Shown here piece after piece: positions 1-64,000 of a DNA stretch of 64,000 nt. Within the stretch, counting starts at the first letter, position 1. The number at the start of each line of letters is the position of its first letter. Origin of the DNA: Herbiconiux aconitum (lineage in GTDB: Bacteria > Actinomycetota > Actinomycetes > Actinomycetales > Microbacteriaceae). The stretch is taken from the NCBI RefSeq assembly GCF_024979235.1, contig NZ_JANLCM010000001.1:806001-870000 (forward strand). Direction: 5' to 3'. The notes under the pieces were generated by a model that saw only the letters and a list, made by a program, of their open reading frames with translations, had not been told where the DNA came from and did no database searches. The translations under genes and the position numbers were made by a program.

Positions 1-1007
1 CGCCGGGCAGCTTCGAGGCCGGCCTGGAATCGTGTGCTCGCCTCGAGCTCGGCCATCAACTCCTGGCTGCGACGACGGAGCGTGCGCGGCGAGATCTGCA
101 ACTGCCGGGCGACCGCGTCGTCTTTCATGCCGACGGCCATCAGCGACAGCAGGGTGCGCTCCTCCGCCGTGGCGGAACGGATGCGGCCCGCGCCTTTCAC
201 CGCCCCTTCCGCGGGCGCCGATCCGTTCTCCAGCTGCGCCAGGGCGTCACCGAGCGGCAGCGACCTCGCCCAGTGGAACTCGAAGAGCTGGCGCAGCGAA
301 TCGACGAGTGGCTGCGAGGAGGTGACGAGAGCGGAGATGCGCCCCGGTTCCAGCGTGAGCGAGACGAGCGCCGTGCGGCGATCGACGATGGCGAGCTTGG
401 TCGGCAGGTCGGGGGCGATGCGGGCTTGCTCCCCCTGCGCGGCGAGGTCGGCCACCTCGTCCCAGGTCGTGCCGTCGTCGAAGCTCTCGATCGTGTAGAT
501 GGCGCGCCACTCGACGCCGCGACCGAGGGCGGTGGCCTCGACGGGATCGAGCGAGGCCGACACATAGGGCGGCCGGTCGAAGGCGAGGAACTCGGTGCGC
601 GCCTGGTGCTGCAGGCGGGTGTACCACGCGGCCACCGCATCCGCGTCGGCCAGCACCGTGGTCTGGGTCTGATCGATCCCGGTCGGCGGCACCCGCTCGA
701 ACAGTTCGACCAGCTTCGGCAGCGATTCGCGGATGCGCAGCACCTGATCGCCCATCCGGTCGGCGATGGCGCGCAGCGAGTAGCCCGGGTCCACCGGCGT
801 GTAGTCGCGCTCCGCGCCCTCCAGGCGTGACGCCAGGCCGAGCTCGCGCAGGTCTTCGAGCATCGCGGATGCCGCCGGCAGCCCGAGATCGAACTTCTCC
901 GACACGTGCGCGGCGTTCGAGCGACCCTGCGTGAGCAGGTCGAGGTACACGCGTTCGCTCAGCGGGTCGAGCCCGGCCACATCGAGGAAGGGGGTGTCGT
1001 CAGCCAC
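1..1007 (-). CDS. TrmB/LuxR-type transcriptional regulator (3' end outside window)
   Basis: The reading frame runs from a GTG at 1007 off the left edge, giving 335 residues without a stop. The N-terminal ~80 residues resemble a TrmB-like winged helix (LSERVYLDLL, then a DLGLPAASAML helix and ELGLASR). The middle (about 90-270) is a sensor-like region containing EFLAFDRPPY and EWRAIY. The C-terminus (about 285-335) is a LuxR-type helix-turn-helix with TAEERTLLSLMAVGMKDDAV and QISPRTLRRR. In actinobacteria such TrmB-LuxR hybrids act as cytoplasmic DNA-binding regulators with unknown ligands. A GAGGGG ribosome site precedes the GTG directly. It is transcribed away from the Mrp operon, with family A module A1 in between. 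Family assignment is fairly secure; the target genes are unknown. Confidence 0.75.
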   Translation of the reverse strand, partial: MADDTPFLDVAGLDPLSERVYLDLLTQGRSNAAHVSEKFDLGLPAASAMLEDLRELGLASRLEGAERDYTPVDPGYSLRAIADRMGDQVLRIRESLPKLVELFERVPPTGIDQTQTTVLADADAVAAWYTRLQHQARTEFLAFDRPPYVSASLDPVEATALGRGVEWRAIYTIESFDDGTTWDEVADLAAQGEQARIAPDLPTKLAIVDRRTALVSLTLEPGRISALVTSSQPLVDSLRQLFEFHWARSLPLGDALAQLENGSAPAEGAVKGAGRIRSATAEERTLLSLMAVGMKDDAVARQLQISPRTLRRRSQELMAELEASTRFQAGLEAAR

Positions 1008-1048
1008 CCCTCAAGGGTACGGTCGTCGGCGCCTGGCTCTGGGCCGCC

Positions 1049-1126
1049 CGAAACGACGGGCTCTCTGCCTGTCAGCGGACTGAGACTCCGTCGTTCGCGC
1101 AAATTCGCGCGAAACTCCGTCGATCG
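1049..1126 (+). repeat. Family A hairpin module, copy A1 (78 nt)
   Basis: The module starts with CGAAACGACGG at offset 1. It carries CTCCGTCG at offset 38 and a second CTCCGTCG at offset 67, the latter preceded by CGAAA at offset 62. The first segment can pair with either of the other two. A near-palindrome GCGCAAATTCGCGC lies between them. The copy sits in the divergent gap between the regulator and mnhA. The same offsets occur in A2 and A3. Confidence 0.8.
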
Positions 1127-1249
1127 AGATGCGCATTTCGGCCGTCTGGACGGCCCGCGGGCGCCCCGGCATGACCGCTGCCGCGGCGCTTCTGACCGAC
1201 CCCCGGTAGACTGGGGGCCTGCCCCTCTCCCCGACACGAGGAGATCCGC

Positions 1250-4200
1250 GTGATCCTGGTCCTGCTGTTGTTCGCAGGGCTTGCAGCGCTCACTCCGTTG
1301 CTGACGAGGCTGCTCTCGACCCGGGTGTTCTACCTCATCGCGGCCCTTCCGGCGGCGGCTTTCGTGTTCACGCTCACGCAGACCGGCACGGTTCTGGCGG
1401 GCGGGGCGACGACCGAGACGGTGGAGTGGATTCCGCAGCTCGGCATCGCGCTGTCGTTCCGCGTCGACACGCTCGCCTGGCTGCTCGCGCTCGTGGTGAC
1501 CGGTGTCGGCGCCCTCGTGCTGATCTACTGCGCTCGCTACTTCTCGCCCCGCGAACCTGCCCTCGGCCGCTTCGCCGCCCTGCTGCTCGCTTTCGCCGGC
1601 ACGATGTACGGTCTCGTCACCGCCGACGACATCTACATCATGTTCATGTTCTGGGAGATCACCAGCGTGCTCTCCTACCTCCTCATCGGTCACTACACCG
1701 ACCGCAAGGAGAGCCGTGGCGCAGCACTGCAGGCGCTGCTGGTCACCACCTTCGGCGGCCTCGCCATGCTCGTCGGCGTGGTGCTGCTGACGGTGGATGC
1801 CGGCACCAGCTCGATCGCGCGGCTCGTCAGCGACCCGCCGCCCGGGAGCGCGCTCGTCACCACCTCGATCATCCTCATCCTGGTCGGTGCTCTCTCGAAG
1901 TCGGCGCTCGTGCCCTTCCACTTCTGGCTGCCGGCCGCCATGGCCGCACCCACACCGGTGAGCGCCTACCTGCACGCGGCGGCCATGGTGAAGGCGGGCA
2001 TCTACCTGATCGCCCGCCTCGCCCCCGGTTTCGCCGACACCCCGGGGTGGACACCGCTTCTCGTGAGCCTCGGCGTCTGGACCATGCTCCTCGGCGCCTG
2101 GCGCTCCCTCCGCCAGAACGACCTCAAGCTGCTGCTCGCCTACGGCACCGTGAGCCAGCTCGGCTTCCTGACCGTCGTCGTGGGCTTCGGCACCAGAGAT
2201 GCCGCCCTGGCCGGAGCTGCCCTCCTCCTGGCCCACGCCCTCTTCAAGGCCACGCTCTTCCTCGTGGTCGGCATCGTCGATCACGACGAGGGCACCCGAG
2301 ACCTCCGAGAGATCTCAGGCCTCGGCCGCCGCAGACCCTTGCTCGCGGCGGTAGCGCTCATCGCGGTGGCCAGCATGGCGGGCATCCCCCCACTCCTGGG
2401 GTTCGTAGCGAAGGAGGCAGTCCTCACCGCCTTTCTCGAGGCCGACACCCCTTGGGGCTGGGTAGCCCTCACCGGCGTCAGTCTGGGCTCGATCCTCACG
2501 GTCGCCTACAGCGCCCGGTTCTTCTGGGGCGCTTTCGCCTCAAAACCGGCTCCGGCTGCAGCTTCTGGGGGCTCCGGTGTGGTGGGCGTTCACGGGCAGA
2601 GCCCCCAGAAGCTGCAGCCGGAGCCAACCCCCCAGAAGCTGCAGCCGGAGCCAACGACCCACAAGCCAGACCAGCTCATCCTGATCGCCCCCATCATCCT
2701 CACCTTCGCCACCATCGCCGGCGGCTTCGCAGCCGCCCCCATCGGCCACGCCCTGGAGACCTACGCCGACACCGTCCCCGGCGGCGGCGACTACCACCTA
2801 GCCCTCTGGCACGGCCTCGAGCCCGCCCTCGGCATTTCGGCCCTCATCATCGCGGCAGGCCTGGCGCTTTTCGCCCTCCGCAAGCCGGTGGCAAAGCTGC
2901 AGAAGAAGGTCCCGCCCCTCATCGACGCCTCTCGCAGCTACTGGTCGATCCTGCGCGGAGTCGACCAACTCGCCGCCCGGGTCACACTGACGGCTCAGAG
3001 GGGCGGTCTGCCGCAGTACATCGGCACGATCCTCCTCGTCTTCGTGCTGTGTCTCGGCGCCGCGACGGCGTTGAACCGCACCTGGCCGACCGAGTTCGTG
3101 GCGTGGGACTACCCGGCCCAGGTGTTCGTGGCCGCCGCGATGGCGGTCGCCGCGGTGATGGCGGCCCGTGCCTCGCACCGACTCGCCGCCGTGCTGCTGG
3201 TGGGTGCGACCGGCTTCGGCCTGGTGGTGCTCTTCGCCTTCCACGGGGCTCCGGATCTCGCACTCACCCAGGCCCTCGTCGAGAGCGTCACGATCGTGGT
3301 GTTCGTGCTGGTGCTGCGGCGGTTGCCGGTGAAGATCGCGCAGCACAACACCCCGGTACGAAAAGGCTGGCGCATCCTGATCGGCACACTCGTCGGCGTG
3401 ACCATGGGGCTCGTTGGCCTGATCGCGCTCGGCGCCCGGCAGGCACCCGGCCTCGGCGAAGAGCTCGCGCGTCTCGCGGTCGACGTCGGACACGGCAAGA
3501 ACGTGGTGAACGTGATGCTGGTCGACATCCGCGCCTGGGACACCATGAATGAGCTCTCGGTGCTCGTCGTCGTCGCCACCGGTGTCGCCAGCCTCATCTT
3601 CGTCACCGGCCGCAACTTCACCGTGCCGCGCCTTCGCGAGTCGCGGAAGCGCCGCAGCGGCGGGCAGCGCACCCGGCTGGTCGACGACCCGCACACCTCG
3701 ACCGAGACCGACGACCCGGATTCCCGTCAGCACTCGTGGCTGCTGGGCGGCAAGACGCTCTCGCCCGAGAACCGGTCGCTCATCCTCGAGGTGCTCGTGC
3801 GGCTCATCTTCCATCCCGCCATCGTGGTGTCGATCTTCTTGCTCTTCGCGGGGCACAACGCCCCGGGCGGAGGCTTCGCCGCGGGCATCCTGGCCGGGCT
3901 GGCGTTGATCGCGCGGTATCTCGCGGGCGGGCGCTACGAGATCGGCGAGACCCTCCCGATCGGCCCGGGCGTCATCCTCGGCGCCGGAATGCTGCTCGCG
4001 ACGGGCACGGCGGTGGGGTCGCTGTTCTTCGGCGGCGAGATCCTGCAGTCGGCGTATTTCGAGGCCGACGTGCCGATCCTCGGGCACATCTCCTTCGGCA
4101 CCTCCACCATTTTCGACATCGGCGTCTATCTCGTGGTGATCGGTGTGGTGCTCGACATCCTGCGAGCACTCGGCGGCGAGGTCGACCGGCAGCTGGCCGA

Positions 4201-4306
4201 AGACGACGTGGCGGCCGCGCCCGACGACCACGCGGTGGTGGCCGACGAGGCCGAAACCCGCGGTCGCGTCGCGGGGCGCGCGACGAGCGCAGGTGGTGGC
4301 TCGTGA
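1250..4306 (+). CDS. mnhA: Na+/H+ antiporter subunit A, fused to subunit B (MnhA-MnhB)
   Basis: This is the largest subunit of the Mrp (Mnh) cation/proton antiporter, a multi-subunit membrane complex that exports Na+ in exchange for H+ and is related to complex I. Its 1018 residues hold a NuoL-like proton-translocating core, with conserved Lys and His residues in KSALVPFHFWLPAAM and YLHAAAMVKAGIYL near 220-245. A C-terminal MnhB domain at about 840-990 is recognised by FAGHNAPGGGFAAGILAG. A-B fusion is normal in actinobacteria. The GTG start follows ACGAGGAGA. The downstream genes overlap by 4 bases each. Residues about 434-470 (nt 2550-2657) are a low-complexity insert made of a perfect inverted repeat plus a tandem duplication, placed in a loop after PFHFWLP-type helices. 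Confidence 0.95.
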   Translation: MILVLLLFAGLAALTPLLTRLLSTRVFYLIAALPAAAFVFTLTQTGTVLAGGATTETVEWIPQLGIALSFRVDTLAWLLALVVTGVGALVLIYCARYFSPREPALGRFAALLLAFAGTMYGLVTADDIYIMFMFWEITSVLSYLLIGHYTDRKESRGAALQALLVTTFGGLAMLVGVVLLTVDAGTSSIARLVSDPPPGSALVTTSIILILVGALSKSALVPFHFWLPAAMAAPTPVSAYLHAAAMVKAGIYLIARLAPGFADTPGWTPLLVSLGVWTMLLGAWRSLRQNDLKLLLAYGTVSQLGFLTVVVGFGTRDAALAGAALLLAHALFKATLFLVVGIVDHDEGTRDLREISGLGRRRPLLAAVALIAVASMAGIPPLLGFVAKEAVLTAFLEADTPWGWVALTGVSLGSILTVAYSARFFWGAFASKPAPAAASGGSGVVGVHGQSPQKLQPEPTPQKLQPEPTTHKPDQLILIAPIILTFATIAGGFAAAPIGHALETYADTVPGGGDYHLALWHGLEPALGISALIIAAGLALFALRKPVAKLQKKVPPLIDASRSYWSILRGVDQLAARVTLTAQRGGLPQYIGTILLVFVLCLGAATALNRTWPTEFVAWDYPAQVFVAAAMAVAAVMAARASHRLAAVLLVGATGFGLVVLFAFHGAPDLALTQALVESVTIVVFVLVLRRLPVKIAQHNTPVRKGWRILIGTLVGVTMGLVGLIALGARQAPGLGEELARLAVDVGHGKNVVNVMLVDIRAWDTMNELSVLVVVATGVASLIFVTGRNFTVPRLRESRKRRSGGQRTRLVDDPHTSTETDDPDSRQHSWLLGGKTLSPENRSLILEVLVRLIFHPAIVVSIFLLFAGHNAPGGGFAAGILAGLALIARYLAGGRYEIGETLPIGPGVILGAGMLLATGTAVGSLFFGGEILQSAYFEADVPILGHISFGTSTIFDIGVYLVVIGVVLDILRALGGEVDRQLAEDDVAAAPDDHAVVADEAETRGRVAGRATSAGGGS
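2550..2657 (+). repeat. In-frame hairpin insert D in mnhA, with 27-bp arms and a 27-bp tandem copy
   Basis: Bases 2550-2576 and 2601-2627 are perfect 27-bp inverted repeats, both containing GGCTGCAGCTTC or its complement, around a 24-nt loop. The whole hairpin is 78 nt (26 codons). Bases 2604-2630 are then repeated exactly at 2631-2657, translated as PQKLQPEPT twice. The insert keeps the reading frame and encodes a Pro/Ala/Gly-rich stretch. Confidence 0.9.
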
Positions 4307-4842
4307 GCGCCTCCCTCACCCTCGTGGTGCTGATGGCCGTGATGTACGGCGCCGGGGTCTACGTGATGCTCGAACGCAGTCTCACGCGCATCCTGATCGG
4401 CTTCCTGCTCGTCGGCAACGCCACGAACCTCCTCATCTTCTTGATGTCGGGCCGCTCGGGCGAATCACCGATCATCGACGGAGCCACCCAGCCCGCCGAC
4501 ATCGTCGACCCCGTGCCGCAGGTGCTCATGCTCACAGCCATCGTGATCAACTTCGGCGTGACCGCGTTCATCCTGGCTCTCATCTACCGCTCCTGGTGGC
4601 TCTCGAACCTCGGCGACGAGGGCGACGACGTCACGAGCGACGAAGAGGAGATGGATGCGGCCGAAGCCGACGCGGCGCTCGTCTTCCACGCCAACCTGGA
4701 GGGTGACGACGAGGCGGTGCGCACGGTGCTCGGCAGCGACCACGACGACAGCGACAGCGACGACACGGATGCGTCGGGCGGCTCGGGCGGCTCGCCGGAT
4801 TCCGCTGACCCCAGCGAGCGCGACCGGGACGTGATGCGATGA
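4303..4842 (+). CDS. mnhC: Na+/H+ antiporter subunit C (MnhC)
   Basis: This is a NuoK-like subunit of the Mrp antiporter. The GTG start overlaps the mnhA stop as GTGA, which indicates translational coupling. The three expected transmembrane helices lie at about 2-22 (LTLVVLMAVMYGAGVYVML), 28-48 (ILIGFLLVGNATNLLIFLM) and 70-95 (VPQVLMLTAIVINFGVTAFILAL). The 179 residues exceed the usual ~115 because of a long acidic Asp/Ser-rich cytoplasmic tail from about residue 100 (DEGDDVTSDEEEMDAAEADA and further DDSDSDDTD). The core is secure. The tail is poorly conserved in character and may interact with other subunits or with cations. Confidence 0.93.
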   Translation: MSASLTLVVLMAVMYGAGVYVMLERSLTRILIGFLLVGNATNLLIFLMSGRSGESPIIDGATQPADIVDPVPQVLMLTAIVINFGVTAFILALIYRSWWLSNLGDEGDDVTSDEEEMDAAEADAALVFHANLEGDDEAVRTVLGSDHDDSDSDDTDASGGSGGSPDSADPSERDRDVMR

Positions 4843-6440
4843 ACGCCCTCGTCCCCCTGCTCGTCATCATCCCGCTCGTCGGAGCGGCGATCACGCTGAT
4901 CCTCGGTCGCTACCGGCGCCTGCAGATCGCGATCAGTGTCACCGCGCTGAGCGCTGTCACCGTGACGGCCGCCATCCTCCTCGCCTACGTCGATCGCACC
5001 GGCCGGCCCGCGGTGGTGGAGGTCGGCGCCTGGCCCCCGCCCTTCGGCATCGTGCTCGTGGTCGACCGGCTGGCCGCGATCATGGTGGTGGTCTCGGCCT
5101 TGATGCTGCTCGGCGTGCTCGTGTTCGCCGTGGGGCAGGGCATCGCGGATCGGGACCGCGACACCCCCGTCTCGATCTTCCATCCGACCTACCTGATCCT
5201 GGCCGGCGGACTGTTCGACGCCTTCATCGCGGGCGATCTGTTCAACATGTACGTCGGGTTCGAGATGCTGCTCGCCGCCAGCTACGTGCTGCTGACGCTC
5301 GGCGGAACCGGGTCGCGCATCCGGGCGGGCGTCACCTACGTCGTGGTGAGTCTGGTCTCGTCGCTGCTGTTCCTCGGTGCGATCGCGCTCATCTACGGCG
5401 CGACCGGCACGGTGACGATGGCGTTGCTCTCGGATCGCATCCGGGAGCTCCCGCTCGATGTGCAGGTGATCCTGTGCGCCGCTCTGCTGATCGGATTCGC
5501 CGTGAAGGCAGCCGTGTTCCCGCTGTCGTTCTGGCTGCCGGATTCGTATCCCACCGCGCCCGCACCCGTCACCGCCGTGTTCGCCGGCTTGCTGACGAAG
5601 GTGGGTGTGTACGCCATCATCCGCACCGACAAGCTGCTCTTCTTCGACGTGCCCCTGACGGTGCCGCTGCTCATCATCGGCGGGTTGACGATGCTCGTCG
5701 GCATCCTCGGCGCCCTCGCGCAGGCCGACGTGAAGCGGCTGCTCTCGTTCACGCTGGTGAGCCACATCGGCTACATGATCTTCGGCGTCGCGATCGGCAC
5801 CGAGCTCGCCACCGGTGCCACGATCTACTACATCGTGCACCACATCACGGTGCAGACGGCCTTGTTCCTCGTGGTGGGGCTGATCGAGCGGGTGGGGCGG
5901 TCGACGTCGATCACGCGGCTCGGAGGTCTGCTCAAGAAGGCGCCGTATGTCGCGATCCTCTTCTTCATCGGAGCGTTGAATCTCGGCGGCATCCCGCCGT
6001 TCTCGGGCTTCCTCGGCAAGATCGGCCTGTTCGAGGCGGGCGCTGAATCGCCGTCGCCTCTCGTGTACGTGCTGATCGGGGCCGGCGTCGCCACCTCGCT
6101 GCTCACGCTTTACGCGCTGATGCGGGTGTGGAACATGGCGTTCTGGCGGCCGAAGGAAGACGTGGAGGGCTACGAGTCGCCGCTCATCGAATCGCTGCAG
6201 GAGAGCCCCGAGTCGACCAACGGCACCGCGACGGGCGTCGCCACCGCGGTCGGCACCTCCCGCCTCATGGTGGGCGCGGCCACGGGGCTTATCGCGCTGA
6301 CCCTCTGCCTCACGGTGTTCGCCGGGCCGCTCTTCGACCTCGCCCAGCGGGCGGCCGGAAACGTGGCGACGCCCGAGACCTACGTCGACTCCGTGTTCCC
6401 CGCCGGGGTGCCGGGGAGCCTGACAGGGGGTGCCCCGTGA
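4839..6440 (+). CDS. mnhD: Na+/H+ antiporter subunit D (MnhD)
   Basis: This is a NuoM/NuoN-like proton-translocating subunit of the Mrp antiporter, 533 residues with about 14 transmembrane helices. The proton_antipo_M core runs from about 125 to 410. It includes FDAFIAGDLFNMYVGFEMLL, the helix-loop KAAVFPLSFWLPDSYPTAPA with its key Lys, and AGLLTKVGVYAIIR, which carries a second conserved Lys. The ATG overlaps the mnhC stop (ATGA) and the stop overlaps the mnhE start. Length and motif order are normal for the family. Confidence 0.95.
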   Translation: MNALVPLLVIIPLVGAAITLILGRYRRLQIAISVTALSAVTVTAAILLAYVDRTGRPAVVEVGAWPPPFGIVLVVDRLAAIMVVVSALMLLGVLVFAVGQGIADRDRDTPVSIFHPTYLILAGGLFDAFIAGDLFNMYVGFEMLLAASYVLLTLGGTGSRIRAGVTYVVVSLVSSLLFLGAIALIYGATGTVTMALLSDRIRELPLDVQVILCAALLIGFAVKAAVFPLSFWLPDSYPTAPAPVTAVFAGLLTKVGVYAIIRTDKLLFFDVPLTVPLLIIGGLTMLVGILGALAQADVKRLLSFTLVSHIGYMIFGVAIGTELATGATIYYIVHHITVQTALFLVVGLIERVGRSTSITRLGGLLKKAPYVAILFFIGALNLGGIPPFSGFLGKIGLFEAGAESPSPLVYVLIGAGVATSLLTLYALMRVWNMAFWRPKEDVEGYESPLIESLQESPESTNGTATGVATAVGTSRLMVGAATGLIALTLCLTVFAGPLFDLAQRAAGNVATPETYVDSVFPAGVPGSLTGGAP

Positions 6441-6979
6441 GAGCGCGCATCGCCAGCAGCCTGGTGCCCTTCCTCGGGCTCGTCCTCCTCTGGATGCTGC
6501 TCTGGGGCGAGTTCACCTGGCTCTCGCTCCTGACCGGTCTGCTGCTCGCGCTGCTCGTGTCGATCGTCTTCTACCTGCCGGCGGTGGCGCTCAGCGGGCG
6601 GTTCAACATCCTGCGTGCGGCGGCTTTCGTGCTGAGGCTGCTCGCCGACATCGTGCTGGCGTCGCTCCAGATCGCCTGGTCGGCCATCAAGCCGCACTAC
6701 CGGCCGAGCAACGCCATCATCGCTGTGCCGCTGCGCACGCGATCCGACCTCGTGATGACCTTCACGGCCGAAGCGGTTTCGCTCGTGCCCGGATCGATCG
6801 TGATCGACGTCGACCGTGAGGCGGCCATCCTCTACCTGCACGCGTTCAACGTGCGGTCGGTCGACGACCTGCCCGCGCTGAAGCGCTCGGTTCTCGCCAC
6901 GGAGCGCCGGCTGATCCTCGCGGCGGGGTCGTCCGACGACCTGGCGCGACTGGATGCGCCAGAAGGGAGCACCCCATGA
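6437..6979 (+). CDS. mnhE: Na+/H+ antiporter subunit E (MnhE)
   Basis: This is the small accessory membrane subunit of the Mrp complex, needed for assembly and activity. It has 180 residues. Helices are predicted at about 9-30, 32-53 and 60-85. They are followed by the typical soluble part with AIIAVPLRTRSDLVMTFTAE, SLVPGSIVIDVD and LYLHAFNV, which define the MnhE family. The GTG start is coupled to mnhD through a GTGA overlap, and its stop overlaps mnhF. Nothing in it is unusual. Confidence 0.93.
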   Translation: MRARIASSLVPFLGLVLLWMLLWGEFTWLSLLTGLLLALLVSIVFYLPAVALSGRFNILRAAAFVLRLLADIVLASLQIAWSAIKPHYRPSNAIIAVPLRTRSDLVMTFTAEAVSLVPGSIVIDVDREAAILYLHAFNVRSVDDLPALKRSVLATERRLILAAGSSDDLARLDAPEGSTP

Positions 6980-7239
6980 TCGTCGTCGTCGTCATCGCCG
7001 GGCTTCTGTTCGCGGCCGGGGCCGTCGGGGCGGTCTGGCGCATCATCCGGGGCCCCTCGGCGCTCGACCGGATCATCGCGTCCGACGTGCTCGTCGCCAC
7101 CTCCATGTGCGCGATCGGCGCCGAGATGGCGATCAACCGGCACACCGACACCCTGCCGGTGCTGCTCGGACTCGCCCTGTTCGGCATCGTCGGATCGGTG
7201 AGCGCGGCCCGTTTCCTCGCCTCGAGGGACGACACATGA
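6976..7239 (+). CDS. mnhF: Na+/H+ antiporter subunit F (MnhF)
   Basis: This 87-residue subunit has three transmembrane helices. The conserved stretch WRIIRGPSALDRIIASDVL (about 19-37) is diagnostic of MnhF, and it continues with GAEMAINRHTDTLPVLLGLA. It belongs to the Mrp antiporter and is required for function, although its exact role in cation or proton movement is not settled. The start overlaps mnhE (ATGA) and the end overlaps mnhG, so all six genes are read as one unit. Confidence 0.94.
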   Translation: MIVVVVIAGLLFAAGAVGAVWRIIRGPSALDRIIASDVLVATSMCAIGAEMAINRHTDTLPVLLGLALFGIVGSVSAARFLASRDDT

Positions 7240-7631
7240 CCGGCCCGCTCGACCTCGGTTTCGACTTCGACCTGCGCGACGTGATCACGTCGGTGCTCGT
7301 GCTGCTCGCGGCGGTCATGTGCTTCGCGGCGGGAGTGGGCCTCCTCCGTTTTCCTGACGTGCTCTCGCGGTTGCACGCGGCCACGAAGCCGCAGATCCTC
7401 GGAATCATCGCGATCGTGGCGGATGTCGCGGTGACGAACCCGTCGGTCGGCACGATCACGCTGGCGCTCGCGATCATCTTCTTCCAGAGCCTCACCGCGC
7501 CCGTCTCCGCGCACATGGTGGGGCGGGCGGCCTATCGCTCGGGGCACTTCCGCGCCGACACCCTGCTGGTCGACGAGCTGAAGTCGGCGTCGGATACGGG
7601 CACCGGCCCGCACACAGATCGTCAGTTGTAG
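7236..7631 (+). CDS. mnhG: Na+/H+ antiporter subunit G (MnhG)
   Basis: This is the last gene of the Mrp operon, 131 residues. It shows the MnhG_PhaG pattern: three helices with GVGLLRFPDVLSRLHAATKP (about 34-53) followed by LGIIAIVADVAV and FFQSLTAPVSAHMVGRAAYR. The ATG overlaps the mnhF stop. A short polar C-terminal tail follows. With mnhA-F it completes a six-polypeptide (seven-subunit-equivalent) antiporter for Na+ and alkali tolerance. Confidence 0.94.
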   Translation: MTGPLDLGFDFDLRDVITSVLVLLAAVMCFAAGVGLLRFPDVLSRLHAATKPQILGIIAIVADVAVTNPSVGTITLALAIIFFQSLTAPVSAHMVGRAAYRSGHFRADTLLVDELKSASDTGTGPHTDRQL

Positions 7632-7649
7632 CGAAGCCGTCTCCGGGAG

Positions 7650-7655
7650 ATAGGA
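7650..7655 (+). promoter_or_regulatory. Candidate -10 element for the CWB2 surface protein gene
   Basis: TAGGAT lies 35 bases before the start codon of the next gene and fits the actinobacterial TANNNT -10 pattern. No good -35 is visible, which is usual in this group. A ribosome site (GGGGGAA) follows before the ATG at 7691. Confidence 0.35.
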
Positions 7656-7690
7656 TCTGGCCAGCATCAGACACGACCGGGGGAACTTCC

Positions 7691-9568
7691 ATGCAGCACC
7701 AGTACTTCGGGCGCGTCCCGGCGAGGCGAATCGGATTGATCGCGACGACGGCGATCGCGGCGGTGCTCATCAGCGCCCTCGGCCCCCTCGGCTCGAGTCC
7801 GGCCGAGGCGTCGACCGGGACGGTGGTGCTGCCCGATCGACCCGACACCTTCTTCCTCGACGCGTCGTACGACACGGGCCCAGGCGACGTGCTGCCTGCG
7901 ATCCCGAGCTCGGTGGAGACGTTCACCCTCCTCCTGCCGGCGCAGACCACACTCTTCGATCTCGACTCGATCGACGTCGGATTCGCGAGCGACCAGTACA
8001 CCGCGACCATCCCCGCCACCATCGACCCGGCCACGAACTCCGTCACGGTGCCGATCCCGGCGGGCGCGCTGACGTCGATGGCGACCCCGGAGGGAACGTC
8101 CCAGCTCCGTTACGGGGTGTACGAGCAGACCGCCGATCCCGATGATCCCCTCGCCAAGGTCAGCCACGTCGGGCTGGGTGGTTTTCTGCGGATCGTCCCG
8201 GCCGACGGCACGACGTCGTTCAGCAAAGACCTCGCGCGGGCGGAGTCGAGCGAGTTCTCGCTGCTCAAGCAGTACACCCTCCCGGAGAACGACGACTGGG
8301 TCGTTCCCGGAGGCGCGATCAAGATCCAGACGCCGACGGGCATGACCTGGAACCCCGACAACGAGGCCGAGCTCGCCTCGGCCACCGACGAGCGCGAAAT
8401 GGGGCAGATCTCGCAGCCACGTGGCCCCGCACACTCCGGTCTGCACCTGAGCACCTCGCTGAACGAGGCGGGATTCGTGCTGACGGCACGCGCGCCCGTG
8501 GACCCGCCGCTGACGTCGGTCTTCACCGACCACGACGGCTTCACGAACCTCCATCTGGTGTCCCGCGCCACCGACGACCCGTTCGCCGCCGACATCGACC
8601 TGATCATGACGGGCACGTTCGCCGACACGACGACGATTCCCGGCGTGCTCTCGAGCCGCACCTCCGGACCCGACCGCTTCCGCGGCGCGATCGCCATGTC
8701 GATCGCCGCGCACCGCGAGTGGACGTATTATTTCGATCCGGTGCCGGTCGTCTACATCGCCTCGGGCATGAACTTCCCCGATGCGCTGAGCGCCGCGCCG
8801 ATCGCCGCCGCGGCCGGCGGACCTCTGCTGCTGGTGCCACCGACCGTCGACGACTCCGTCGACGGGGAGATCAACCGGCTCGGAGCCCCCCGCATCGTCA
8901 TCGTCGGTGGGGAGAACTCCGTCTCCGCCGAGTGGCAGGCCCACTTCGAAGCGAAGTTCTACTCCGACAGGGTCACTCGGCTCTCGGGGCCCGATCGATA
9001 CGCGGCATCACGCGCGCTCGCGGCGGCCAGCTTCCCGAGCGGCGCATCGACGGCCTTCCTCGCCACCGGCGCCAACTACCCGGATGCGCTGTCGGCCGTC
9101 TCGTCGGCGGCCTCCATCGGCGCCCCGGTCATCCTGGTGCCGGGCACCGCGGCCACCCTGGATGCCGCCACCGCGAGCCTGCTCGAGAGCCTCGGTGTCT
9201 CGCACGTGACCATCGTCGGCGGGCCGGCGAGCGTGTCGCCCGGGATCGAAGCCGACGTGACCGCGCTCGTTCCCGACACGATCCGGCTGGGCGGCTCCGA
9301 CCGCTTCGAAGCCGCGACCTCGGTGAACGCGCACTACTTCAGCACGGCGACCCGCACCTACCTGGCGTCGGGACTCACGTTCCCCGACGCCTTGGCCGGC
9401 GGGGTGCTGGCGGCGGTCAACCATGCTCCCCTGCTGCTCGCGCACACCGATTGCGTGCCCTCGACGACTCTTCAGACCATGGCGCACTGGGGCACCAGCC
9501 AGGTCTCGGTTCTGGGAGGAACGGCCACGCTCAACCGCGCGGCCGCGGCCCTGACCGCCTGTCACTAG
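7691..9568 (+). CDS. Secreted protein with three C-terminal cell-wall-binding (CWB2) repeats
   Basis: This is an exported surface protein of 625 residues. It has a basic N-terminus and a hydrophobic signal helix (about 13-36), with probable cleavage near AEA-ST. Residues about 45-315 are an unassigned, probably beta-rich region without family motifs I recognise. From about 320 to the end lie three putative cell-wall-binding repeat type 2 units, each showing GPDRF/GPDRY/GSDRF, a FPDALS-like block (MNFPDALSA, NYPDALSA, TFPDALAG) and a VxIVGG-like block. These repeats attach proteins to cell-wall polymers non-covalently. An acceptable ribosome site precedes the ATG. The function of the N-terminal part is unknown. 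Confidence 0.85.
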   Translation: MQHQYFGRVPARRIGLIATTAIAAVLISALGPLGSSPAEASTGTVVLPDRPDTFFLDASYDTGPGDVLPAIPSSVETFTLLLPAQTTLFDLDSIDVGFASDQYTATIPATIDPATNSVTVPIPAGALTSMATPEGTSQLRYGVYEQTADPDDPLAKVSHVGLGGFLRIVPADGTTSFSKDLARAESSEFSLLKQYTLPENDDWVVPGGAIKIQTPTGMTWNPDNEAELASATDEREMGQISQPRGPAHSGLHLSTSLNEAGFVLTARAPVDPPLTSVFTDHDGFTNLHLVSRATDDPFAADIDLIMTGTFADTTTIPGVLSSRTSGPDRFRGAIAMSIAAHREWTYYFDPVPVVYIASGMNFPDALSAAPIAAAAGGPLLLVPPTVDDSVDGEINRLGAPRIVIVGGENSVSAEWQAHFEAKFYSDRVTRLSGPDRYAASRALAAASFPSGASTAFLATGANYPDALSAVSSAASIGAPVILVPGTAATLDAATASLLESLGVSHVTIVGGPASVSPGIEADVTALVPDTIRLGGSDRFEAATSVNAHYFSTATRTYLASGLTFPDALAGGVLAAVNHAPLLLAHTDCVPSTTLQTMAHWGTSQVSVLGGTATLNRAAAALTACH

Positions 9569-9610
9569 GGTTCGCCAGGGTCTTCGCCGTCCGGCGCGCG
9601 GGTGATCGAC

Positions 9611-9648
9611 CGCGTCCGGTCACCGATCACGCGTCCGGTCACAGATCA
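9611..9648 (+). repeat. Two tandem 19-bp direct repeats
   Basis: The unit CGCGTCCGGTCACCGATCA at 9611-9629 is repeated at 9630-9648 with a single change (CAC-A-GATCA). It partly overlaps a GTGATCG/CGATCAC inverted repeat (9602-9608 and 9624-9630). It lies about 70 bases before the NmrA-like gene and could be a regulator site or a transcription stop for the CWB2 gene. Confidence 0.6.
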
Positions 9649-9717
9649 GGGGGCTGCCCGGTCGTAGCTGGCGTCGGCAGCGGAGTGGCCGCCGCCCTCG
9701 ACCGGAAGGACCAGATC

Positions 9718-10479
9718 ATGTCGAAGATCGTCGTCGTAGGCGGCACCGGGCTCATCGGCGCCAAGACCGTCGCCCTGCTGCAGGCGGGCGGACACGAAGG
9801 GGTGGCCGCCGCGCGTGCCACCGGCGTCAACTCCTACACCGGCGACGGACTGGCGGATGCCCTCGAGGGCGCCCAGACCGTCGTCGACACCTCCAACTCC
9901 TCCTACACCGACGAGGCCGGCGCACTCGACTTCTTCGAGACCTCGACGCTCAACCTGCTGAGCTACGGCGCGGCCGCCGGGGTCGCCAACCACGTGGCGC
10001 TCTCGGTGGTCGGCACCGAACGCCTCGCCGCCACCGAGGGCGGCTACTTCCGGGCCAAGCACGCGCAGGAGCGGCTGATCCGCGAGTCGGGGCGGGCCTT
10101 CACCATCGTGCACGGCACCCAGTTCTTCGAGTTCATCGGCAGCATCGCAGATGCCGCGGTCGACGGCGACCGGGTGCGGGTGGCGGAGGCGTTCATCCGG
10201 CCGATGGCGGCCGATGATGTGGCGGCAGCGGTCGTGCGAGCGGCCCTCGCGGCCCCGGTCGGCGGCATCGTGGAGAACGCCGGACCCGAGGAAGGGCAGC
10301 TCGACGGATTCGTGCGGCGGCGCCTCGCCTTCGCGAACGATCCGCGCGAGGTCGCGGCCGATCCGCTCGCCGCCTACTTCGGCAGCCGCCTCGGCGCACG
10401 CGACCTGCTGCCGGGCCGGGATGCGACGCTCGCGACCACCGACTTCGACACCTGGAGCCGCGCGGCCCTGGTGCACTGA
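9718..10479 (+). CDS. NmrA-like / atypical SDR NAD(P)-binding protein
   Basis: This is a 253-residue Rossmann-fold protein with the N-terminal dinucleotide-binding motif VVGGTGLIGAKTV (about 5-17), typical of the atypical SDR (NmrA-like, SDR_a5) group. The region YFRAKHAQERLIRESG (about 108-123) carries the Tyr and Lys usually found near the nicotinamide. Such proteins are NAD(P)H oxidoreductases or redox sensors of unknown substrate in the cytoplasm. The ATG follows GGAAGGACC, a good ribosome site. It stands alone between the CWB2 gene and a convergent small membrane protein gene. Confidence 0.85.
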   Translation: MSKIVVVGGTGLIGAKTVALLQAGGHEGVAAARATGVNSYTGDGLADALEGAQTVVDTSNSSYTDEAGALDFFETSTLNLLSYGAAAGVANHVALSVVGTERLAATEGGYFRAKHAQERLIRESGRAFTIVHGTQFFEFIGSIADAAVDGDRVRVAEAFIRPMAADDVAAAVVRAALAAPVGGIVENAGPEEGQLDGFVRRRLAFANDPREVAADPLAAYFGSRLGARDLLPGRDATLATTDFDTWSRAALVH

Positions 10480-10492
10480 CCCGGCCGCTCGT

Positions 10493-10585
10493 CGAAACGA
10501 CGGAGCTGAAACGACGGAGTTCGGGGCCGGCCGACGGAATCGACGGAGTCACAGACCGGTTCTCGCCGAGCCCTCCGTCGTTTCG
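10493..10585 (-). repeat. Family A hairpin module, copy A2, with one extra unit
   Basis: Read on the minus strand from 10585, it starts CGAAACGACGGAG. CTCCGTCG follows at offsets 38 and 67, exactly as in A1 and A3, and the 78-nt module ends at 10508. A further CTCCGTCGTTTCG unit extends to 10493, so the outer ends form a perfect 13-bp inverted repeat. It fills the gap between two convergent genes and may act as a two-way terminator. Confidence 0.85.
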
Positions 10586-10613
10586 GCGCACCTCAGGGCG
10601 CGGATGGCGGCAC

Positions 10614-11177
10614 TCAGGGCGCGGCGGTGCAGCGCGACTCGCTGTGGATCGTCGCCTGCAGCGTCGTGCCGTCGGGCACCAGAGTGAGTTCGATCGGCAC
10701 GAGGTTCTTGCCGATCAGGAGCGCCTCGCGACCACCCTCACTGCCGAAGGGCGAGGAGCTGACCTTCCACTCGCGCTGCTCGTAGGCTCCGGTCACCACG
10801 TCGATCGCGTCGCGCGGATTGACGGAAGCGGGCAACGACTCGGTGCGGGTGACGACGTACTGCTGACCCGCGCCGCCGTCGGGGCACGGGATGACCTGGG
10901 TCGCGTCATCCGCCGGCTCGACCGGGTCGCCGAGCAGACCCGTGACGGTGTCGACTTCGGTCATGACCTCGGCCGTCACGCCCTCGAGCGTCGTGGGCGC
11001 GGTCGGCCGCGAGACGGCGACCCCGATCCAGACCGTAGCGATGATGGCGCCCACGATGCCCAGCGTGATCAGGGTCGCAGGCCGCAGCATCCCGCCCCAT
11101 CGCTCCCCCTTGGGCGGCAGGCGCGGCGGCTTCTTGGGCGCGAGGAGCCGCCAGGTGCGGGAGTCGGGCGTGGTCAC
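10614..11177 (-). CDS. Hypothetical single-pass membrane protein
   Basis: It has 187 residues. After a basic, Pro-rich N-terminus (APKKPPRLPPKGERWG) there is one transmembrane helix at about 33-53 (TLITLGIVGAIIATVWIGVAV). An outward-facing domain of ~130 residues follows. This domain has a single Cys in VIPCPDGG and another four residues before the end, which might form a disulfide. I do not recognise the family; small anchored proteins of this layout are common and uncharacterised in Microbacteriaceae. The GTG at 11177 is the only well-placed start before the divergent LacI gene. It converges on the NmrA-like gene across module A2. Confidence 0.7.
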   Translation of the reverse strand: MTTPDSRTWRLLAPKKPPRLPPKGERWGGMLRPATLITLGIVGAIIATVWIGVAVSRPTAPTTLEGVTAEVMTEVDTVTGLLGDPVEPADDATQVIPCPDGGAGQQYVVTRTESLPASVNPRDAIDVVTGAYEQREWKVSSSPFGSEGGREALLIGKNLVPIELTLVPDGTTLQATIHSESRCTAAP

Positions 11178-11242
11178 CCATCCAGGGTACGGGTCAAGGC
11201 TGCGAGATTCCGGCGGTGGAGCTGCCGCCCGGGTGAGAGCAG

Positions 11243-11279
11243 GCTGCAAGAAATTGCGCGGATTGCGTAAGATTGCAGC
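11243..11279 (+). promoter_or_regulatory. Autoregulatory LacI-type operator and -10 of the alpha-glucoside regulator
   Basis: GCTGCAA (11243-11249) and TTGCAGC (11273-11279) are inverted. Between them are further TTGC steps (TTGCGC, TTGCGT) spaced 9-10 bases. TAAGAT at 11268-11273 fits a -10 six bases before the ATG, which suggests a leaderless transcript. The core GCGTAAG followed by TTGC recurs before the GH13 gene. Confidence 0.55.
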
Positions 11280-12284
11280 ATGTCGCGACGACTCGCCGAG
11301 GTGGCCCGCAAGGTGGGCGTGAGCGAAGCCACGGTGAGCCGCGTGCTCAACGAGAAGCCCGGGGTGAGCGAGAGCACCCGCCAGGCCGTGCTCACGGCCC
11401 TCGACGTGCTCGGCTACGAGCGACCGAGCAAGCTGCGGGGCGAGCGGGCGCGGCTCGTGGGGCTCTTCCTGCCCGAGCTGCAGAACCCGATCTTCCCCGC
11501 GTTCGGCGAAGTGGTGGGCATCGCACTCGCCCAGCACGGGTACACCCCGGTGCTCTGCACGGTCACCGCGGGCGGCATCTCCGAGAGCGACTACCTCGAT
11601 CTGCTGTTGCAGCAGCACGTCTCGGGAGTCGTCTTCGCCGGCGGCCAGTACACCCAGAGGGATGCGCCGCACGAGCACTACCGCCGCCTGATCGACCTGA
11701 AACTGCCGACCGTCGTGACCAACGCGCCCATTCCGGGGCTCGGCTTCGCCACCGTCTCCACCGACGATGCGGTCGCGCTCGAACAGGCCTGGGGGCACCT
11801 CACCCAGCTCGGCCACGAACGGATCGGACTCGTGCTCGGCCCCGCCGACCACGTGCCCTCGCTCCGCAAGCTCGCCTCGGCCGACCGGCTCGCCGGCGGC
11901 ACCTTCCCGCCCGAACTCGTGGCCCACTCCCAGTACTCGCTCGAGGCCGGGCAGGCGGCGGCGACCCGCCTCGTGAAAGCCGGAGTGACCGCCATCATCT
12001 GCGCATCCGACCCGCTGGCGCTCGGCGCGATCCGTGCGGTCAAGCGCGCCGGACTCTCGGTTCCGGGCGACATCTCGGTGATCGGATTCGACGACTCGGC
12101 GCTGATGACGAGCACCGATCCCCCGCTCACCACCGTGCGCCAGCCGATCGAGGTGATGGGGCGGATGGTGATCGACCTGCTCGTGGCGCAGATCGACGGC
12201 ACAGCCACCGACCCCGACGAGTACTTCTTCGAGCCCGAGCTCGTGGTGCGCGGCTCCACCGGGCCCGCCCGCCCCCGCGTCTGA
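11280..12284 (+). CDS. LacI-family regulator of the alpha-glucoside locus
   Basis: This is a 334-residue repressor. The LacI helix-turn-helix (LAEVARKVGVSEATVSRVLN, about 5-24) is followed by the hinge helix and a periplasmic-binding-protein-like effector domain. The latter includes LVGLFLPELQNPIF, ASDPLALGAIRAVKRAGLSV, DISVIGFDDS and PPLTTVRQP. It probably binds an alpha-glucoside and controls itself and the GH13/ABC genes downstream, because matching operator-like repeats precede both. The ATG at 11280 is chosen because the HTH begins at once and a -10 element lies directly upstream. Confidence 0.9.
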   Translation: MSRRLAEVARKVGVSEATVSRVLNEKPGVSESTRQAVLTALDVLGYERPSKLRGERARLVGLFLPELQNPIFPAFGEVVGIALAQHGYTPVLCTVTAGGISESDYLDLLLQQHVSGVVFAGGQYTQRDAPHEHYRRLIDLKLPTVVTNAPIPGLGFATVSTDDAVALEQAWGHLTQLGHERIGLVLGPADHVPSLRKLASADRLAGGTFPPELVAHSQYSLEAGQAAATRLVKAGVTAIICASDPLALGAIRAVKRAGLSVPGDISVIGFDDSALMTSTDPPLTTVRQPIEVMGRMVIDLLVAQIDGTATDPDEYFFEPELVVRGSTGPARPRV

Positions 12285-12308
12285 TCGCCGATTCGGCCGG
12301 TTTGCCTC

Positions 12309-12378
12309 GGACTTCTCCAAACGAGCTGCGAAGCCCGACCACATAGGGGCGCGGGGGCCACCCCGTTTGGAAAAGTCC
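12309..12378 (+). repeat. Family C hairpin module, copy C1 (70 nt)
   Basis: The arms are GGACTTCTCCAAACG (12309-12323) and CGTTTGGAAAAGTCC (12364-12378), with one mismatch. ATAGGGGCG lies in the loop at 12343-12351. Copy C2 has the same elements at identical spacing. It lies between the LacI gene and its target operator. Confidence 0.85.
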
Positions 12379-12410
12379 GGGGCCCCGGCGAGGCCAGAGT
12401 GCGCCGCGAA

Positions 12411-12488
12411 GCGCAAGCAACCGCAAGAATGCGTAAGTTGCTTGCTTTTTGTCGAGTTCTTGCGCTCGATTAGTCCTGAAGCTACATT
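12411..12488 (+). promoter_or_regulatory. LacI operator and promoter of the alpha-glucosidase operon
   Basis: Perfect 9-bp arms GCAAGCAAC (12413-12421) and GTTGCTTGC (12437-12445) flank a spacer holding CGCAAG and GCGTAAG. A second half-site CTTGCGC lies at 12459-12465. TTGCGC (12460-12465), a 17-base spacer and TACATT (12483-12488) make a good promoter. Its start point would fall at or near the GTG at 12495, so the mRNA is probably leaderless. Repressor binding would cover the -35. Confidence 0.65.
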
Positions 12489-12494
12489 CGGGGC

Positions 12495-14261
12495 GTGACC
12501 ACGCAAACCCTCCCCCCTGCGGCTGCGACGACGGCGGCGACCGACGCCGACTGGTGGCGCAGCGCCGTCATCTACGAGGTCTACGTGCGCAGCTTCGCGG
12601 ATGCCGACGGCGACGGCACCGGAGACCTCGCCGGTGTGCGCAGCAAGCTCGGCTACCTGAAAGACCTGGGCGTCGACGCCCTCTGGTTCACCCCGTGGTA
12701 TCCGTCACCGCTCGCCGACGGCGGCTACGACGTGAGCGACTACCGGGCCATCAACCCCGCGTTCGGCGACCTGGCGGAGGCGGAGGCGCTGATCCAGGAT
12801 GCACTCGAATGCGGCATCCGCACCATCATCGACGTGGTTCCGAACCATGTCTCGCACGAGCATCCGTGGTTCCAGGAGGCCCTCGCGTCTGCCCCCGGCA
12901 GCCCGGCCCGTGCGCGATTCTGGTTCCGCGAAGGCCGGGGCACCGGCGGCGAGCTGCCCCCCACCGACTGGGTCTCGAACTTCGGCGGCACCACCTGGAC
13001 CCGCACCACGAACCCCGACGGCACCCCGGGCGAGTGGTATCTGCACCTGTTCTCTCCCGAGCAGCCCGACCTCAACTGGGACCATCCCGAGATCCGCCGC
13101 GAGCACGAAGACATCCTGCGCTTCTGGTTCGACCGCGGCGTGGCCGGCGTGCGCATCGACTCCGCCGCCCTGCTCGTGAAAGACGCGACGCTCCCCGAGG
13201 TGCCGGAGAATCCGGGCCCCGGCGAGCATCCGAACACCGACCGCGACGAACTGCACGACATCTACCGCGGCTGGCGCGCCGTAGCGGAGGAGTACGCAGG
13301 GAGCACCGAGGGCAGCCGCGTGCTCGTGGGCGAGATCTGGCTCCCCGACTCGGAACGCTTCGCCAAATATCTCCGGGCCGACGAGATGCACACCGCCTTC
13401 AACTTCGACTTCATGAGCCGCGCCTGGAGCGCCGGCGAACTGCGGGCATCCATCACCACCATGCTCGCCGCCCACGCCCCCGTCGGCGCCCCCTCCACCT
13501 GGGTGCTGTCGAACCACGACGTCACCCGACCGGTCACCCGCTACGGTCGCGCCGACAGCGCCTTCGCCTTCTCCACGAAGCGCTTCGGCACCCCCACCGA
13601 TCTCGCGCTCGGTACCCGCCGGGCGCGAGCGGCCGCCCTGCTCACGGCTGCCCTCCCCGGATCGCTCTACCTCTACCAAGGCGACGAACTCGGCCTTCCC
13701 GAAGCCGAGAACATCCCTCGCGAGCTGCTGCACGACCCGATGCACGCACGCTCGGGAGGCGTCGATCCCGGGCGTGACGGATGCCGCGTCCCGCTCCCCT
13801 GGGCGGGCACCCACCCTCCTTTCGGCTTCAGCACCCCACAGGCCGAGGCGCAGGCCGCGACCGATCGGCCTGCCGTCGCCCCGCACACCCGGCTCCCCGA
13901 CGACACCGCGCCCCCGGCGGGCACCCACCGTACCTGGCTCCCTCAACCCCTCGACTGGTCCGCCTACACGGTCGAGTCCGAGTCGGCCGACCCCGCGTCG
14001 ATGCTCTCCCTCTACCGTGCAGCCCTCCGCATCCGCCGCAACGAACCCGACCTCGGCGACGGCCTACTGCAATGGCTCGATGCCGCGCCCGAGGTGCTCG
14101 CCTTCTCGCGCGGTGACGTCGTGTGCGTCACGAACTTCGGAGATGCGCCCGCCGCGCTCCCCGCACATCGCGAACTCCTGCTCGCGAGCACCGACCTCAT
14201 CGACGGGCAGCTCCCGCCCGACGCCACCGCCTGGCTCCGGCCGGCCCACCATCCCGCCTAG
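12495..14261 (+). CDS. GH13 alpha-glucosidase (oligo-1,6-glucosidase type)
   Basis: This cytoplasmic 588-residue enzyme hydrolyses terminal alpha-glucosidic bonds of imported oligosaccharides such as maltose, isomaltose or trehalulose-type sugars. The GH13 barrel begins at about 20 (WWRSAVIYEVYVRSF). Conserved regions include IIDVVPNHVSHEH (about 110-122), GVRIDSA with the nucleophile Asp near 221, VGEIWL with the acid/base Glu near 279, and SNHDVTRP with the transition-state Asp near 340. There is no signal peptide. The GTG start has no ribosome site but follows a promoter by six bases, consistent with a leaderless message. It is the first gene of the ABC operon. Exact substrate preference cannot be read from the sequence. 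Confidence 0.93.
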   Translation: MTTQTLPPAAATTAATDADWWRSAVIYEVYVRSFADADGDGTGDLAGVRSKLGYLKDLGVDALWFTPWYPSPLADGGYDVSDYRAINPAFGDLAEAEALIQDALECGIRTIIDVVPNHVSHEHPWFQEALASAPGSPARARFWFREGRGTGGELPPTDWVSNFGGTTWTRTTNPDGTPGEWYLHLFSPEQPDLNWDHPEIRREHEDILRFWFDRGVAGVRIDSAALLVKDATLPEVPENPGPGEHPNTDRDELHDIYRGWRAVAEEYAGSTEGSRVLVGEIWLPDSERFAKYLRADEMHTAFNFDFMSRAWSAGELRASITTMLAAHAPVGAPSTWVLSNHDVTRPVTRYGRADSAFAFSTKRFGTPTDLALGTRRARAAALLTAALPGSLYLYQGDELGLPEAENIPRELLHDPMHARSGGVDPGRDGCRVPLPWAGTHPPFGFSTPQAEAQAATDRPAVAPHTRLPDDTAPPAGTHRTWLPQPLDWSAYTVESESADPASMLSLYRAALRIRRNEPDLGDGLLQWLDAAPEVLAFSRGDVVCVTNFGDAPAALPAHRELLLASTDLIDGQLPPDATAWLRPAHHPA

Positions 14262-14290
14262 CACGCGCATCCGCGCACCACACCAACCCG

Positions 14291-14318
14291 GCACCACGCA
14301 CCACGCACCACGCACCAT
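14291..14318 (+). repeat. 7-bp tandem repeat (GCACCAC)n
   Basis: Four near-perfect GCACCAC units lie in the 94-base gap between the glucosidase and binding-protein genes. The tract may be slippage-prone; no function is evident. Confidence 0.6.
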
Positions 14319-14355
14319 CCGCAATCCACGCACCACACCAAGAAGGGCACAGACA

Positions 14356-15726
14356 ATGAAGTCTCCACGAAAAGCCATCGCGATCGCCGCGGTCGGCCTC
14401 GCCTCCGCCGGTCTGCTGAGCGCCTGCTCGGCCGACGCCGGAACACCCGACGACGGTAAAGTCCGCATCTCCGTCGCCTCCCTCATCCCCGGCACCGAGC
14501 AGGCGGCGTTCGACGCCTTCGACGCCCGGGTCGCCGAGTTCGAGGAACTCAACCCCGACATCGACGTCGAACCGGTCGAGTACGAGTGGAAGGCCACCAC
14601 CTTCACCGCACAGCTCGCGGGCGGCACGCTGCCCGACGTGTTCCGCATCCCCCTCACCGATGGCCGCACCCTCATCGCGAACGGACAGCTCGCCGACCTC
14701 ACCACCCAGGTGGAGGCGCTGCCCTACTTCGATCAGTTCAACCCCAGCGTGCTCGCCACGGCGCAAGACGACGCGGGCAACATCTACGGCATTCCCCGAG
14801 AGGCATATGCCATCGGCCTGCACTACAACCGCGACCTGTTCGAGCAGGCCGGCCTCGACCCCGACGACCCGCCCACCACCTGGGACGAGGTGCGCGAAGA
14901 CGCCAAGGCGATCGCCGAGAAGACCGGCCAGGCCGGTTACATGCAGATGACGCAGAGCAACACGGGCGGCTGGCAGACCACCGCCGCCGCCGTCTCGCGC
15001 GGCGGGCGCATGGAGGAAGGCGAGGGCGACACCACCACCGTCACTCTCGACAACGACGCCACGAAGGAGACGCTGGAGTTCCTCAAGGAGCTGCGCTGGA
15101 CCGACAACTCCATGGGCTCGAACTTCCTCTTCGACTGGGGCACCATCAATCAGGCCTTCGCGGCCGGGCAGATCGGCATGTACACCTCCGGGTCAGACAT
15201 CTTCACCAGCCTCACCCGCGAGAACAACCTCGACCCGGCGATCTACGGCCTCGCCGCCATCCCGATCACCGACTCCCCCGACGCCGCCATCATGGGCGGC
15301 GGAACGCTCAACGTGGTGAGCGCGAAGGCGACCGACGAGCAGAAGGACGCCGCGGTCAAGTGGATCGACTTCTACGACGTGTCGAAGCTGGTCGACCAGG
15401 ATGCGGCCGTCGCGGATGCGAAGATCCTCGCCGACCAGGAGCAGGCGGTCGGCACCCCGGCGCTGCCGATCTTCGACCAGGCCACCCTCGACCAGTCACG
15501 GGAGTGGATCGCCGACTACATCAACGTTCCGCAAGACCAGGTGTCGTACTTCGCCGAGGGCAACGAAGGCCGCACCCTCGTGGGCGAGCCGACGGTGAAG
15601 ACACAGGAGCTCTACGCGGCGCTCGACACCGTGGTGCAGGCCGTGCTCACCGACCAGAACGCCGACATCGACGCACTGCTCGCCCAGGCGAACTCCGACG
15701 TGCAGGCTCTGGTCGACGCCGGCTGA
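14356..15726 (+). CDS. ABC transporter sugar-binding lipoprotein (alpha-glucoside type)
   Basis: This is an extracellular solute-binding protein of family 1, 456 residues. It carries a lipoprotein signal with lipobox LLSAC (Cys near 24) and is tethered to the outer face of the membrane. Family features include DVFRIPLTDGRTL, IYGIPREAYAIGLHYNRDLFEQAGLD and WQTTAAAVSRGG. It should capture alpha-glucosides and deliver them to the two permeases encoded directly downstream. An AAGGGCAC ribosome site precedes the ATG. Its stop overlaps the permease ATG (TGATG). No ATPase gene is present, so a shared MsiK/MalK-type ATPase elsewhere is inferred. Confidence 0.92.
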   Translation: MKSPRKAIAIAAVGLASAGLLSACSADAGTPDDGKVRISVASLIPGTEQAAFDAFDARVAEFEELNPDIDVEPVEYEWKATTFTAQLAGGTLPDVFRIPLTDGRTLIANGQLADLTTQVEALPYFDQFNPSVLATAQDDAGNIYGIPREAYAIGLHYNRDLFEQAGLDPDDPPTTWDEVREDAKAIAEKTGQAGYMQMTQSNTGGWQTTAAAVSRGGRMEEGEGDTTTVTLDNDATKETLEFLKELRWTDNSMGSNFLFDWGTINQAFAAGQIGMYTSGSDIFTSLTRENNLDPAIYGLAAIPITDSPDAAIMGGGTLNVVSAKATDEQKDAAVKWIDFYDVSKLVDQDAAVADAKILADQEQAVGTPALPIFDQATLDQSREWIADYINVPQDQVSYFAEGNEGRTLVGEPTVKTQELYAALDTVVQAVLTDQNADIDALLAQANSDVQALVDAG

Positions 15727-16655
15727 TGACCACCCTCCAACGCCCCGCCCGCACCCCGAGACGCACCCCCGTCTCGTGGGTGCGGCGGGGCGGCCTCTCG
15801 AACCTCCTGTTCATGCTGCCGCTGCTCGTCATCTTCGGCGTCTTCTCCTGGAAGCCGATCGTCGAAGCAGTGGTGATGAGCCTGCAGAAGACCAACCTGG
15901 TGAGCCCGGCCACCTTCATCGGGCTCGACAACTACGTGAAGGTGCTCTCCGATCCGCAGCTCGGGCAGGCGGCACTGAACACCCTCTACTTCGCTTTTCT
16001 CGCCCTGCTCTTCGGCTATCCCGTTCCGCTCGTCGTCGCCGTTCTGATGAGCGAGGTGAAACGGATGCGCGGCCTCTACAGCGCGCTCGCCTATCTTCCC
16101 GTCGTGGTGCCGCCGGTCGTGGCGGTGCTGCTCTGGAAGGTGTTCTACAACGCCGACCCCAACGGGCCGTTCAACACGGTGCTCGGCTGGGTGGGCATAC
16201 CGCCTCAGCCATGGCTGCAGAGCGCGGCATCCGCGATGCCCTCACTCGTGCTCGAAGCCACCTGGGCGGCGGCGGGCGGAACGATCATCATCTACCTCGC
16301 AGCGCTCACCAGCGTGTCACCGGATCTCTACGACGCCGCCGAGATCGACGGCGCGGGCATCTGGAAGAAGGTCTGGCACGTCACCCTGCCGCAGTTGCGC
16401 GGGGTGCTGCTCATCACCTTCATCCTGCAGATCATCGGCACGGCGCAGGTCTTTCTCGAACCGTTCCTGTTCACCAACGGCGGGCCGGCGAACTCGACGT
16501 CGACGATCCTCTTGCTGATCTACCGCTACGCCTTCCAGAACTCGCTCGGCGGCAACTACGGGGCGGCGACCGCGTTGAGCGTGATGCTGGCCGTGTTCCT
16601 GGCGATCTTCTCGCTCATCTACTTCCGTCTCACCAAGTCTTGGAGCTCCAATTGA
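15726..16655 (+). CDS. Sugar ABC transporter permease (MalF/UgpA type)
   Basis: This is an inner-membrane component of the alpha-glucoside importer, 309 residues and six transmembrane helices. The first helix is at about 27-48 (NLLFMLPLLVIFGVFSWKPI). The EAA loop, YDAAEIDGAGIWKKVWHVTLP (about 198-218, with its invariant Gly), docks the ATPase. The final helix is near 285-303. The ATG overlaps the stop of the binding protein, and the stop overlaps the next permease. All features are normal for the binding-protein-dependent permease family. Confidence 0.93.
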   Translation: MTTLQRPARTPRRTPVSWVRRGGLSNLLFMLPLLVIFGVFSWKPIVEAVVMSLQKTNLVSPATFIGLDNYVKVLSDPQLGQAALNTLYFAFLALLFGYPVPLVVAVLMSEVKRMRGLYSALAYLPVVVPPVVAVLLWKVFYNADPNGPFNTVLGWVGIPPQPWLQSAASAMPSLVLEATWAAAGGTIIIYLAALTSVSPDLYDAAEIDGAGIWKKVWHVTLPQLRGVLLITFILQIIGTAQVFLEPFLFTNGGPANSTSTILLLIYRYAFQNSLGGNYGAATALSVMLAVFLAIFSLIYFRLTKSWSSN

Positions 16656-17677
16656 CTTCGACCACCGAGACCCCGGCGCCCCCTTTCGTGCCCCTCGAGG
16701 CCACGATCATGAACGAACCGCCCGGCGACGGCGGGAACGGACGCGGCCGGCGGAAGCGCCGGCGCGGCAAGGGCGGCGGCCAGGATGACGGAGGCGGCTC
16801 GGGCGATCGCGGCATCATCTCGATCTCCGACCGGCGCCGCCCGTCGATCCGCCGCACCACGCGCACGATCCACGGTGTGCTCCTGGCCCTGCTCGTGATC
16901 GCCGGGCTCGGGCCGCTGCTCTGGTTGCTGAAGGCCGCGGTCACGCCGACGCAGGACACACTGCGCACGCCGATGGCCATCTTCCCGAACGGCATCGACT
17001 GGCAGAACCTGGTCACGGCGTGGACCACCATCCACATCGACGTGCAGTTCATGAACACGGTGATCGTGGCGGCCGGCGCGTGGGCGGTGCAGCTGCTGGT
17101 GGCGGCAACGGGCGGCTATGCATTGAGCGTGCTGCAGCCCCGCTACGGTCGCATCGTCTACGGGCTGGTGCTCGCGACGCTCTTCGTGCCGGCCGTGGTG
17201 CTGCTCGTGCCGCTCTACCTCACGATCCTGCATCCGCCGCTCATCGGCACGTCGCTCCTCAACACTTTCTGGGCCGTGTGGCTGCCGGCCGGGGCCTCCG
17301 CGTTCAACGTGGTGCTGGTGAAGCGCTTCTTCGACAACCTGCCGCGTGAGATCTTCGAGGCGGCGCGGATGGACGGGGCGGGCCCTTTCCGGCTGTTCTG
17401 GTCGATCGTGCTGCCGATGTCGCGGCCGATCATCGGGGTGGTGTCGGTGTTCGCCATCATCGCGGCCTGGAAGGACTACCTCTGGCCGATGCTCGTGCTG
17501 ACGGTTCCCTCCATCCAGCCGCTCTCGGTGCGGTTGCCGGCGCTGCAGCAGACGATCGAGCTCGACGTGTATCTCGCGGCCCTCGCGATCTCGACCCTCA
17601 TCCCGATCGCCCTGTTCGTGGTGTTCCAGCGCCTCTTCCTCCGCAGCGCAGGCCTCGGCGGCGCCATCAAGGGCTGA
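16652..17677 (+). CDS. Sugar ABC transporter permease (MalG/UgpE type)
   Basis: This is the second membrane subunit of the alpha-glucoside importer, six helices, with the EAA loop EAARMDGAGPFRLFWSIVLP at about 232-251. A TTG at 16652 overlaps the previous stop (TTGA). An ATG at 16709, preceded by GAGG, is a reasonable alternative that would drop 19 residues. Compared with the family it carries an unusual cytoplasmic N-terminal extension of ~60 residues that is Gly/Arg/Lys-rich (GRGRRKRRRGKGGGQDDGGG) before the first helix at about 72-92. The core assignment is secure. Confidence 0.9.
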   Translation: MTSTTETPAPPFVPLEATIMNEPPGDGGNGRGRRKRRRGKGGGQDDGGGSGDRGIISISDRRRPSIRRTTRTIHGVLLALLVIAGLGPLLWLLKAAVTPTQDTLRTPMAIFPNGIDWQNLVTAWTTIHIDVQFMNTVIVAAGAWAVQLLVAATGGYALSVLQPRYGRIVYGLVLATLFVPAVVLLVPLYLTILHPPLIGTSLLNTFWAVWLPAGASAFNVVLVKRFFDNLPREIFEAARMDGAGPFRLFWSIVLPMSRPIIGVVSVFAIIAAWKDYLWPMLVLTVPSIQPLSVRLPALQQTIELDVYLAALAISTLIPIALFVVFQRLFLRSAGLGGAIKG

Positions 17678-17723
17678 CGCCGCCCTCTTTCTCGCCCGCC
17701 TCCCGGCAAGGGAGAATGGAGGC

Positions 17724-18674
17724 ATGAGCGCACAGGTCCAGTACAGCGAATTCGGCGGGCCGGAGGTGCTCTCGTTCGTCGAGGTGCCGATGCCCTCTGC
17801 GCCCTCGGATGGCGTCGTCGTCGAGACGCGGGCCATCGGGGTCAACCCGATCGATTCGATGCTGCGGTCGGGCGCCCGCTCCAGCGCTCCGTTGAGGTCT
17901 CCGCGCGTGCCGGGAGCGGATGCCGCGGGAGTCGTCGTGGCCGTCGGCGCCGACGTCGACGACTGGGTCGTCGGCGACGAGGTGGTGGTGCAGAACGGGC
18001 ACAGCACCTACGCGACGCACATCGTCGCACCCGCGAGCCGTCTGGTGCGAAAGCCCGCCGGCGTCGGGTGGGACGAGGCGGCGGCCATCGGCGTGCCCGC
18101 ATCCACCGCTTACCAGGCGTTGCGCACACTCGGCGTCGAGGTGGGCTCGGTGGTGCTCATCCACGCCGGATCGGGCGCGGTCGGGCAGGCCGCCATCCAA
18201 TTCGCCCGCAACTGGGGCGCGACCGTCATCGCCACCGGCGGTGAGCGCAACCAGGCGCGGATGGGCGAGCTCGGCGCGATCCCGGTGGAGTACGGCCCCG
18301 GCCTGTTGCAGAACATCCGCGCCGCCGCTCCCGGCCCGATCGACGTGGTGCTGGATGCGGCCGGCACCGACGAGGCGCTGGAGGCCTCCTTCGCACTGGT
18401 CTCGGACCGTTCGCACATCGGCACCGTCGTGGTGGGCGCACGGGCCGCCGAACTGGGCATCCAGGCCTGGTCGGGCGGCAATCCCCTCCCGCTGACGCCC
18501 GAGGAGCTGCGGCTGCGCGCCGAATCGTATGCCGTGACCCTCGAGCTGATAGAGCTCGGCGACTTCGAGGTGGAGATCGGCGCCCGCTATCCGCTCACCG
18601 CCGCCGCCGAGGCGCAGCGCGCGAGCATGTCGGGCGAGCACCGCGGAAAGATCATCCTCCACCCGTCGGCCTAG
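17724..18674 (+). CDS. NADP-dependent MDR oxidoreductase (quinone reductase-like)
   Basis: This 316-residue protein belongs to the medium-chain dehydrogenase/reductase superfamily, zinc-independent quinone-reductase branch. The GroES-like catalytic domain starts with VQYSEFGGPEVLSF. The Rossmann domain carries VLIHAGSGAVGQAAIQFAR (about 143-161), the NADPH-binding AxxGxVG pattern, and none of the zinc ligands of true alcohol dehydrogenases is visible. It reduces quinones or enones in the cytoplasm; the substrate is unknown. It lies 46 bases after the permease gene, so it may be read through from the ABC operon, but no metabolic link is obvious. Confidence 0.9.
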   Translation: MSAQVQYSEFGGPEVLSFVEVPMPSAPSDGVVVETRAIGVNPIDSMLRSGARSSAPLRSPRVPGADAAGVVVAVGADVDDWVVGDEVVVQNGHSTYATHIVAPASRLVRKPAGVGWDEAAAIGVPASTAYQALRTLGVEVGSVVLIHAGSGAVGQAAIQFARNWGATVIATGGERNQARMGELGAIPVEYGPGLLQNIRAAAPGPIDVVLDAAGTDEALEASFALVSDRSHIGTVVVGARAAELGIQAWSGGNPLPLTPEELRLRAESYAVTLELIELGDFEVEIGARYPLTAAAEAQRASMSGEHRGKIILHPSA

Positions 18675-18693
18675 GCCTGGCCCTCGACCTACC

Positions 18694-18705
18694 CCTACGC
18701 GTAGG
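18694..18705. terminator. Short palindrome between convergent genes
   Basis: CCTACGCGTAGG is a perfect 12-bp palindrome over the stop codon of the minus-strand gene, in a 20-base convergent gap. It is only a weak terminator candidate because there is no T tract. Confidence 0.3.
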
Positions 18706-19177
18706 CCTGGGTCACCAGAAGCGGGCCACCGGGAGCCGAGCGACGGCAGCGCACAACCCAGGCGCCGTGGGCGAGCAGTCCGCGGTCGAGGGGCAGAACG
18801 TCGGAGCCGGCATCGGCCGAGGCGGGGCGGGCATCCACCACACCGTGCGCGCTCTGCCATTTCACGAGCAGCGCAGGGCCCGCCGCCACGGCCACGTCAC
18901 GCGAGCGGTCGCCGAGCAGTTCGGCGGCGACCACGCGTGCGGCGGGATGGTCGGCCGCGAGAGTCAGCTCCTGCACACCGATCGCGAGCAGCGCCCGCGC
19001 CACGACCTCGGCATCGTCGTCGTCGCCGAGCAGCACGACCCGACCGCCCAGCACGAGCTCTCCCTGCCCGCGGAGCACCGAGCGGAACGCCACGAGCTCC
19101 TTCGCCACCGACGCCACTCGCGCGTCATCCGCGTCACCCGGTGCGCCGGCGCTCGCTGTTCCGGCACTCGCAGTCAT
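18695..19177 (-). CDS. Hypothetical protein with a Rossmann-like segment
   Basis: It has 160 residues. The central part GRVVLLGDDDDAEVVARALL followed by AIGVQELTLAADH (about 45-77) looks like the beta-alpha-beta start of a dinucleotide-binding fold of the shikimate-dehydrogenase kind, but the Gly-rich loop is replaced by four Asp residues and the catalytic half is missing. I cannot assign a function. It could be a degraded fragment or a small standalone protein. Codon bias supports this strand, since the opposite frame is His/Arg/Gln-rich. It converges with the MDR gene and lies behind the GH35 operon. Confidence 0.55.
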   Translation of the reverse strand: MTASAGTASAGAPGDADDARVASVAKELVAFRSVLRGQGELVLGGRVVLLGDDDDAEVVARALLAIGVQELTLAADHPAARVVAAELLGDRSRDVAVAAGPALLVKWQSAHGVVDARPASADAGSDVLPLDRGLLAHGAWVVRCRRSAPGGPLLVTQAYA

Positions 19178-19287
19178 CGGTGTTCCCGTTTCTTCGACGA
19201 TCGTGGCATTCGCCCACAGGGTGCATCATTCGCTCATCGGGTGCACGCTGTCAATCCGGGCACCGCGAACTCACAGCCGGCCACGCG

Positions 19288-19314
19288 CACCGCGGCCGCC
19301 ATTCGGCCGCGGTG
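19288..19314 (-). terminator. Hairpin terminator of the arabino/galactosidase operon
   Basis: An 11-bp perfect stem, CACCGCGGCCG (19288-19298) with CGGCCGCGGTG (19304-19314), and a 5-nt loop lie four bases beyond the stop codon of the GH35 gene. The stem is strongly GC-rich but has no following T run, as is common in actinobacteria. Confidence 0.65.
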
Positions 19315-19317
19315 ACG

Positions 19318-21156
19318 CTAGAAGTCGGTGTGACCCAGGTCGGCTGCCGGCACGAAGCTCGCCGCCGATGCCGCCGAGTGCAGCTCGAACACCACGATCT
19401 CGTTGCCCGACTCCCGCAGCACGGGGGCGGGCACGTAGAGGGTGTGCTGCGGCCCGCGCGACCAGTAGCGGCCGAGGCAGAATCCGTTCACCCACACCAC
19501 GCCCTTGCCCCAGGAACGGGTGTCGAGGAAGAGGTCTTCCGACTGGCCCGCCCGCACCGGCGGGAGATCGAAACGACCCAGGGCGAACGCGGGGCCGGAG
19601 ACGACGGATGCCTCGCCCGGGGCCACGGCGGACAGAGCGGCGATGACATCCGCGAACCCTCCGGACGCGTTCTCGGCAGATGCGTGCGTCTCATTCGACA
19701 CCGACGATCCCGCCGTCGGATCGAGTTCGAGCGGCAGCACCAACCAGCGCAGCAGTGGCTCGCCGTTGATGCGCGCCCCGCCGATGAGCCCCTTGGGCTC
19801 GCCGATACGGGGCCCGTAGTCGACTCGCCCCTGGTCTTCGACCAGGATCTCGAGCACGCCTCGCGCATCCATCGGAAGCGCGATCGACCGGTCGTGGTGG
19901 TCGCGGGCGAACACGCCGATCGGCGTGCCGTCGAGGAACACCTGGGCCCGGTCACGCACCTCGTCGATCTCGAGCACCGCGGCGCCGACGATGTCGATCT
20001 CCGCACGGTAGATCGCGAATCCGGTGTAGCGGCCGAGCGAATCCATCGTGGGCAGCTCTTCGCGCGGAGACCACGAACCGAGACGGTCGACCACCGATGA
20101 GAGCGCCACCGAGCGCGCGAGCGGCACGTCGAGAGCGCGCGCCGGGCCGGCGACCTCCGGGGCGCTGCCGGAGACCGAGCCGTACTTTGCGAGCACCTCG
20201 CGGAAGGCGTGGTACTTCTCGGTCGGGTTGCCCGCCTCATCCAGTGGGGCGTCGTAGTCGTAGGAGGTGACGATCGGCTGGTAGACGCCCTTGTCGTTGG
20301 CGCCGTTGGTGAAGCCGAAGTTCGTGCCGCCGTGGAACATGTAGATGTTCACGGAGCCTCCGGCCGCCAGCAGGTCGTCGAGGTCCTGGGCCGACTGGCC
20401 GACCGACGTGGTGTGGTGGTGGGCACCCCAGTAGTCGAACCAGCCGTCCCAGAACTCGGAGCACATCAGCGGGCCGGTGGGCTGGTGCTCGCGCAGGGTC
20501 GCGAGCCGCTCCAGCGAACGGGAGCCGAACGAGGCCGTCTTGTGGAGGCCGGGCAGGCTGCCGTCTTCGAGCATCTGCGGCGTCGGCTGGTCGACGGTGG
20601 TGAACGGCACCGTGAGACCGATCTTCCGGTTCATCTCCACCAGCTTCTGCAGGTAGACCGGGTCTGACCCGTAGGCGCCGTACTCGTTCTCGATCTGCAC
20701 CAGGATGATCGGGCCACCCTGGTCGATCTGCCGCGGAACGAGCACGGGCGCGAGCTGCTCGAGGTAGTTCTCGACCGCCGCCAGGTACTGCGGCTCGTCG
20801 CGGCGCACGCCGACCGTTCCCGACTCGAAGAGCCAGGCCGGCAGGCCGCCGTTGTCCCACTCGGCGCAGATGTAGGGGCCGGGGCGCACGATCGCGTGCA
20901 TCCCCTCGGCCGCGACGTCGTCGAGGAAGCGGCCGAGATCGAGCGAGCCGGTGAGGTCGAACTCGCCCTCACGGGGTGCGTGCGCGTTCCAGGCCACGTA
21001 GGTCTCGATGGTGTTCAGGCCCATCTGGCGGGCTTTGCGGATGCGGTCTCGCCAGAGATCCGGATGCACGCGGAAGTAGTGCAGGGCACCCGAGAGGATG
21101 CGGAACGGTTCGCCGTCGAGCAGGAAGTGCTCGTCGCCGATGCGGAATTCAGACAT
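19318..21156 (-). CDS. GH35 beta-galactosidase
   Basis: This 612-residue enzyme removes terminal beta-linked galactose from oligosaccharides in the cytoplasm, as there is no signal peptide. GH35 landmarks are GALHYFRVHPDLW (about 23-35), RPGPYICAEWDNGGLPAWL (about 91-109), QIENEYGAYG with acid/base Glu158, and CSEFWDGWFDYWG with nucleophile Glu234. Beta-sandwich domains follow from about 380. The ATG overlaps the end of the GH51 gene by eight bases. With GH51 and the ABC importer upstream it would complete breakdown of arabinogalactan-type or galacto-arabino-oligosaccharides. Confidence 0.94.
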   Translation of the reverse strand: MSEFRIGDEHFLLDGEPFRILSGALHYFRVHPDLWRDRIRKARQMGLNTIETYVAWNAHAPREGEFDLTGSLDLGRFLDDVAAEGMHAIVRPGPYICAEWDNGGLPAWLFESGTVGVRRDEPQYLAAVENYLEQLAPVLVPRQIDQGGPIILVQIENEYGAYGSDPVYLQKLVEMNRKIGLTVPFTTVDQPTPQMLEDGSLPGLHKTASFGSRSLERLATLREHQPTGPLMCSEFWDGWFDYWGAHHHTTSVGQSAQDLDDLLAAGGSVNIYMFHGGTNFGFTNGANDKGVYQPIVTSYDYDAPLDEAGNPTEKYHAFREVLAKYGSVSGSAPEVAGPARALDVPLARSVALSSVVDRLGSWSPREELPTMDSLGRYTGFAIYRAEIDIVGAAVLEIDEVRDRAQVFLDGTPIGVFARDHHDRSIALPMDARGVLEILVEDQGRVDYGPRIGEPKGLIGGARINGEPLLRWLVLPLELDPTAGSSVSNETHASAENASGGFADVIAALSAVAPGEASVVSGPAFALGRFDLPPVRAGQSEDLFLDTRSWGKGVVWVNGFCLGRYWSRGPQHTLYVPAPVLRESGNEIVVFELHSAASAASFVPAADLGHTDF

Positions 21157-22738
21157 GGTCGTCCTCGGTTTCGGGGGCGGAAGAGAGTTCGATGGCCGAC
21201 CAGGAGAGGGCGGGCACCGTGAGGTGGAGAACGGATGCGCCGACGCCGGAATCGGAGTCCGCAGCGGGGGCGATCCGCGCGTCCTCGCCGAGGTCGGTGA
21301 ACCCGACCGGCTGCGAGTCGGCGTCGTTGATGGTGTGACGGTCGCCGCCCGGCGGAGTGCTGAGGGTCTGGGCGCGCACGATCCGCACCCCCTCCGCCGC
21401 GATGGTCACTGAGACCGACGCAGCCTCCGTGAGCGATCGGTTGGTGACGAAGAGCGCGATCGTGCCGTCGTCGGACACGGTCGAGACGGCGTCGAGCAAG
21501 GGTGCGGTGCCGTATCGGGCGGTCTCGTGCACCGGAACCACGGCATCCGGATGCGCCGCCGGGTCGACCACACGACCCTCGGCCAGCTGCGCGGTGCGCT
21601 GGAACGGGAAGAAGGTGCTCTGGCGCCAGGCGGGGCCGTTCGGCTCGCTGCGGATCGGGGCGATCACGTTCACGAGCTGCGCGAGGTTGGCCATCGACAC
21701 GCGGTCGGCGTGCCGCAGCAACGAGACCAGCAGCGAGCCGACGACCACCGCATCCGTCACCGAGTAGGCGTCTTCGATGAGGCGCGGGGCCTCGGGCCAC
21801 TCACCGGTCATCACGCGGGGCTTGTCGATCTCGTTCCAGCGCCGCTGGTACCAGACGTTCCATTCGTCGACGCTGATGCCCACCGGATGCTCGGAGCCCG
21901 GCCCCGCACCCGCCTCGTCGATGATCGCGGCGACGGTCTCGAGGTAGCGGTCGAGGCCGGTGCCGGAGGCGAGGAAGCTCGCGGCGTCGCCGTCGGACTC
22001 CTCGTAGTAGGCGTGCACCGAGATGTGGTCGACGAGCCCTCTGGTGTGCTGGAGCACGGTGCGCTCCCACTCGCCGAAGGTCGGCATCTCGGCGTTCGAC
22101 GAACCGGCGGCCACGAGTTCGATGTCGGGGTCGATGAACTTCATCAGCCGCGCACTCTCGGCCGCGATGCGGCCGTACTCGTCGGCGGTCTTGTGGCCGA
22201 TCTGCCACGGCCCGTCGACCTCGTTGCCGAGGCACCAGAGCCGGATGCCGAAGGGCGCGTCGCTGCCGTTCGCCCGCCGGCGCTCGGAGAGCTCCGTGCC
22301 GCCCGGGTGGTTCGCGTACTCGAGCACGTCGGCCGCCTCCGCGATGCCGCGGGTGCCGAGGTTCACGGCGTACATCAGTTCGAGCCCGGCCTGGTCGGCC
22401 CAGTCGGCGAACTCGTGCAAGCCCACCTGGTTGGTCTCGGTGCTGTGCCAGGCGGCGTCGAGCCGCACGGGCCGGGACTCGCGGGGGCCGACGCCGTCTT
22501 CCCAGCGGTAGCCCGAGACGAAGTTGCCGCCGGGGTAGCGCACGGTCGTGGCGCCGAGTTCGCGCACCAGCGCGAGCACGTCGCGACGGAAGCCGGCGTC
22601 GTCTGCGGATGCGTGCCCGGGCTCGTAGATGCCTTCGTAGACGCTGCGGCCCATGTGCTCCACGAAGGTGCCGAAGATCCGCCGCGGAACACGGGCGAAC
22701 GCGGTGCCGGGGTCGATCACGAGTCGGGCGGAATACAT
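21149..22738 (-). CDS. GH51 alpha-L-arabinofuranosidase
   Basis: This 529-residue intracellular enzyme releases terminal alpha-L-arabinofuranose from arabino-oligosaccharides. It has RIFGTFVEHMGRSVYEGIY (about 20-38), YPGGNFVSGYRWEDGVGPR (about 68-86), the acid/base in WCLGNEVDGPW (Glu173) and the nucleophile in SVDEWNVWY (Glu292), and it ends with the GH51 beta-domain. The ATG at 22738 follows GAAAGG with 7-base spacing. It lies 62 bases behind the binding-protein gene, separated from it by a stem-loop, and is coupled to GH35. Confidence 0.95.
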   Translation of the reverse strand: MYSARLVIDPGTAFARVPRRIFGTFVEHMGRSVYEGIYEPGHASADDAGFRRDVLALVRELGATTVRYPGGNFVSGYRWEDGVGPRESRPVRLDAAWHSTETNQVGLHEFADWADQAGLELMYAVNLGTRGIAEAADVLEYANHPGGTELSERRRANGSDAPFGIRLWCLGNEVDGPWQIGHKTADEYGRIAAESARLMKFIDPDIELVAAGSSNAEMPTFGEWERTVLQHTRGLVDHISVHAYYEESDGDAASFLASGTGLDRYLETVAAIIDEAGAGPGSEHPVGISVDEWNVWYQRRWNEIDKPRVMTGEWPEAPRLIEDAYSVTDAVVVGSLLVSLLRHADRVSMANLAQLVNVIAPIRSEPNGPAWRQSTFFPFQRTAQLAEGRVVDPAAHPDAVVPVHETARYGTAPLLDAVSTVSDDGTIALFVTNRSLTEAASVSVTIAAEGVRIVRAQTLSTPPGGDRHTINDADSQPVGFTDLGEDARIAPAADSDSGVGASVLHLTVPALSWSAIELSSAPETEDDHV

Positions 22739-22760
22739 CCTGAAGCCTTTCGAAGGGGGC

Positions 22761-22793
22761 GAGGCGCGACGGCCGGAAAGACCGTCGCGCCTC
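22761..22793 (-). terminator. Intra-operon stem-loop after the binding-protein gene
   Basis: A 12-bp perfect stem, GAGGCGCGACGG (22761-22772) with CCGTCGCGCCTC (22782-22793), encloses a 9-nt loop. It lies seven bases after the binding-protein stop and before GH51. Such structures commonly stabilise the 3' end of the binding-protein mRNA and reduce read-through into enzyme genes. Confidence 0.7.
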
Positions 22794-22800
22794 GAGGGTG

Positions 22801-24138
22801 TTACTTGACGGTGAAGCCCTGCTGGTTGCCGTAGGCCACCAGCTGGTCCTGCCAGGTCTTGAGACCCTTGTTCAGATCGCTGTTGTTCACGTAGGCCTGA
22901 CCGACGGTGTCGCCGAAGATGCTGTTCGCATACACCTGGTAGGGCAGGTAGTGCCATCCGCTGGGCACGTTCTTCGACGCGTCGACGAGGGTCTCGTTGA
23001 TGGTCTGGCCACCGAAGTACTCGGGGGCGTCGGCGAGGAACTCGGGCGACTCCAGGTCGGCCGTGGTCGAGGGGAATCCGCCGGAGGCGAGGAAGACCTT
23101 GATCGACGCCGGGTCGTGGTTCAGCCACTGCAGGAAGCCGGCCGCGAGAGCCTGGTTCTTCGACTGCTTCAGCACGACCTGGCCGCCACCACCGTTCTCA
23201 GCGGTCACCGGGGTGCCGTCGTAGGTGGGCATGGGGGCCACGCGCCAGTTGCCGGATGCCTGCGGCACCGACGACTCGAGCACGCCGGGCATCCACGCAC
23301 CGGTCAGCAGCGTCGCGATGCTGCCGTCGCCGAGTGCCTTGTACCATTCGTCGCTCCAGCTGGGAGTGGTGGAGAGGAGCTTGCCCTCGTTCAGCTTGTT
23401 CCACTCGTCGGCCCACTTCTTCGAGCCGTCGTCCTGCAGGTTGATCGAGACATCCGTGCCCTTGGCGGTGAACGGCTGGCCGCCGGCCTGCCAGATCATG
23501 CTCGTGGCGAAGCCGGGGTCGCCGGTGTCGGAGGTGATGTACGCGTTCGGGTCGGCGGCGTGCAGCTTCTCGGCGGCCGCGATGTACTCGTCGTACGTCG
23601 TGGGCACCTCGATGCCGTACTTGTCGAAGACCGTCTTGTTGTAGAACATCGCCATGGGGCCCGAGTCCTGGGGCAGGCCGTAGACCTTGCCGTCGAAGGC
23701 CACCGAGCTCCACGGGCCCGCGCTGTAGTCCTTCTCGTAGTCGGCGAAGCCGTAGGAGCTGAGGTCGACGAGGGAGTCGGAGAGGGCGAACTGCGGGATG
23801 GCGTAGTACTCCAGCTGTGCGACATCCGGAGCGCCGGAGCCGGCGGTGATGGCGTTCTGCAGCTTGGTGTACTCGTCGGTGTTGGTGCCGGCGTTGACGT
23901 AGTTGACGTCGACGTTCGGGTACGCCTTCTCGAAGGCCGCGACCTGGGCCTCGGCGGAGGGGGTCCAGCTCCAGTAGGTGATCGAGCCGCCCTTTTCGAG
24001 CGCGGCCTGGATGTCGTCGGCCGAGCCGCTGCCACCGGCCGAGCTGCCGCCGCCCGAGGCGCAGGCAGCCAGGCTCAAGCCGAGCGCCAGGGTCGAAGCC
24101 GTGGCGAGTGCCACGCGGCGCAGAGTCATTTTGCGCAT
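22801..24138 (-). CDS. ABC transporter sugar-binding lipoprotein (arabino/galacto-oligosaccharide type)
   Basis: This is a family 1 extracellular solute-binding protein of 445 residues. It has a lipoprotein signal with lipobox LAAC and a Ser/Gly-rich linker, then SITYWSWTPSAEAQVAAFEK, VYGLPQDSGPMAMFYNKTVF and a GGGGQVVLKQSKNQ region. The start at 24138 is chosen because GAAAGGAA lies five bases before it; an in-frame ATG eight codons earlier has no such site. It is the third gene after the LacI-controlled divergent promoter. The GH51/GH35 neighbours suggest arabinose- and galactose-containing oligosaccharides as ligands. Confidence 0.92.
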   Translation of the reverse strand: MRKMTLRRVALATASTLALGLSLAACASGGGSSAGGSGSADDIQAALEKGGSITYWSWTPSAEAQVAAFEKAYPNVDVNYVNAGTNTDEYTKLQNAITAGSGAPDVAQLEYYAIPQFALSDSLVDLSSYGFADYEKDYSAGPWSSVAFDGKVYGLPQDSGPMAMFYNKTVFDKYGIEVPTTYDEYIAAAEKLHAADPNAYITSDTGDPGFATSMIWQAGGQPFTAKGTDVSINLQDDGSKKWADEWNKLNEGKLLSTTPSWSDEWYKALGDGSIATLLTGAWMPGVLESSVPQASGNWRVAPMPTYDGTPVTAENGGGGQVVLKQSKNQALAAGFLQWLNHDPASIKVFLASGGFPSTTADLESPEFLADAPEYFGGQTINETLVDASKNVPSGWHYLPYQVYANSIFGDTVGQAYVNNSDLNKGLKTWQDQLVAYGNQQGFTVK

Positions 24139-24207
24139 CTGTGTTCCTTTCGGTGCTTTCACTTCGTTGGGAGTGTTCTTACTTCGTTGTAGGGGTTTGG
24201 ATTGCCG

Positions 24208-25131
24208 TCATTGCTTGACGCTTCCCGCGCTGAGGCCGGACTGCCAGAAGCGCTGGAGGAAGAGGAAGGCGATCACGATCGGCACGATCGTGAGGAGCGC
24301 GCCGGTGATGACCAGGTTGTAGATCGGCTGCGCCGCGACACCGGAGGCCTGCGCGCTCCACTGGCTGAGGCCGACGGTGAGCGGATACCAGGTGGGGTCG
24401 GAGAGCATGATCAAGGGCAGGAAGTAGTTGTTCCAGGTGGCGACCACGGCGAACAGCAGCACCGTCACGATCCCGGGGGCGAGCAATCGCAGCGAGATGG
24501 TGAAGAAGGTGCGGAATTCGCCGGCCCCGTCCATCCGTGCCGCCTCGAGCACTTCGGTGGGCACCGCGTCTGAGGCGAAGGTCCAGACGAGGTAGAGGCC
24601 GAAGGGGCTGATCAGCGAGGGCAGGATGACCGCCCACGGTGTGTTCGTGATGCCGATCTGGCTGAACATGAGGAAGGTCGGCACCGCGAGCGCGGTTCCC
24701 GGGATGGCGACGGCGCCGAGCACCACCGCGAAGACCGCTTTGCGGCCCGGGAAGTTGAACTTCGCGAGGCCGTAGCCCGCCAGGGTGGCGAGGAAGGTCG
24801 CCCCGCCGGCGCCGACGATCACGTAGAGGAGCGTGTTTCCGAACCACTGCACGAAGATGCCGTTGCGGTAGGTCAGCGTCTCGCCGATGTTCTGGAACAG
24901 GTTGAAGTCGGGGCCGAACCAGAGACCGAAGGTGGAGAAGAGATCACCCTGGTCTTTGGTGGCGTTGACGATCAGCCAGACCAGCGGCACCACGGAGTAG
25001 ATCACGAAGATCGCCATCAGGATGGTGAGGGTGATCGACTTGCGGGTGCGGGTGTGCTTCGTGGGCTTGCGGTTCTGCACGAAGGCCGGGCGGCGGCGCG
25101 TGCGGGTTCGGGGTGTGGTGACGGCGCTCAA
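24208..25131 (-). CDS. Sugar ABC transporter permease (MalG type)
   Basis: This six-helix inner-membrane protein has 307 residues and the EAA loop LEAARMDGAGEFRTFFTISL at about 200-219. An N-terminal Arg/Thr-rich cytoplasmic tail precedes the first helix at about 33-53. The start is TTG at 25131, one base after the stop of the upstream permease; no better start is visible before the first helix. It pairs with the permease at 25133-26041 and the lipoprotein downstream. The ATPase must be encoded elsewhere. Confidence 0.9.
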   Translation of the reverse strand: MSAVTTPRTRTRRRPAFVQNRKPTKHTRTRKSITLTILMAIFVIYSVVPLVWLIVNATKDQGDLFSTFGLWFGPDFNLFQNIGETLTYRNGIFVQWFGNTLLYVIVGAGGATFLATLAGYGLAKFNFPGRKAVFAVVLGAVAIPGTALAVPTFLMFSQIGITNTPWAVILPSLISPFGLYLVWTFASDAVPTEVLEAARMDGAGEFRTFFTISLRLLAPGIVTVLLFAVVATWNNYFLPLIMLSDPTWYPLTVGLSQWSAQASGVAAQPIYNLVITGALLTIVPIVIAFLFLQRFWQSGLSAGSVKQ

Positions 25132-25132
25132 C

Positions 25133-26041
25133 TCAGCGCACCTCCTGACGGGAACCGCGCAATTGCACGATGTAGGCGATGACGGCGGTGATGATTCCCA
25201 TCACGATCGCGACGGTGGCGGAGTAGTTGAACTGCTGGCCGGCGAACGAGAGGTTGTAGGCATACATGTTCGGAGTGAAGTAGCTCGAGATGACGTTGGG
25301 CGCCAGCGCCTTCAACAGGTTCGGTTCGTTGAACAGCTGGAAGCTGCCGATGATCGAGAACACGGTGGCGATCACGATCGAGCTGCGGAGGGCCGGCAGC
25401 TTGATGCCCGAGATGATGCGGAACTGGCCCGCACCGTCGAGCTCGGCGGCCTCGTAGAGGTCGGTCGGGATGACCTTCAGCGCCGCGTAGAAGATGAGCA
25501 TGTTGTAGCCCAGGAACTCCCAGGTGACGATGTTGCCGATCGACGCGAGGATCCAGTCGGAGGAGAAGGGCTGCAGCAGGTCGAAGCCGATCAGGTCGTT
25601 GATGCTGCCTGTCAGGCCGAACTGGTTGCCGTAGATGAAGCCCCAGATGAGGGCGGCGACGACACCGGGAACGGCGTAGGGCAGGAAGATCGCGATGCGG
25701 AAGAAGCTCGATCCGTGGAGCCTCGCACTGTCGATGGCGAGGGCCACGAAGAGCGAGAGGGCCAGCATGATGGGCACCTGGATGACCAGGAAGAGCGTGA
25801 CGCGGAACAGTGACTCCCAGAACTTCGGGTCTTGGAAGAGCTGACCGTAGTTGCCGAGGCCCACGAATCCCGATCCGCCGACCAACTGGGTGCGGAACAG
25901 GCTGAGCACGATCGCATAGATCACGGGAGCGACCAGCACCGCCAGGAAGACCACCATGAAGGGGCCTACGAAACCCCAGCCGCGCCAGTCCCGTCGCGCA
26001 CGGCGGAGGGGGCGGGATCGTGTGACACTCACCGACGCCAT
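25133..26041 (-). CDS. Sugar ABC transporter permease (MalF type)
   Basis: This is the first gene of the arabino/galacto-oligosaccharide operon, 302 residues and six helices. The first helix is at about 24-46 (FVGPFMVVFLAVLVAPVIYA) and the EAA loop YEAAELDGAGQFRIISGIKL is at about 195-214. It is transcribed divergently from the LacI regulator. Two copies of a 16-bp operator lie between the two start codons. Confidence 0.93.
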   Translation of the reverse strand: MASVSVTRSRPLRRARRDWRGWGFVGPFMVVFLAVLVAPVIYAIVLSLFRTQLVGGSGFVGLGNYGQLFQDPKFWESLFRVTLFLVIQVPIMLALSLFVALAIDSARLHGSSFFRIAIFLPYAVPGVVAALIWGFIYGNQFGLTGSINDLIGFDLLQPFSSDWILASIGNIVTWEFLGYNMLIFYAALKVIPTDLYEAAELDGAGQFRIISGIKLPALRSSIVIATVFSIIGSFQLFNEPNLLKALAPNVISSYFTPNMYAYNLSFAGQQFNYSATVAIVMGIITAVIAYIVQLRGSRQEVR

Positions 26042-26078
26042 TGTCCAAATCCTCTTCTATGAAAAACTGTGTGGGATC

Positions 26079-26094
26079 ATGTTTACGTCAACAT
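26079..26094. promoter_or_regulatory. LacI operator copy 1 (ATGTTTACGTCAACAT)
   Basis: The site is an inverted repeat, ATGTT-N-ACGT-N-AACAT, with a central CG as LacI-family operators usually have. It sits 38 bases upstream of the permease start in the divergent promoter region. Confidence 0.75.
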
Positions 26095-26112
26095 AACCGG
26101 AGCGAGCCTAAC

Positions 26113-26128
26113 ATGTTCACGTAACCAT
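26113..26128. promoter_or_regulatory. LacI operator copy 2 (ATGTTCACGTAACCAT)
   Basis: This is a second copy of the same half-sites with one imperfect base, centred 34 bases from copy 1. Two sites about three helical turns apart suit cooperative binding by the divergently encoded repressor, which would control both itself and the operon. Confidence 0.7.
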
Positions 26129-26180
26129 GCAAGTTGACCAGGCAAATCACAGCAAATCCAGACACACAGGAGTGCATCAC

Positions 26181-27227
26181 GTGACCGACACAGTCCGAGC
26201 CGGCTCGGTAAGGCATCGCGGGCCGTCCATGGCCGATGTGGCACGCCACGCCGGCGTCTCGACCCAGACAGTGTCTCGGGTGTCGAACGGCCTCTCCAAC
26301 GTCGAACCGGCCACGCGCGATCGCGTGCTGGCGTCGATGCGGGAGCTCGGCTACCGCCCCAACCGCGCAGCGCGCGCCTTGCGTTCGGGCCAGTACCGCA
26401 CGATCGGCGTGATCATGTTCACTCTGTCGTCATTCGGCAACATGCGAACGCTCGAATCCATTTCCATCGCGGCCGCGCAAGCCGGATACTCGATCACCCT
26501 CATCCCGGTCGAGGAGCCCACCCAGGAGCACGTCACCAAGGCCTTCGCCCGACTCTCCGAGCAAGCGGTCGACGGCATCGTGATCGTGATCGAAGCGCAC
26601 TTCGTGAGCCAGGCCGACGTCGAACTGCCGGTGGGCCTGCCCGTCGTCGTCATCGACTCGAGCGGGCGCGACGACTACCCCGTGATCGACACCGATCAGG
26701 CGATGGGCGCACTGCTCGCCACCCAGCACCTGCTCGACCTCGGGCATTCGACCGTCTGGCACGTGGCCGGCCCCGGCGACTCCTACTCCGCGACACGGCG
26801 TGAGGCCTCCTGGCGCGCGACGCTGGAGAAGGCCGGATGCTCCGTGCCCCCCGTGGTGCGCGGGGACTGGACCACCGCGTCCGGCTACGAGGCGGGCGTC
26901 GAGTTGCTGAAGCGCGACGACGTGACCGCGGTGTTCGCCGGCAACGACCAGATGGCCCTCGGCATCCTGCGCGCGTTCCACGAAGCCGGGCGGCGGGTGC
27001 CCGACGAGGTGAGCGTCGTCGGCTTCGACGACATGGCCGAGTCGGATTCGTTCTGGCCGCCACTGACCACCATCCACCAGCGCTTCGACGTGGTGGGGCA
27101 GACCGGCATCGAGGTGCTGGTGGCCGAGATCGAGGGGCAGGAGACGCCGCCGGAGACGTTCATGGTGGAGACGCGACTCGTGGTGCGGGAGAGCACCGGA
27201 CCGGCGCCGGCGCGCTCGGCGGAGTGA
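26181..27227 (+). CDS. LacI-family regulator of the arabino/galactosidase operon
   Basis: This is a 348-residue repressor with an HTH at about 18-38 (MADVARHAGVSTQTVSRVSN) and hinge helix residues RPNRAARALRSG. The effector domain follows, with TIGVIMFTLSSFGNM, FAGNDQMALGILRAFHEAG, VSVVGFDDMAESDSFWPPL and TTIHQRFDVVGQ. The GTG at 26181 is preferred because AGGAG lies eight bases before it. An in-frame ATG at 26127 would overlap operator copy 2. The protein probably senses an arabinose- or galactose-containing sugar. Confidence 0.9.
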   Translation: MTDTVRAGSVRHRGPSMADVARHAGVSTQTVSRVSNGLSNVEPATRDRVLASMRELGYRPNRAARALRSGQYRTIGVIMFTLSSFGNMRTLESISIAAAQAGYSITLIPVEEPTQEHVTKAFARLSEQAVDGIVIVIEAHFVSQADVELPVGLPVVVIDSSGRDDYPVIDTDQAMGALLATQHLLDLGHSTVWHVAGPGDSYSATRREASWRATLEKAGCSVPPVVRGDWTTASGYEAGVELLKRDDVTAVFAGNDQMALGILRAFHEAGRRVPDEVSVVGFDDMAESDSFWPPLTTIHQRFDVVGQTGIEVLVAEIEGQETPPETFMVETRLVVRESTGPAPARSAE

Positions 27228-27295
27228 GCGCATCCGTTCGCCTGGCATGATCGAGAGGGGTCGATTTCGACCCCGCACCACTGGAAGGACAACCG

Positions 27296-28309
27296 ATGCC
27301 TGACGGCAGCTACCCCGCCGCCCCCACCCGTTACGACCGGATGCAGTACAACCGCTCGGGCCGCAGCGGCCTGCTCCTGCCCGCTCTCTCGCTCGGTCTC
27401 TGGCACAACTTCGGCGATGAGCGCACGACCGATTCGCAGCGCGCGATCCTGCGCCGCGCTTTCGACCTCGGCATCACGCACTTCGACCTGGCGAACAACT
27501 ACGGACCGCCTCCCGGATCGGCCGAGTCGAACTTCGGGCGCATCTTCGCGGAGGACTTCGCGGCGTATCGCGACGAGATCGTCGTCTCGTCGAAGGCCGG
27601 ATACCTCATGTGGCCCGGCCCCTACGGCGAGTGGGGCTCGCGCAAGAGCGTGCTCGCCTCGCTCGACCAGTCGCTCGGGCGGCTCGGGCTCGACTACGTC
27701 GACATCTTCTACTCGCACCGCTTCGACCCGTCGACGCCGCTCGAGGAGACCATGGGGGCCCTCGCCACCGCCGTGACCTCGGGCAAGGCGCTCTACGTCG
27801 GCGTCTCGAACTACTCGCCGGAGGACACCCGCCGGGCCGCCGACATCCTCGCGTCGCTCGGGGTGCCGCTCACCATCCACCAGCCCTCGTACTCCATGTT
27901 CAACCGGCACGTCGAAGGCGGGCTGCTGCCGGTACTCGACGAGGTCGGCGCGGGCAGCATCGTGTTCTCGCCGCTGCACCAGGGCATGCTCACCGACCGC
28001 TACCTCGACGGCACCGTGCCCGAGGGTTCGCGGGCGGCGACCTCGCGGTTCCTGCCGGCGTCGCGGATCGACGAGACCTACCTCGCGCGCGTGCGGGCGC
28101 TGAACGAGATCGCGGCCGGCCGCGGCCAGACGCTGGCGCAGCTCGCCCTCACCTGGGTGCTGCGGCACCCGCAGGTGACGTCGGCGCTGATCGGCGCCTC
28201 GAGCGTCACGCAGCTCGAGCAGAACGTGGCAGCGCTGGATGCGGCGCCGCTCACGCCGTCGGAGATCGCGGCCATCGAGCCGCACGCGGTCGACGGCACG
28301 GCCAAGTAG
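27296..28309 (+). CDS. Aldo-keto reductase (YghZ / L-glyceraldehyde-3-phosphate reductase type)
   Basis: This is a 337-residue cytoplasmic NADPH-dependent reductase with a TIM barrel. Catalytic-type residues are seen in FDLANNYGPPPGSAESNFG (Asp and Tyr), VVSSKAGYLMW (Lys) and FYSHRFDP (His). The C-terminal NADP site includes LIGASSVTQLEQNVAAL. The GYLMWPGPYGEWGSRK stretch is characteristic of the YghZ subgroup (AKR14), which reduces methylglyoxal and L-glyceraldehyde 3-phosphate. GGAAGGAC precedes the ATG. It follows the LacI gene by 68 bases and could share its transcript. Confidence 0.92.
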   Translation: MPDGSYPAAPTRYDRMQYNRSGRSGLLLPALSLGLWHNFGDERTTDSQRAILRRAFDLGITHFDLANNYGPPPGSAESNFGRIFAEDFAAYRDEIVVSSKAGYLMWPGPYGEWGSRKSVLASLDQSLGRLGLDYVDIFYSHRFDPSTPLEETMGALATAVTSGKALYVGVSNYSPEDTRRAADILASLGVPLTIHQPSYSMFNRHVEGGLLPVLDEVGAGSIVFSPLHQGMLTDRYLDGTVPEGSRAATSRFLPASRIDETYLARVRALNEIAAGRGQTLAQLALTWVLRHPQVTSALIGASSVTQLEQNVAALDAAPLTPSEIAAIEPHAVDGTAK

Positions 28310-28323
28310 CGCGGCGTTCCTTC

Positions 28324-28401
28324 CGAAACGACGGAGGCTCGGCGGCAATACGGACCGAGCCTCCGTCGGTTCCGTTGCAGGGCCCGAAACTCCGTCGTTC
28401 G
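28324..28401 (+). repeat. Family A hairpin module, copy A3 (78 nt)
   Basis: It starts CGAAACGACGGAG, with CTCCGTCG at offset 38 and CGAAACTCCGTCG at offset 62. The first hairpin is a 14-bp perfect pairing of CGACGGAGGCTCGG (28329-28342) with CCGAGCCTCCGTCG (28355-28368). The third segment could compete for the same arm. It lies after the aldo-keto reductase gene. Confidence 0.85.
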
Positions 28402-28464
28402 GTCACGCCTCTCAGGGGGCGATCTCGAGGCGCACGATGACCCTCCGCGAAGCAGCGCTTGCTC

Positions 28465-28498
28465 CTACTAACTTGCACACGTGTGTGAACGTTAGTAG
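28465..28498. promoter_or_regulatory. TetR operator: 34-bp interrupted palindrome
   Basis: The outer arms are CTACTAAC (28465-28472) and GTTAGTAG (28491-28498). The inner arms CACAC (28476-28480) and GTGTG (28483-28487) share the same dyad axis. It ends one base before a -10-like TACAGT (28499-28504) that is six bases from the ATG. Binding by the TetR protein should block its own operon. Confidence 0.8.
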
Positions 28499-28510
28499 TA
28501 CAGTGGATAC

Positions 28511-29179
28511 ATGCCGACCGCCCTCCACTCCCCCCGCGCCCCACGACGTGATGCCGCCGAGAATCGCGAAGCGATCGTCGCCGCCGCGGCCGTCGTGTTC
28601 CGCCGCGACCCTGAGGCGTCGCTCGACGCCGTCGCCACCGAGGCGGGTCTCTCGCGGCGCGCACTCTACGGGCACTTCGGCTCGCGCGATGAGTTGCTCG
28701 CCGAACTGCTCACGCGCGGGGGTGCCCGCATCTCCGCGGCGCTCGCCGACGTGCACGACCCCGATCCGCGCATCCATCTCGCCCTCATCGGCGCCGCGAT
28801 GTGGGGCGAGGTGCAGCAGGTGCGCGTGCTCGCGCAGCTCGCGGTGCACGGCCCGCTCGAGAAGACCGTGGCCGATGCGCTCGGCCCCGTGCGCGCATCC
28901 GTTCGCCGGGCGGCCCGCGACGGTGTCGGGCGCGGCTGGTTCCGCGACGACGTTCCGGTCGAGAGTCTCGCCCGGCTCATCGAAGACGCCGCGATCGCCG
29001 TGCTCGACGAGGCGGTGCGCACTGACCTCTCCGAGCAGGAGGGGCGACGCCTCGTGATGGCGGTTGGGTTGTCGGTCGCCGGGCTGTCGTGGCGCGACGC
29101 GAACGAATTGATCGAATCCACCGCGCAGCTGTGCGCCCCACGGGCGACCGCTCCTCAGACGAAAGGCCGCACGGCATGA
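28511..29179 (+). CDS. TetR-family regulator of the YhgE/Pip operon
   Basis: This 222-residue regulator has an N-terminal TetR HTH (NREAIVAAAAVVFRRDPEAS, then AVATEAGLSRRALYGHFGSR, about 18-58) and an all-helical ligand domain. It probably represses its own promoter through the 34-bp palindrome directly upstream. The gene is coupled to the next one by an ATGA overlap. The mRNA is probably leaderless, since a TACAGT -10 is only six bases before the ATG and there is no ribosome site. Confidence 0.92.
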   Translation: MPTALHSPRAPRRDAAENREAIVAAAAVVFRRDPEASLDAVATEAGLSRRALYGHFGSRDELLAELLTRGGARISAALADVHDPDPRIHLALIGAAMWGEVQQVRVLAQLAVHGPLEKTVADALGPVRASVRRAARDGVGRGWFRDDVPVESLARLIEDAAIAVLDEAVRTDLSEQEGRRLVMAVGLSVAGLSWRDANELIESTAQLCAPRATAPQTKGRTA

Positions 29180-30171
29180 GAATCGTCGTCGAGGCCGTCA
29201 GCAAAGGGAAGAACGGCATCCCGCTGCCCGAAACCTCTCTCGTGTTCGAGAGCGGAAGGGTCACCGTCGTCGCGGCCGAGACCGGCGACCAGCCCACCGT
29301 GCTCTCGCTCATCGCGAGCGGAAGAATGGTGCCCGACAGCGGCTCCGTCACGCTCGACGGCGTCGCGGATGCCGCGTCGGCGCGTGAGCGGATCGCGCTC
29401 GTCGACGCACCCGATGTGAGCGACCCGTCCCCCGATCTGCTGCTGCGCTCAGTCGTGATCGAAGAGCTGATGTATGCCGGGCGGTCCACCTCGCGCGACA
29501 CCGTCGCCGCGGTCATCGATCAAGCCGGCGGCGCGGCCTTCGCGGCGGTGCGGATGGGCGACGTGCCCCCCGCTGTGCGCGTGCGCATCCTGGCCGAAGT
29601 GGCCGCGTTCCGGCGCGGGGTGCGGGGAGTCGTGATCACGAGTCCCGACCGGCACGGCGGCGACCCGCGCGAATGGCTGGCGGTGGCGACCGACCTCGCC
29701 GACCGCGATTTCGCAGTGCTCGTCGTGTGCGGTGCGGCCTCGGCCGAGATCATCGCGCCCCTGCTGCCGCCGCGCCCGGCCGCCTCCGAGCCCGAAGCTG
29801 CGCTCGCAGTCGCACCTGCCGAAGCCACAGCCGCAACCGCGTCGCCCGCACCCGCACCCACACCCACGCCCATTGGGACTGAACCCACACCCACACCCGC
29901 ACCCGCATCCCCGGAAGCCACACCTGCACCTGCCGATGCCGGGTCCGCCGAAGCCGGTGAATCCGCAACCGCGTCACCCGCACCCGCCGGGGCCGCGCCC
30001 GAACTCGCACCCTCCGAGGCCACGCCGCCTCACACTGCCCCCACCCCGCCTGCACGCGCCGCGCACGCTGCTGCACCCCCCGCGGCCGCGCCGGCCGAGA
30101 CCGCACCCGCCGCACCTGCGCCCGCCGCACCCGCATCCACCACGCAACCCGAATCGGAGCCTTTCGCGTGA
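29176..30171 (+). CDS. Degenerate ABC-ATPase-like protein with a Pro/Ala-rich tail
   Basis: It has 331 residues. Residues 1-200 follow the layout of an ABC ATPase: VTVVAAETGDQPTVLSLIAS stands where the Walker A loop should be, PDSGSVTLDG follows normally, and RGVVITSPDRHGGDPREW stands where Walker B and the D-loop should be. However, the GxxGxGKS/T lysine is absent and the signature LSGGQ is not recognisable, so ATP hydrolysis is unlikely. Residues about 200-331 are a low-complexity Ala/Pro/Thr-rich region. The gene is coupled on both sides by 4-base overlaps to TetR and YhgE. Its role may be structural or regulatory for the YhgE/Pip membrane protein. Confidence 0.75.
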   Translation: MRIVVEAVSKGKNGIPLPETSLVFESGRVTVVAAETGDQPTVLSLIASGRMVPDSGSVTLDGVADAASARERIALVDAPDVSDPSPDLLLRSVVIEELMYAGRSTSRDTVAAVIDQAGGAAFAAVRMGDVPPAVRVRILAEVAAFRRGVRGVVITSPDRHGGDPREWLAVATDLADRDFAVLVVCGAASAEIIAPLLPPRPAASEPEAALAVAPAEATAATASPAPAPTPTPIGTEPTPTPAPASPEATPAPADAGSAEAGESATASPAPAGAAPELAPSEATPPHTAPTPPARAAHAAAPPAAAPAETAPAAPAPAAPASTTQPESEPFA

Positions 30172-32147
30172 AGATCGTCCACCTCGTCGCCTCGGAGCTC
30201 AAACGCCTCACGGCCTCCTCCATGGCACGGCTCGCCCTCGTGGCGCTGATGCTCGTGCCCGTGCTGTACGCGGGCCTCTACCTCTGGGCCAACAACGACC
30301 CCTACGGAAACCTCAAAGACGTGCCGGTCGCACTCGTGGTCGAGGACACCGGCGGCACCCTCGACGGCAAGGCCGTGAACTATGGCGACGAAGTGCGCGA
30401 CCAACTGCTGAAGGATGCCTCCTTCGGCTGGCAGGTCACCACCGCCGCCGACGCCGAACAAGGCGTGCGCGACGGCGAGTTCGACTTCATCCTCACCCTC
30501 GGCGCCGGGTTCTCGAGCGCGCTGACCTCGGCGAGCGGCAACGCTCCCGAGCAAGCCGTCGTGAAGCTCACCACCAACGACACGAACAGCTTCCTCGCCA
30601 CCACGATCGCGGGCCAGGTGGCGGAGAAGGTGCGTGCGAGCATCACGGAGCGCGTCGGCAAGCAAGCCGCTCTCACCCTCCTGAACGGCTTCGCGACAGT
30701 GCGCACGAACCTCGGCGAAGCCGTCGACGGCGCCTCGAAACTCGCCGATGGCAGCACCACCGCGGCCGAAGGCGCGTTGACGTTGGCCGAGGGCTCCGGA
30801 TCGGCGAACATCGGGGCCTTGCAACTGAACGACGGCCTGCAGCAACTGCAGGCGGGCTCCGCCGACCTCCCCGCGCAGGCCGCCGCGCTCAACGACGGTG
30901 CCCAGAAGGTCGCGGCCGGCGCGCAAGACCTCACGGTCGGCGCCCAGCAGGTCGCCGACGGAAATCGGCAGCTGGCCGACAAGGCGGCCCAGATCGCATC
31001 GGCCACCGGCCAGGCCGCGGCCGACGTACCTGCCGCGCGGGCCGACATCGTTCAGCAGCTCACCGATGCGGGCTTCAGTCAGGATCAGATCGATCGGGTA
31101 CTCGCCGTACTCGACCCACTCGGCGACGCGGTGGTGCAAGGAAACGCGCAGGTGCAGACTGTCAACAGCCAGATCGATCAGCTGGCCGACGGCAGTAGCA
31201 AGGTCGCGGCCGGCGCCCAGGACCTGGCGAGCGGCAGCAGCCAGGTCGCCGCAGGAACCCAGAAGCTGACGAACGACGCGCCGACCCTCGCGAACGGCAT
31301 CGCCAGCGCGGCGTCCGGCGCCTCCGAGCTCTCGACGGGAATCACCCGGATCGCCCAAGGCTCACTCGACCTCTCGAACGGACTCAACGCGCTGAACGGC
31401 GGGGCCGACACGCTGCGGGACGGACTCGCATCCGGCCTCGCCGACGTGCCCGACCAGACCGCCGACCAGCGCGAGGCCGCCGCTCAGACCATCTCCGATC
31501 CTGTAGCGCTCGACACCAGCGCTGTCACCAAGGCGAGCAATTACGGTGCCGGCATGGCTCCGTTCTTCATCAGTCTCGCGGCGTGGATCGGCATCTACGC
31601 CCTGTTCCTGATCGTGAAGCCGCTCTCCCGCCGGGCGCTGACGGCACTGAAGAAGCCGCTCACCGTCACCACCGCCGGCTGGCTCACGCCCGCCATCCTC
31701 GGCGCCCTGCAGATGACTGCCGTCTTCGGCATCATCACCCTCGCCCTTGGTTACCACGTGGAGCACGGCTGGGGCATGTTCGGCTTCATGGTGCTCACCT
31801 CGGCGACGTTCGCGACTATCATCCTGGCGCTCAACATCCTGCTCGGCAGTGTGGGCCAGTTCCTCGGGCTCGTGCTGATGGTGCTGCAACTCGTGACCGC
31901 GGGCGGAACCTTCCCGTGGCAAACACTGCCGGGGCCATTGCAGGTGCTGCACAACATCCTGCCGATGAGTCACGCGGTCGACGGCATCCGGCAGCTGATG
32001 TACGGCGGCAACCTCGACCTCGCCGCGGGTGACGCGACCGCCCTGCTCTGCTGGTTGCTCGGCGCGCTTCTGGTCTCGCTCCTCGGGGCGAGACGGATGA
32101 CGCGCCACCGCACCTTGCGTGACCTCCGCCCCTCCCTCATCGGCTGA
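30168..32147 (+). CDS. YhgE/Pip family membrane protein
   Basis: It has 659 residues. One N-terminal helix (about 19-41, MARLALVALMLVPVLYAGLY) is followed by NDPYGNLKDVPVALVVEDTG, the YhgE/Pip N-terminal signature. A long external region holds repeated helical segments (LADGSTTAAEGALTLAEGSG, VAAGAQDLTVGAQQVADGNR and similar), and at least five C-terminal helices follow from about 460 to 640, resembling ABC-2 type permeases. Homologues include the phage infection protein Pip and ESX-like YueB. Its role here is unknown, but the TetR plus pseudo-ATPase context suggests efflux or envelope stress. An ATGA overlap couples it to the previous gene. Confidence 0.9.
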   Translation: MKIVHLVASELKRLTASSMARLALVALMLVPVLYAGLYLWANNDPYGNLKDVPVALVVEDTGGTLDGKAVNYGDEVRDQLLKDASFGWQVTTAADAEQGVRDGEFDFILTLGAGFSSALTSASGNAPEQAVVKLTTNDTNSFLATTIAGQVAEKVRASITERVGKQAALTLLNGFATVRTNLGEAVDGASKLADGSTTAAEGALTLAEGSGSANIGALQLNDGLQQLQAGSADLPAQAAALNDGAQKVAAGAQDLTVGAQQVADGNRQLADKAAQIASATGQAAADVPAARADIVQQLTDAGFSQDQIDRVLAVLDPLGDAVVQGNAQVQTVNSQIDQLADGSSKVAAGAQDLASGSSQVAAGTQKLTNDAPTLANGIASAASGASELSTGITRIAQGSLDLSNGLNALNGGADTLRDGLASGLADVPDQTADQREAAAQTISDPVALDTSAVTKASNYGAGMAPFFISLAAWIGIYALFLIVKPLSRRALTALKKPLTVTTAGWLTPAILGALQMTAVFGIITLALGYHVEHGWGMFGFMVLTSATFATIILALNILLGSVGQFLGLVLMVLQLVTAGGTFPWQTLPGPLQVLHNILPMSHAVDGIRQLMYGGNLDLAAGDATALLCWLLGALLVSLLGARRMTRHRTLRDLRPSLIG

Positions 32148-32165
32148 GGCAGGAAGGCGGAGGTC
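32121..32165. terminator. Two-way terminator after the yhgE gene
   Basis: GACCTCCGCC (32121-32130) pairs perfectly with GGCGGAGGTC (32156-32165), with CCTC/GAGG inside. The stem overlaps the stop codon. It also faces the convergent CWB2 gene. A second small hairpin, CCGGGC-GATT-GCCCGG (32169-32184), abuts the end of that gene. Confidence 0.65.
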
Positions 32166-32185
32166 GCGCCGGGCGATTGCCCGGA

Positions 32186-33496
32186 TCAGCCCAGGTGCGT
32201 CGCCAACTGCGCGTAGGTCGCGTCGGAGATGGTGTTCGTGCCACCGAGCACGACGATCCGCGTCGGGTTCAACCGGTCGAGTTCGGTCGCCACCTGCGTC
32301 GAGATCGCATTCTTCGTGACGAGCAGCACCGGGGCGTGGTTCGCGATCGCTCCCGCAGCACCGGAGAGGGCATCGGGGAACACCTCACCCGACGCGACGA
32401 ACACCGTGTGGGTGTCGGCCGGCATGAAGGCACCAGCCGACACGTTGGCCGAGACCACGAACCGGTCGGCGCCCGCGACACGGTTGGTGACCGCGGTCAT
32501 CTGCAGCGTCGCCACGACGGAGTCGGCGATCGTGTTCGTGCCACCCAGCACCACGATCTTGCTGGGCACGAGTCGCGCCAACTCGGTCGCCACCACGGCC
32601 GGGATCGAGTTCTTCTGCACCAGGAGCACCGGCCCACCCAGAGTTCCAGCGGCCGCAGAACCCGACAGGGCATCGGGGAAGACCTCACCCGAAGCGATGT
32701 AGGCGACCGGACGGTTCGGTCCGAAGGTCGCCAGCGAGATGCCCGCGGAGACCGCATAGCGGTCGGCTCCGCTGATTCGCGTGACCGCACCCGTGGTGAC
32801 GTACGCATCGAGCGCGGTCTCGACACCGGCGGTGATGGTGTTGGTGCCACCGAGCACGACGATGTTCTGCGGCTTCAGCCGGGTGAGTTCAGCCGTGATG
32901 ACCGCGGGGATGCCGTCTCGACCGACGAGCAGGACGGGCGCGCCGCCGGCACCGGCGGCCGCCGAAGCCGAGAGCGCATCGGGGAACACCTCACCGGACG
33001 CCACGTAGGCGGTTGCGACCCCGGGGGCGAACTCCTTGGCCGACACACCGGCGGAGACGGCGTAGCGGTCGGCGCCGCCGATTCGCTCGATGGCGCCTTC
33101 GACGTGCAGCGTGACCGTGGCACTGAGGCTGACACAGGGCAGCGTCTGTTCGATCTTGATGCAGTAGCTGAAGGTGTCGTCACCGACGAACCCGTCGGTG
33201 GGTGAATAGCTGAACGCGCCGTCGTTGCCGATCGACGTGATCGCGCCGTGCACCGGGTCGCCGCTGATGGAGATCAGCACGGTCGGGTCGAGCTCGACGT
33301 CGTTGGCCAGGAGGCCGACGGCCGCGGCGGCAGTGAACACGGAGCCCGCGGGCACGGTGTAGACGTCGTTGACGGCGGTGTTCGGCGCGGCGTGAGCGGC
33401 TGACGGGGCAGCCAGTACGGCGAGGCCGAAAGCCGCCGCGGCGGTGACGGCGGCGAACCGGGCGCGGCGCCCGGATGAAGTGGGAAGGGTGTGCAC
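32186..33496 (-). CDS. Secreted protein with a cadherin/Ig-like domain and three CWB2 repeats
   Basis: This is an exported surface protein of 436 residues from the GTG at 33496, which has GAGAGG seven bases upstream; an ATG six codons earlier has no ribosome site. The signal peptide ends near AHA-APN. Residues about 40-130 resemble a bacterial cadherin-like or tandem-Ig domain (VNDVYTVPAGSVFTAAAAVG, SYSPTDGFVGDDTFSY). The remainder is three CWB2 repeats of ~97 residues, each with GADRYAVSA or GADRFVVSA, a SGEVFPDALS block and IVVLGGTNTI. The units are also very similar at DNA level. It anchors to cell-wall polymers; ligand or adhesive role is unknown. Confidence 0.85.
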   Translation of the reverse strand: MHTLPTSSGRRARFAAVTAAAAFGLAVLAAPSAAHAAPNTAVNDVYTVPAGSVFTAAAAVGLLANDVELDPTVLISISGDPVHGAITSIGNDGAFSYSPTDGFVGDDTFSYCIKIEQTLPCVSLSATVTLHVEGAIERIGGADRYAVSAGVSAKEFAPGVATAYVASGEVFPDALSASAAAGAGGAPVLLVGRDGIPAVITAELTRLKPQNIVVLGGTNTITAGVETALDAYVTTGAVTRISGADRYAVSAGISLATFGPNRPVAYIASGEVFPDALSGSAAAGTLGGPVLLVQKNSIPAVVATELARLVPSKIVVLGGTNTIADSVVATLQMTAVTNRVAGADRFVVSANVSAGAFMPADTHTVFVASGEVFPDALSGAAGAIANHAPVLLVTKNAISTQVATELDRLNPTRIVVLGGTNTISDATYAQLATHLG

Positions 33497-33573
33497 GGAA
33501 GGGCCTCTCGTCATGAAGATGATTTATTCTCATCCATCATGACATGAGGTTTACTCGAGCACCAGGGCCGACT

Positions 33574-36219
33574 TCAGCCTTCCAGCAACCCGCGCTCCGC
33601 AGCGGCGACCAGCGCCTCCTCCCGTGAGGCGACGCCGAGCTTGCGGTAGAGGCTGCGCAGCTGGCTCTTCACCGTGTTGATCGACACGAACAGCGCCGAC
33701 GCGATCTCGGCCGTGCTGCCGGTCTCGACGAGGTGGTGCAGCACCGTCGCCTCGCGATCGGTGAGCCGCGTGCGCGCGAGCACCGAGGGCAGGAACGACC
33801 GCTGCCCGGCGACCGAATCGAAGAAGGAGACACTCGACACCAGCTCGTGCGCGCGGGCATTCGCGGCCAACGCCTCACGGTCGACGTCCGGGATGAACAC
33901 GATGTCGAACCGCAGGTCGCGATCGAGGATGAGCGCCACCGTCTCGTCGGTGACGTCGGCCGCCAGGTCGACGTTGCCGAGACGGAGCAGGGCCGCCGCC
34001 CGCACCAGGCTGTGGGCCACTTCGATGTGCCGGCTCATCCAGCCGCGCTGCCGCACACCGTTCAGCAGTCGCAGGGCCTCAGCGGGGTCGTCGCCGAGCA
34101 GTGCTGTCAGAGCACGCACCAGGATGACGGCGGGTGCCTCCGCGGGCTGGCCTGCGAGCACCGCCTCTGCTCGCGCCGGCCGACCGGAGGCGAGGTATTC
34201 GACGGCGAGCAGCGCCGACAGCCACTCACCGATCACGCGGGGGATCTCGCTGCCCGTTCCGCGCTCGAGCGCCACCTGCAGCTCGACACTCCCGGCCCGA
34301 TGCCGGTGCGTCGCGAGGTCGATGAGCGCCTGCAACAGCAGGAAGGCTCCCCGATGCTCGCTACCCGGCAGGTACCGCTCGACGGCATCGACGTGGGCCT
34401 GTGCCGCGGTGGGATCGAATCGCTCGAGGGCCTCGAAGCCCTGGGCCAGCCGATAGAGGGCACCCGGATGCCCCGTCCGCCAGCCCTCGGGCCAGTCCAT
34501 CCGATTCAGGCGCGAGATGGGTTCGCGCGCCTCCACCATCTCGCCACTCAAGGCGAGGGTGCCGGCGATCAACGACAACGGGCGCAGGCGGGCGCGCAGC
34601 TCGGGCACCTGCATGCTCGCACTGTAGGCGGCACGGAAGGCTTCGAGGGCGCGATCGGGTCGTCCGGCGTAGAGCAGCGAGACGCCGGCGTGGGCGAGCA
34701 GATGGTAGGCGTTGCGTTCCAGGGCATCGCGATCGGCGGGCGCGAGCTCCTCGAAGATCTGGAGGGCGTTCTCCCCCGACTTGCCGGCCTGCTCGAACCG
34801 GCCGCTCAAGCGATAGGCGGCGCTCTCGCCGGCCACCAGCACGAAGCGTTCAGCCGAGTCGGTCTTGCTCGCCCGCACCCGGGAGGCAGCGATCGCGAGC
34901 GTGAAGAGCTCGATCGCGCGCATCCGGTTGTCACCGAGCGCGTCGTAGCCGAGGCCGAGCACCATGGCCAGGAGCGGATAGTGCCGGATGGAGCGCAGCG
35001 GAACCCCGCGCAGCACACCGACCGCCTCGATGAGGTGCACCTCGAGCAACTGCGCCCACCACTCGAGCGCGATGCGGGACGCGAATTCGAGGTCGCCGGC
35101 CTCGACGGCGTTCGACAGCGCCACGAAGGCCAGCCCTTGCGAACGCGCCCAGGCCGCATAGCGACGGCGCAGCACCGGCACCTGTTCGGGCAGTTGCGCC
35201 ACGAGTTCGCCGTAGAGCGCCGACCGCACCACGCCCGAGAATCGGAAGACCAGACCCTCGGGCCCGCTCGACCAGAGGCCCAGGCCGTTCGACTCGGCTT
35301 GGTTCAGGTACTCCTCGGCGTGCTCTTCGCCGGTGAGGTCGCGGGCCAGGCCGACGCTGACCCCCTCGGGCACGGAGACCTTGAGCAGGAACGAGCGCAC
35401 CCGCTCGTCGGGCGCGACGTGGGCCACCGTTTCGGCGATGTAGGCGACCACGGCATCCGGAACCCGCACATCGCGCGGCTCGAGGATGCGTCCCTCGCTC
35501 ACGAGCGTCGTGGCCGCCGCGCGCACCGGCAGGGCGAGCCCGTCGGTGGCGTGCTGCACGGCGGCGACGACCTCCGGCGACGCGGTGGTGCCGGCGCTGA
35601 CGAACAGTTCCGCCACCTCCTGGTCGCTGAACCGCAACGCCGCCGGCCCCACGATCTCGGTGTCGACCCGCAACGACAGCAACGCGGCATCCAACCCGGC
35701 CATCGACCGTGTGGCGAGAGTCACGCGCACGTCGTGGCAGTGCTCGAGCACGTCGAGCAGGTCGAGGTGCACGTCGCTGTCGTCGACACGCTCGTAGTTG
35801 TCGATGACGAGATGGATGCCGTCGGGCAGCCGCGAGAAGGCCCGCACCAGCGTGGCGCGCGGGTCGTCGGAGCGGCTGAGCGACGCCACCAGGTTCGCGA
35901 GCGTGGAGTCGTCGGTCTCGATGCCGGAGTCGATCACGGCGTCGACGACATCGCGCCAGAAGGAGAGCCGGGTGGAGGGTTGACGTCGGAGCGACACCCA
36001 TTGACCGGGGCGGTCGGATGCCGATCGAGTGCGCGCCCACTCGGCCATCAGAACGGTCTTGCCCGCGCCTCCCACCCCCCGCACGATGGTGAGCGGCGCA
36101 TCCGAGTCGAGTCGTCGCACCAGTCGCGGCCGGTCGACCAGCTGCCGGGGCAGTCGAGGCGCACCGGCGAAACCGGGTCGGCGACGACTCGTCGTCGCGC
36201 CCTCATCGACTTCCCTCAC
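33574..36219 (-). CDS. MalT-like LuxR-family ATP-dependent regulator (LAL type)
   Basis: This is a large regulator of 881 residues. An N-terminal STAND-type NTPase has Walker A VRGVGGAGKTVLMAEWA (about 46-62) and Walker B-like GIHLVIDNYERV. A long helical TPR-like region runs from about 380 to 780, and a C-terminal LuxR HTH (LTDREATVLHHLVETGSTAE then VSINTVKSQLRSLYRKLGV) lies at about 810-870. This architecture matches MalT/LAL activators that oligomerise with ATP and an inducer. The start is GTG. The inducer is unknown. The adjacent CWB2 gene is a plausible target because it lies directly downstream in the same orientation. Confidence 0.92.
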   Translation of the reverse strand: MREVDEGATTSRRRPGFAGAPRLPRQLVDRPRLVRRLDSDAPLTIVRGVGGAGKTVLMAEWARTRSASDRPGQWVSLRRQPSTRLSFWRDVVDAVIDSGIETDDSTLANLVASLSRSDDPRATLVRAFSRLPDGIHLVIDNYERVDDSDVHLDLLDVLEHCHDVRVTLATRSMAGLDAALLSLRVDTEIVGPAALRFSDQEVAELFVSAGTTASPEVVAAVQHATDGLALPVRAAATTLVSEGRILEPRDVRVPDAVVAYIAETVAHVAPDERVRSFLLKVSVPEGVSVGLARDLTGEEHAEEYLNQAESNGLGLWSSGPEGLVFRFSGVVRSALYGELVAQLPEQVPVLRRRYAAWARSQGLAFVALSNAVEAGDLEFASRIALEWWAQLLEVHLIEAVGVLRGVPLRSIRHYPLLAMVLGLGYDALGDNRMRAIELFTLAIAASRVRASKTDSAERFVLVAGESAAYRLSGRFEQAGKSGENALQIFEELAPADRDALERNAYHLLAHAGVSLLYAGRPDRALEAFRAAYSASMQVPELRARLRPLSLIAGTLALSGEMVEAREPISRLNRMDWPEGWRTGHPGALYRLAQGFEALERFDPTAAQAHVDAVERYLPGSEHRGAFLLLQALIDLATHRHRAGSVELQVALERGTGSEIPRVIGEWLSALLAVEYLASGRPARAEAVLAGQPAEAPAVILVRALTALLGDDPAEALRLLNGVRQRGWMSRHIEVAHSLVRAAALLRLGNVDLAADVTDETVALILDRDLRFDIVFIPDVDREALAANARAHELVSSVSFFDSVAGQRSFLPSVLARTRLTDREATVLHHLVETGSTAEIASALFVSINTVKSQLRSLYRKLGVASREEALVAAAERGLLEG

Positions 36220-36271
36220 GTCCCCACCTCGTGACTACTCTAGGGAATGCCGACGACAGGGGTGGATGGGC

Positions 36272-37894
36272 TCAGTTCACCCTGACGCTGACTGTGTCCC
36301 AGCCGGTCGCGCCGTCGGGAGCCGGAGGCGCCTTGTCCGAGGTCTGCGTGGCGCCGGAGCTGTCGGTCGCCCGCACCGCGATGGTGTGGGAGCCGGGCTT
36401 CGCGTCCCACTCGTAGACCCATTGCACCCAGGTGTCGATGTTCGCGGTGTCGGCCAGGCGGGCCTCGTTCCAGTCGGCGCCGTCGATCTGCACCTCCACC
36501 TTCTCGATGCCGGTGTGCTGCGCCCAGGCGACGCCCGCCACCGCCACGGTGCCGGCGGCGACCGATGCGCCGGCTTGCGGCACGTCGATGCGCGACTCGG
36601 TCTTGATCGGGCCGAGCGCCGACCAGCCACGCGGAATCCAGTAACCCTCCGCGTCGGCGAAGCGCGTGACCTTCAGCTCGATGACCCATTTGGTGGCGGA
36701 GACGTATCCGTAGAGCCCCGCGACCACCATCCGCACCGGGTAGCCGTGCTCCGTGGGCAGCGGTTCGCCGTTCATGCCGACGGCGAGGATGCCGACCCGC
36801 TCCGGGTCTTGCAGGACCTCGAGGGGGGTGCCGGCCGTGAAACCGTCGGTGCTCGTGGAGAGCACCATGTCGGCACCCGCGGTGGGCTTCGCCTGAGCCA
36901 AGAGCTCGCGGATCGGATACCCGAGCCAGACCGCATTGCCGATGAGGTTGCCGCCCACCTCGTTCGAGACGCAGGCCAGAGTCACGACGTGCTCTTCGAG
37001 CGGGAGGGCGAGCAGCTCGTCCCAGCTGAGTTCGATCTCCTGCTCCACCATGCCGGTGACCTTGATGCTCCAGCCCTCGGCCTCGACCTGAGGAACCTGC
37101 AGCGCGGTGTCGATGCGGTAGAAGCTGGCGTTGGGTGTGACGTACGGAACGAGGCCCTTCAGCCCGAGGTCGGCGCCGGCGGGGATCGCGGGAGCGGGCG
37201 TGGCAGGGGGCGGGAGCGTGATGGCGGCGCGCGCCGCGCTCACGGCGCTGGCCGCCGCGTTCATCGTGCGGGAGACGCCCCCCACCACGAGGGCGGCGAC
37301 GGCGGCGATGCCGGCGCGGATGAGGAAGCCGCGCCGGTCGACCGCTGCCTGGGCGCGGATTGGCGCCTGCACGGGCGGAGTCGGCGAAGTCTGCGACGCC
37401 TGTGAGGTCTGTGAGGTCTGCGACGCCTGCGAGATCTGCGACGTCTGCGACGTCTGCGAAGCCTGCCAGCGGCGCAATCGCCCGATGAGCATCCGGAGCA
37501 CCAGCACGCCCACGATCATGCCGATGACGGTCGGGATGGCCGAGAGCCCGCTTGCGCCGGCCCGCGTGGTGACCGCCAGCACGGCCACGCCGGACACCAC
37601 GATCAGGAGCGCTGTTCCAAATGGTGGGCGGCGGAGTTCGAGCAGGCCGACGAGCCCGGCGAGCACCAGCACCACGACGCCGAGGATGATGAGCAGAACG
37701 GCCTTGTCACCGGTGCCGAAGAGCTGGATGACCGTGTCTTTCACACCCGCGGGCGCGAGGTCGATGACGAAGGAGCCGACGGCGAACAGGGGGCTCGTCT
37801 CCGAGCCCGCGAACAGGGCGATCAGTTCGGCGGTCGCGAGCTCCGTCCCTGCGGCGACCACTCCCGACGCCGCGGCCCACAGTCTTGGTCGCAT
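36272..37894 (-). CDS. Membrane-anchored molybdopterin-dependent oxidoreductase (sulfite-oxidase fold)
   Basis: It has 540 residues. Four helices in the first 140 residues are followed by a tandem-repeat linker of Gln-Ala/Thr-Ser triplets (about 145-172). A twin-arginine-like segment, VDRRGFLIRAGIAAVAALVV (Arg187-Arg188), leads into an outward molybdopterin domain. The Mo-binding Cys lies in VTLACVSNEVGG (Cys308), followed by WLGYPIRELL, GYPVRMVVAGLYGYVSATKW and the C-terminal Mo-co dimerisation domain (about 430-540). It is an extracytoplasmic oxidoreductase of unknown substrate; sulfite oxidase and YedY-like methionine-sulfoxide reductase are the closest functional models. Confidence 0.88.
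   Translation of the reverse strand: MRPRLWAAASGVVAAGTELATAELIALFAGSETSPLFAVGSFVIDLAPAGVKDTVIQLFGTGDKAVLLIILGVVVLVLAGLVGLLELRRPPFGTALLIVVSGVAVLAVTTRAGASGLSAIPTVIGMIVGVLVLRMLIGRLRRWQASQTSQTSQISQASQTSQTSQASQTSPTPPVQAPIRAQAAVDRRGFLIRAGIAAVAALVVGGVSRTMNAAASAVSAARAAITLPPPATPAPAIPAGADLGLKGLVPYVTPNASFYRIDTALQVPQVEAEGWSIKVTGMVEQEIELSWDELLALPLEEHVVTLACVSNEVGGNLIGNAVWLGYPIRELLAQAKPTAGADMVLSTSTDGFTAGTPLEVLQDPERVGILAVGMNGEPLPTEHGYPVRMVVAGLYGYVSATKWVIELKVTRFADAEGYWIPRGWSALGPIKTESRIDVPQAGASVAAGTVAVAGVAWAQHTGIEKVEVQIDGADWNEARLADTANIDTWVQWVYEWDAKPGSHTIAVRATDSSGATQTSDKAPPAPDGATGWDTVSVRVN
37389..37469 (-). repeat. 9-bp tandem repeat in the molybdoenzyme linker
   Basis: Nine consecutive 9-nt units close to GTCTGCGAC or GCCTGCGAG are translated as repeated Gln-Thr/Ala-Ser. 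They join the membrane bundle to the twin-arginine segment. Copy-number change would alter linker length without a frameshift. Confidence 0.8.
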
Positions 37895-37960
37895 GCCTCA
37901 TCTTAGGAACGCGCGGCTGTGCGCGGGCTGCGCATACGGAGCGTTGTACGCGGCGGTCGT

Positions 37961-38030
37961 CGTTTCGGGAGGAGCTGCGACGAACGAAGCACGCAGAGGG
38001 CCTTCGTTACGTGCACCTCCTCCCGAAGCG
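37961..38030 (+). repeat. Family B hairpin module, copy B1 (70 nt)
   Basis: The outer arms are TTCGGGAGGAG (37964-37974) and CTCCTCCCGAA (38017-38027). The inner arms are AACGAAG (offset 23) and CTTCGTT (offset 42). It lies between two minus-strand genes, directly after the DUF3054 stop. Confidence 0.85.
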
Positions 38031-38034
38031 GAGG

Positions 38035-38448
38035 CTAGCGGCGACGGATGCGACGCACCAGCACCGCGACGGCACGCCAGCCCACGAGGAAGACACCGAG
38101 CACCACGGCGGTGACGATGACGAAGCTCCACTGCACGCCCTGCCCCGAGAGGATGCGCAGCAGCATTCCGGCGACCACGGCGGCACCCCAGACCACGACG
38201 CCGGTGGGCACCAGGCGGAGCGGCGCCCGCCAGGCGAGCGACGCGACCCAGCCGATCGCGGCGCCCGCGAAGAAGGGCCAGAGGGTGGTGAGGAAGCCGA
38301 CGATCGCGGAATCCTCGTCGTGGCTCTGCCTCCCGATCGCCACGAACAGCACGATGAGAGCCGCGTCGAGAACGATGGCAAGCACGACGGGAGCGGTGCC
38401 GGTGCGCCGCGCGCCTCCGGCCTGCGGGGACACGGATGCAGAACTCAC
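38035..38448 (-). CDS. DUF3054 family membrane protein
   Basis: This 137-residue membrane protein has four predicted helices at about 19-38 (APVVLAIVLDAALIVLFVAIG), 50-70, 80-98 and 106-127. The pattern LDAALIVLFVAIGRQSHDED followed by FLTTLWPFFAGAAIGW matches the DUF3054 family, common in actinobacteria and without known function. The start is GTG at 38448. It is transcribed toward the molybdoenzyme gene with module B1 between them. Confidence 0.85.
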   Translation of the reverse strand: MSSASVSPQAGGARRTGTAPVVLAIVLDAALIVLFVAIGRQSHDEDSAIVGFLTTLWPFFAGAAIGWVASLAWRAPLRLVPTGVVVWGAAVVAGMLLRILSGQGVQWSFVIVTAVVLGVFLVGWRAVAVLVRRIRRR

Positions 38449-38506
38449 CCGAGGATTCTAGGCGCCGCACCTGGCCCTTCGACGCCGATGCCCCGAAGAT
38501 GGAGAG

Positions 38507-38770
38507 GTGACCAACACCGAAATCACCATCCTGAACTACACCGTCAACGCGGATGTCTACGCTCGCTACGGCGCCGATTTCGACGCCGAGGCCGTGAACG
38601 ACGAGATCCTGCGCATCCTGAACGACGTCGCGCCCGCCGGTGTGACCATCGAGCGCAACGGCAAGGTGCTCGCCGAGGACTCGGCGATCGATGCGGCGCG
38701 TGAGTTCGACTGGACCGGAACGCTGAAGCGCATCGACCTCGACACCATCCTTGCCAAGCACGGAAGATGA
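38507..38770 (+). CDS. Small hypothetical protein (87 aa)
   Basis: This is a short acidic protein starting at GTG 38507, with GGAGAG immediately upstream. It contains ITILNYTVNADVYARYGADF, then VNDEILRILNDVAPAGVTIE, and ends IDLDTILAKHGR. There is no signal, helix bundle or motif that I recognise. Codon use is normal for the region and the opposite strand frames look like shadows. It stands alone between DUF3054 and the EamA exporter. Confidence 0.6.
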   Translation: MTNTEITILNYTVNADVYARYGADFDAEAVNDEILRILNDVAPAGVTIERNGKVLAEDSAIDAAREFDWTGTLKRIDLDTILAKHGR

Positions 38771-38868
38771 GCCCCGTCCGCGCCGCCAGCTCTGATTGAA
38801 GCTGCGCCACATCCTCGGTGTAGCAACGGTTGCTTGTGGGGCCGGAGTGAGCGCGCGAGGCTGAAGGC

Positions 38869-39795
38869 ATGCCCCTCCGCGATCGACTGCTTGCCGGACT
38901 CGTCGCGCTGCTCTGGGGCGTGAACTTCGTCGCCATCCACTTCTCGCTCGAGCAATACCCGCCGTTCTTCCTGGTGGGGCTGCGCTTTCTCGTGCTGGCG
39001 ATCCCCACCGTGCTGTTCGTGAAGTGGCCCGGGGTGAAGGTGCGCTGGCTGCTCGGTTACGGGCTGGGCTTCGGCATCCTGCAGTTCGCGTTCCTCTACG
39101 CAGGGCTCGCCGCCGGGATGCCGCCGGGGCTCGCCTCTCTCGTGCTGCAGGCATCCGCCCCGTTCACCGTGGTGATCGCGGCCGTCTGGCTGCGCGAGCG
39201 TCTGAGCCTGGTGCAGGGTGTCGGCATCCTCATCGCCGTCGCCGGGCTCGGCATCATCGCCGCGGAGCGGGCGGGGGCGTCGGCGTTGCTGCCGGTGATC
39301 CTCACGCTCTGCGGAGCGCTCGGCTGGGCATTCGGCAACGTGTGCAGCCGTCAGGCGAATCCGGTGAGCCCACTGGGGCTGACGCTGTGGATGTCGGTGG
39401 TGCCGCCGATTCCGATGATCGCCCTGTCGCTGCTGATCGAGGGGCCGGCCCGCATCGGCGCGTCCCTGGCGACGACATTCACGCTCGAGGCCCTGCCCGC
39501 GGTGCTCGGTCTGCTCTACACGGTGGTGCTCGGCACCATCGTGGGGTCGGGCATCTGGGTGACGCTGATGAAGCGCAATCCGTCGAGCCGGGTGGCGCCG
39601 TTCTCGATGCTCGTGCCGGTGGCGGGGTTCATCAGTGCGTGGTTGATCCTCGGCGAGGTGCCGACGGTCGGCGACCTGCTGGGTGGGGCGGTCGTGGTGG
39701 CGGGTGTTCTCGTGGCGACGCTGGTCTGGCGCCCCCGGTCGCGCATCCCGGCCGACGTGGAGCCGGAGGAGTCCCCCACCGCCACCGCGGGGTGA
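38869..39795 (+). CDS. EamA/DMT-family transporter
   Basis: This 308-residue inner-membrane exporter has ten predicted helices arranged as two EamA repeats (about 7-135 and 145-282). It has LVALLWGVNFVAIHFSLEQY near the start and ASAPFTVVIAAVWLRERLSL in the first repeat, as in the RhaT/YdcZ-like and cysteine/O-acetylserine exporter groups. It probably exports amino acids or related metabolites; the substrate cannot be read from sequence. It ends four bases before the convergent SpoU gene. Confidence 0.9.
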   Translation: MPLRDRLLAGLVALLWGVNFVAIHFSLEQYPPFFLVGLRFLVLAIPTVLFVKWPGVKVRWLLGYGLGFGILQFAFLYAGLAAGMPPGLASLVLQASAPFTVVIAAVWLRERLSLVQGVGILIAVAGLGIIAAERAGASALLPVILTLCGALGWAFGNVCSRQANPVSPLGLTLWMSVVPPIPMIALSLLIEGPARIGASLATTFTLEALPAVLGLLYTVVLGTIVGSGIWVTLMKRNPSSRVAPFSMLVPVAGFISAWLILGEVPTVGDLLGGAVVVAGVLVATLVWRPRSRIPADVEPEESPTATAG

Positions 39796-39799
39796 GGCA

Positions 39800-40447
39800 C
39801 TAGAAGGCGACGTGCTGGGTGATCCAGGCGTGCATCGCGACCGCCGCGGCCGCCGAGGCGTTGATCGAGCGGGTCGATCCGAACTGCGAGATCTCGACCA
39901 CCGCATCCGCCGCCGCCAGCGCCTCGGGCGAGAGGCCAGGGCCCTCCTGCCCGAACAGCAGCACGCAGCGCGACGGGAACACGAAGGTCTCGATGATGAC
40001 GCTTCCGGGCACGTTGTCGATGGCGACGATCGGCAGCCCGGCGTCGCGTGCGAAGGCGACGAACGATGCGACATCCGGATGATTCGACACGTGCTGGTAG
40101 CGGTCGGTCACCATCGCGCCGCGCTTGTTCCAGCGCTTGCGGCCGATGATGTGCACCGTGTCGGCCGCGAAGGCGTTGGCGCTGCGCACGATGGACCCGA
40201 TGTTGAGGTCGTGCTGCCAGTTCTCGATGGCCACGTGGAACGGATGCCGGTGCTCGTCGAGATCGGCCACGATCGCGTCCATGCGCCAGTAGCGGTAGCG
40301 ATCGATCACGTTGCGGGTGTCACCCCGGGCGAGGAGTTCGGGGTCGTACTGCGGCGCGTCCGGCAGCTCCCCCACCCACGGACCCACCCCGCCGGCGCTC
40401 AACTCGACGCTCGGGTTGGGCGGCGCGCCCCCGCTCTCATCGCTCAC
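39800..40447 (-). CDS. SpoU/TrmH-family RNA 2'-O-ribose methyltransferase
   Basis: This is a 215-residue SAM-dependent methyltransferase with the SPOUT trefoil knot. Motif 1 is NIGSIVRSANAFAADTVHII (about 81-100, with the catalytic-type Asn and Arg), motif 2 is VLLFGQEGPGLSPEAL (about 162-177) and motif 3 is RSINASAAAAVAMHAW (about 193-208). Members modify tRNA or rRNA ribose in the cytoplasm. The start is GTG at 40447. The exact RNA target is not determinable here. Confidence 0.92.
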   Translation of the reverse strand: MSDESGGAPPNPSVELSAGGVGPWVGELPDAPQYDPELLARGDTRNVIDRYRYWRMDAIVADLDEHRHPFHVAIENWQHDLNIGSIVRSANAFAADTVHIIGRKRWNKRGAMVTDRYQHVSNHPDVASFVAFARDAGLPIVAIDNVPGSVIIETFVFPSRCVLLFGQEGPGLSPEALAAADAVVEISQFGSTRSINASAAAAVAMHAWITQHVAF

Positions 40448-40494
40448 GCCCCCAGGCTATCGCCGCCCGGCGCGGGGAGCGCACCTCGCGAAGG

Positions 40495-41553
40495 TCAGAG
40501 CCAGCGGTTGCGCTTGAAGACCTTGTAGAGCACCACGGCCATCACCACCATGGCCGCCAAGGCGAGCGGATAGCCGAAGACCCAGTGCAACTCCGGCATG
40601 TGGTCGAAGTTCATGCCGTAGATGCCGGCGATCAGGCTCGGCGCGAACAGGATCGCCGCCCACGCCGAGATCTTCTTCACCTCGTCGCCCTGCTGGATGC
40701 TCGCCTCCGAGAGCTTGCGCGTGTCCTCCGCGAGGGTCAGGTTCGCCTCCGAGATGCGCCGCATCTCGTCGTTCTGCCGCTGGGTCGTGAGGGTGGAGTG
40801 CACCGTCAGGGCGTTCTGCAGGGTCGCGCGGAACGCATCCGCTTGCCCCACCACGGCGAGCACGTGATCGAGCACGTCGCGGAGCCCCCGCTGCACCTCG
40901 AGGTCGACCTGGTACTTCTCGGCCCCACGCAGCAGGGCTTCGAGCATGCCGGCGAGCGGATGCGCGGCCCGCTGGAACTCCATCACCTCACCGAGCAGGT
41001 CGTAGATGCGGCGCGAGACATCCGCCTCGCCGCCGAAGAGCTGCTTCTCGATCTCGTCGATGTCGTTCTGAAGGCCCGCCACCACGGGGCCGTACTCGTC
41101 GACCACCTCGTCGACGATCGCGTAGAGCACCGCCTCCGGGCCGAGCGCGAGGAGGTCGGGGTTCGCCTCGAGGCGATGCCGCACCGCGCCGAGGTTCGGC
41201 GATTCGGCGTGCCGCACCGTCACCACGAAGCCCGGTCCGATGAACACGTGCACCTCGCCGAACTCCACCTCCTCGGCGGCGTCGAGGTAACGGGCCGGCC
41301 GCAGCACCACGAAGAGGGTGTCGCCGTAGCGCTCGAGCTTGGCGCGCTGGTGACCGGTGAGGGCGTCTTCGACGGCGAGGTGGTGCAGGTCGAACTCGGT
41401 CTCGACCGAACGGATCTCGTCGGCATCCGGCCGGTAGAGCCCGATCCACGCCATACCGTGCAGGCGGTCCATCAGCTCGTAGGTCTCGTCGAGACTCTTC
41501 GGGTCGTCGGCACGGCGTCCGGTCACGTAGACCGCATTGTCGATGAGGGGCAT
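40495..41553 (-). CDS. corA: CorA-family Mg2+/Co2+ transporter
   Basis: This is a 352-residue pentameric divalent-metal channel. A large cytoplasmic alpha/beta domain precedes two C-terminal helices. The signature GMN lies in AGIYGMNFDHMPELHW (about 311-326), directly after the pore helix (ISAWAAILFAPSLIAG). The last helix ends with a basic KVFKRNRWL tail. ATG 41553 is preferred over an ATG 23 codons earlier, because the conserved N-terminus starts at MPLIDNAVYV. It lies next to the Nramp gene, giving a small metal-transport cluster. Confidence 0.93.
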   Translation of the reverse strand: MPLIDNAVYVTGRRADDPKSLDETYELMDRLHGMAWIGLYRPDADEIRSVETEFDLHHLAVEDALTGHQRAKLERYGDTLFVVLRPARYLDAAEEVEFGEVHVFIGPGFVVTVRHAESPNLGAVRHRLEANPDLLALGPEAVLYAIVDEVVDEYGPVVAGLQNDIDEIEKQLFGGEADVSRRIYDLLGEVMEFQRAAHPLAGMLEALLRGAEKYQVDLEVQRGLRDVLDHVLAVVGQADAFRATLQNALTVHSTLTTQRQNDEMRRISEANLTLAEDTRKLSEASIQQGDEVKKISAWAAILFAPSLIAGIYGMNFDHMPELHWVFGYPLALAAMVVMAVVLYKVFKRNRWL

Positions 41554-41644
41554 GGATGCAGACGATACGTCCAAGTGGTGAACGGACGGTGTCGGATGCG
41601 CTCGGGTGCGGCCGGTCCTCACGGAACCCTGACGGCGGGTGCCT

Positions 41645-43132
41645 TCAGGCCGCGACGCCCGCCCCCGTCACCGTGAGGAAGATCAACACGACGTTGAGGC
41701 ACACGATGAGGGCCACGACGGTCCAGGCGACGATGCGCACAGGCATCCGGTCGGCGAACTCGCCCATCAGGGCGCGGTTGCCGGTGAGTCGGATGAGCGG
41801 GATCAGCGCGAACGGGATGCCGATGCTGAGCAGAACCTGGCTGAGCACCAGGGCCCAGGTCGGGTCGATGCCGACGCCGAGCACGATCAGCGCGGGGATG
41901 AGCGTCACCACCCGGCGGGCGATGATGGGCACCCGGATGCGCAGCAGCCCCTTCATGATCACCGAACCCGCGTAGGCGCCCACCGAGGTCGACGCGAGAC
42001 CGGATGCGAGGAGCCCGACCGCGAAGATGGTCGCGATCGCGGGGCCCAGCGCGGACTGGATGGCGGCGTAGGCGCCGGGGATGGTGTCGGTGCCGTCGAC
42101 GCCGCGCAGGCTCGACGCGGCGAGCAGCAGCATGGCGATGTTGACCGCGCCGGCCAGAACGAGCGCCACCACGACGTCGGCGCGGGTGACGCGGAGCAGG
42201 CGGTGGAGGCGCTCGTTCGAGGCGCCGTGCGTGGGGGCGGGGGGCGGGGTGGGGGCCTCGGCGAGGGGCGGGGTGGGGGCCTCGGCGGGGCGGGCTTCCT
42301 CGCGGGCTGGCACCGGCGCATCCGCTCGCACCGGCGCATCCGCTCGCACCGGCGCATCCGCTCGCGACGCCCGCACTGCTTCGCCCGTGAAGTCGCTCTT
42401 CTCGGCGAGCGCCGCGAACTCCACATGGTGGCGGTCGCGGGCGAGGGCCGAGTGCAGGTAGATGGCGTGCGGCATGACCGTCGCTCCGAGCATGCTCGCG
42501 GCGAGGAGCACCGTGGGGGCTCCCTCGAAGCGCGGCACGAGGCCGTCGGCGGCCGCGAACCAGTCGACGTTCGACACGAAGACGCCGGCCAGGAAGCCGA
42601 AGGCGATCACGGCGAGGAGTCCGATGATCATGAACTCGAAGGTGCGCTGCCTCCGCGCGTTCTGCACGAGCAGCAGCCCCATGGAGACCAGGCCCACGAT
42701 CACCCCGCCCATCACGAGGGGCACACCGAAGAGCAGGTTCAGCGCGATGGCGCCCCCGAGAACTTCGGCGATGTCGGTGGCGGCCGCCACGATCTCGGCC
42801 TGCAACCAGTAGGCGCGACGACCCCAGGATCGCGTGCGCGCACCGACGTGCTCGGGCAACGTCTTGCCGGTGACGATTCCGAGCTTCGCCGACTGGAACT
42901 GGATCAGCACCGCCATCGCGTTCGCCAACACGAGCACCCAGACCAGGAGGTAGCCGTACTGCGCGCCCGAGGTGAGGTTCGCGGCGACGTTGCCGGGGTC
43001 GACATAGGCGATGGACGCGACGAAGGCCGGCCCGAACATCGCGATGCTGTGCCACCAGCGAGGGCGCGAGCCGGGCAGGTCGCGCGCTCTCGGCGATCTC
43101 GCCGCCTTCTGCGCCATCGCATTTTTAGGCAT
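41645..43132 (-). CDS. mntH: Nramp-type Mn2+ transporter (MntH)
   Basis: This is a 495-residue proton-coupled Mn2+ importer with eleven helices. Metal-site motifs are VDPGN in helix 1 (near 44-48) and the MPH motif in ATVMPHAIYLHS of helix 6 (near 218). A cytoplasmic loop (about 257-297) is enlarged by tandem repeats (RADAPV three times, and AEAPTPP units). The promoter holds a 22-bp MntR-type palindrome that overlaps the first possible ATG (43132). An ATG five codons later at 43117 is a possible start beyond the operator. Manganese-dependent repression by the nearby mntR product is likely. Confidence 0.93.
   Translation of the reverse strand: MPKNAMAQKAARSPRARDLPGSRPRWWHSIAMFGPAFVASIAYVDPGNVAANLTSGAQYGYLLVWVLVLANAMAVLIQFQSAKLGIVTGKTLPEHVGARTRSWGRRAYWLQAEIVAAATDIAEVLGGAIALNLLFGVPLVMGGVIVGLVSMGLLLVQNARRQRTFEFMIIGLLAVIAFGFLAGVFVSNVDWFAAADGLVPRFEGAPTVLLAASMLGATVMPHAIYLHSALARDRHHVEFAALAEKSDFTGEAVRASRADAPVRADAPVRADAPVPAREEARPAEAPTPPLAEAPTPPPAPTHGASNERLHRLLRVTRADVVVALVLAGAVNIAMLLLAASSLRGVDGTDTIPGAYAAIQSALGPAIATIFAVGLLASGLASTSVGAYAGSVIMKGLLRIRVPIIARRVVTLIPALIVLGVGIDPTWALVLSQVLLSIGIPFALIPLIRLTGNRALMGEFADRMPVRIVAWTVVALIVCLNVVLIFLTVTGAGVAA
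42241..42288 (-). repeat. 24-bp tandem duplication in the mntH loop
   Basis: Two 24-nt units (42241-42264 and 42265-42288) are nearly identical and encode Ala-Glu-Ala-Pro-Thr-Pro-Pro runs in the loop after transmembrane helix 6. Confidence 0.75.
42310..42363 (-). repeat. 18-bp perfect triple tandem repeat in mntH
   Basis: GCACCGGCGCATCCGCTC occurs three times without a break and encodes RADAPV three times. It is in frame in a cytoplasmic loop and is a likely site of copy-number variation. Confidence 0.9.
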
Positions 43133-43142
43133 GCCTAAAAAT
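43121..43142. promoter_or_regulatory. MntR/DtxR-type box before mntH
   Basis: This is a perfect 22-bp palindrome with core TTTAGGCATGCCTAAA. It fits the A/T-flanked TTAGGCATGCCTAA-like sites used by actinobacterial manganese regulators of the DtxR family. It lies over the first mntH start codon, so bound repressor would block transcription start. Confidence 0.8.
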
Positions 43143-43179
43143 TAGCACAGGCATCCCGTTGCCGCATCGGGCGGGCTGC

Positions 43180-43185
43180 GATAAT
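43180..43185 (+). promoter_or_regulatory. -10 element of a leaderless PPOX gene
   Basis: GATAAT stands six bases before the ATG at 43192. No ribosome site is present in between, consistent with a leaderless message. Confidence 0.5.
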
Positions 43186-43191
43186 GCCGAG

Positions 43192-43602
43192 ATGGGATTG
43201 CTGAGCGCCGAAGGCGACGAGTTCGTGCGCGACCGACATCTCGCGACCCTGTCGACACTGCGCAAAGACGGTTCACCGCACGTCGTGCCGGTCGGTTTCA
43301 CCTTCGACGGTGCGACGGTGCGCATCATCACGAACGGTCCGAGCCAGAAGGTGCGCAACGTGCTGCGCGACGGCCGCGCGAGCGTCAGCCAACTCGACGG
43401 CGCACGCTGGCTGACTCTGAGCGGTACGGCGCGCATCCTCGACGACCCGTCGGCCGTGGCCGATGCCGTCGCGCGGTATGCGGTGCGCTACCGTCAGCCG
43501 CGCGAGAACCCGCAGCGGGTCGTGATCGCGATCGACGTGACGCACGCGATGGGGTCTGGCGGGATGCTGCTGCCGCGTGACGAGGCGACGAGCGAGGTCT
43601 GA
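43192..43602 (+). CDS. PPOX-class F420/FMN-dependent oxidoreductase
   Basis: This 136-residue split-barrel flavoprotein is of the pyridoxamine 5'-phosphate oxidase fold. It contains RDRHLATLSTLRKDGSPHVV (about 16-35), VRIITNGPSQKVRNVLRDGR (about 47-66) and VSQLDGARWLTLSGTARIL, typical of actinobacterial PPOX proteins (the Rv1155/Rv2607-like group) that use F420 or FMN for redox chemistry. The substrate is unknown. ATG 43192 is chosen because a -10 element lies just upstream and the family N-terminus matches. Confidence 0.88.
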   Translation: MGLLSAEGDEFVRDRHLATLSTLRKDGSPHVVPVGFTFDGATVRIITNGPSQKVRNVLRDGRASVSQLDGARWLTLSGTARILDDPSAVADAVARYAVRYRQPRENPQRVVIAIDVTHAMGSGGMLLPRDEATSEV

Positions 43603-43637
43603 GGCCGTTCGTTCCGACGTCCTAGGCTGGAGCGATC

Positions 43638-44441
43638 ATGACGACCTCCGCATCCGATTCCGCCGCCCACGCCTCGCGGTATGTGGCCGGACAGGACGTC
43701 GCGGCCGAGAACTACCTCAAGACCATCTACGCGCACACCGAGTGGCAGCCCGATCCGATCAGCCCGTCGGTGCTCGCCGGGCGACTCGGCGTCGCTCCGT
43801 CGTCGGTGACCGAGATGGTGAAGAAGCTCGCGGCCGGCGGACTCATCACGCACGTGCCCTACGGTCCGCTGACGCTGACGGCTGAAGGGCGGATGCGCGC
43901 GATGGGCGTGGTGCGGCGGCACCGGCTGATCGAGAGCTGGCTCGTGCGCGAGATGGGATACGAGTGGCACGAGGTGCACGACGAAGCCGAGGTGCTCGAG
44001 CACTCGATCAGTGAGAGGTTGCTGGACGCGATCGACGAGCGGCTGGGGAGGCCGACGCAAGATCCGCACGGCGATCCGATCCCCTCGGCAGCGGGCGTGG
44101 TGCCGGTGTTCGAAGCGGTGCTGTTGGAGGACGCGCCGGCCGGACACGAGGGACTGGTCGTGCGCATCAACGACCGCGATTCGTCGCTGCTGCGCCGCCT
44201 CGCCGAGGGCGGGGTCGGGCCGGGCACGCGGGTGCGGGTGGTAGATGTGGTGGATGCGGTGGCGGGTGCGACGCGGGGGCTCGAGGTGCTCGACGTGAAC
44301 GGTGCAACAGGTGCGCCTGCGGCAGGTGCACGCGGTGCGGCAGGTGCACACGATGCGGCGAGTGCACCTGGGGCAGGTGCACACGGTGCGGCCACCACGG
44401 TCGAGGTCGACGCGCCCGATGCGGTCTGGCTCACCGCCTGA
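43638..44441 (+). CDS. mntR: DtxR-family metal-dependent regulator (MntR-like)
   Basis: This is a 267-residue Mn/Fe-sensing repressor. A winged HTH (SPSVLAGRLGVAPSSVTEMV, about 44-63) is followed by the dimerisation/metal domain with HRLIESWLVREMGYEWHEVH and DEAEVLEHSISERLLDAI, whose His and Glu residues form metal sites. An FeoA/SH3-like domain begins at about 165 (EDAPAGHEGLVVRINDRDSS). The SH3-like domain is interrupted near 222-250 by an Ala/Gly-rich repeat insert (GAPAAGARGAAGAHDAASAP) before a final VEVDAPDAVWLTA strand. Proximity to mntH and its box supports manganese regulation. The ATG follows a TAGGCT -10 by nine bases, possibly leaderless. Confidence 0.9.
   Translation: MTTSASDSAAHASRYVAGQDVAAENYLKTIYAHTEWQPDPISPSVLAGRLGVAPSSVTEMVKKLAAGGLITHVPYGPLTLTAEGRMRAMGVVRRHRLIESWLVREMGYEWHEVHDEAEVLEHSISERLLDAIDERLGRPTQDPHGDPIPSAAGVVPVFEAVLLEDAPAGHEGLVVRINDRDSSLLRRLAEGGVGPGTRVRVVDVVDAVAGATRGLEVLDVNGATGAPAAGARGAAGAHDAASAPGAGAHGAATTVEVDAPDAVWLTA
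44301..44393 (+). repeat. Imperfect Gly/Ala-coding tandem repeat in mntR
   Basis: Several 15- to 18-nt units around GCGGCAGGTGCAC repeat in frame and encode a Gly-Ala-rich insert that splits the last strand of the C-terminal domain. Confidence 0.7.
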
Positions 44442-44491
44442 CCCCGTCGTGCACGGCGCGCACCCATCCGGGCGGCTGCGCACATCGTCAT

Positions 44492-44561
44492 GGACAACTC
44501 CAATCGTCACCGTGACCTCGCCCCTATAAGGCGACGGTTGCCAGCACGTTTGGAGTTGTCC
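44492..44561 (-). repeat. Family C hairpin module, copy C2 (70 nt)
   Basis: Read on the minus strand, GGACAACTCCAAACG is followed after 19 nt by ATAGGGGCG, and 14 nt later by ATTGGAGTTGTCC. Spacings are identical to C1. The stem bases at positions 5-6 have changed from TT:AA to AA:TT, keeping the pairing. It fills the gap between convergent mntR and a hypothetical gene. Confidence 0.88.
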
Positions 44562-44592
44562 GGAGTGGACGACGCTCGGGCGGACGGACGCG

Positions 44593-44958
44593 TCAGCGAG
44601 GAGGGTCGGCGTCAGCGCGGGTGAGAGCGGCGAGGGCCTTCACGAGCCCGGACAGCTGGGCGGTGCGGGTGTGGTCTTCGGTGTGGAACACGGCGAGCGC
44701 CTCGTCGGCACGCTTCGCCGCCTTGGGCGAATCGGCACGGGCGAACGCGGTGCGGGCGAGCTTCTCCATGTGGAGGCGGTCGGCTTCACGAGCGGCCGGA
44801 TCGTCGGCCCGCGCGAGAAACTGGCGCAGCACCCCCACGGCCTCGCCGGGTCCGTCATACGCGGCGACGAAGGATGCGCGGGCCGCCACCGAGTGCGTCA
44901 CCGCCTCGAGTGCTCGCCGAGCCGCAAGCACGTCGATCTGCGTGCTCGGGTCGGACAT
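44593..44958 (-). CDS. Hypothetical helical protein (121 aa)
   Basis: This small, probably all-alpha cytoplasmic protein includes IDVLAARRALEAVTHSVAAR, EAVGVLRQFLARADDPAARE and DEALAVFHTEDHTRTAQLSG. There is no signal peptide or catalytic motif. The opposite strand's frames are Arg/Ser-rich shadows, and codon bias supports this strand. It stands alone between module C2 and the cysteine desulfurase gene. Function is unknown. Confidence 0.65.
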   Translation of the reverse strand: MSDPSTQIDVLAARRALEAVTHSVAARASFVAAYDGPGEAVGVLRQFLARADDPAAREADRLHMEKLARTAFARADSPKAAKRADEALAVFHTEDHTRTAQLSGLVKALAALTRADADPPR

Positions 44959-45078
44959 GCTCCGATGCTACGGCGCACCGCGGTGTGCGCCGCGACCGGT
45001 CACTCGGCGTTCATCCACCCTTCGCCGGCCGTCCAACCGGGCCCCGCCGCCGAAGGATGCCGCCCCGAGTGCGCGCGG

Positions 45079-46221
45079 TCAACCGAGCGATGCGACCTCC
45101 GCGACCGACGCACGGAGCGCATCCGCTGCCGCCGCCAGCTCGTCGGCGGTGGTGTCGGGCGAGAGCGTGAAGCGCACCGCGGTCTGCGCGACCTGCGGCG
45201 ACAGGCCGAGCGCGAGCAGCACCGGCGAGGGGTCGTCGCTGCCGGCTGCGCAGGCCGATCCGCTCGACACGATCACACCCCGCTCTTCGAGCTGCAGCAG
45301 CACGGCCTCTCCACTCGTGCCCGGAAAGCAGAACGACGCCACCGACGGCAGCCGCGACGACGGATGCCCCGTCAGCTGTGCACCGGGAACCTCGGCCAGC
45401 ACCCGTCCGATGAACTCGTCGCGCAGCCCGGTGGTGCGCGCCGCTGCCGAAGCCACCTCTGAGGGCGAAGCCAGCTGCACCGCCGCTGCCAGCCCTACGG
45501 CGAAGGCCACGTTCTCGGTGCCCGATCGGTGTCCGCGTTCCTGCCCGCCGCCGTGCACCACCGGTTCGAGGGGCAGCCGCTGCCGCACCGCGAGCACACC
45601 GATGCCCTTGGGTGCGCCGAGCTTGTGACCGGAGAGGCTCAGGGCGTCGACCCCGAGCGTGTCGAGCCGGGTGTCGAGCCACCCGGCTGCCTGCACGGCA
45701 TCGGTGTGGAACGGCACCCCGGATGCGTGAGCGAGCTCCGCCAGGCGAGCCACCGGCTGCACCGTGCCGATCTCGTTGTTCGCGTACATCACCGTGGCGA
45801 GTGTGGTGTCGGGGCGCAGGGCCGCGGCGAACGCATCCGGGTCGACGAGTCCCTCCGAATCGACGGGGACGACGCTCACTTCGAAGCCGTGCACTCTCCG
45901 CAGGTGGTCGACCGATTCGACGACCGCCGGATGCTCGATCGCACTCAGCACGACGTGCCGCCCGCGCGGGTCGCCGAGCGCGATGCCTTTGACCGCGAGG
46001 TTGTCGGCCTCGGTTCCACCCGAGGTGAACACGACTTCGCTCGGCCGGCAGCCGAGCCACTCGGCCACGGTGCGGCGGGCTGCGGCGAGCGCGCGTGAGG
46101 CCGACTCTCCGACCCCGTGATGACTCGACGGATTTCCGAAATCTCCGGTGAGATAGGGCCACATCGCCTCGAGCACCGCCCGTTTGACGGGCGTGGTGGC
46201 GGCGGCGTCGAGGTAGATCAT
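45079..46221 (-). CDS. Cysteine desulfurase (NifS/IscS-like) linked to NAD biosynthesis
   Basis: This is a 380-residue PLP enzyme that removes sulfur from cysteine for Fe-S cluster building. It begins MIYLDAAATTPVKRAVLEAM. The PLP-binding Lys is in LSLSGHKLGAPKGIG (about 203-217), the substrate Arg region is HRSGTENVAFAVGLA (about 245-259), and the catalytic Cys loop is SSGSACAAGSDDPSP (about 330-344). It lies downstream of nadA and nadBC on the same strand, so it most likely serves maturation of the NadA [4Fe-4S] cluster, as in other bacteria where a nifS-like gene sits with nad genes. A 205-base gap with a hairpin separates it from nadBC. Confidence 0.93.
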   Translation of the reverse strand: MIYLDAAATTPVKRAVLEAMWPYLTGDFGNPSSHHGVGESASRALAAARRTVAEWLGCRPSEVVFTSGGTEADNLAVKGIALGDPRGRHVVLSAIEHPAVVESVDHLRRVHGFEVSVVPVDSEGLVDPDAFAAALRPDTTLATVMYANNEIGTVQPVARLAELAHASGVPFHTDAVQAAGWLDTRLDTLGVDALSLSGHKLGAPKGIGVLAVRQRLPLEPVVHGGGQERGHRSGTENVAFAVGLAAAVQLASPSEVASAAARTTGLRDEFIGRVLAEVPGAQLTGHPSSRLPSVASFCFPGTSGEAVLLQLEERGVIVSSGSACAAGSDDPSPVLLALGLSPQVAQTAVRFTLSPDTTADELAAAADALRASVAEVASLG

Positions 46222-46257
46222 GGGCGGGTCCGGATGCGCCGCGCGGCCGCCGCTCGG

Positions 46258-46307
46258 CCGCGGGCTTTGGTGCGAATCGCACGGCCGCGATCCGCCAAAG
46301 CCCGCGG
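46258..46307. repeat. Stem-loop E with 13-bp perfect arms
   Basis: CCGCGGGCTTTGG (46258-46270) and CCAAAGCCCGCGG (46295-46307) pair perfectly. The loop starts with the palindrome TGCGAATCGCA (46271-46281). It lies between nadBC and the cysteine desulfurase gene and may attenuate expression of the latter or belong to the dispersed hairpin set. Confidence 0.75.
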
Positions 46308-46426
46308 ATGAGCGACGAAACGCAGAAGTGTACGAGGCGCCATGGGCGAAGACTCGGCGCGAAGCCCCCGCCGAGGGCGAGGGCGCGCACGCAGTGCGTG
46401 ACGGCGACGGGTCACAAACGATGTGG

Positions 46427-49282
46427 TCACGACCGGAAACCCACGTCGAGGCCGAGATCGAGGGAGCGCACACTGTGGGTGAGGGCGCCGACCGAGATGA
46501 TGTCGACCCCGGTCTCGGCGATCGCCGCCACCGTGCCGAGGTTCACGCCGCCGCTCGCCTCGACGAGCGCACGACCGGCGATGTGCGCGACTCCGGTGCG
46601 GAGGTCGGCGAGGCTGAAGTTGTCGAGCATGATCGTGTCGACGCCGGCCTCGAGCACGGCGTCGATCTGGTCGAGCCGGTCGACCTCCACTTCGAGATGC
46701 ATGGTGTGCGACATCCGCTCGCGCACCGATAGCAGTGCGGCCGTGACATCGCCACCGTGCTGGGCCGCGAGCACGGCGAGGTGGTTGTCCTTCGCCATGA
46801 CGGCGTCGGAGAGGGAGTAGCGGTGGTTGTGCCCGCCGCCATCGCGCACTGCCGCGCGCTCGAGCGCGCGGAGGCCGGGGGTGGTCTTGCGGGTGTCGAC
46901 GATGCGGGCCTTGGTGTGCGCCACCAACCCCACGTACTCCGCGGTGAGTGTGGCGATGCCGCTCATCCGCTGCACCAGGTTGAGAGCCACCCGCTCAGCG
47001 CGCAGCACTCCGCGCGCCGGCCCCGCGACGGTGGCCAACACGGCGCCGATGCCGAACGGCTTGCCGACGGGGGCGTGCACGGCCGTGACGATGCGCGGAT
47101 CGACCGCCGTCATCGTCGCGGCGAACACGTCAGGGCCGCTGAACACACCGGGTTCGCGGGCCTCGAGCCTGGCCTCCACCACCGCATCTGCGGAGATCAG
47201 CAGCTCCGAGGTGATGTCCCCCCACGGCGCATCCTCAGCCAGGGCGCGCGTGACGACGTCGTCGATGATCTGGGCGGTGAGCACTAGACGGTGACCTGTT
47301 CTCGCGGGGGCGGGGCTGACGGATGCGGGCGCCGGCGCGGGGGCGGGGGTGACGGATGCGCCATCGGGAGTGGGAACCGCAGGCGTGCGGGCGGATGCGC
47401 GGTGTGGCGCCGGCGCCGGCCCGGTCGCGGCGGCGACGGACGCGCCATCGCCGGTGGGAGCCGCGGATGAACGGGCGTCAGCTCCGTCCGATGCGGGCGC
47501 CGGCGCGACGACTTCGGTCGCGGCCCCGACTGAACCTGCGGCCTCGAACCCGGAGGCGGGGTCAGCGGATGTGAGGCGCGGGGCCACCTGCACCGTGATG
47601 TGGTGCGCGAACTCGACCTCCGCATCCGGGTGATCGGCGCGGAAGTGCGCGCCACGCGACTCCTCGCGGGCGAGCGCCACTTCCACCAGCACACGAGCCA
47701 GCTGCAGGAGATTAGCGGTCTCCCGGCGTTCGACGGATGCGTCGGCGTCGACCGGCAGATCCCACCCGGCCAGCACGTCACGGGCCTCGCGGAGTCCGTC
47801 GGCGTCGCGGTGCACGCCGGCGTTCCGCCACATCAGCGCGTGCAGTTCCGCGCGACTCGGCTCGCGCGTCGGCGAGCCATCCTGCGAGCCGCCCTGCGAC
47901 CCGTTCGCCGAGTCGCCAAAACACGCCGTATCGGCGACGGGCATTCCGTCGGATTCTGGCGATTCGAGGTCGCCGGGCACCGCGGTGTGGGCGAGCGACG
48001 CGGGCGCGAGCTGCTCGAGTGGCACCGTGTTCGGGAGGCCCGTCCACGAAGGCACGCCACGCGCCGAACCCGAACCCGCCGCATCCGCCCGGATCGCCGC
48101 CGCCGCGCGATGCGCGAACACGAGCGACTCGAGCAACGAGTTCGACGCCAACCGGTTCGCGCCGTGCACCCCCGTGCACGACGCCTCGCCCACCGCGAAG
48201 AGCCCGGGCAGCGAGGTGCGCGCATCGAGATCGGTCGCCACCCCGCCCATCCAGTAGTGGGCGGCCGGCGCCACCGGCACCGGCTCGTGGGCCCAGTCGA
48301 AGCCGTGGTCGCGGCTGGCGGCGGAGATGGTGGGGAACCGTCGTTCCAGCTCCGAAGCCCCGATCGACGTCGCGTCGAGCACCACCGGCGCTCCCGTGCG
48401 CACCATCTCCGACGCGATCGCTCGCGCCACGATGTCGCGCGGCGCGAGTTCGGCCAGCGGATGCTCGCCCACCATGAACCGCTCCCCCGCCGCATTGAGC
48501 AGAACCGCGCCGTCGCCACGCACGGCTTCCGACACCAGGAACGAACCGGGCACGGCGAGCGCCGTCGGGTGGAACTGCACGAACTCCACGTCGGCCAGCA
48601 CCGCCCCCGCACGGAGGGCCGCGGCGGCGCCGTCGCCCGTGGTCACCGAAGGGTTCGTGGTGTGCGGGTAGAGCTGCCCGATGCCGCCGCTCGCCAGAAC
48701 CACCGCGTCGGCCGACACTGTCTCGGTGACGCCGTCGCGCAGCACGGTGAGCCCGGTGACGCATCCGTCGGTCACCTCCAGATCGGCCACGAAGGTCTGC
48801 TCGAGCACCCGGGCGGCGGAGGCGCGCACCGCTCGCACGAGCGCCCACTCCACCTCGTATCCCGTGGCGTCGCCGCCGGCGTGCAGGATGCGGTGGAAGG
48901 AGTGCGCGCCCTCGAGTCCGGCGTCGAAGTCGGCGGTCGGGTCGTCGTGCTGCCGGTCGAAGTCGACACCCCAGCGGATGAGGTCGCGGATGCGCTCGGG
49001 CCCCTCCGCGCAGAGCACCTGCACGGCCGCAGGGTCGCTGAGCCCCGCACCGGCCACGAGGGTGTCGGCCACGTGCGAGGCCACGGTGTCGCCCGGCATG
49101 ACCGCCGCCGCGATGCCGCCCTGCGCGTAGCGCGTGTTGCTCTCGTCGATCGTCGACTTCGTCACGATCGTCACGTCGTGCCGGTCGCCCAGCGCGAGCG
49201 CGGTCACGAGCCCGGCGACGCCGCTTCCCACGATCACGACGCGCATCCGCCGCTCCGGCGCATCCGCACGCTGCGTGCTCAT
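46427..49282 (-). CDS. nadBC: L-aspartate oxidase fused to nicotinate-nucleotide pyrophosphorylase (NadB-NadC)
   Basis: This single 951-residue frame joins two enzymes of de novo NAD synthesis. Residues about 11-600 are NadB: FAD site VVIVGSGVAGLVTALAL, NTRYAQGGIAAA, and EFVQFHPTALAVPGSFLVSE, oxidising aspartate to iminoaspartate. Residues about 670-951 are NadC: EDAPWGDITSELLISADAVV, KTTPGLRALERAAVRDGGGH and VMLDNFSLADLR-like segments, forming NaMN from quinolinate and PRPP. An Ala/Pro-rich linker of ~80 residues lies between (about 595-670). The ATG overlaps the nadA stop. NadA makes the intermediate quinolinate between these two activities. Confidence 0.93.
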   Translation of the reverse strand: MSTQRADAPERRMRVVIVGSGVAGLVTALALGDRHDVTIVTKSTIDESNTRYAQGGIAAAVMPGDTVASHVADTLVAGAGLSDPAAVQVLCAEGPERIRDLIRWGVDFDRQHDDPTADFDAGLEGAHSFHRILHAGGDATGYEVEWALVRAVRASAARVLEQTFVADLEVTDGCVTGLTVLRDGVTETVSADAVVLASGGIGQLYPHTTNPSVTTGDGAAAALRAGAVLADVEFVQFHPTALAVPGSFLVSEAVRGDGAVLLNAAGERFMVGEHPLAELAPRDIVARAIASEMVRTGAPVVLDATSIGASELERRFPTISAASRDHGFDWAHEPVPVAPAAHYWMGGVATDLDARTSLPGLFAVGEASCTGVHGANRLASNSLLESLVFAHRAAAAIRADAAGSGSARGVPSWTGLPNTVPLEQLAPASLAHTAVPGDLESPESDGMPVADTACFGDSANGSQGGSQDGSPTREPSRAELHALMWRNAGVHRDADGLREARDVLAGWDLPVDADASVERRETANLLQLARVLVEVALAREESRGAHFRADHPDAEVEFAHHITVQVAPRLTSADPASGFEAAGSVGAATEVVAPAPASDGADARSSAAPTGDGASVAAATGPAPAPHRASARTPAVPTPDGASVTPAPAPAPASVSPAPARTGHRLVLTAQIIDDVVTRALAEDAPWGDITSELLISADAVVEARLEAREPGVFSGPDVFAATMTAVDPRIVTAVHAPVGKPFGIGAVLATVAGPARGVLRAERVALNLVQRMSGIATLTAEYVGLVAHTKARIVDTRKTTPGLRALERAAVRDGGGHNHRYSLSDAVMAKDNHLAVLAAQHGGDVTAALLSVRERMSHTMHLEVEVDRLDQIDAVLEAGVDTIMLDNFSLADLRTGVAHIAGRALVEASGGVNLGTVAAIAETGVDIISVGALTHSVRSLDLGLDVGFRS

Positions 49283-50565
49283 GGCCGGGCCGCGAGCATC
49301 CGCTCGAGGGCGACGCGTGCGGGAACCGCCACGTCGTCGCCCACCGTGATCTGGTTCACGACGCGTCCGGCCACGAACTCCTCGAGCACCCAGGCGAGGT
49401 AGCCGGGGTGGATGCGGTACATCGTCGAGCAGGGGCAGATCACGTCGTCGAGGCAGAAGATGGTGTGCTGCGGGTACTCGTTGGCGAGGCGCTGCACGAG
49501 GTTGATCTCGGTGCCGATGGCGAAGGTCGAACCGGCCGGAGCCGCCTGGATGGCCTTCACGATGAAGTCGGTCGAACCGGATGCGTCGGCCGCGTCGACC
49601 ACGGGCATCGGGCACTCGGGGTGCACGATGACCTGAACTCCCGGATGCGACGCCCGCGCCTTCTCGATCTGCGCCACCGAGAAGCGCTTGTGCACCGAGC
49701 AGAAGCCGTGCCAGAGGATGACCTGCGCGTCGAGCAGTTCAGCGGCCGAGGAGCCCCCGAGCGGCTTGCGCGGGTTCCACATCGGCATCCGCTCGAGCGG
49801 AACACCCATCGCCTTGGCGGTGTTGCGGCCGAGATGCTGGTCGGGAAAGAAGAGCACCCGCTGCCCGCGCTCGAAGGCCCACTCGAGCACCGTCGCGGCG
49901 TTCGACGAGGTGCAGACGATGCCGCCGTTGCGGCCGCAGAAACCCTTCAACGCGGCCGAGGAATTCATGTAGGTGACCGGGATGATCGGAACCCGGCCGT
50001 CGGCATCCGCTTCGGTTCCGTAGATCTCGCCGAGCTGGGCCCAGGCCTCCTCGACCGAGTCGATGTCGGCCATGTCGGCCATCGAGCAGCCCGCCGCGAG
50101 GTTCGGCAGGATCACGGCCTGCGACGGCCGGGCCAGGATGTCGGCCGTCTCGGCCATGAAGTGCACTCCGCAGAACACGATCGCCTCCGCCTCCGGCACG
50201 GTGAGCGCGGCGTTCGCGAGCTGGAACGAGTCGCCCACGAAGTCGGCGTACTGCACGACCTCGTCGCGCTGGTAGAAGTGGCCGAGCACGACCACGCGGT
50301 CGCCGAGGGTCTCTTTCGCGCGGCGGATGCGCGCATCCAGTTCGACCTTCGAAGCCGACTTGTACTCCTCGGGCAGCTGCCCCTGCCGCGGAGTCTCCGC
50401 CGGGATCGGGTCGGCCATCGAGGCGCCCGGCCCGTAGGAGGGCGCCTGCAGGTCGAACACCCAGGGGCCTTCGGCGAGCTCGGGCGTGCAGGTCGAGCCG
50501 GAGGCCCCGGGGGTGCCCGCGGTGATCAGCTGGATTTCGTCGTCGACCGACAGGGTGGAGGTCAT
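49279..50565 (-). CDS. nadA: Quinolinate synthase (NadA)
   Basis: This 428-residue Fe-S enzyme condenses iminoaspartate with dihydroxyacetone phosphate to quinolinate. Three conserved cysteines that ligate the [4Fe-4S] cluster are visible in VFCGVHFMAETADI (about 131-144), GIVCTSSNAATVLEWAFERG (about 216-235) and VICPCSTMYRIHPG. VVLGHFYQRDEVVQYADFVG marks the first domain. The first ~70 residues are a longer N-terminal extension than in E. coli. The gene overlaps nrtR upstream and nadBC downstream by four bases each, so all three are co-transcribed. Confidence 0.95.
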   Translation of the reverse strand: MTSTLSVDDEIQLITAGTPGASGSTCTPELAEGPWVFDLQAPSYGPGASMADPIPAETPRQGQLPEEYKSASKVELDARIRRAKETLGDRVVVLGHFYQRDEVVQYADFVGDSFQLANAALTVPEAEAIVFCGVHFMAETADILARPSQAVILPNLAAGCSMADMADIDSVEEAWAQLGEIYGTEADADGRVPIIPVTYMNSSAALKGFCGRNGGIVCTSSNAATVLEWAFERGQRVLFFPDQHLGRNTAKAMGVPLERMPMWNPRKPLGGSSAAELLDAQVILWHGFCSVHKRFSVAQIEKARASHPGVQVIVHPECPMPVVDAADASGSTDFIVKAIQAAPAGSTFAIGTEINLVQRLANEYPQHTIFCLDDVICPCSTMYRIHPGYLAWVLEEFVAGRVVNQITVGDDVAVPARVALERMLAARP

Positions 50566-51329
50566 GATCGCGGCTTTCTCGAGGTGATGTCGGTTCGCAC
50601 CAGCGGCCCGCGATCGACGGGTGCGGCGCTGTTGTTGTAGCGATACAGCTTGGGCGGGCGGTAGCTGGTGCCGGTGACCCGCTTGCCGGTGGGCACGATG
50701 GTGTTCGACGACTCGAGCTGGCGCCGGAAGTTCGCCGGATCGAGCGAGCGCCCGAGCACCGCCTCGTGCACCTCGCGGAGTTCGGCGAGGGTGAAGGTGT
50801 CGCCGAGGAAGGCGTGCGCGATGCGGCTGTACTCGACCTTGGTGCGCAACCGCCAGAGCGCGTACTCGATGATGACGTCGTGGTCGAAGGCCAGGTCGGG
50901 CAGGTCGTCGACCGAGAACCAGGCCACGTTCTCGCTCGCGGAATTGCCCGCGGACTGGGTGACCTCATCCGAGTTCACCAGGGCCCAGTAGACGATCGAG
51001 ACGACCCGCTCCTGCCGGCCCTGCTCGGCGGCGAGCCGGGCCTCGATCGGCGAACGGTCGAGGGTGCCGAAGGCGTAGAGCTGCTCGAGGTAGCTCGGCG
51101 CGAGCGCCGTCGTGGCCGCGAGGGTGCGGGCGGCCGACGATTCGAGGTCTTCGTCGGCCCGCAGCGGGCCGCCGGGGAGCGCCCACTGACCTTCGTAGGG
51201 GGGCCGGATGCGCCGCACGAGCGGCAGCCAGAGCGACGGCAACTCGGTCGGTCGGTCGGGGCGGAGGGCGAAGATCACCGTCGAGACGGCGAGCGAGATC
51301 ATCGCTTCGCGGTTCGTGAGATCGGTCAT
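50562..51329 (-). CDS. nrtR: NrtR-type Nudix regulator of NAD metabolism
   Basis: This is a 255-residue repressor with an N-terminal Nudix domain (about 8-150) and a C-terminal winged HTH (about 165-235: FTLAELREVHEAVLGRSLDP followed by FRRQLESSNTIVPTG). The Nudix box is degenerate: GGPLRADEDLESSAARTLAA lacks the REXXEE glutamates, so it should bind ADP-ribose-like ligands rather than hydrolyse them. NrtR proteins repress NAD synthesis genes until ADP-ribose is present. It is the first gene of the nadA-nadBC operon, with palindromic sites over its promoter. Confidence 0.92.
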   Translation of the reverse strand: MTDLTNREAMISLAVSTVIFALRPDRPTELPSLWLPLVRRIRPPYEGQWALPGGPLRADEDLESSAARTLAATTALAPSYLEQLYAFGTLDRSPIEARLAAEQGRQERVVSIVYWALVNSDEVTQSAGNSASENVAWFSVDDLPDLAFDHDVIIEYALWRLRTKVEYSRIAHAFLGDTFTLAELREVHEAVLGRSLDPANFRRQLESSNTIVPTGKRVTGTSYRPPKLYRYNNSAAPVDRGPLVRTDITSRKPRS

Positions 51330-51359
51330 CGGGAGCCCTTCGGGAGGGATGAATCTAAA

Positions 51360-51397
51360 GGTTCTACTGACTATAACCCTTAAGGTCGTAATGACCT
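51360..51397 (-). promoter_or_regulatory. Promoter and two candidate NrtR sites
   Basis: GGTTCTACTGACTATAACC (51360-51378) is a near-palindrome. AGGTCGTAATGACCT (51383-51397) has perfect 5-bp arms. On the minus strand TATAGT (51370-51375) lies inside the first site and fits a -10 for nrtR. Repressor binding would thus block the NAD operon. Confidence 0.6.
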
Positions 51398-51482
51398 AAA
51401 CCACTCCCAGCGGATTCGCATTCCGTCGCCACGGGAACTTGCTTAACGTCCGGTGAATTCTCCGCGAGCGTGGGACGAATTA

Positions 51483-51492
51483 ATTAGCTAAT
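51483..51492. promoter_or_regulatory. AT-rich palindrome before efeO
   Basis: ATTAGCTAAT lies in an AT-rich patch (AATTAATTAGCTAATGG) about 85 bases before efeO. It is half-reminiscent of an IdeR/DtxR iron box, but matches only loosely. Local AT richness in this GC-rich genome suggests a promoter region. Confidence 0.4.
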
Positions 51493-51576
51493 GGCAACTA
51501 ACTATCGCGGCCGGGACATAGTTTTGCCTTCGCCCCGTCGTCGCGGCATCCGCTCCCCCCGTCCGAGAGGTTCCCG

Positions 51577-52815
51577 ATGTCGCACCCCCAGCTCGATCGG
51601 CGCGCATCGCGCCGGCCGTATCTGGGGTTGCTCGCGCTCGTTCTCGTCGCCGGGAGCGCCGTGGGGATCGCGACGAGTGTCGCGGGCCGCTCCGCTCCCG
51701 GGGCGCCGTCGCACGACACGACCGCCGACGGCTCGCCGCTGGTGCCCGTGAGCGCCGGCTTCGACGACTGCGGCGCAGGCTGGGCGTCACCGCACGGCGG
51801 CGCCACCACCTTCTCGGTGTCGAACTCCACCAACGGCAGCGAAGACGTGTACCTCACGGATGCCGGCAGCGGCGCCGTCTACGGCGAAGTGGAAGCCCTG
51901 GCGATCGATGCCACGCGCACGCTCTCGGTGGTGCTGGGCGACGGCGACTACCGTTTCGTCTGCATCCCGGCCGAGAACGATCCGGTGCCCGGGCCCGACG
52001 TCACCATCGAGGGTGCAGGCACGCCGGCCGACGCGACGCCCGCGATCCAGCTCGTCACCCGCGCCGACCTGCTTCCCGCAGCCAAGCAGTACGCCGCCTG
52101 GATAGCCGCACGACTGCCCGTTCTCGCCGCCGATTCCCGCGCGCTCGACTCCGCCGTCGCATCCGGAGATCTCGCGGCCGCGCGCGGCGTCTGGCTCACG
52201 GCGCATCTCGAATACGAATCACTCGGGGCGGCGTACGGCGCTTTCGGCGACGCTGACGGCGCCATCAACGGAACCCCTGCGCCGGGGATGTCGGCGCTCG
52301 ACGACCCCTCGCTCACCGGGTTCCACAAGGTGGAGGCCCTGCTCTGGAGCGGTGCGCCCGCCGCGACGATCGCTCCCGTCACCGCGCAGCTGGTGAACGA
52401 CGTCGACGCGCTCGGCGCCGCGTTCGCCGAGAGCCGGGTGAACGCCCTCGACGTCGGGCTGCGGGCGCACGAGATCCTCGAGAACGCGATCCAATTCGAA
52501 CTCACCGGATCGACGGATGCGGGCTCGCAGACGAACCTCGCCACCATCGGCGCGAACGTGGCCGGAACCGTCCAAGCGCTCGCACCCCTCGAAAGCATCC
52601 TGTCGACGCGCTACCCGGCGCTCCCCGACACGAAGGCGGCGCTCGCCCGAGTCGCCGCCCTCATAGCGTCGTACCAGCACCCCGATGGCAGCTGGACCCC
52701 GCTCGCGAGCCTCGACCGCCCGTCGCGGGCAGCGCTCGACGCCGCGCTCGACCAGACGGTCGAGCTGCTCGCCCCCATTGCCGCCATCTGCGACCCGAGA
52801 GCAAGTGCCCGATGA
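51577..52815 (+). CDS. efeO: EfeO-type iron uptake protein
   Basis: This is a 412-residue exported protein of the Efe ferrous/ferric iron uptake system. An N-terminal signal/anchor helix (about 15-37, [23 protein letters not shown]) is followed by a cupredoxin-like domain (about 50-145). A peptidase-M75-like helical domain (about 155-412) has the metal-site motif in [18 protein letters not shown] (HxxE) and [20 protein letters not shown] precedes the ATG. It overlaps efeB by four bases. No efeU permease gene is adjacent, which is unusual. Confidence 0.9.
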
Positions 52816-54548
52816 CCCGACCCGACCCCGCTGCCGACCCCACACGCTTTCCCGACGACGACGCCGCCGCAGCCGCGACGACGCCAGCCGGACGTCTCGG
52901 GCGAACCACAAGCGAAGCAAGCCTCCAGGAGCCTTTGCCTGCGAGCAGATTCGCCCGCAATGACGAAGCCATGCCGAACGACGTCTCGAAAGCCGACATT
53001 CCGGGCCCGGACACGGCTCGCACTGCTCCTGAAGGCACCAAGCGCGGCCGTTTCGGGAGGAGGAGCAGCGAACGAAGCCTCCAGGAGGGCGTCGCCGCCG
53101 GCAGCTCCTCCCGAAACGAAGGCGAGAGCGCGCGCAGGGCGGCAGATGAACAGGGTGCGGCTCGTGGCGGCGTAGGGCGGCGGGGATTCCTCACCGGACT
53201 GCTCGGGGCCGGCGTCGGCGCGGGAGTCGCGGCGGCCGGCGCCATCGCCGTGGCTCCCGCGGCACCCGTCTGGGCGGTTCCGCACCCCGGAGCGCCCGGC
53301 CACGCCCCGGGCACAGAAGCCGCGCCGCCCACGGGCGCCGCCACCGCGGCTGCGCCGTCGGCGTCCTTCCCCTTCGAGGGCCCCACGCAGCAGGGCATCC
53401 TCACGCCGCCTCAGGCAGCGGCCGCGTTCGCAGCCTTCGACGTGACGGCCGCCGACCGCGGAGAACTCGAGGCGCTGCTGCGCACACTCACGGAACGCGC
53501 GCGCTTTCTCACCACGGGTGGGGCGCCGGCCCCCGTCGGCATCACCGCTCCGCCCGCGGACTCCGGCGTGCTGGGGCCGGTGATCGACCCCGACGGGCTC
53601 ACGATCACGGTCTCGCTCGGCGCCTCCCTCTTCGGCGGCGGTAGCGGCACCAACGGCAACGGCGGCAGCAGCAGCAGCGCCAACGGCAGCGCCGGCGGCA
53701 CCAGCACCACCCCCACCGCCCCCGACCGCTTCGGCCTCGCCGCCCAGAAGCCGCGCGCCCTCCGCACCATGGAGGACTTCCCGAACGACGACCTCGACCG
53801 CAGCCAGTGCGACGGCGACCTCCTGCTGCAGATCTGCGCGAACAACCGCGACACCGTCACCCACGCGCTCCGCGACCTCATGCGCACCACGCGCGGCGGT
53901 ATGCAGCTGCGCTGGCGCACCGAGGGATTCGTGTCACCACCGCGCCCCTCGGGCACCCCGCGCAACCTGATGGGCTTCAAGGACGGCACCGCGAACCCCG
54001 ATCCGAGCGACCCCGACGAGATGGCCGCCCTGGTGTGGGCCGCGACCGACGGCAGCGAACCCGCCTGGACGGCCGGGGGCACCTACCACGTCGTGCGGCG
54101 CATCCGGATGCTCGTCGAATTCTGGGACCGCGTGAACCTGCGCGAACAGGAGGGCATGATCGGGCGCAGCCGCGACGTCGGCGCGCCCCTCACCGGCAAG
54201 CACGAGTTCGACGAGCCCGACTTCTCGTCCGATCCGGCGGCCGACTCCATCCAGATGGGTGCGCACATCCGCTTGGCCAATCCGCGCACGCCCGAATCGA
54301 CGGGTTCACGGATGTTCCGCCGCGGTTACAACTACGACGCCGGTCTCGACGTGAACGGCAACCTCGACATGGGTCTCGTGTTCACGACCTTCAACCAAGA
54401 CCTCGAGCGCCAGTTCGTGACCGTGCAGAAGCGTCTCGCCGATGAAGCGCTCTCCGACTACATCTCGCCCTTCGGCGGCGGCTATTTCTTCGCGCTCCCG
54501 GGCGTGCAGGGCGCCGACGACTGGTTCGGCAGCGGCCTGCTGGCCTGA
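52812..54548 (+). CDS. efeB: EfeB deferrochelatase / DyP-type peroxidase with an extended N-terminus
   Basis: This heme peroxidase takes iron from heme or oxidises ferrous iron in the Efe system and is exported by the Tat pathway. The twin-arginine motif [13 protein letters not shown] is at about 122-134. The catalytic Asp is in [14 protein letters not shown] (near 388), followed by [20 protein letters not shown] and [21 protein letters not shown] Gly/Ser/Asn-rich insert (about 277-300) interrupts the first ferredoxin-like domain. The start is coupled to efeO (ATGA). The 120 residues before the Tat motif are abnormal: they contain two translated hairpin modules (B4 and B3). Confidence 0.92.
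52898..52957 (+). repeat. Diverged family B module B4, in frame in efeB
   Basis: The arms are CGGGCGAA (52898-52905) and TTCGCCCG (52950-52957). The interior shares GCCTCCAGGAG with module B3. It is translated as part of the efeB N-terminal extension ([12 protein letters not shown]). Confidence 0.65.
53049..53118 (+). repeat. Family B hairpin module B3, in frame in efeB (70 nt)
   Basis: Perfect 14-bp arms CGTTTCGGGAGGAG (53049-53062) and CTCCTCCCGAAACG (53105-53118). Read on the minus strand, CTTCGTT is at offset 42 exactly as in B1. It encodes [20 protein letters not shown] in the segment just before the Tat signal. Confidence 0.9.
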
Positions 54549-54592
54549 TGCCCCCTCGAAACCCGATCCTCTCCACGACCGACACGAACACC

Positions 54593-54619
54593 ACCAACAC
54601 CAACACCAACACCAACACC
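54593..54619 (+). repeat. 6-bp tandem repeat (ACCAAC)n
   Basis: Just over four ACCAAC units lie between efeB and the phosphoesterase start. If an upstream ATG (54548) were used, they would encode Asn-Thr repeats. Confidence 0.75.
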
Positions 54620-54640
54620 ACCATCACGAAAAGAGAAGAA

Positions 54641-56476
54641 ATGCCCCGTCCCCCTCGCCGCCGCGGAGCTGTCGCGGCCGCTGCGGTTCTGGCTCTCGCC
54701 GGAATCGCCTGTCTCGGAACGAACGCCGCCGGCGCGTTCGCCGCCGAGCCGACCGACAACTCGGCCGCCACGACGACCCCGATCAAGCACGTCGTCGTGA
54801 TCTACAACGAGAACGAGTCGTTCGACCACTACTTCGGCACCTACCCGAACGCGGCCAACACCGACGGCACCCCGTTCACGGCCGCCGCCGACACACCGAT
54901 CCCGAACAACTACGTCAGCCACCCCGAGCTGCTCACCGCCAACCCGAACGCGTTCCAGCCGCAGCGCCTCGACCAGGACCACGCGCTCACCTGCGACCAG
55001 AGCCACTCCTACGGCTCCGAGCAGAAGGCCTACAACGCCGGCGCCATGGACAAGTTCGTCGAGTCGACCGAGAGCTCCTGCTCCACCCTCGGTCTCTACT
55101 ACACCGACGGCATCGTGATGGACTACTACGACGGCAACACCGTCACCGGCCTCTGGAACCTCGCTCAGAACTACTCGATGAGCGACAACAGCTTCTCGAC
55201 CGGCTTTGGCCCGTCGACCCCGGGTGCCCTGAACCTCGTCTCGGGCAACACCAGTGGCGCGCTGAGCGTGAACTCGGTCACCGGCGCGCCGGTGTCGGAT
55301 GCGACCAGCACGGTCACGAGCGACCCCGACCCGTTCTACGACGACTGCGCCGACTCGAACCACACGAAGACCGGCAACCTCACCCAGATGCAGGGCAAGA
55401 ACGTCGGCGATCTGCTGAACGAGCGCAACGTGAGCTGGGGCTGGTTCGAAGACGGATTCGCCCCCTCGGTGACCGCGGCCGACAGCCCCTCCGGATACGC
55501 GGTGTGCGGCAACACTGTGCCGATCACGGCCGAAGGTGTGAACGTGGCGATCCCGGCGTACTCCGCCCACCACGAGCCCTTCCAGTACTACGAGTCGACC
55601 TCCAACCCGCACCACCTGCCGCCGGCGTCGCCCGCCGAGGTGGGCCACGACGGTCAGGCCAACCACAACTACGACATGAGCCTGTTCTACCAGGCGCTCG
55701 ACACCGACACCCTTCCCGCGGTGTCGTTCGTGAAGGCAGCGACTGCCCAGGACGGCCACCCCGGTTCGTCTAACCCGACCGACGAGCAGATCGCGGTCGT
55801 CAAGGAGGTCAACGCCATCGAGCAGTCCTCGTCGTGGCCCAGCACCGCGATCGTGTTCGCCTATGACGACTCCGACGGCTGGTACGACCACGTGGCATCG
55901 CCGATCCTCAACGGTTCGGCGGCATCCGGCAACTCCGCGATCTGCACGGATGCCGCGACCGTCGACCTCGACGGACTGGCCAACCGCTGCGGCCCCGGCC
56001 CGCGCCAGCCGCTGCTCGTCATCTCGCCCTTCGCGAAGCAGAACTACATCGATCACACCGCTACCGAGCAGACCTCGATCCTGAAGTTCATCGAGGACAA
56101 CTGGTCGACCGGACGCATCGGCGACTCGTCGTTCGACGAGCGCGCTGGAGTGCTCGACGGGATGTTCGACTTCCAGCACCCGCAGCAGCGCGCCGTCGTT
56201 CTCGCGGGCGACGGATCGGTGGCCCAGGTGCTGCCCGTGGAGGTGCCGGTGCCCGGCTCGGGCGAGGGTGACGGCGGCTCCACCCCGCCGGCCACGACCC
56301 CGGCCGGCGACGGCTCGACCCCGACCCCCGCGGCGACGGCCTCGGCCGCCGGTTCGGGTGACGGCAAGTCGCTCGCGGCCACCGGCCTCCAGGTCGCGCT
56401 GCCTCTCACCGGTGCGGCACTGCTCCTGGCCGCAGGTGTGACGCTCTACCTGGTGCGCCGCCGCCGCGCCGCGTAG
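54641..56476 (+). CDS. Secreted phospholipase C / acid phosphatase-family phosphoesterase with sortase signal
   Basis: This 611-residue exported protein is of the bacterial phosphoesterase family (PF04185-like). The signal peptide spans about 10-35. Family motifs are KHVVVIYNENESFDHYFGTY (about 48-67, with metal-site Glu and Asn), SFSTGFGPSTPGALNLVSGN (about 185-204) and VFAYDDSDGWYDHV (near 405). The C-terminus has a Pro/Thr linker, then LAATG, a hydrophobic helix and RRRR, a class E (LAXTG) sortase anchor. ATG 54641, with AGAGAAG upstream, is preferred over ATG 54548, which overlaps the efeB stop. It may release phosphate or split phospholipids at the cell surface. Confidence 0.88.
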   Translation: MPRPPRRRGAVAAAAVLALAGIACLGTNAAGAFAAEPTDNSAATTTPIKHVVVIYNENESFDHYFGTYPNAANTDGTPFTAAADTPIPNNYVSHPELLTANPNAFQPQRLDQDHALTCDQSHSYGSEQKAYNAGAMDKFVESTESSCSTLGLYYTDGIVMDYYDGNTVTGLWNLAQNYSMSDNSFSTGFGPSTPGALNLVSGNTSGALSVNSVTGAPVSDATSTVTSDPDPFYDDCADSNHTKTGNLTQMQGKNVGDLLNERNVSWGWFEDGFAPSVTAADSPSGYAVCGNTVPITAEGVNVAIPAYSAHHEPFQYYESTSNPHHLPPASPAEVGHDGQANHNYDMSLFYQALDTDTLPAVSFVKAATAQDGHPGSSNPTDEQIAVVKEVNAIEQSSSWPSTAIVFAYDDSDGWYDHVASPILNGSAASGNSAICTDAATVDLDGLANRCGPGPRQPLLVISPFAKQNYIDHTATEQTSILKFIEDNWSTGRIGDSSFDERAGVLDGMFDFQHPQQRAVVLAGDGSVAQVLPVEVPVPGSGEGDGGSTPPATTPAGDGSTPTPAATASAAGSGDGKSLAATGLQVALPLTGAALLLAAGVTLYLVRRRRAA

Positions 56477-56491
56477 CCTCGACGCTGTATC

Positions 56492-56543
56492 CGACGCCCC
56501 TGCGTCCGGCCCTCTTCCTGAGGCGCTGGGCGCGGGGGCGTCG
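56492..56543. terminator. Hairpin between convergent phosphoesterase and lipoprotein genes
   Basis: CGACGCCCC (56492-56500) pairs with GGGGCGTCG (56535-56543) around a 34-nt interior. It stands in the convergent gap and could stop transcription from both sides. Confidence 0.5.
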
Positions 56544-56558
56544 TCGTTCAGCTGCCCC

Positions 56559-57389
56559 TCACTCCACCGGCACGAGCGGACCGACCGGCAGGCAGTAGTC
56601 GGGGCGGCCGGGGTCGGGGCAGTACGTCTCCGACCCATCCTCGCCGGCCGGTGGCGGGAAGGTGTGCATGGCCGGCGCATCCATCGATCCCCCGCCATCG
56701 GGCCGTTGCTCCTCGGCCGGAGCCTGCTGCGCGGCGAAGATCGCCTCCGAGTCCTGCACGGCAAGCAGCTTCAACACGAGGTCGAGCACCTGGCGCGGGG
56801 TGTCGGCCGTTGCTGCGGTCTGCGCCTGCTGATCGGTGATCGCGAGGAAGAGGTCGTCGCGGAGCGCCTGGTCGGCGTTCCGGGCTTCGTCGTTGACGAC
56901 CCGGATGGCGCTCTCCACCACTCCTTGGCGAACGGCATGCGTCGACGCCAGCAGTCCGTCGATGTCGGCGGCGATGCGCGCCTGGTCGACGCGTGCGCCG
57001 GACGCGCTCATGGCGCCGATGTCGGCCTCGAGCGTCGCGGTCGCCTGGTCGAGGGCGGCGCGGGAGTCGAGGGAAGCCAGCCCTGCGGTTCCCTCCGAGA
57101 GGGACCGTCCAGCTGCCACCAGCGGTTCGGCGACCGGATCGATGGCGACGGGCGCGCTGCTCGGCCCGGGCGTCGATGTGGGGGTGGGCGTCGGCGTGTC
57201 GCCCGAACCCGGCGCGCGGGTCGAGGGCGCGACGGTGGCCGGCGCGGCCGGGCCCGTCGGTGCCGGTTCGGCGGAACCCGGCCCGACACATCCGGAGACC
57301 GCGGTCGCGATCGAGAACGCCACGATCGCGGTCAGCGCCAGGCGATGCCCTCGATGCCGGCGCGGCGGCGGGGTGGGACCTGCTGCCAT
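56559..57389 (-). CDS. Putative lipoprotein, paralogue 1
   Basis: This 276-residue protein has a basic N-terminus, a signal helix and lipobox AVSGC (Cys near 33). A Pro/Thr-rich linker follows, then a helical domain including IDPVAEPLVAAGRSLSEGTA, ARIAADIDGLLASTHAVRQG, ESAIRVVNDEARNADQALRD and ADTPRQVLDLVLKLLAVQDS. A Cys-containing tail with YCPDPGRPDYCLP follows. The ATG at 57389 is chosen for GAGGAGAA four bases upstream. About half of the helical domain matches the neighbour at 57550-58377, so the two arose by tandem duplication. Family and function are unknown to me. Confidence 0.8.
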   Translation of the reverse strand: MAAGPTPPPRRHRGHRLALTAIVAFSIATAVSGCVGPGSAEPAPTGPAAPATVAPSTRAPGSGDTPTPTPTSTPGPSSAPVAIDPVAEPLVAAGRSLSEGTAGLASLDSRAALDQATATLEADIGAMSASGARVDQARIAADIDGLLASTHAVRQGVVESAIRVVNDEARNADQALRDDLFLAITDQQAQTAATADTPRQVLDLVLKLLAVQDSEAIFAAQQAPAEEQRPDGGGSMDAPAMHTFPPPAGEDGSETYCPDPGRPDYCLPVGPLVPVE

Positions 57390-57507
57390 CGGTTCTCCTC
57401 GAATCGGAGCGGCCCCACGCATGCGTACTCTATCGCCAGCCGACCTCCGCTCGGAAGAGGGAGCCGTCACCTCCGCGCGAGGCAGCCGAGCAGGCGTCAG
57501 GGATGTC

Positions 57508-57545
57508 GCGGCGGCTGCGGCGGCTGCGGCTGCTGCGGCTGCCGC
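57508..57545. repeat. Imperfect GGCTGC-type microsatellite
   Basis: Runs of GCGGCTGC and GGCTGC repeat for ~38 bases between the two lipoprotein genes, ending just after the stop of paralogue 2. It may fold, but no clean terminator is visible. Confidence 0.6.
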
Positions 57546-57549
57546 CCGC

Positions 57550-58377
57550 CTAGCCGCACTGCGGGAAGCGGAGTTCCTCGGCGCAGATCATCTCGAGCGT
57601 GGTGGGGTCCTGGTGGCAGATCGGCCAGGTCAGGCCGCGGCCCCAGTCGCAGATGTCGAACTCCGGAATCGAGGGGAAGACGGGGATGGGCATCGACGAT
57701 CCGGAACCGCCCGACCCGCCGCCGTCGCCGCCGCCGGACGAGGCCGCCTGGCGCGCTTGCTCGGCGACGTAGGCTGCCTGCGAGTCCTGCGCCGCACGCA
57801 CCTTCGCCACCAGTTCGAGCACCTGGCGCGGGGTGTCGTCGGTCGCGACGGCCTGGCTCTGCTGAGCGACGATCGCGAGGTAGAGGTCGTCGCGCAGGGC
57901 GGGGTCGGCGTCGGGGGCTTCGTCGTTGACGACCCGGATGGCGGTCTCCACCACGCCCTGCCGCACCGACTGCGCAGCCGCGAAGAGGGCTGCGATGTCG
58001 GCCGTGATGCGCGCCTCGTCGACCGGAGGGGAAGCCTGGCTCGCGGCCGGGCCCCCGGCCATCGACGTCTGCACCACGAGCACGTCGGTCTCGAGCGTGG
58101 CGGTGGCCATGTCGAGCTGGGTGCGTGCCTCGACCGGGGCGAATCCCTCCGACCCGGCGACGAGCGCGTGACCCGCGCCGACCAGCGGTTCAGCCAACGG
58201 ATCGAGGGCCACGACCTCCTCGACGGGCATCGGCGACGGCGTTGGTGTCGAGGCGACGGGGGTGGCCGCGGGGGTGCCCGGCGCTGCCGAACCCGACCCC
58301 ACGCATCCGGAGACCGTTGCGGCCAGAGTCAGCGCCACGGCGCCCGCGATCAGAAGGCGCATCGTGTTGCGCGACAT
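57550..58377 (-). CDS. Putative lipoprotein, paralogue 2
   Basis: This 275-residue protein has lipobox TVSGC (Cys near 25) and a Pro/Thr linker. The same helical domain follows: LDPLAEPLVGAGHALVAGSE, ARITADIAALFAAAQSVRQG, ETAIRVVNDEAPDADPALRD and TPRQVLELVAKVRAAQDSQA. It ends in a Gly/Ser stretch and a different Cys-rich tail (FDICDWGRGLTWPICHQDPT and ICAEELRFPQCG). GAGGGGAT precedes the ATG. The conserved domain plus diverged tails suggests surface proteins with different partners. No known family recognised. Confidence 0.8.
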   Translation of the reverse strand: MSRNTMRLLIAGAVALTLAATVSGCVGSGSAAPGTPAATPVASTPTPSPMPVEEVVALDPLAEPLVGAGHALVAGSEGFAPVEARTQLDMATATLETDVLVVQTSMAGGPAASQASPPVDEARITADIAALFAAAQSVRQGVVETAIRVVNDEAPDADPALRDDLYLAIVAQQSQAVATDDTPRQVLELVAKVRAAQDSQAAYVAEQARQAASSGGGDGGGSGGSGSSMPIPVFPSIPEFDICDWGRGLTWPICHQDPTTLEMICAEELRFPQCG

Positions 58378-58534
58378 GTGGATCCCCTCGGTGTTCGGTT
58401 GGCCCCCCGACCAGGCCGCCTCAGAACTCTATCGGCGAGGCGGAGGAGGGCGCACATCCGTCGCCCGCCGCCTCGATGTTCCGCCCCACAACGCCCCTGT
58501 ACCCTGGGAGCACGACCGGGAGAAGGAGTTCCAG

Positions 58535-59332
58535 ATGGCGGCACGGGACGAGATCGAATGCTGGCTCACCGACATGGACGGCGTTCTCGTGCACGAGAAC
58601 GCGCCCATCCGCGGTGCCGCCGAACTGTTGCAGCAGTGGCGCGACCAGGGAAAGCCCTACCTCGTGCTCACCAACAACTCCATCTTCACGCCGCGCGACC
58701 TCTCGGCGCGGTTGCGGGCATCCGGTCTCGAGGTTCCGGAGGAGTTCATCTGGACCTCGGCGCTCGCCACCGCCGCCTTCCTCAAAGACCAGATGCCGGG
58801 CGGCAGCGCGTTCGTGATCGGCGAGGCCGGCATCACCACCGCGCTGCACGAGGCCGGGTTCATCATGACGGAGACGGCGCCCGACTACGTGGTGATCGGC
58901 GAGACGCGCAATTACTCCTTCGAGGCCATCACGAAGGCGATCCGCCTGATCGGCGACGGGTCGCGGTTCATCGTGACGAACCCGGATGCGACGGGGCCGA
59001 GCGCCGAAGGACCGCTGCCCGCGACGGGCGCGATCGCCGCGCTCATCACGAAGGCGACCGGCAAAGACCCCTACATCGTCGGCAAGCCGAACCCGATGAT
59101 GTTCCGTTCGGCGATGAACCGCATCGGCGCGCACTCCGAGAACACCGGCATGATCGGCGATCGGATGGACACCGATGTGGTGGCGGGTATCGAGGCGGGA
59201 CTGCACACCATCCTCGTGATGACCGGCATCAGCGATCAGGCCGAGATCGACCGCTACCCGTTCCGCCCCGACGAGATCCTCGGCTCGGTGGCCGAACTCC
59301 TCCTGACGGAGCCCATCGAGTCCGAGCTCTGA
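58535..59332 (+). CDS. HAD-IIA hydrolase (NagD-like)
   Basis: This is a 265-residue cytoplasmic phosphatase of the haloacid dehalogenase superfamily. Motif I is WLTDMDGVLVHENAPIRGA (Asp nucleophile near 14), motif II is VLTNNSIFTPRDLSARLRAS (about 46-65), motif III Lys is in VGKPNPMMFRSAMNRIG (near 188), and motif IV is MIGDRMDTDVVAGIEAGLHT (about 207-226). The cap type and spacing match NagD/pNPPase enzymes that act on nucleotide or sugar phosphates. AGAAGGAG precedes the ATG. Confidence 0.93.
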   Translation: MAARDEIECWLTDMDGVLVHENAPIRGAAELLQQWRDQGKPYLVLTNNSIFTPRDLSARLRASGLEVPEEFIWTSALATAAFLKDQMPGGSAFVIGEAGITTALHEAGFIMTETAPDYVVIGETRNYSFEAITKAIRLIGDGSRFIVTNPDATGPSAEGPLPATGAIAALITKATGKDPYIVGKPNPMMFRSAMNRIGAHSENTGMIGDRMDTDVVAGIEAGLHTILVMTGISDQAEIDRYPFRPDEILGSVAELLLTEPIESEL

Positions 59333-59358
59333 CCCCAAGCGGTTCGACCGTGCTCCTC

Positions 59359-59428
59359 CGTTTCGGGAGGAGCTGCGCGACACGAAGGCCTGCACGTGGC
59401 GTCGTCACGCTCTCCTCCTCCTGAAACT
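59359..59428 (+). repeat. Family B hairpin module, copy B2 (70 nt)
   Basis: The arms are TTTCGGGAGGAG (59361-59372) and CTCCTCCTGAAA (59415-59426), with one mismatch. CACGAAG is at offset 23 as in B1. It sits between the convergent HAD and GNAT genes. Confidence 0.85.
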
Positions 59429-59434
59429 GCTTCG

Positions 59435-59989
59435 TCAAAGCAGCTCTGTGGCCAGGAGGTCCATGAGCAAGGCGTCGTGCCAACCGCGGCCGTCGGGGTC
59501 GCGCTCGTAGTGGCGCAGGATGCCGACGGGTCGGAACCCGACCGCGGTGTAGGCGCGGATCGCAGCATCGTTATCGGCCGCGGGGTCGATGGTGAGGCGG
59601 TGGTGGCCGCGGTCGCGGATGAGATGGGTCGCGAGGGTGCGCACGGCGTCACGCCCGAGACCCCGGCCGTGCACCGCGGGGTCGAGGAAGATGTCGATCG
59701 AGGCGTGCCGGTACGCGGGATCGGTCTCTTCGCTGTACTGGATCATGCCTACGATCACCCCGTCGTGCCGGAGTCGCACGGTGAGCACTACGGTGTCGGG
59801 GTCGTCCCACGGCCACGGGTCGGCGGTGTCGTCTGCACCCCACCGCGCCGCGACCTCGGGCGTCAGCCGGATGCGCCGCAGCTCGTCGACGTCGGCCGGA
59901 ACCACGGGCGCGAGCACCACCCGCGCCCCCACCAGCTCGCTCGCTCCTCCCGCCGCTCCCTCACCCCCTGCGCCATCCTGCGTGTCCAT
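59435..59989 (-). CDS. GNAT-family N-acetyltransferase (RimJ/AAC(6')-like)
   Basis: This 184-residue acetyl-CoA-dependent enzyme has the acetyl-CoA loop in DPAVHGRGLGRDAVRTLATH (about 107-126, RxxGxG type). VVLTVRLRHDGVIVGMIQYS precedes it, and NDAAIRAYTAVGFRPVGILR follows, as in RimJ/RimL and aminoglycoside 6'-acetyltransferase relatives. The substrate (protein N-terminus, drug or small amine) is not determinable. The start is uncertain by three codons, since a GTG at 59998 is also in frame. Confidence 0.88.
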   Translation of the reverse strand: MDTQDGAGGEGAAGGASELVGARVVLAPVVPADVDELRRIRLTPEVAARWGADDTADPWPWDDPDTVVLTVRLRHDGVIVGMIQYSEETDPAYRHASIDIFLDPAVHGRGLGRDAVRTLATHLIRDRGHHRLTIDPAADNDAAIRAYTAVGFRPVGILRHYERDPDGRGWHDALLMDLLATELL

Positions 59990-60042
59990 GGCGAACACCG
60001 TACCGCCGGGCCGCGACCGAGGGCACTCCCGCCCCGCATCCC

Positions 60043-60094
60043 ACTCGTCCCGAACGGGGCAGGATTCGCGCTTTTCGCCCAGTTAAGGACGAGT
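60043..60094. repeat. Stem-loop F (8-bp perfect outer arms)
   Basis: ACTCGTCC (60043-60050) and GGACGAGT (60087-60094) pair perfectly, and inner segments CGAACGGGGC and CGCCCAGTTAA are partly complementary. It lies between the secreted glycosidase-like gene and the GNAT gene, which point the same way. Confidence 0.6.
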
Positions 60095-60127
60095 CAGAGC
60101 GTCATTCCGGGGAGAGTGGGCGTCGGG

Positions 60128-62200
60128 TCAGGGTTGCGCGAGCGCCAGGGCGAAGCCGCCGGGGCGGAGCCAGACCGTGGTCGGGCCCGCGATCGTGCTC
60201 TCTGAGACGAGGGCCCCCGAGGCGTCGTAGCTGCGCAGGGTCTGCGACAGCGAGGAGGCGCCGAGCGTCACCCGCTGCGGCACGCGGAGCGCGTTCTGCG
60301 CGAGCTGCGCCGACGAAACAGCACCGGCACCCGACGCCGAGAGCGTTCCGACCGCCGGCCGCACGAGCAGCGCATCCACGTCGACCTCTCCGGCGAGCGC
60401 GCGCACCTCCACCTGGTCGCGCGAGGCGGGCAGCGGCACGGTCAGGCGCCCCGGCAGCAGGGCCCCGGATGCCGCGGTGATGCCCGGTTCGCCCACCGAC
60501 GACGAGAGCACTCCGAGCGGCAGCCATCCACTCCTCCACAGGGAGCGCGGTGTCGGCGCCGTGCCTTTCTCGACGTTCCAGATCACGGGTTCGACGACGC
60601 GCGGCAGCCCGTTCGCCGCCGTTCCCAACGAGAAGGTCGCCTTCTGTCCTTGCGTCAGCGCGAGGTACGAGCCGCTCCACGACGACTCCTCCGTCCACGT
60701 CGACTCCGGGGTCACGACGGTACCGGTGGTCGAGGGCGCATCCTCCGCTTCCACGACCCGCAGGCCGTCGCGAGCGTCGAGCGTGGTCAGCGACTGGGCG
60801 ATCGCCGAGACCTCCGGATGCGCATCCAGTGCCAGCATCGACAGCAGCCCGTGAATCGTGCTCTCGGCCCCCGAATTGCGGTTGATCGACCCGTCGGGTT
60901 GGATGCCGTCGTAGGTCACACCCGTCGCCGGGTCGTACATCGGCGTCGCCGCCGGGTTCAATCCGAAGAACCAGGCCGCCTGCAGGCCGGCCAGGTCGGC
61001 GAGCCCGGGCAGCTCCGCCGCCTCCGCCGTGGCGAGCAGGTTCTGCAGCCGTGAGTCGGCGCCGTAGGCGAGCTGCACCCGCTCGGTGGGCGAGGGGTAC
61101 CAGGCGTTGTCGGGCCCGCCCGCGGTCAGCAGTGTCGGGGCGAACCGCGCCGACTCGGTGATCGCCGGTTCCAGCAGAGCGCTGTCCTCCAGCACGACGG
61201 ATGCGCGTGCCAGCGCCCCGGCCATCTGTGACGACCACGCGTGCCACATCGACCGCGATTCGGCCCAGGGCAGGATCGCGCCGTAGGGCCACGACGTCGC
61301 GCCGTCGCCGTCGGTCGTGGTGCGGGCCAACTCCGCGACGCCGGAGGCGAGCTTCGCCAGAACGTCGCGCGTGACCGCGTCGTCGGGCGCGGCCGACGAG
61401 TAGGCCGCGAGCCCGAGCACGGCCTCGGCCGTCGCATCCGCTCCGTCGACGATCAGCCACGCCGGCACCGACACCCCGTCGGCCACGGCGTACTGCCCGT
61501 AGGTGTCGAGAACCTCTCGCGAGACCGCGGCGACACCGAGCTGCATCCGCTCCTGGAGGAACGCCGCGAAAGCGGGGTCGTCGTCGCGGAATGCCGCGTA
61601 GCCCTCCCCGAAGGCCCAGAGCGAGCGGGCCAGCCAGTAGCTCTCCTCCGAGTCGCTCGGATCGGGCAGCTCCACCGGCTCGGCGCTGGGGTTCAGCTCG
61701 CCGTCGGATTGCATCCACAGCACCACGTTGCCGGCATCCGGTCCGTCGGTGGTCTGGAAGTAGGCCAGCGCCCGCAGCACTTGGTAGGCCTTCTCGCGAC
61801 TCGCGTCGTCGCCGGTCTGCTGCCAGTGCCGCAGGTACACCACGGCGGCGCGCGAGACGTCGTCGCTGTTGAACGCGCCCTGCCCGTAGTCGCCGGTGGC
61901 CGGATCGAGCGGACCGCCGCCCACGCGCTCGAAGGTGCCGCCGTCACGCGCGTCGGCGTAGGTCCAGGGCAGGGTGAGCGCGGGTTCGGTGTCGAGCCGG
62001 TAGCTCGAGTGCCCCGCTACCGCGGCCGGCGACACCTCGTCGAGCAGGAAGTCGAGGTGCGCCGTGTTGGTGAGCGACCCGGGCGAAGCCGCGGGCGCGG
62101 GCGAAGCGGCGGCGGGCGAGCTCGCCACCGCGAGCCCCCCGATCAGGAGGGTCACGGATGCCGCGCCAGCGGTCATCCGTCGAGCGAGCGAGTTCGTCAT
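60128..62200 (-). CDS. Secreted glycoside-hydrolase-like protein, probably (alpha/alpha)6 barrel
   Basis: This 690-residue exported protein has a signal peptide cleaved near AAA-SPA. The body (about 45-490) has repeating helical segments such as SRAAVVYLRHWQQTGDDASR, ESYWLARSLWAFGEGYAAFR and SMWHAWSSQMAGALARASVV, then AAWFFGLNPAATPMYDPATG with SINRNSGAESTIHGLLSMLA. This recalls GH9-like or related (alpha/alpha)6 glycosidases. Acidic residues capable of catalysis are present (NSGAEST), but I cannot place the family firmly. The C-terminal ~190 residues look beta-rich and may bind carbohydrate. It follows a GH130 gene, so it probably acts on extracellular glycans feeding the importer. Confidence 0.75.
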   Translation of the reverse strand: MTNSLARRMTAGAASVTLLIGGLAVASSPAAASPAPAASPGSLTNTAHLDFLLDEVSPAAVAGHSSYRLDTEPALTLPWTYADARDGGTFERVGGGPLDPATGDYGQGAFNSDDVSRAAVVYLRHWQQTGDDASREKAYQVLRALAYFQTTDGPDAGNVVLWMQSDGELNPSAEPVELPDPSDSEESYWLARSLWAFGEGYAAFRDDDPAFAAFLQERMQLGVAAVSREVLDTYGQYAVADGVSVPAWLIVDGADATAEAVLGLAAYSSAAPDDAVTRDVLAKLASGVAELARTTTDGDGATSWPYGAILPWAESRSMWHAWSSQMAGALARASVVLEDSALLEPAITESARFAPTLLTAGGPDNAWYPSPTERVQLAYGADSRLQNLLATAEAAELPGLADLAGLQAAWFFGLNPAATPMYDPATGVTYDGIQPDGSINRNSGAESTIHGLLSMLALDAHPEVSAIAQSLTTLDARDGLRVVEAEDAPSTTGTVVTPESTWTEESSWSGSYLALTQGQKATFSLGTAANGLPRVVEPVIWNVEKGTAPTPRSLWRSGWLPLGVLSSSVGEPGITAASGALLPGRLTVPLPASRDQVEVRALAGEVDVDALLVRPAVGTLSASGAGAVSSAQLAQNALRVPQRVTLGASSLSQTLRSYDASGALVSESTIAGPTTVWLRPGGFALALAQP

Positions 62201-62240
62201 CGAACGTGCCTTTCGAGAGGAGCGAGAGGGGTGGGAGGGA

Positions 62241-63317
62241 TCAGGTGTGCACGAGGCGCGCGACCCCGATCTTCGAGTCGGCCATGCCGTAGAAGACGTA
62301 GTGCTGGCCGTCGATCTCCTCGATCGCGGTCGGGAAGACGACGTTCGGCACGATGCCGCTGCGCTCGTCTTCGGTCTCCGGTTCGAGCAGCGGAACGTCG
62401 GTGCGGGCGATGACCCGAGACGGGTCGTCGGCGTCGAGCAGCATCGCGCCGGCGGCGTAGTTCACCTTCTGCTGCTGCGAGAACGCGCTGTCGATGGTGC
62501 CGGTCACGCCGTGGTGGATCAACAGCCACCCCTCCGGCACCCGGAGCGGCGCGGGGCCGCCGCCGATCTTGAGTTCCTCGAACGGGAACTCGGGGCCGGC
62601 GAGGAAGCGGTGCCTGGTCCACCGGGTGAGCTCCGCGAGGTCGCGGGCCACGGCTGCGACGGGAACGTAACTGATCCAGATGCTCTGCCGCGCATCCGTC
62701 ACCCCCGCCGGCAACCGCACACCCTCGCCGGCTTTGGTCTCCCCGAGATCCCACATGGGCCGGTGCAGCACCGCGAACGACAGCGTGCCGTCGGGGGCTG
62801 CGACGGGTGTGGGAAAGAACACCGTGTCCTTGTTGTGGAAGAGCCCGAGGTCGATGTCGAGCGCGTCGTCGTAGGCGAAGGTGACCGGCCCGAGCCGATT
62901 CCAGGTGCGCAGATCGGAGGAGACGGCGATCGCCGTGCGCGGCCCCAGCGGCCCATAGGCCACGTAGGTCATGACGTGCAGCCCGAGATCGGGCAGGAAG
63001 GTGACCCGCGGGTCCTCGACCCCGGCGTTGTGCGCCCCGCGCTCGAAGCCGCGGTCGGGTGCCAGAACGACTCCTTCGCGCGCGACCCCGGTGGGCACGC
63101 CCTCCGGGGAGAGCAGCACGCGGGCGAGCCCGACGCGCGAGACGTTGCCCGATGCGACGAGTCGCGGCAGCAAGTACAGCACGCCATCGGGCCCTCGGCC
63201 GGAGGCGGGGTTCAGCACCCCCTCGGCTTCGAGCTCGTCGCCGGGCAGAGGCTCCATCACGATCCCGACCCGCTCGAGGCGGTAGGGGACTGTTGTGGTG
63301 GTTGCGGGGGTCATCAT
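62241..63317 (-). CDS. GH130 glycoside phosphorylase/hydrolase (beta-mannoside type)
   Basis: This is a 358-residue intracellular enzyme with the five-bladed propeller of GH130. Features include EAEGVLNPASGRGPDGVLYL (about 29-48), GVEDPRVTFLPDLGLHVMTY (about 97-116, with the conserved Asp), LFHNKDTVFFPTPVAAPDGT and GTIDSAFSQQQKVNYAAGAM. GH130 enzymes phosphorolyse or hydrolyse beta-mannosidic oligosaccharides. The ATG overlaps the permease stop (TAATG), with AAAGGA upstream; a second ATG follows immediately. It belongs to a sugar-import operon extending beyond the window. Confidence 0.9.
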   Translation of the reverse strand: MMTPATTTTVPYRLERVGIVMEPLPGDELEAEGVLNPASGRGPDGVLYLLPRLVASGNVSRVGLARVLLSPEGVPTGVAREGVVLAPDRGFERGAHNAGVEDPRVTFLPDLGLHVMTYVAYGPLGPRTAIAVSSDLRTWNRLGPVTFAYDDALDIDLGLFHNKDTVFFPTPVAAPDGTLSFAVLHRPMWDLGETKAGEGVRLPAGVTDARQSIWISYVPVAAVARDLAELTRWTRHRFLAGPEFPFEELKIGGGPAPLRVPEGWLLIHHGVTGTIDSAFSQQQKVNYAAGAMLLDADDPSRVIARTDVPLLEPETEDERSGIVPNVVFPTAIEEIDGQHYVFYGMADSKIGVARLVHT

Positions 63318-64000
63318 TATCCTTTCACTCCCGATCCGAGGTCGTTCGAGACGAAGTAGCGCTGGAACACGATGAACAGCACCACGACCGGAGCCGCGAG
63401 CACCACCGCGCCGGCGAGGATCGCCCCGAACGGGTTGTCGGTCGACGCGGCGACCGTGGAGATGTAGTTGGCGAGCGACACCGCGAGCGGCTGCAGAGCC
63501 GCATCCTTGGTGATGAGGAAGGGCCAGAGGAACTCGTTCCAGGGCCCAATGAAGGTGAGCAGCACCGCGGTCACGAGCGCCGGGCGCACGAGCGGCAGGG
63601 CGACGCTCCAGAGCAGGCGGATCTCGCCCGCCCCGTCGATCCGCGCCGCCTCGAACAGCTCCTTCGGCAGCTGCAGGAAGTACTGCCGGAAGATGATCAC
63701 CGCCGTCGAGTTGATGGCGAACGGGAGGATCATGCCCACGTGCGTGTCGGCGAGACCGTAGTCGCGGGCGATCAGCACGTAGAGCGGGATCTGCAGCAGC
63801 TGGAAGGGGATGACCTGCACCAGCAGCGCCAGCGCGAAGGTCGCGCGAGCGCCACGCCACTTCAGCATGGCCAGCGCGTAGCCGACGAGCACACCGAAGA
63901 TCACGGTGCACAGCAGCACACCGCCGGTGAAGATGCCGGAGTTGATGAGGCCGGTGCCGAGGTTGATCCGCTCGTTCACGTTCACGAAGTTGTCGAAGGT
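63317..64000 (-). CDS. Sugar ABC transporter permease (MalG type), 5' end outside window
   Basis: The frame is open to the right edge, giving 227 residues of the C-terminal part of a binding-protein-dependent permease. It contains VGYALAMLKWRGARATFALA, five helices, and the EAA loop EAARIDGAGEIRLLWSVALP. It ends FQRYFVSNDLGSGVKG, a typical MalG-like C-terminus. The stop overlaps the GH130 start, so the enzyme is made with the importer. The other permease and binding protein should lie just beyond 64000. Confidence 0.9.
   Translation of the reverse strand, partial: TFDNFVNVNERINLGTGLINSGIFTGGVLLCTVIFGVLVGYALAMLKWRGARATFALALLVQVIPFQLLQIPLYVLIARDYGLADTHVGMILPFAINSTAVIIFRQYFLQLPKELFEAARIDGAGEIRLLWSVALPLVRPALVTAVLLTFIGPWNEFLWPFLITKDAALQPLAVSLANYISTVAASTDNPFGAILAGAVVLAAPVVVLFIVFQRYFVSNDLGSGVKG

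Follow-up and report, generated by a model that had tools for sequence, protein, structure and literature searches.

What are the short elements with inverted ends that recur, at nearly fixed length, along a 64,000-nucleotide stretch of the Herbiconiux aconitum genome (hereafter the window), and how have they come to be there? A sequence-only reading of this DNA had described them as hairpin modules belonging to one shared system and had named REP-like repeats moved by a RAYT transposase among the possible explanations. Here we propose that the elements form families of DNA sites built of two halves, and that each family is likely recognised and, as we predict, multiplied by a nuclease whose gene is bracketed by members of the same family. 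We give this reading a probability of roughly two in three.

Dispersed elements in the window and the genome

Family A elements are 77 nt long, a slight correction of the 78 nt given earlier, and the window contains three of them. The first (1050..1126, plus strand) is recognised by its arms and length together with the 12-nt words R1, R2' and R3' at fixed places. The second (10508..10584, minus strand) has exact 12-mers, lies between the convergent genes 9685-10479 (+) and 10614-11177 (-) and is accompanied by an additional word at 10494-10505, while the third (28325..28401, plus strand, 77 nt) occupies a tandem intergenic site. For the other families no strand is assigned. The 70-nt elements of family C stand at 12309..12378, with arms GGACTTCTCCAAACG, and at 44492..44561, with the AA arm variant GGACAACTCC..GGAGTTGTCC and convergent genes on either side. 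Family B, likewise 70 nt long, is found at 37961..38030, at 53049..53118 with two perfect arms, and at 59359..59428 between convergent genes, where the element is common to the relative G002. There is also a 50-nt element of family F (60044..60093) and an element of family I (47908..47967), an additional member of the window that had not been listed before and that lies within the gene 46427-49246 (-). The arms of these two match those of the elements adjoining nucleases F and I, respectively.

Two other stretches had been counted as part of the shared system. Element E, with a core of 50 nt (46258..46307, wider extent 46248-46317, strand not assigned), is a possible family member to which no nuclease is assigned; its single second copy, L205:11405-11454, is weak and of equal length, and G002 carries a diverged copy at the corresponding place. 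The 16-nt word of D (2548-2652) has no second copy with up to two mismatches in the sequence sample, and D is a singleton. The positions given for families A, B and C hold genuine members, far above chance, whereas on this evidence D drops out of the shared system and the place of E in it is doubtful. A palindrome scan of the window at a loose threshold returned 526 matches versus 287-334 in five shuffles and was discarded.

How widely are the families dispersed? In a systematic sample of the genome that together with the window comprises 864 kb, an arm-based census found 8 elements of family A, 16 of B, 12 of C, 2 of F, 2 of G, 4 of H and 3 of I, with 0 matches in the controls for every family. 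Copy number is high: over the 4.16 Mb genome the arms of family B, allowing at most one mismatch, matched 34 times forward and 29 times in reverse, compared to 1 and 2 matches for the reversed-pattern control. Lengths are near-fixed within each family, also for F (about 50 nt) and I (about 60-70 nt), and 38 of 41 B or B-like copies measure exactly 70 nt. Convergent gaps, which make up 19% of the intergenic bases, hold 20 of the 42 intergenic elements, several of which occupy almost all of their gap, and divergent gaps, with 29% of these bases, hold 4. Four further census elements are located within genes and one at an edge, and certain dispersed elements stand in-frame within coding genes. Shared modules with inverted ends, near-fixed length and a bias towards convergent sites, as first described from the window, are therefore confirmed, and the observed system is larger than was then supposed.

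The elements do not correspond to a described repeat family as far as our searches reach. The window gave no Rfam match at gathering scores, and a survey of part of the literature returned no described family that matches them. Sub-threshold Rfam matches of one B and one A element, mostly to eukaryotic miRNA and in part to bacterial sRNA models, fell far below the cut-offs.

Nuclease genes between matching elements

A dedicated enzyme gene, for which a transposase had been one suggestion, is indeed associated with the repeats. The genome contains eight genes for DUF559/MTES_1575 nucleases, all of which adjoin such elements, always with one upstream, and in six of the eight an element of the same family is found on both sides. 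Nuclease A (C1:207521-208390) is bracketed by two family A elements and nuclease C (C2:716695-717540) by two of family C; two family F elements adjoin nuclease F (C1:2310951-2311871) and family I elements adjoin nuclease I (C1:191698-192594). Nucleases G1 and G2 carry the element upstream only. As a control, same-family bracketing within 350 bp was seen in 1 of 797 predicted genes of the 0.86 Mb sample, and this gene is nuclease H.

The arrangement extends to other species. Of the 79 nuclease genes that could be tested in 13 genomes of this genus, 51 have flank elements whose match surpasses the 99th percentile set by 265 same-locus controls, and 28 show no significant matching pair. Among named genomes from many actinobacterial genera, in a set that overlaps the former at Herbiconiux loci, 37 of 78 genes lie above the 99th percentile set by 292 controls, 23 of the 78 above even the highest control, and 41 are without a significant matching pair. 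A scan across species genomes yielded 296 relatives of the nuclease; phages contributed one partial relative and plasmids four records with distant ones. Such proteins are known here by domain labels alone, for example DUF559 or 'AbiEi family antitoxin'. In the part of the literature that was covered, we found no link between DUF559, MTES_1575 or AbiEi nucleases and dispersed repeats.

What kind of enzyme might this be? The nuclease is predicted to consist of an AbiEi-like half joined to an EDxHD homing-endonuclease domain. Foldseek matched a structure model (pLDDT 90) to the AbiEi antitoxin 6y8q in the N-terminal half (E 1.9e-5) and to the catalytic domain of I-Bth0305I, 3r3p (E 2.5e-4, TMt 0.77), which was also matched in a profile search (E 7.7e-8). 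E225, D227, H232, D241 and D245 are invariant across 29 sequences of one nuclease subclass, and by analogy the E/D/H/D residues would be those of the EDxHD catalytic site. AbiEi proteins are reported to bind inverted repeats and to regulate their own expression (PMC7319586), and I-Bth0305I to dimerise on a DNA target almost 60 bp long (PMC3943268).

From these features we infer how a nuclease might recognise, cut and copy its elements. A dimer would bind both halves of the duplex via the AbiEi-like part, the EDxHD domain would cut or nick the DNA, and repair of the break would copy the element to a new site. Insertions would probably survive at the least damaging sites, namely in convergent gaps and in-frame in variable parts of proteins.

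The same proteins might instead act as AbiEi-type regulators, with the flank dyads as operators and the dispersed dyads as selected regulon or architectural sites, and no spreading driven by a nuclease. The antitoxin fold of the N-terminal half fits this idea, given the repeat binding and autoregulation reported for AbiEi proteins in PMC7319586, and so do the upstream-only dyads of G1 and G2 and the resemblance of the half-sites to duplex sites. It is harder to reconcile with the second matched dyad found downstream of those 51 genus genes, with dispersed dyads that avoid divergent promoter regions and favour gaps between gene ends, with the dyads in-frame within genes, and with the conservation of the E, D, H and D residues that an EDxHD nuclease should have. 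We consider regulation an unlikely account.

Repeat family and nuclease across species

If each nuclease acts on its own family, as we propose, the two should be found together. The repeat family indeed accompanies close relatives of its nuclease across species. The B pattern is present in only two of the 13 genus genomes, G000 (15 copies) and G002 (20), and both carry the closest B nucleases. For A, C and a third motif the distributions were predicted before searching, and two of them gave exactly the right genomes. The A pattern occurs in G000, G007, G010 and G011 (16, 1, 5 and 2 matches) and the third motif in G002, G003, G005 and G008, each with 0 matches in the nine other genomes; multiple copies had been predicted, but G007 for A and G003 for the third motif contain a single exact match. 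The prediction for C held partly: G011 has 0 exact matches and the sole match in G007 is its nuclease flank, although BLAST detected imperfect C copies in both. The A word is unchanged in the flanks of five of ten A-locus nucleases and three mismatches off in the other five, so that the distribution of the A pattern broadly fits.

Having a nuclease at the right locus does not by itself ensure the presence of the repeat family. In G012 a B-locus nuclease of 54% identity is accompanied by neither B repeats nor a matching pair, and A-locus nucleases of 44-61% identity are found without the exact A pattern in G002, G003, G004, G005, G008 and G012; in G003 this is so although the nuclease flank itself holds the exact A word. 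In six genomes of other genera the pattern was repeated: each contains its own dyad and lacks those of the other five, with one weak exception, and five have copies beyond the flanks. G016 has two flank copies only, and G015 adds only two weak partial copies to its flank copies.

Hairpins or duplex sites

Are the inverted ends selected to fold? For family B, RNAalifold proposes two stems, one outer and one short and inner, with 1 of 15 pairs compensated. By a permutation test, pairing covariation is absent from the own-genome B interior (z 0.9) and from A (z -1.5), and it is weak in the B copies of G002 (z 2.9) and in C (z 1.9 in the interior, 3.5 in the arms), so hairpins are possible for some families. 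As hairpins maintained by selection, the modules find no support in own-genome B and in A, and the signal in C and in B of G002 is weak. Overall, the elements resemble duplex sites made of two halves more closely than selected hairpins.

This bears on the view of the elements as bidirectional terminators or RNA hairpins at convergent gene ends, for which the 20 convergent elements, several filling almost the whole gap, and the possible stems of B would speak. Apart from the missing covariation in the own-genome B interior and in A, TTTT occurred within 20 nt beyond the core on only 2 of the 94 sides that 47 elements present (0.4% among random 24-mers as background), which falls short of the T-run expected of intrinsic terminators. 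Moreover, copies lie upstream of nucleases and within coding genes, and the arms follow the nuclease clade between species. We regard such a role as very improbable.

Presence and absence at the same sites

Between related species, elements are present or absent at identical sites, a comparison that the sequence-only reading had suggested. The family I element of the window, for example, is also found at its site in G002 and is absent in G010. No target-site duplication was seen at one clean empty site. Not every nuclease gene keeps its place: in G002, the gene most closely related to nuclease I (L288, 80% identical) is located away from the I locus.

The nuclease genes behave differently from the elements. 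Using blastn with strict limits (tblastx synteny clustering was too lax, merged nearly all loci and was replaced), 70 of 81 nuclease genes group by position into 12 clusters, none of which holds more than one gene from any genome and which span up to 10 genomes; 11 genes remain unclustered. Frequent homing of the nuclease gene itself is therefore not seen. Most genes stay put while their two flanking elements change sequence jointly.

Inverted ends, near-fixed length and same-site presence or absence would also be expected of MITEs, the non-autonomous leftovers of ordinary transposons with a classical transposase. Here, however, the gene between the paired elements encodes an AbiEi/EDxHD nuclease, most such genes keep a constant chromosomal place, and the clean empty site is free of a target duplication; we give this origin very little credence.

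Our reading of nuclease-owned sites can be extended to a wider proposal, which we hold at slightly better than even odds: in Actinobacteria there would be selfish short repeats that spread without a transposase. AbiEi-EDxHD nucleases would be inherited vertically, several per genome, each with its own exclusive family of dyads, 50-80 bp long, that it binds as a dimer and copies by break repair. Nuclease specificity and dispersed repeat population would turn over jointly from species to species, with gene loci largely fixed. If so, DNA repeats could multiply in bacteria without a transposase, and there would be a second, unrelated answer to how non-transposon short palindromic repeats multiply there. 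If each nuclease owns a repeat population, what these proteins do can be tested straight away. The pairs of nuclease and long dyad also offer a ready-made series in which to follow joint changes of specificity in a protein and dozens of genomic sites.

Comparison with known systems

The closest working comparison is REPIN-RAYT, in which an inherited enzyme gene has its own short-repeat population, by chemistry that would be unrelated. There, as here, the enzyme gene is bracketed by members of a dispersed family of short palindromic repeats, which lie mainly outside genes and co-evolve with it (PMC3116915, PMC8266576, PMC3733652). The RAYT enzyme is an HUH Y1 transposase, in contrast to the AbiEi and DUF559/EDxHD-type nuclease described here, and REPs are 20-40 bp long with a GTAG or CGTC tag according to PMC3733652, compared to dyads of 50-80 bp conserved as half-sites. 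That the elements are themselves REPs or REPINs mobilised by a RAYT, as suggested from the window, is practically excluded despite this similar working, since the Y1 transposase PF01797, which the same search detected in 10 of 14 controls from other genomes, gave no match in the genome at E<=1, and pairing covariation is weak or absent.

The terminal repeats of an enzyme gene also double as a dispersed family in TIRtrons/TIRYT (PMC3733652); the enzyme there is a tyrosine transposase, and the word 'Actinobacteria' is absent from the main text of that paper. With the EDxHD homing endonuclease I-Bth0305I the nuclease shares, by profile and fold (3r3p), the putative catalytic domain, and the dimer with its target of nearly 60 bp (PMC3943268) invites comparison with the long dyads. 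Unlike I-Bth0305I, the nuclease has an AbiEi-like N-terminal part, no intron or intein was seen at its genes, and it is associated with many dispersed sites; instead of being split by the gene, its putative site is present as a whole copy on each side. The N-terminal half, finally, resembles the AbiEi fold (6y8q) of the AbiE type IV toxin-antitoxin system, whose AbiEi proteins bind inverted repeats, whereas here this fold appears fused to a nuclease domain and is accompanied by many sites across the genome.

Dispersed dyad families

The Herbiconiux aconitum genome (4.16 Mb, 5 contigs, 99.97% complete) contains dispersed short elements with inverted ends, grouped here as families A, B, C, F, G, H and I. 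Genome-wide, the arms of family B (CGTTTCGGGAGGAG) match 34 times forward and 29 times in reverse, against 1 and 2 for a reversed-pattern control, and the family A word GAAACGACGGAG gives 75 + 81 matches at ≤1 mismatch, with 3 + 4 in controls. Several families of inverted-end elements had been proposed from the window in the sequence-only reading, and copy numbers far above the reversed-arm controls bear this out. An arm census of an 864 kb sample (40 systematic stretches of 20 kb plus the window, which spans C1:806001–870000) returned A 8, B 16, C 12, F 2, G 2, H 4 and I 3, while reversed or complemented arms had zero matches there for every family. A family-blind scan of these 864 kb found 105 strong inverted repeats versus 40 in a second-order Markov control; clearly enriched lengths include 70 (8 vs 1), 72 (7 vs 2) and 41 (8 vs 1). 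B or B-like copies in the stretches read measure 70 nt in 38 of 41 cases, 71 in two and 68 in one, and family A is a 77-nt unit, typically of three words at fixed positions.

Within B, arm positions 4–14 are near-invariant in 36 copies. In both arms, C or G at position 15 and A or T at position 16 are almost always found, with no co-variation, and ACGA forms a second recurrent block at 24–27. Pairing within copies does not exceed shuffles for the B interior of this genome (z 0.9) or for family A (z -1.5); it does in the B copies of the relative G002 (z 2.9). Family C shows a weak excess (z 1.9 in the interior, 3.5 in the arms), and its arm variants TT and AA tend to match across both sides of a copy. 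We read the elements as two half-sites of duplex DNA; some families may still show traces of a palindromic origin. Judged by eye, a GTATAC- or TATTCG-like centre is common in dyads of other species.

The earlier impression that elements lie between transcription units, often convergent ones, holds up: 20 of 42 intergenic elements lie between convergent genes (binomial P 2e-5) and 4 of 42 in divergent gaps (P 0.003). Such a bias is compatible with elements that spread and are selected against where they do harm, and also with placement that is itself under selection.

Some elements stand apart. D (window 2548–2652), inside a gene first named as mnhA-like, consists of an inverted repeat of 27 nt plus one more copy in direct orientation; its three words resemble family A in layout, their sequences are unrelated, and no second copy occurs in the 864 kb sample. 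E (window 46248–46317) has a 50-nt core, one weak second copy of equal core length (L205:11405–11454) and, at the corresponding place in G002, a diverged copy; it is perhaps an orphan family without an assigned nuclease. Three B-like elements (C1:1081050, C1:1127551 and L224:19609) have arms near CGTTTCGGGCGAAC, not CGTTTCGGGAGGAG; two of them lie ≤130 bp from a true B copy, and the type is maybe a sister specificity of B. A 63-nt pair (CATCGAGTGGGCACGA; L234:12418, L239:14015) likewise has no assigned nuclease in this genome. A coding repeat of ~300 bp is present in 3 copies at window 32186–33514.

Nuclease genes between matching dyads

Between the two A elements at C1:207353/208411 lies one gene, and another lies between the B elements at C1:2145119/2146169. 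Their products are of one protein type: DUF559 (PF04480) and REase_MTES_1575 (PF18741) at the C-terminal end, AbiEi_4 at the N-terminal end; in nuclease B some of these matches score under curated cut-offs. A PF04480 search, and also an alignment of the proteins, gives eight such genes in this genome. A dyad precedes all eight; in six (A, B, C, F, H, I, named after the adjoining family) it is matched by a same-family dyad downstream, and the close paralogues G1 and G2 have their G dyad only on the upstream side. Among 797 sample genes predicted by a simple codon score, nuclease H is alone in having same-family elements no more than 350 bp away on each side.

A scan of GTDB contigs gave 296 relatives, and the 80 loci listed include some from Herbiconiux, Subtercola, Agreia, Agromyces, Cryobacterium, Gordonia, Mycobacterium and Williamsia. 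Judged by their best ungapped upstream-versus-downstream match, 37 of 78 testable loci lie above the 99th percentile of 292 same-locus controls and 23 above the highest control; among the loci listed for Mycobacterium and Mycolicibacterium, none passes that percentile. The 13 genus genomes have 3–12 nuclease matches each, and for 51 of 79 testable genes, some from loci shared with the GTDB set of 78, the flank match lies above the 99th percentile of 265 controls. The other 28 of 79 show no matching flank pair in this test; in some, the dyads may have decayed or be upstream sites only. Matched flanks are dyad-like and different at each locus. For each of six genomes from other genera, the flank dyad recurs in that genome only, bar one weak cross match; five of six have copies beyond the two flanks, from about ten in a Propionibacteriaceae genome to two weak, partial ones in G015, and G016 has none.

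Nuclease and repeat across the genus

Twelve positional clusters hold 70 of 81 nuclease genes, never two from one genome. The 11 outside include L288 of G002, the closest relative of nuclease I, which seems to sit away from the I locus, itself occupied in G002 by a more distant gene. Flanks at the C locus read TTCTCCAAACG in this genome (G000) and G007 and AAACGTCGCGG in G002, G003, G005 and G008. Given this difference and the positional clusters, the gene mostly stays put while its two flanking dyads and the dispersed family change sequence. The GAGTCGCCAAAATCC-like arms of elements at L220:7403 and L238:11164 recall the flanks of another nuclease locus, occupied in 10 of 13 genomes, G000 not among them; both elements are possible orphans of a lost nuclease.

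B dyads number 15 in G000, 20 in G002 and 0 in the other eleven genomes. The closest B nuclease, 67% identical, is that of G002, at the same locus and flanked on both sides by B dyads; the one at this locus in G012 is 54% identical and lacks them. Predictions from the nuclease tree and flanks were recorded ahead of searches for A, C and a third motif. Family A, whose locus is occupied in ten genomes, was predicted multi-copy in G000, G007, G010, G011 and possibly G003; the pattern occurs 16, 1, 5 and 2 times in the first four and 0 times in the nine others, including G003. Nuclease flanks carry the A word unchanged in all five of these genomes, and with 3 mismatches in the remaining five. The third motif, predicted multi-copy only in G002, G003, G005 and G008, matches in exactly those four, once only in G003. 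For C, predicted in G000, G007 and G011, matches were 8, 1 and 0; two of the 8 and the single G007 match are nuclease flanks, and BLAST finds further imperfect copies in G007 and G011. Because of these co-occurrences, a repeat family, as judged from sequence, tracks close relatives of its nuclease, not every nuclease at the locus.

Gain and loss at single sites

G000 and G002 share, at one site, the I element midway in the gene at window 46427–49246 (minus strand); G010 lacks it. G002 alone has a second I element, lying in frame close to the start of its counterpart gene; the protein begins MSTQRADAPERRMRVV in G000 and has 22 extra residues there in G002. Around this second site the flanks align well, with no target duplication visible. 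G011 (L245) has a different dyad-like insert, GGGAGGAG..CTCCTCC, in place of the window element. A C element inside an L221 gene has a counterpart with decayed arms in G002, whose C-locus nuclease has flanks other than C, and is missing from G012. Leaving out loci fetched for having B, five G002 B sites have a G000 counterpart: three carry B in both and two in G002 only. Neither of the latter is cleanly empty in G000, the first also differing by several hundred bp, with other sequence in G002, and the second having other DNA in G000.

Proposed mechanism and known systems

For nuclease B, the predicted structure (pLDDT 90) combines an N-terminal part resembling AbiEi with a C-terminal domain resembling I-Bth0305I, the latter also matched by profile (3r3p, E 7.7e-8). 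I-Bth0305I acts as a dimer on a target just short of 60 bp (PMC3943268), a length close to these dyads, and AbiEi proteins bind inverted repeats (PMC7319586). Function throughout is deduced from sequence: most simply, a nuclease dimer would sit on the dyad's two half-sites; it may then cut DNA, and repair of the break may copy the element. We give roughly two chances in three to the reading that the nuclease recognises, and by prediction multiplies, the family bracketing it. That these are transposase-free selfish short repeats, each nuclease with a private dyad family and both turning over together, has slightly better than even odds. Both estimates are tempered by nuclease I being off-place in G002 and by more nucleases than first counted lacking the expected repeats.

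Searches of the open literature found no paper linking these nucleases to repeats. The suggestion of REP-like repeats moved by a RAYT captured a similar mode of working, but not the enzyme: REPIN-RAYT works alike, whereas the HUH Y1 transposase (PF01797) has no match in this genome at E≤1. Homing endonucleases have a like catalytic domain; they differ in that here the nuclease gene does not split its site.
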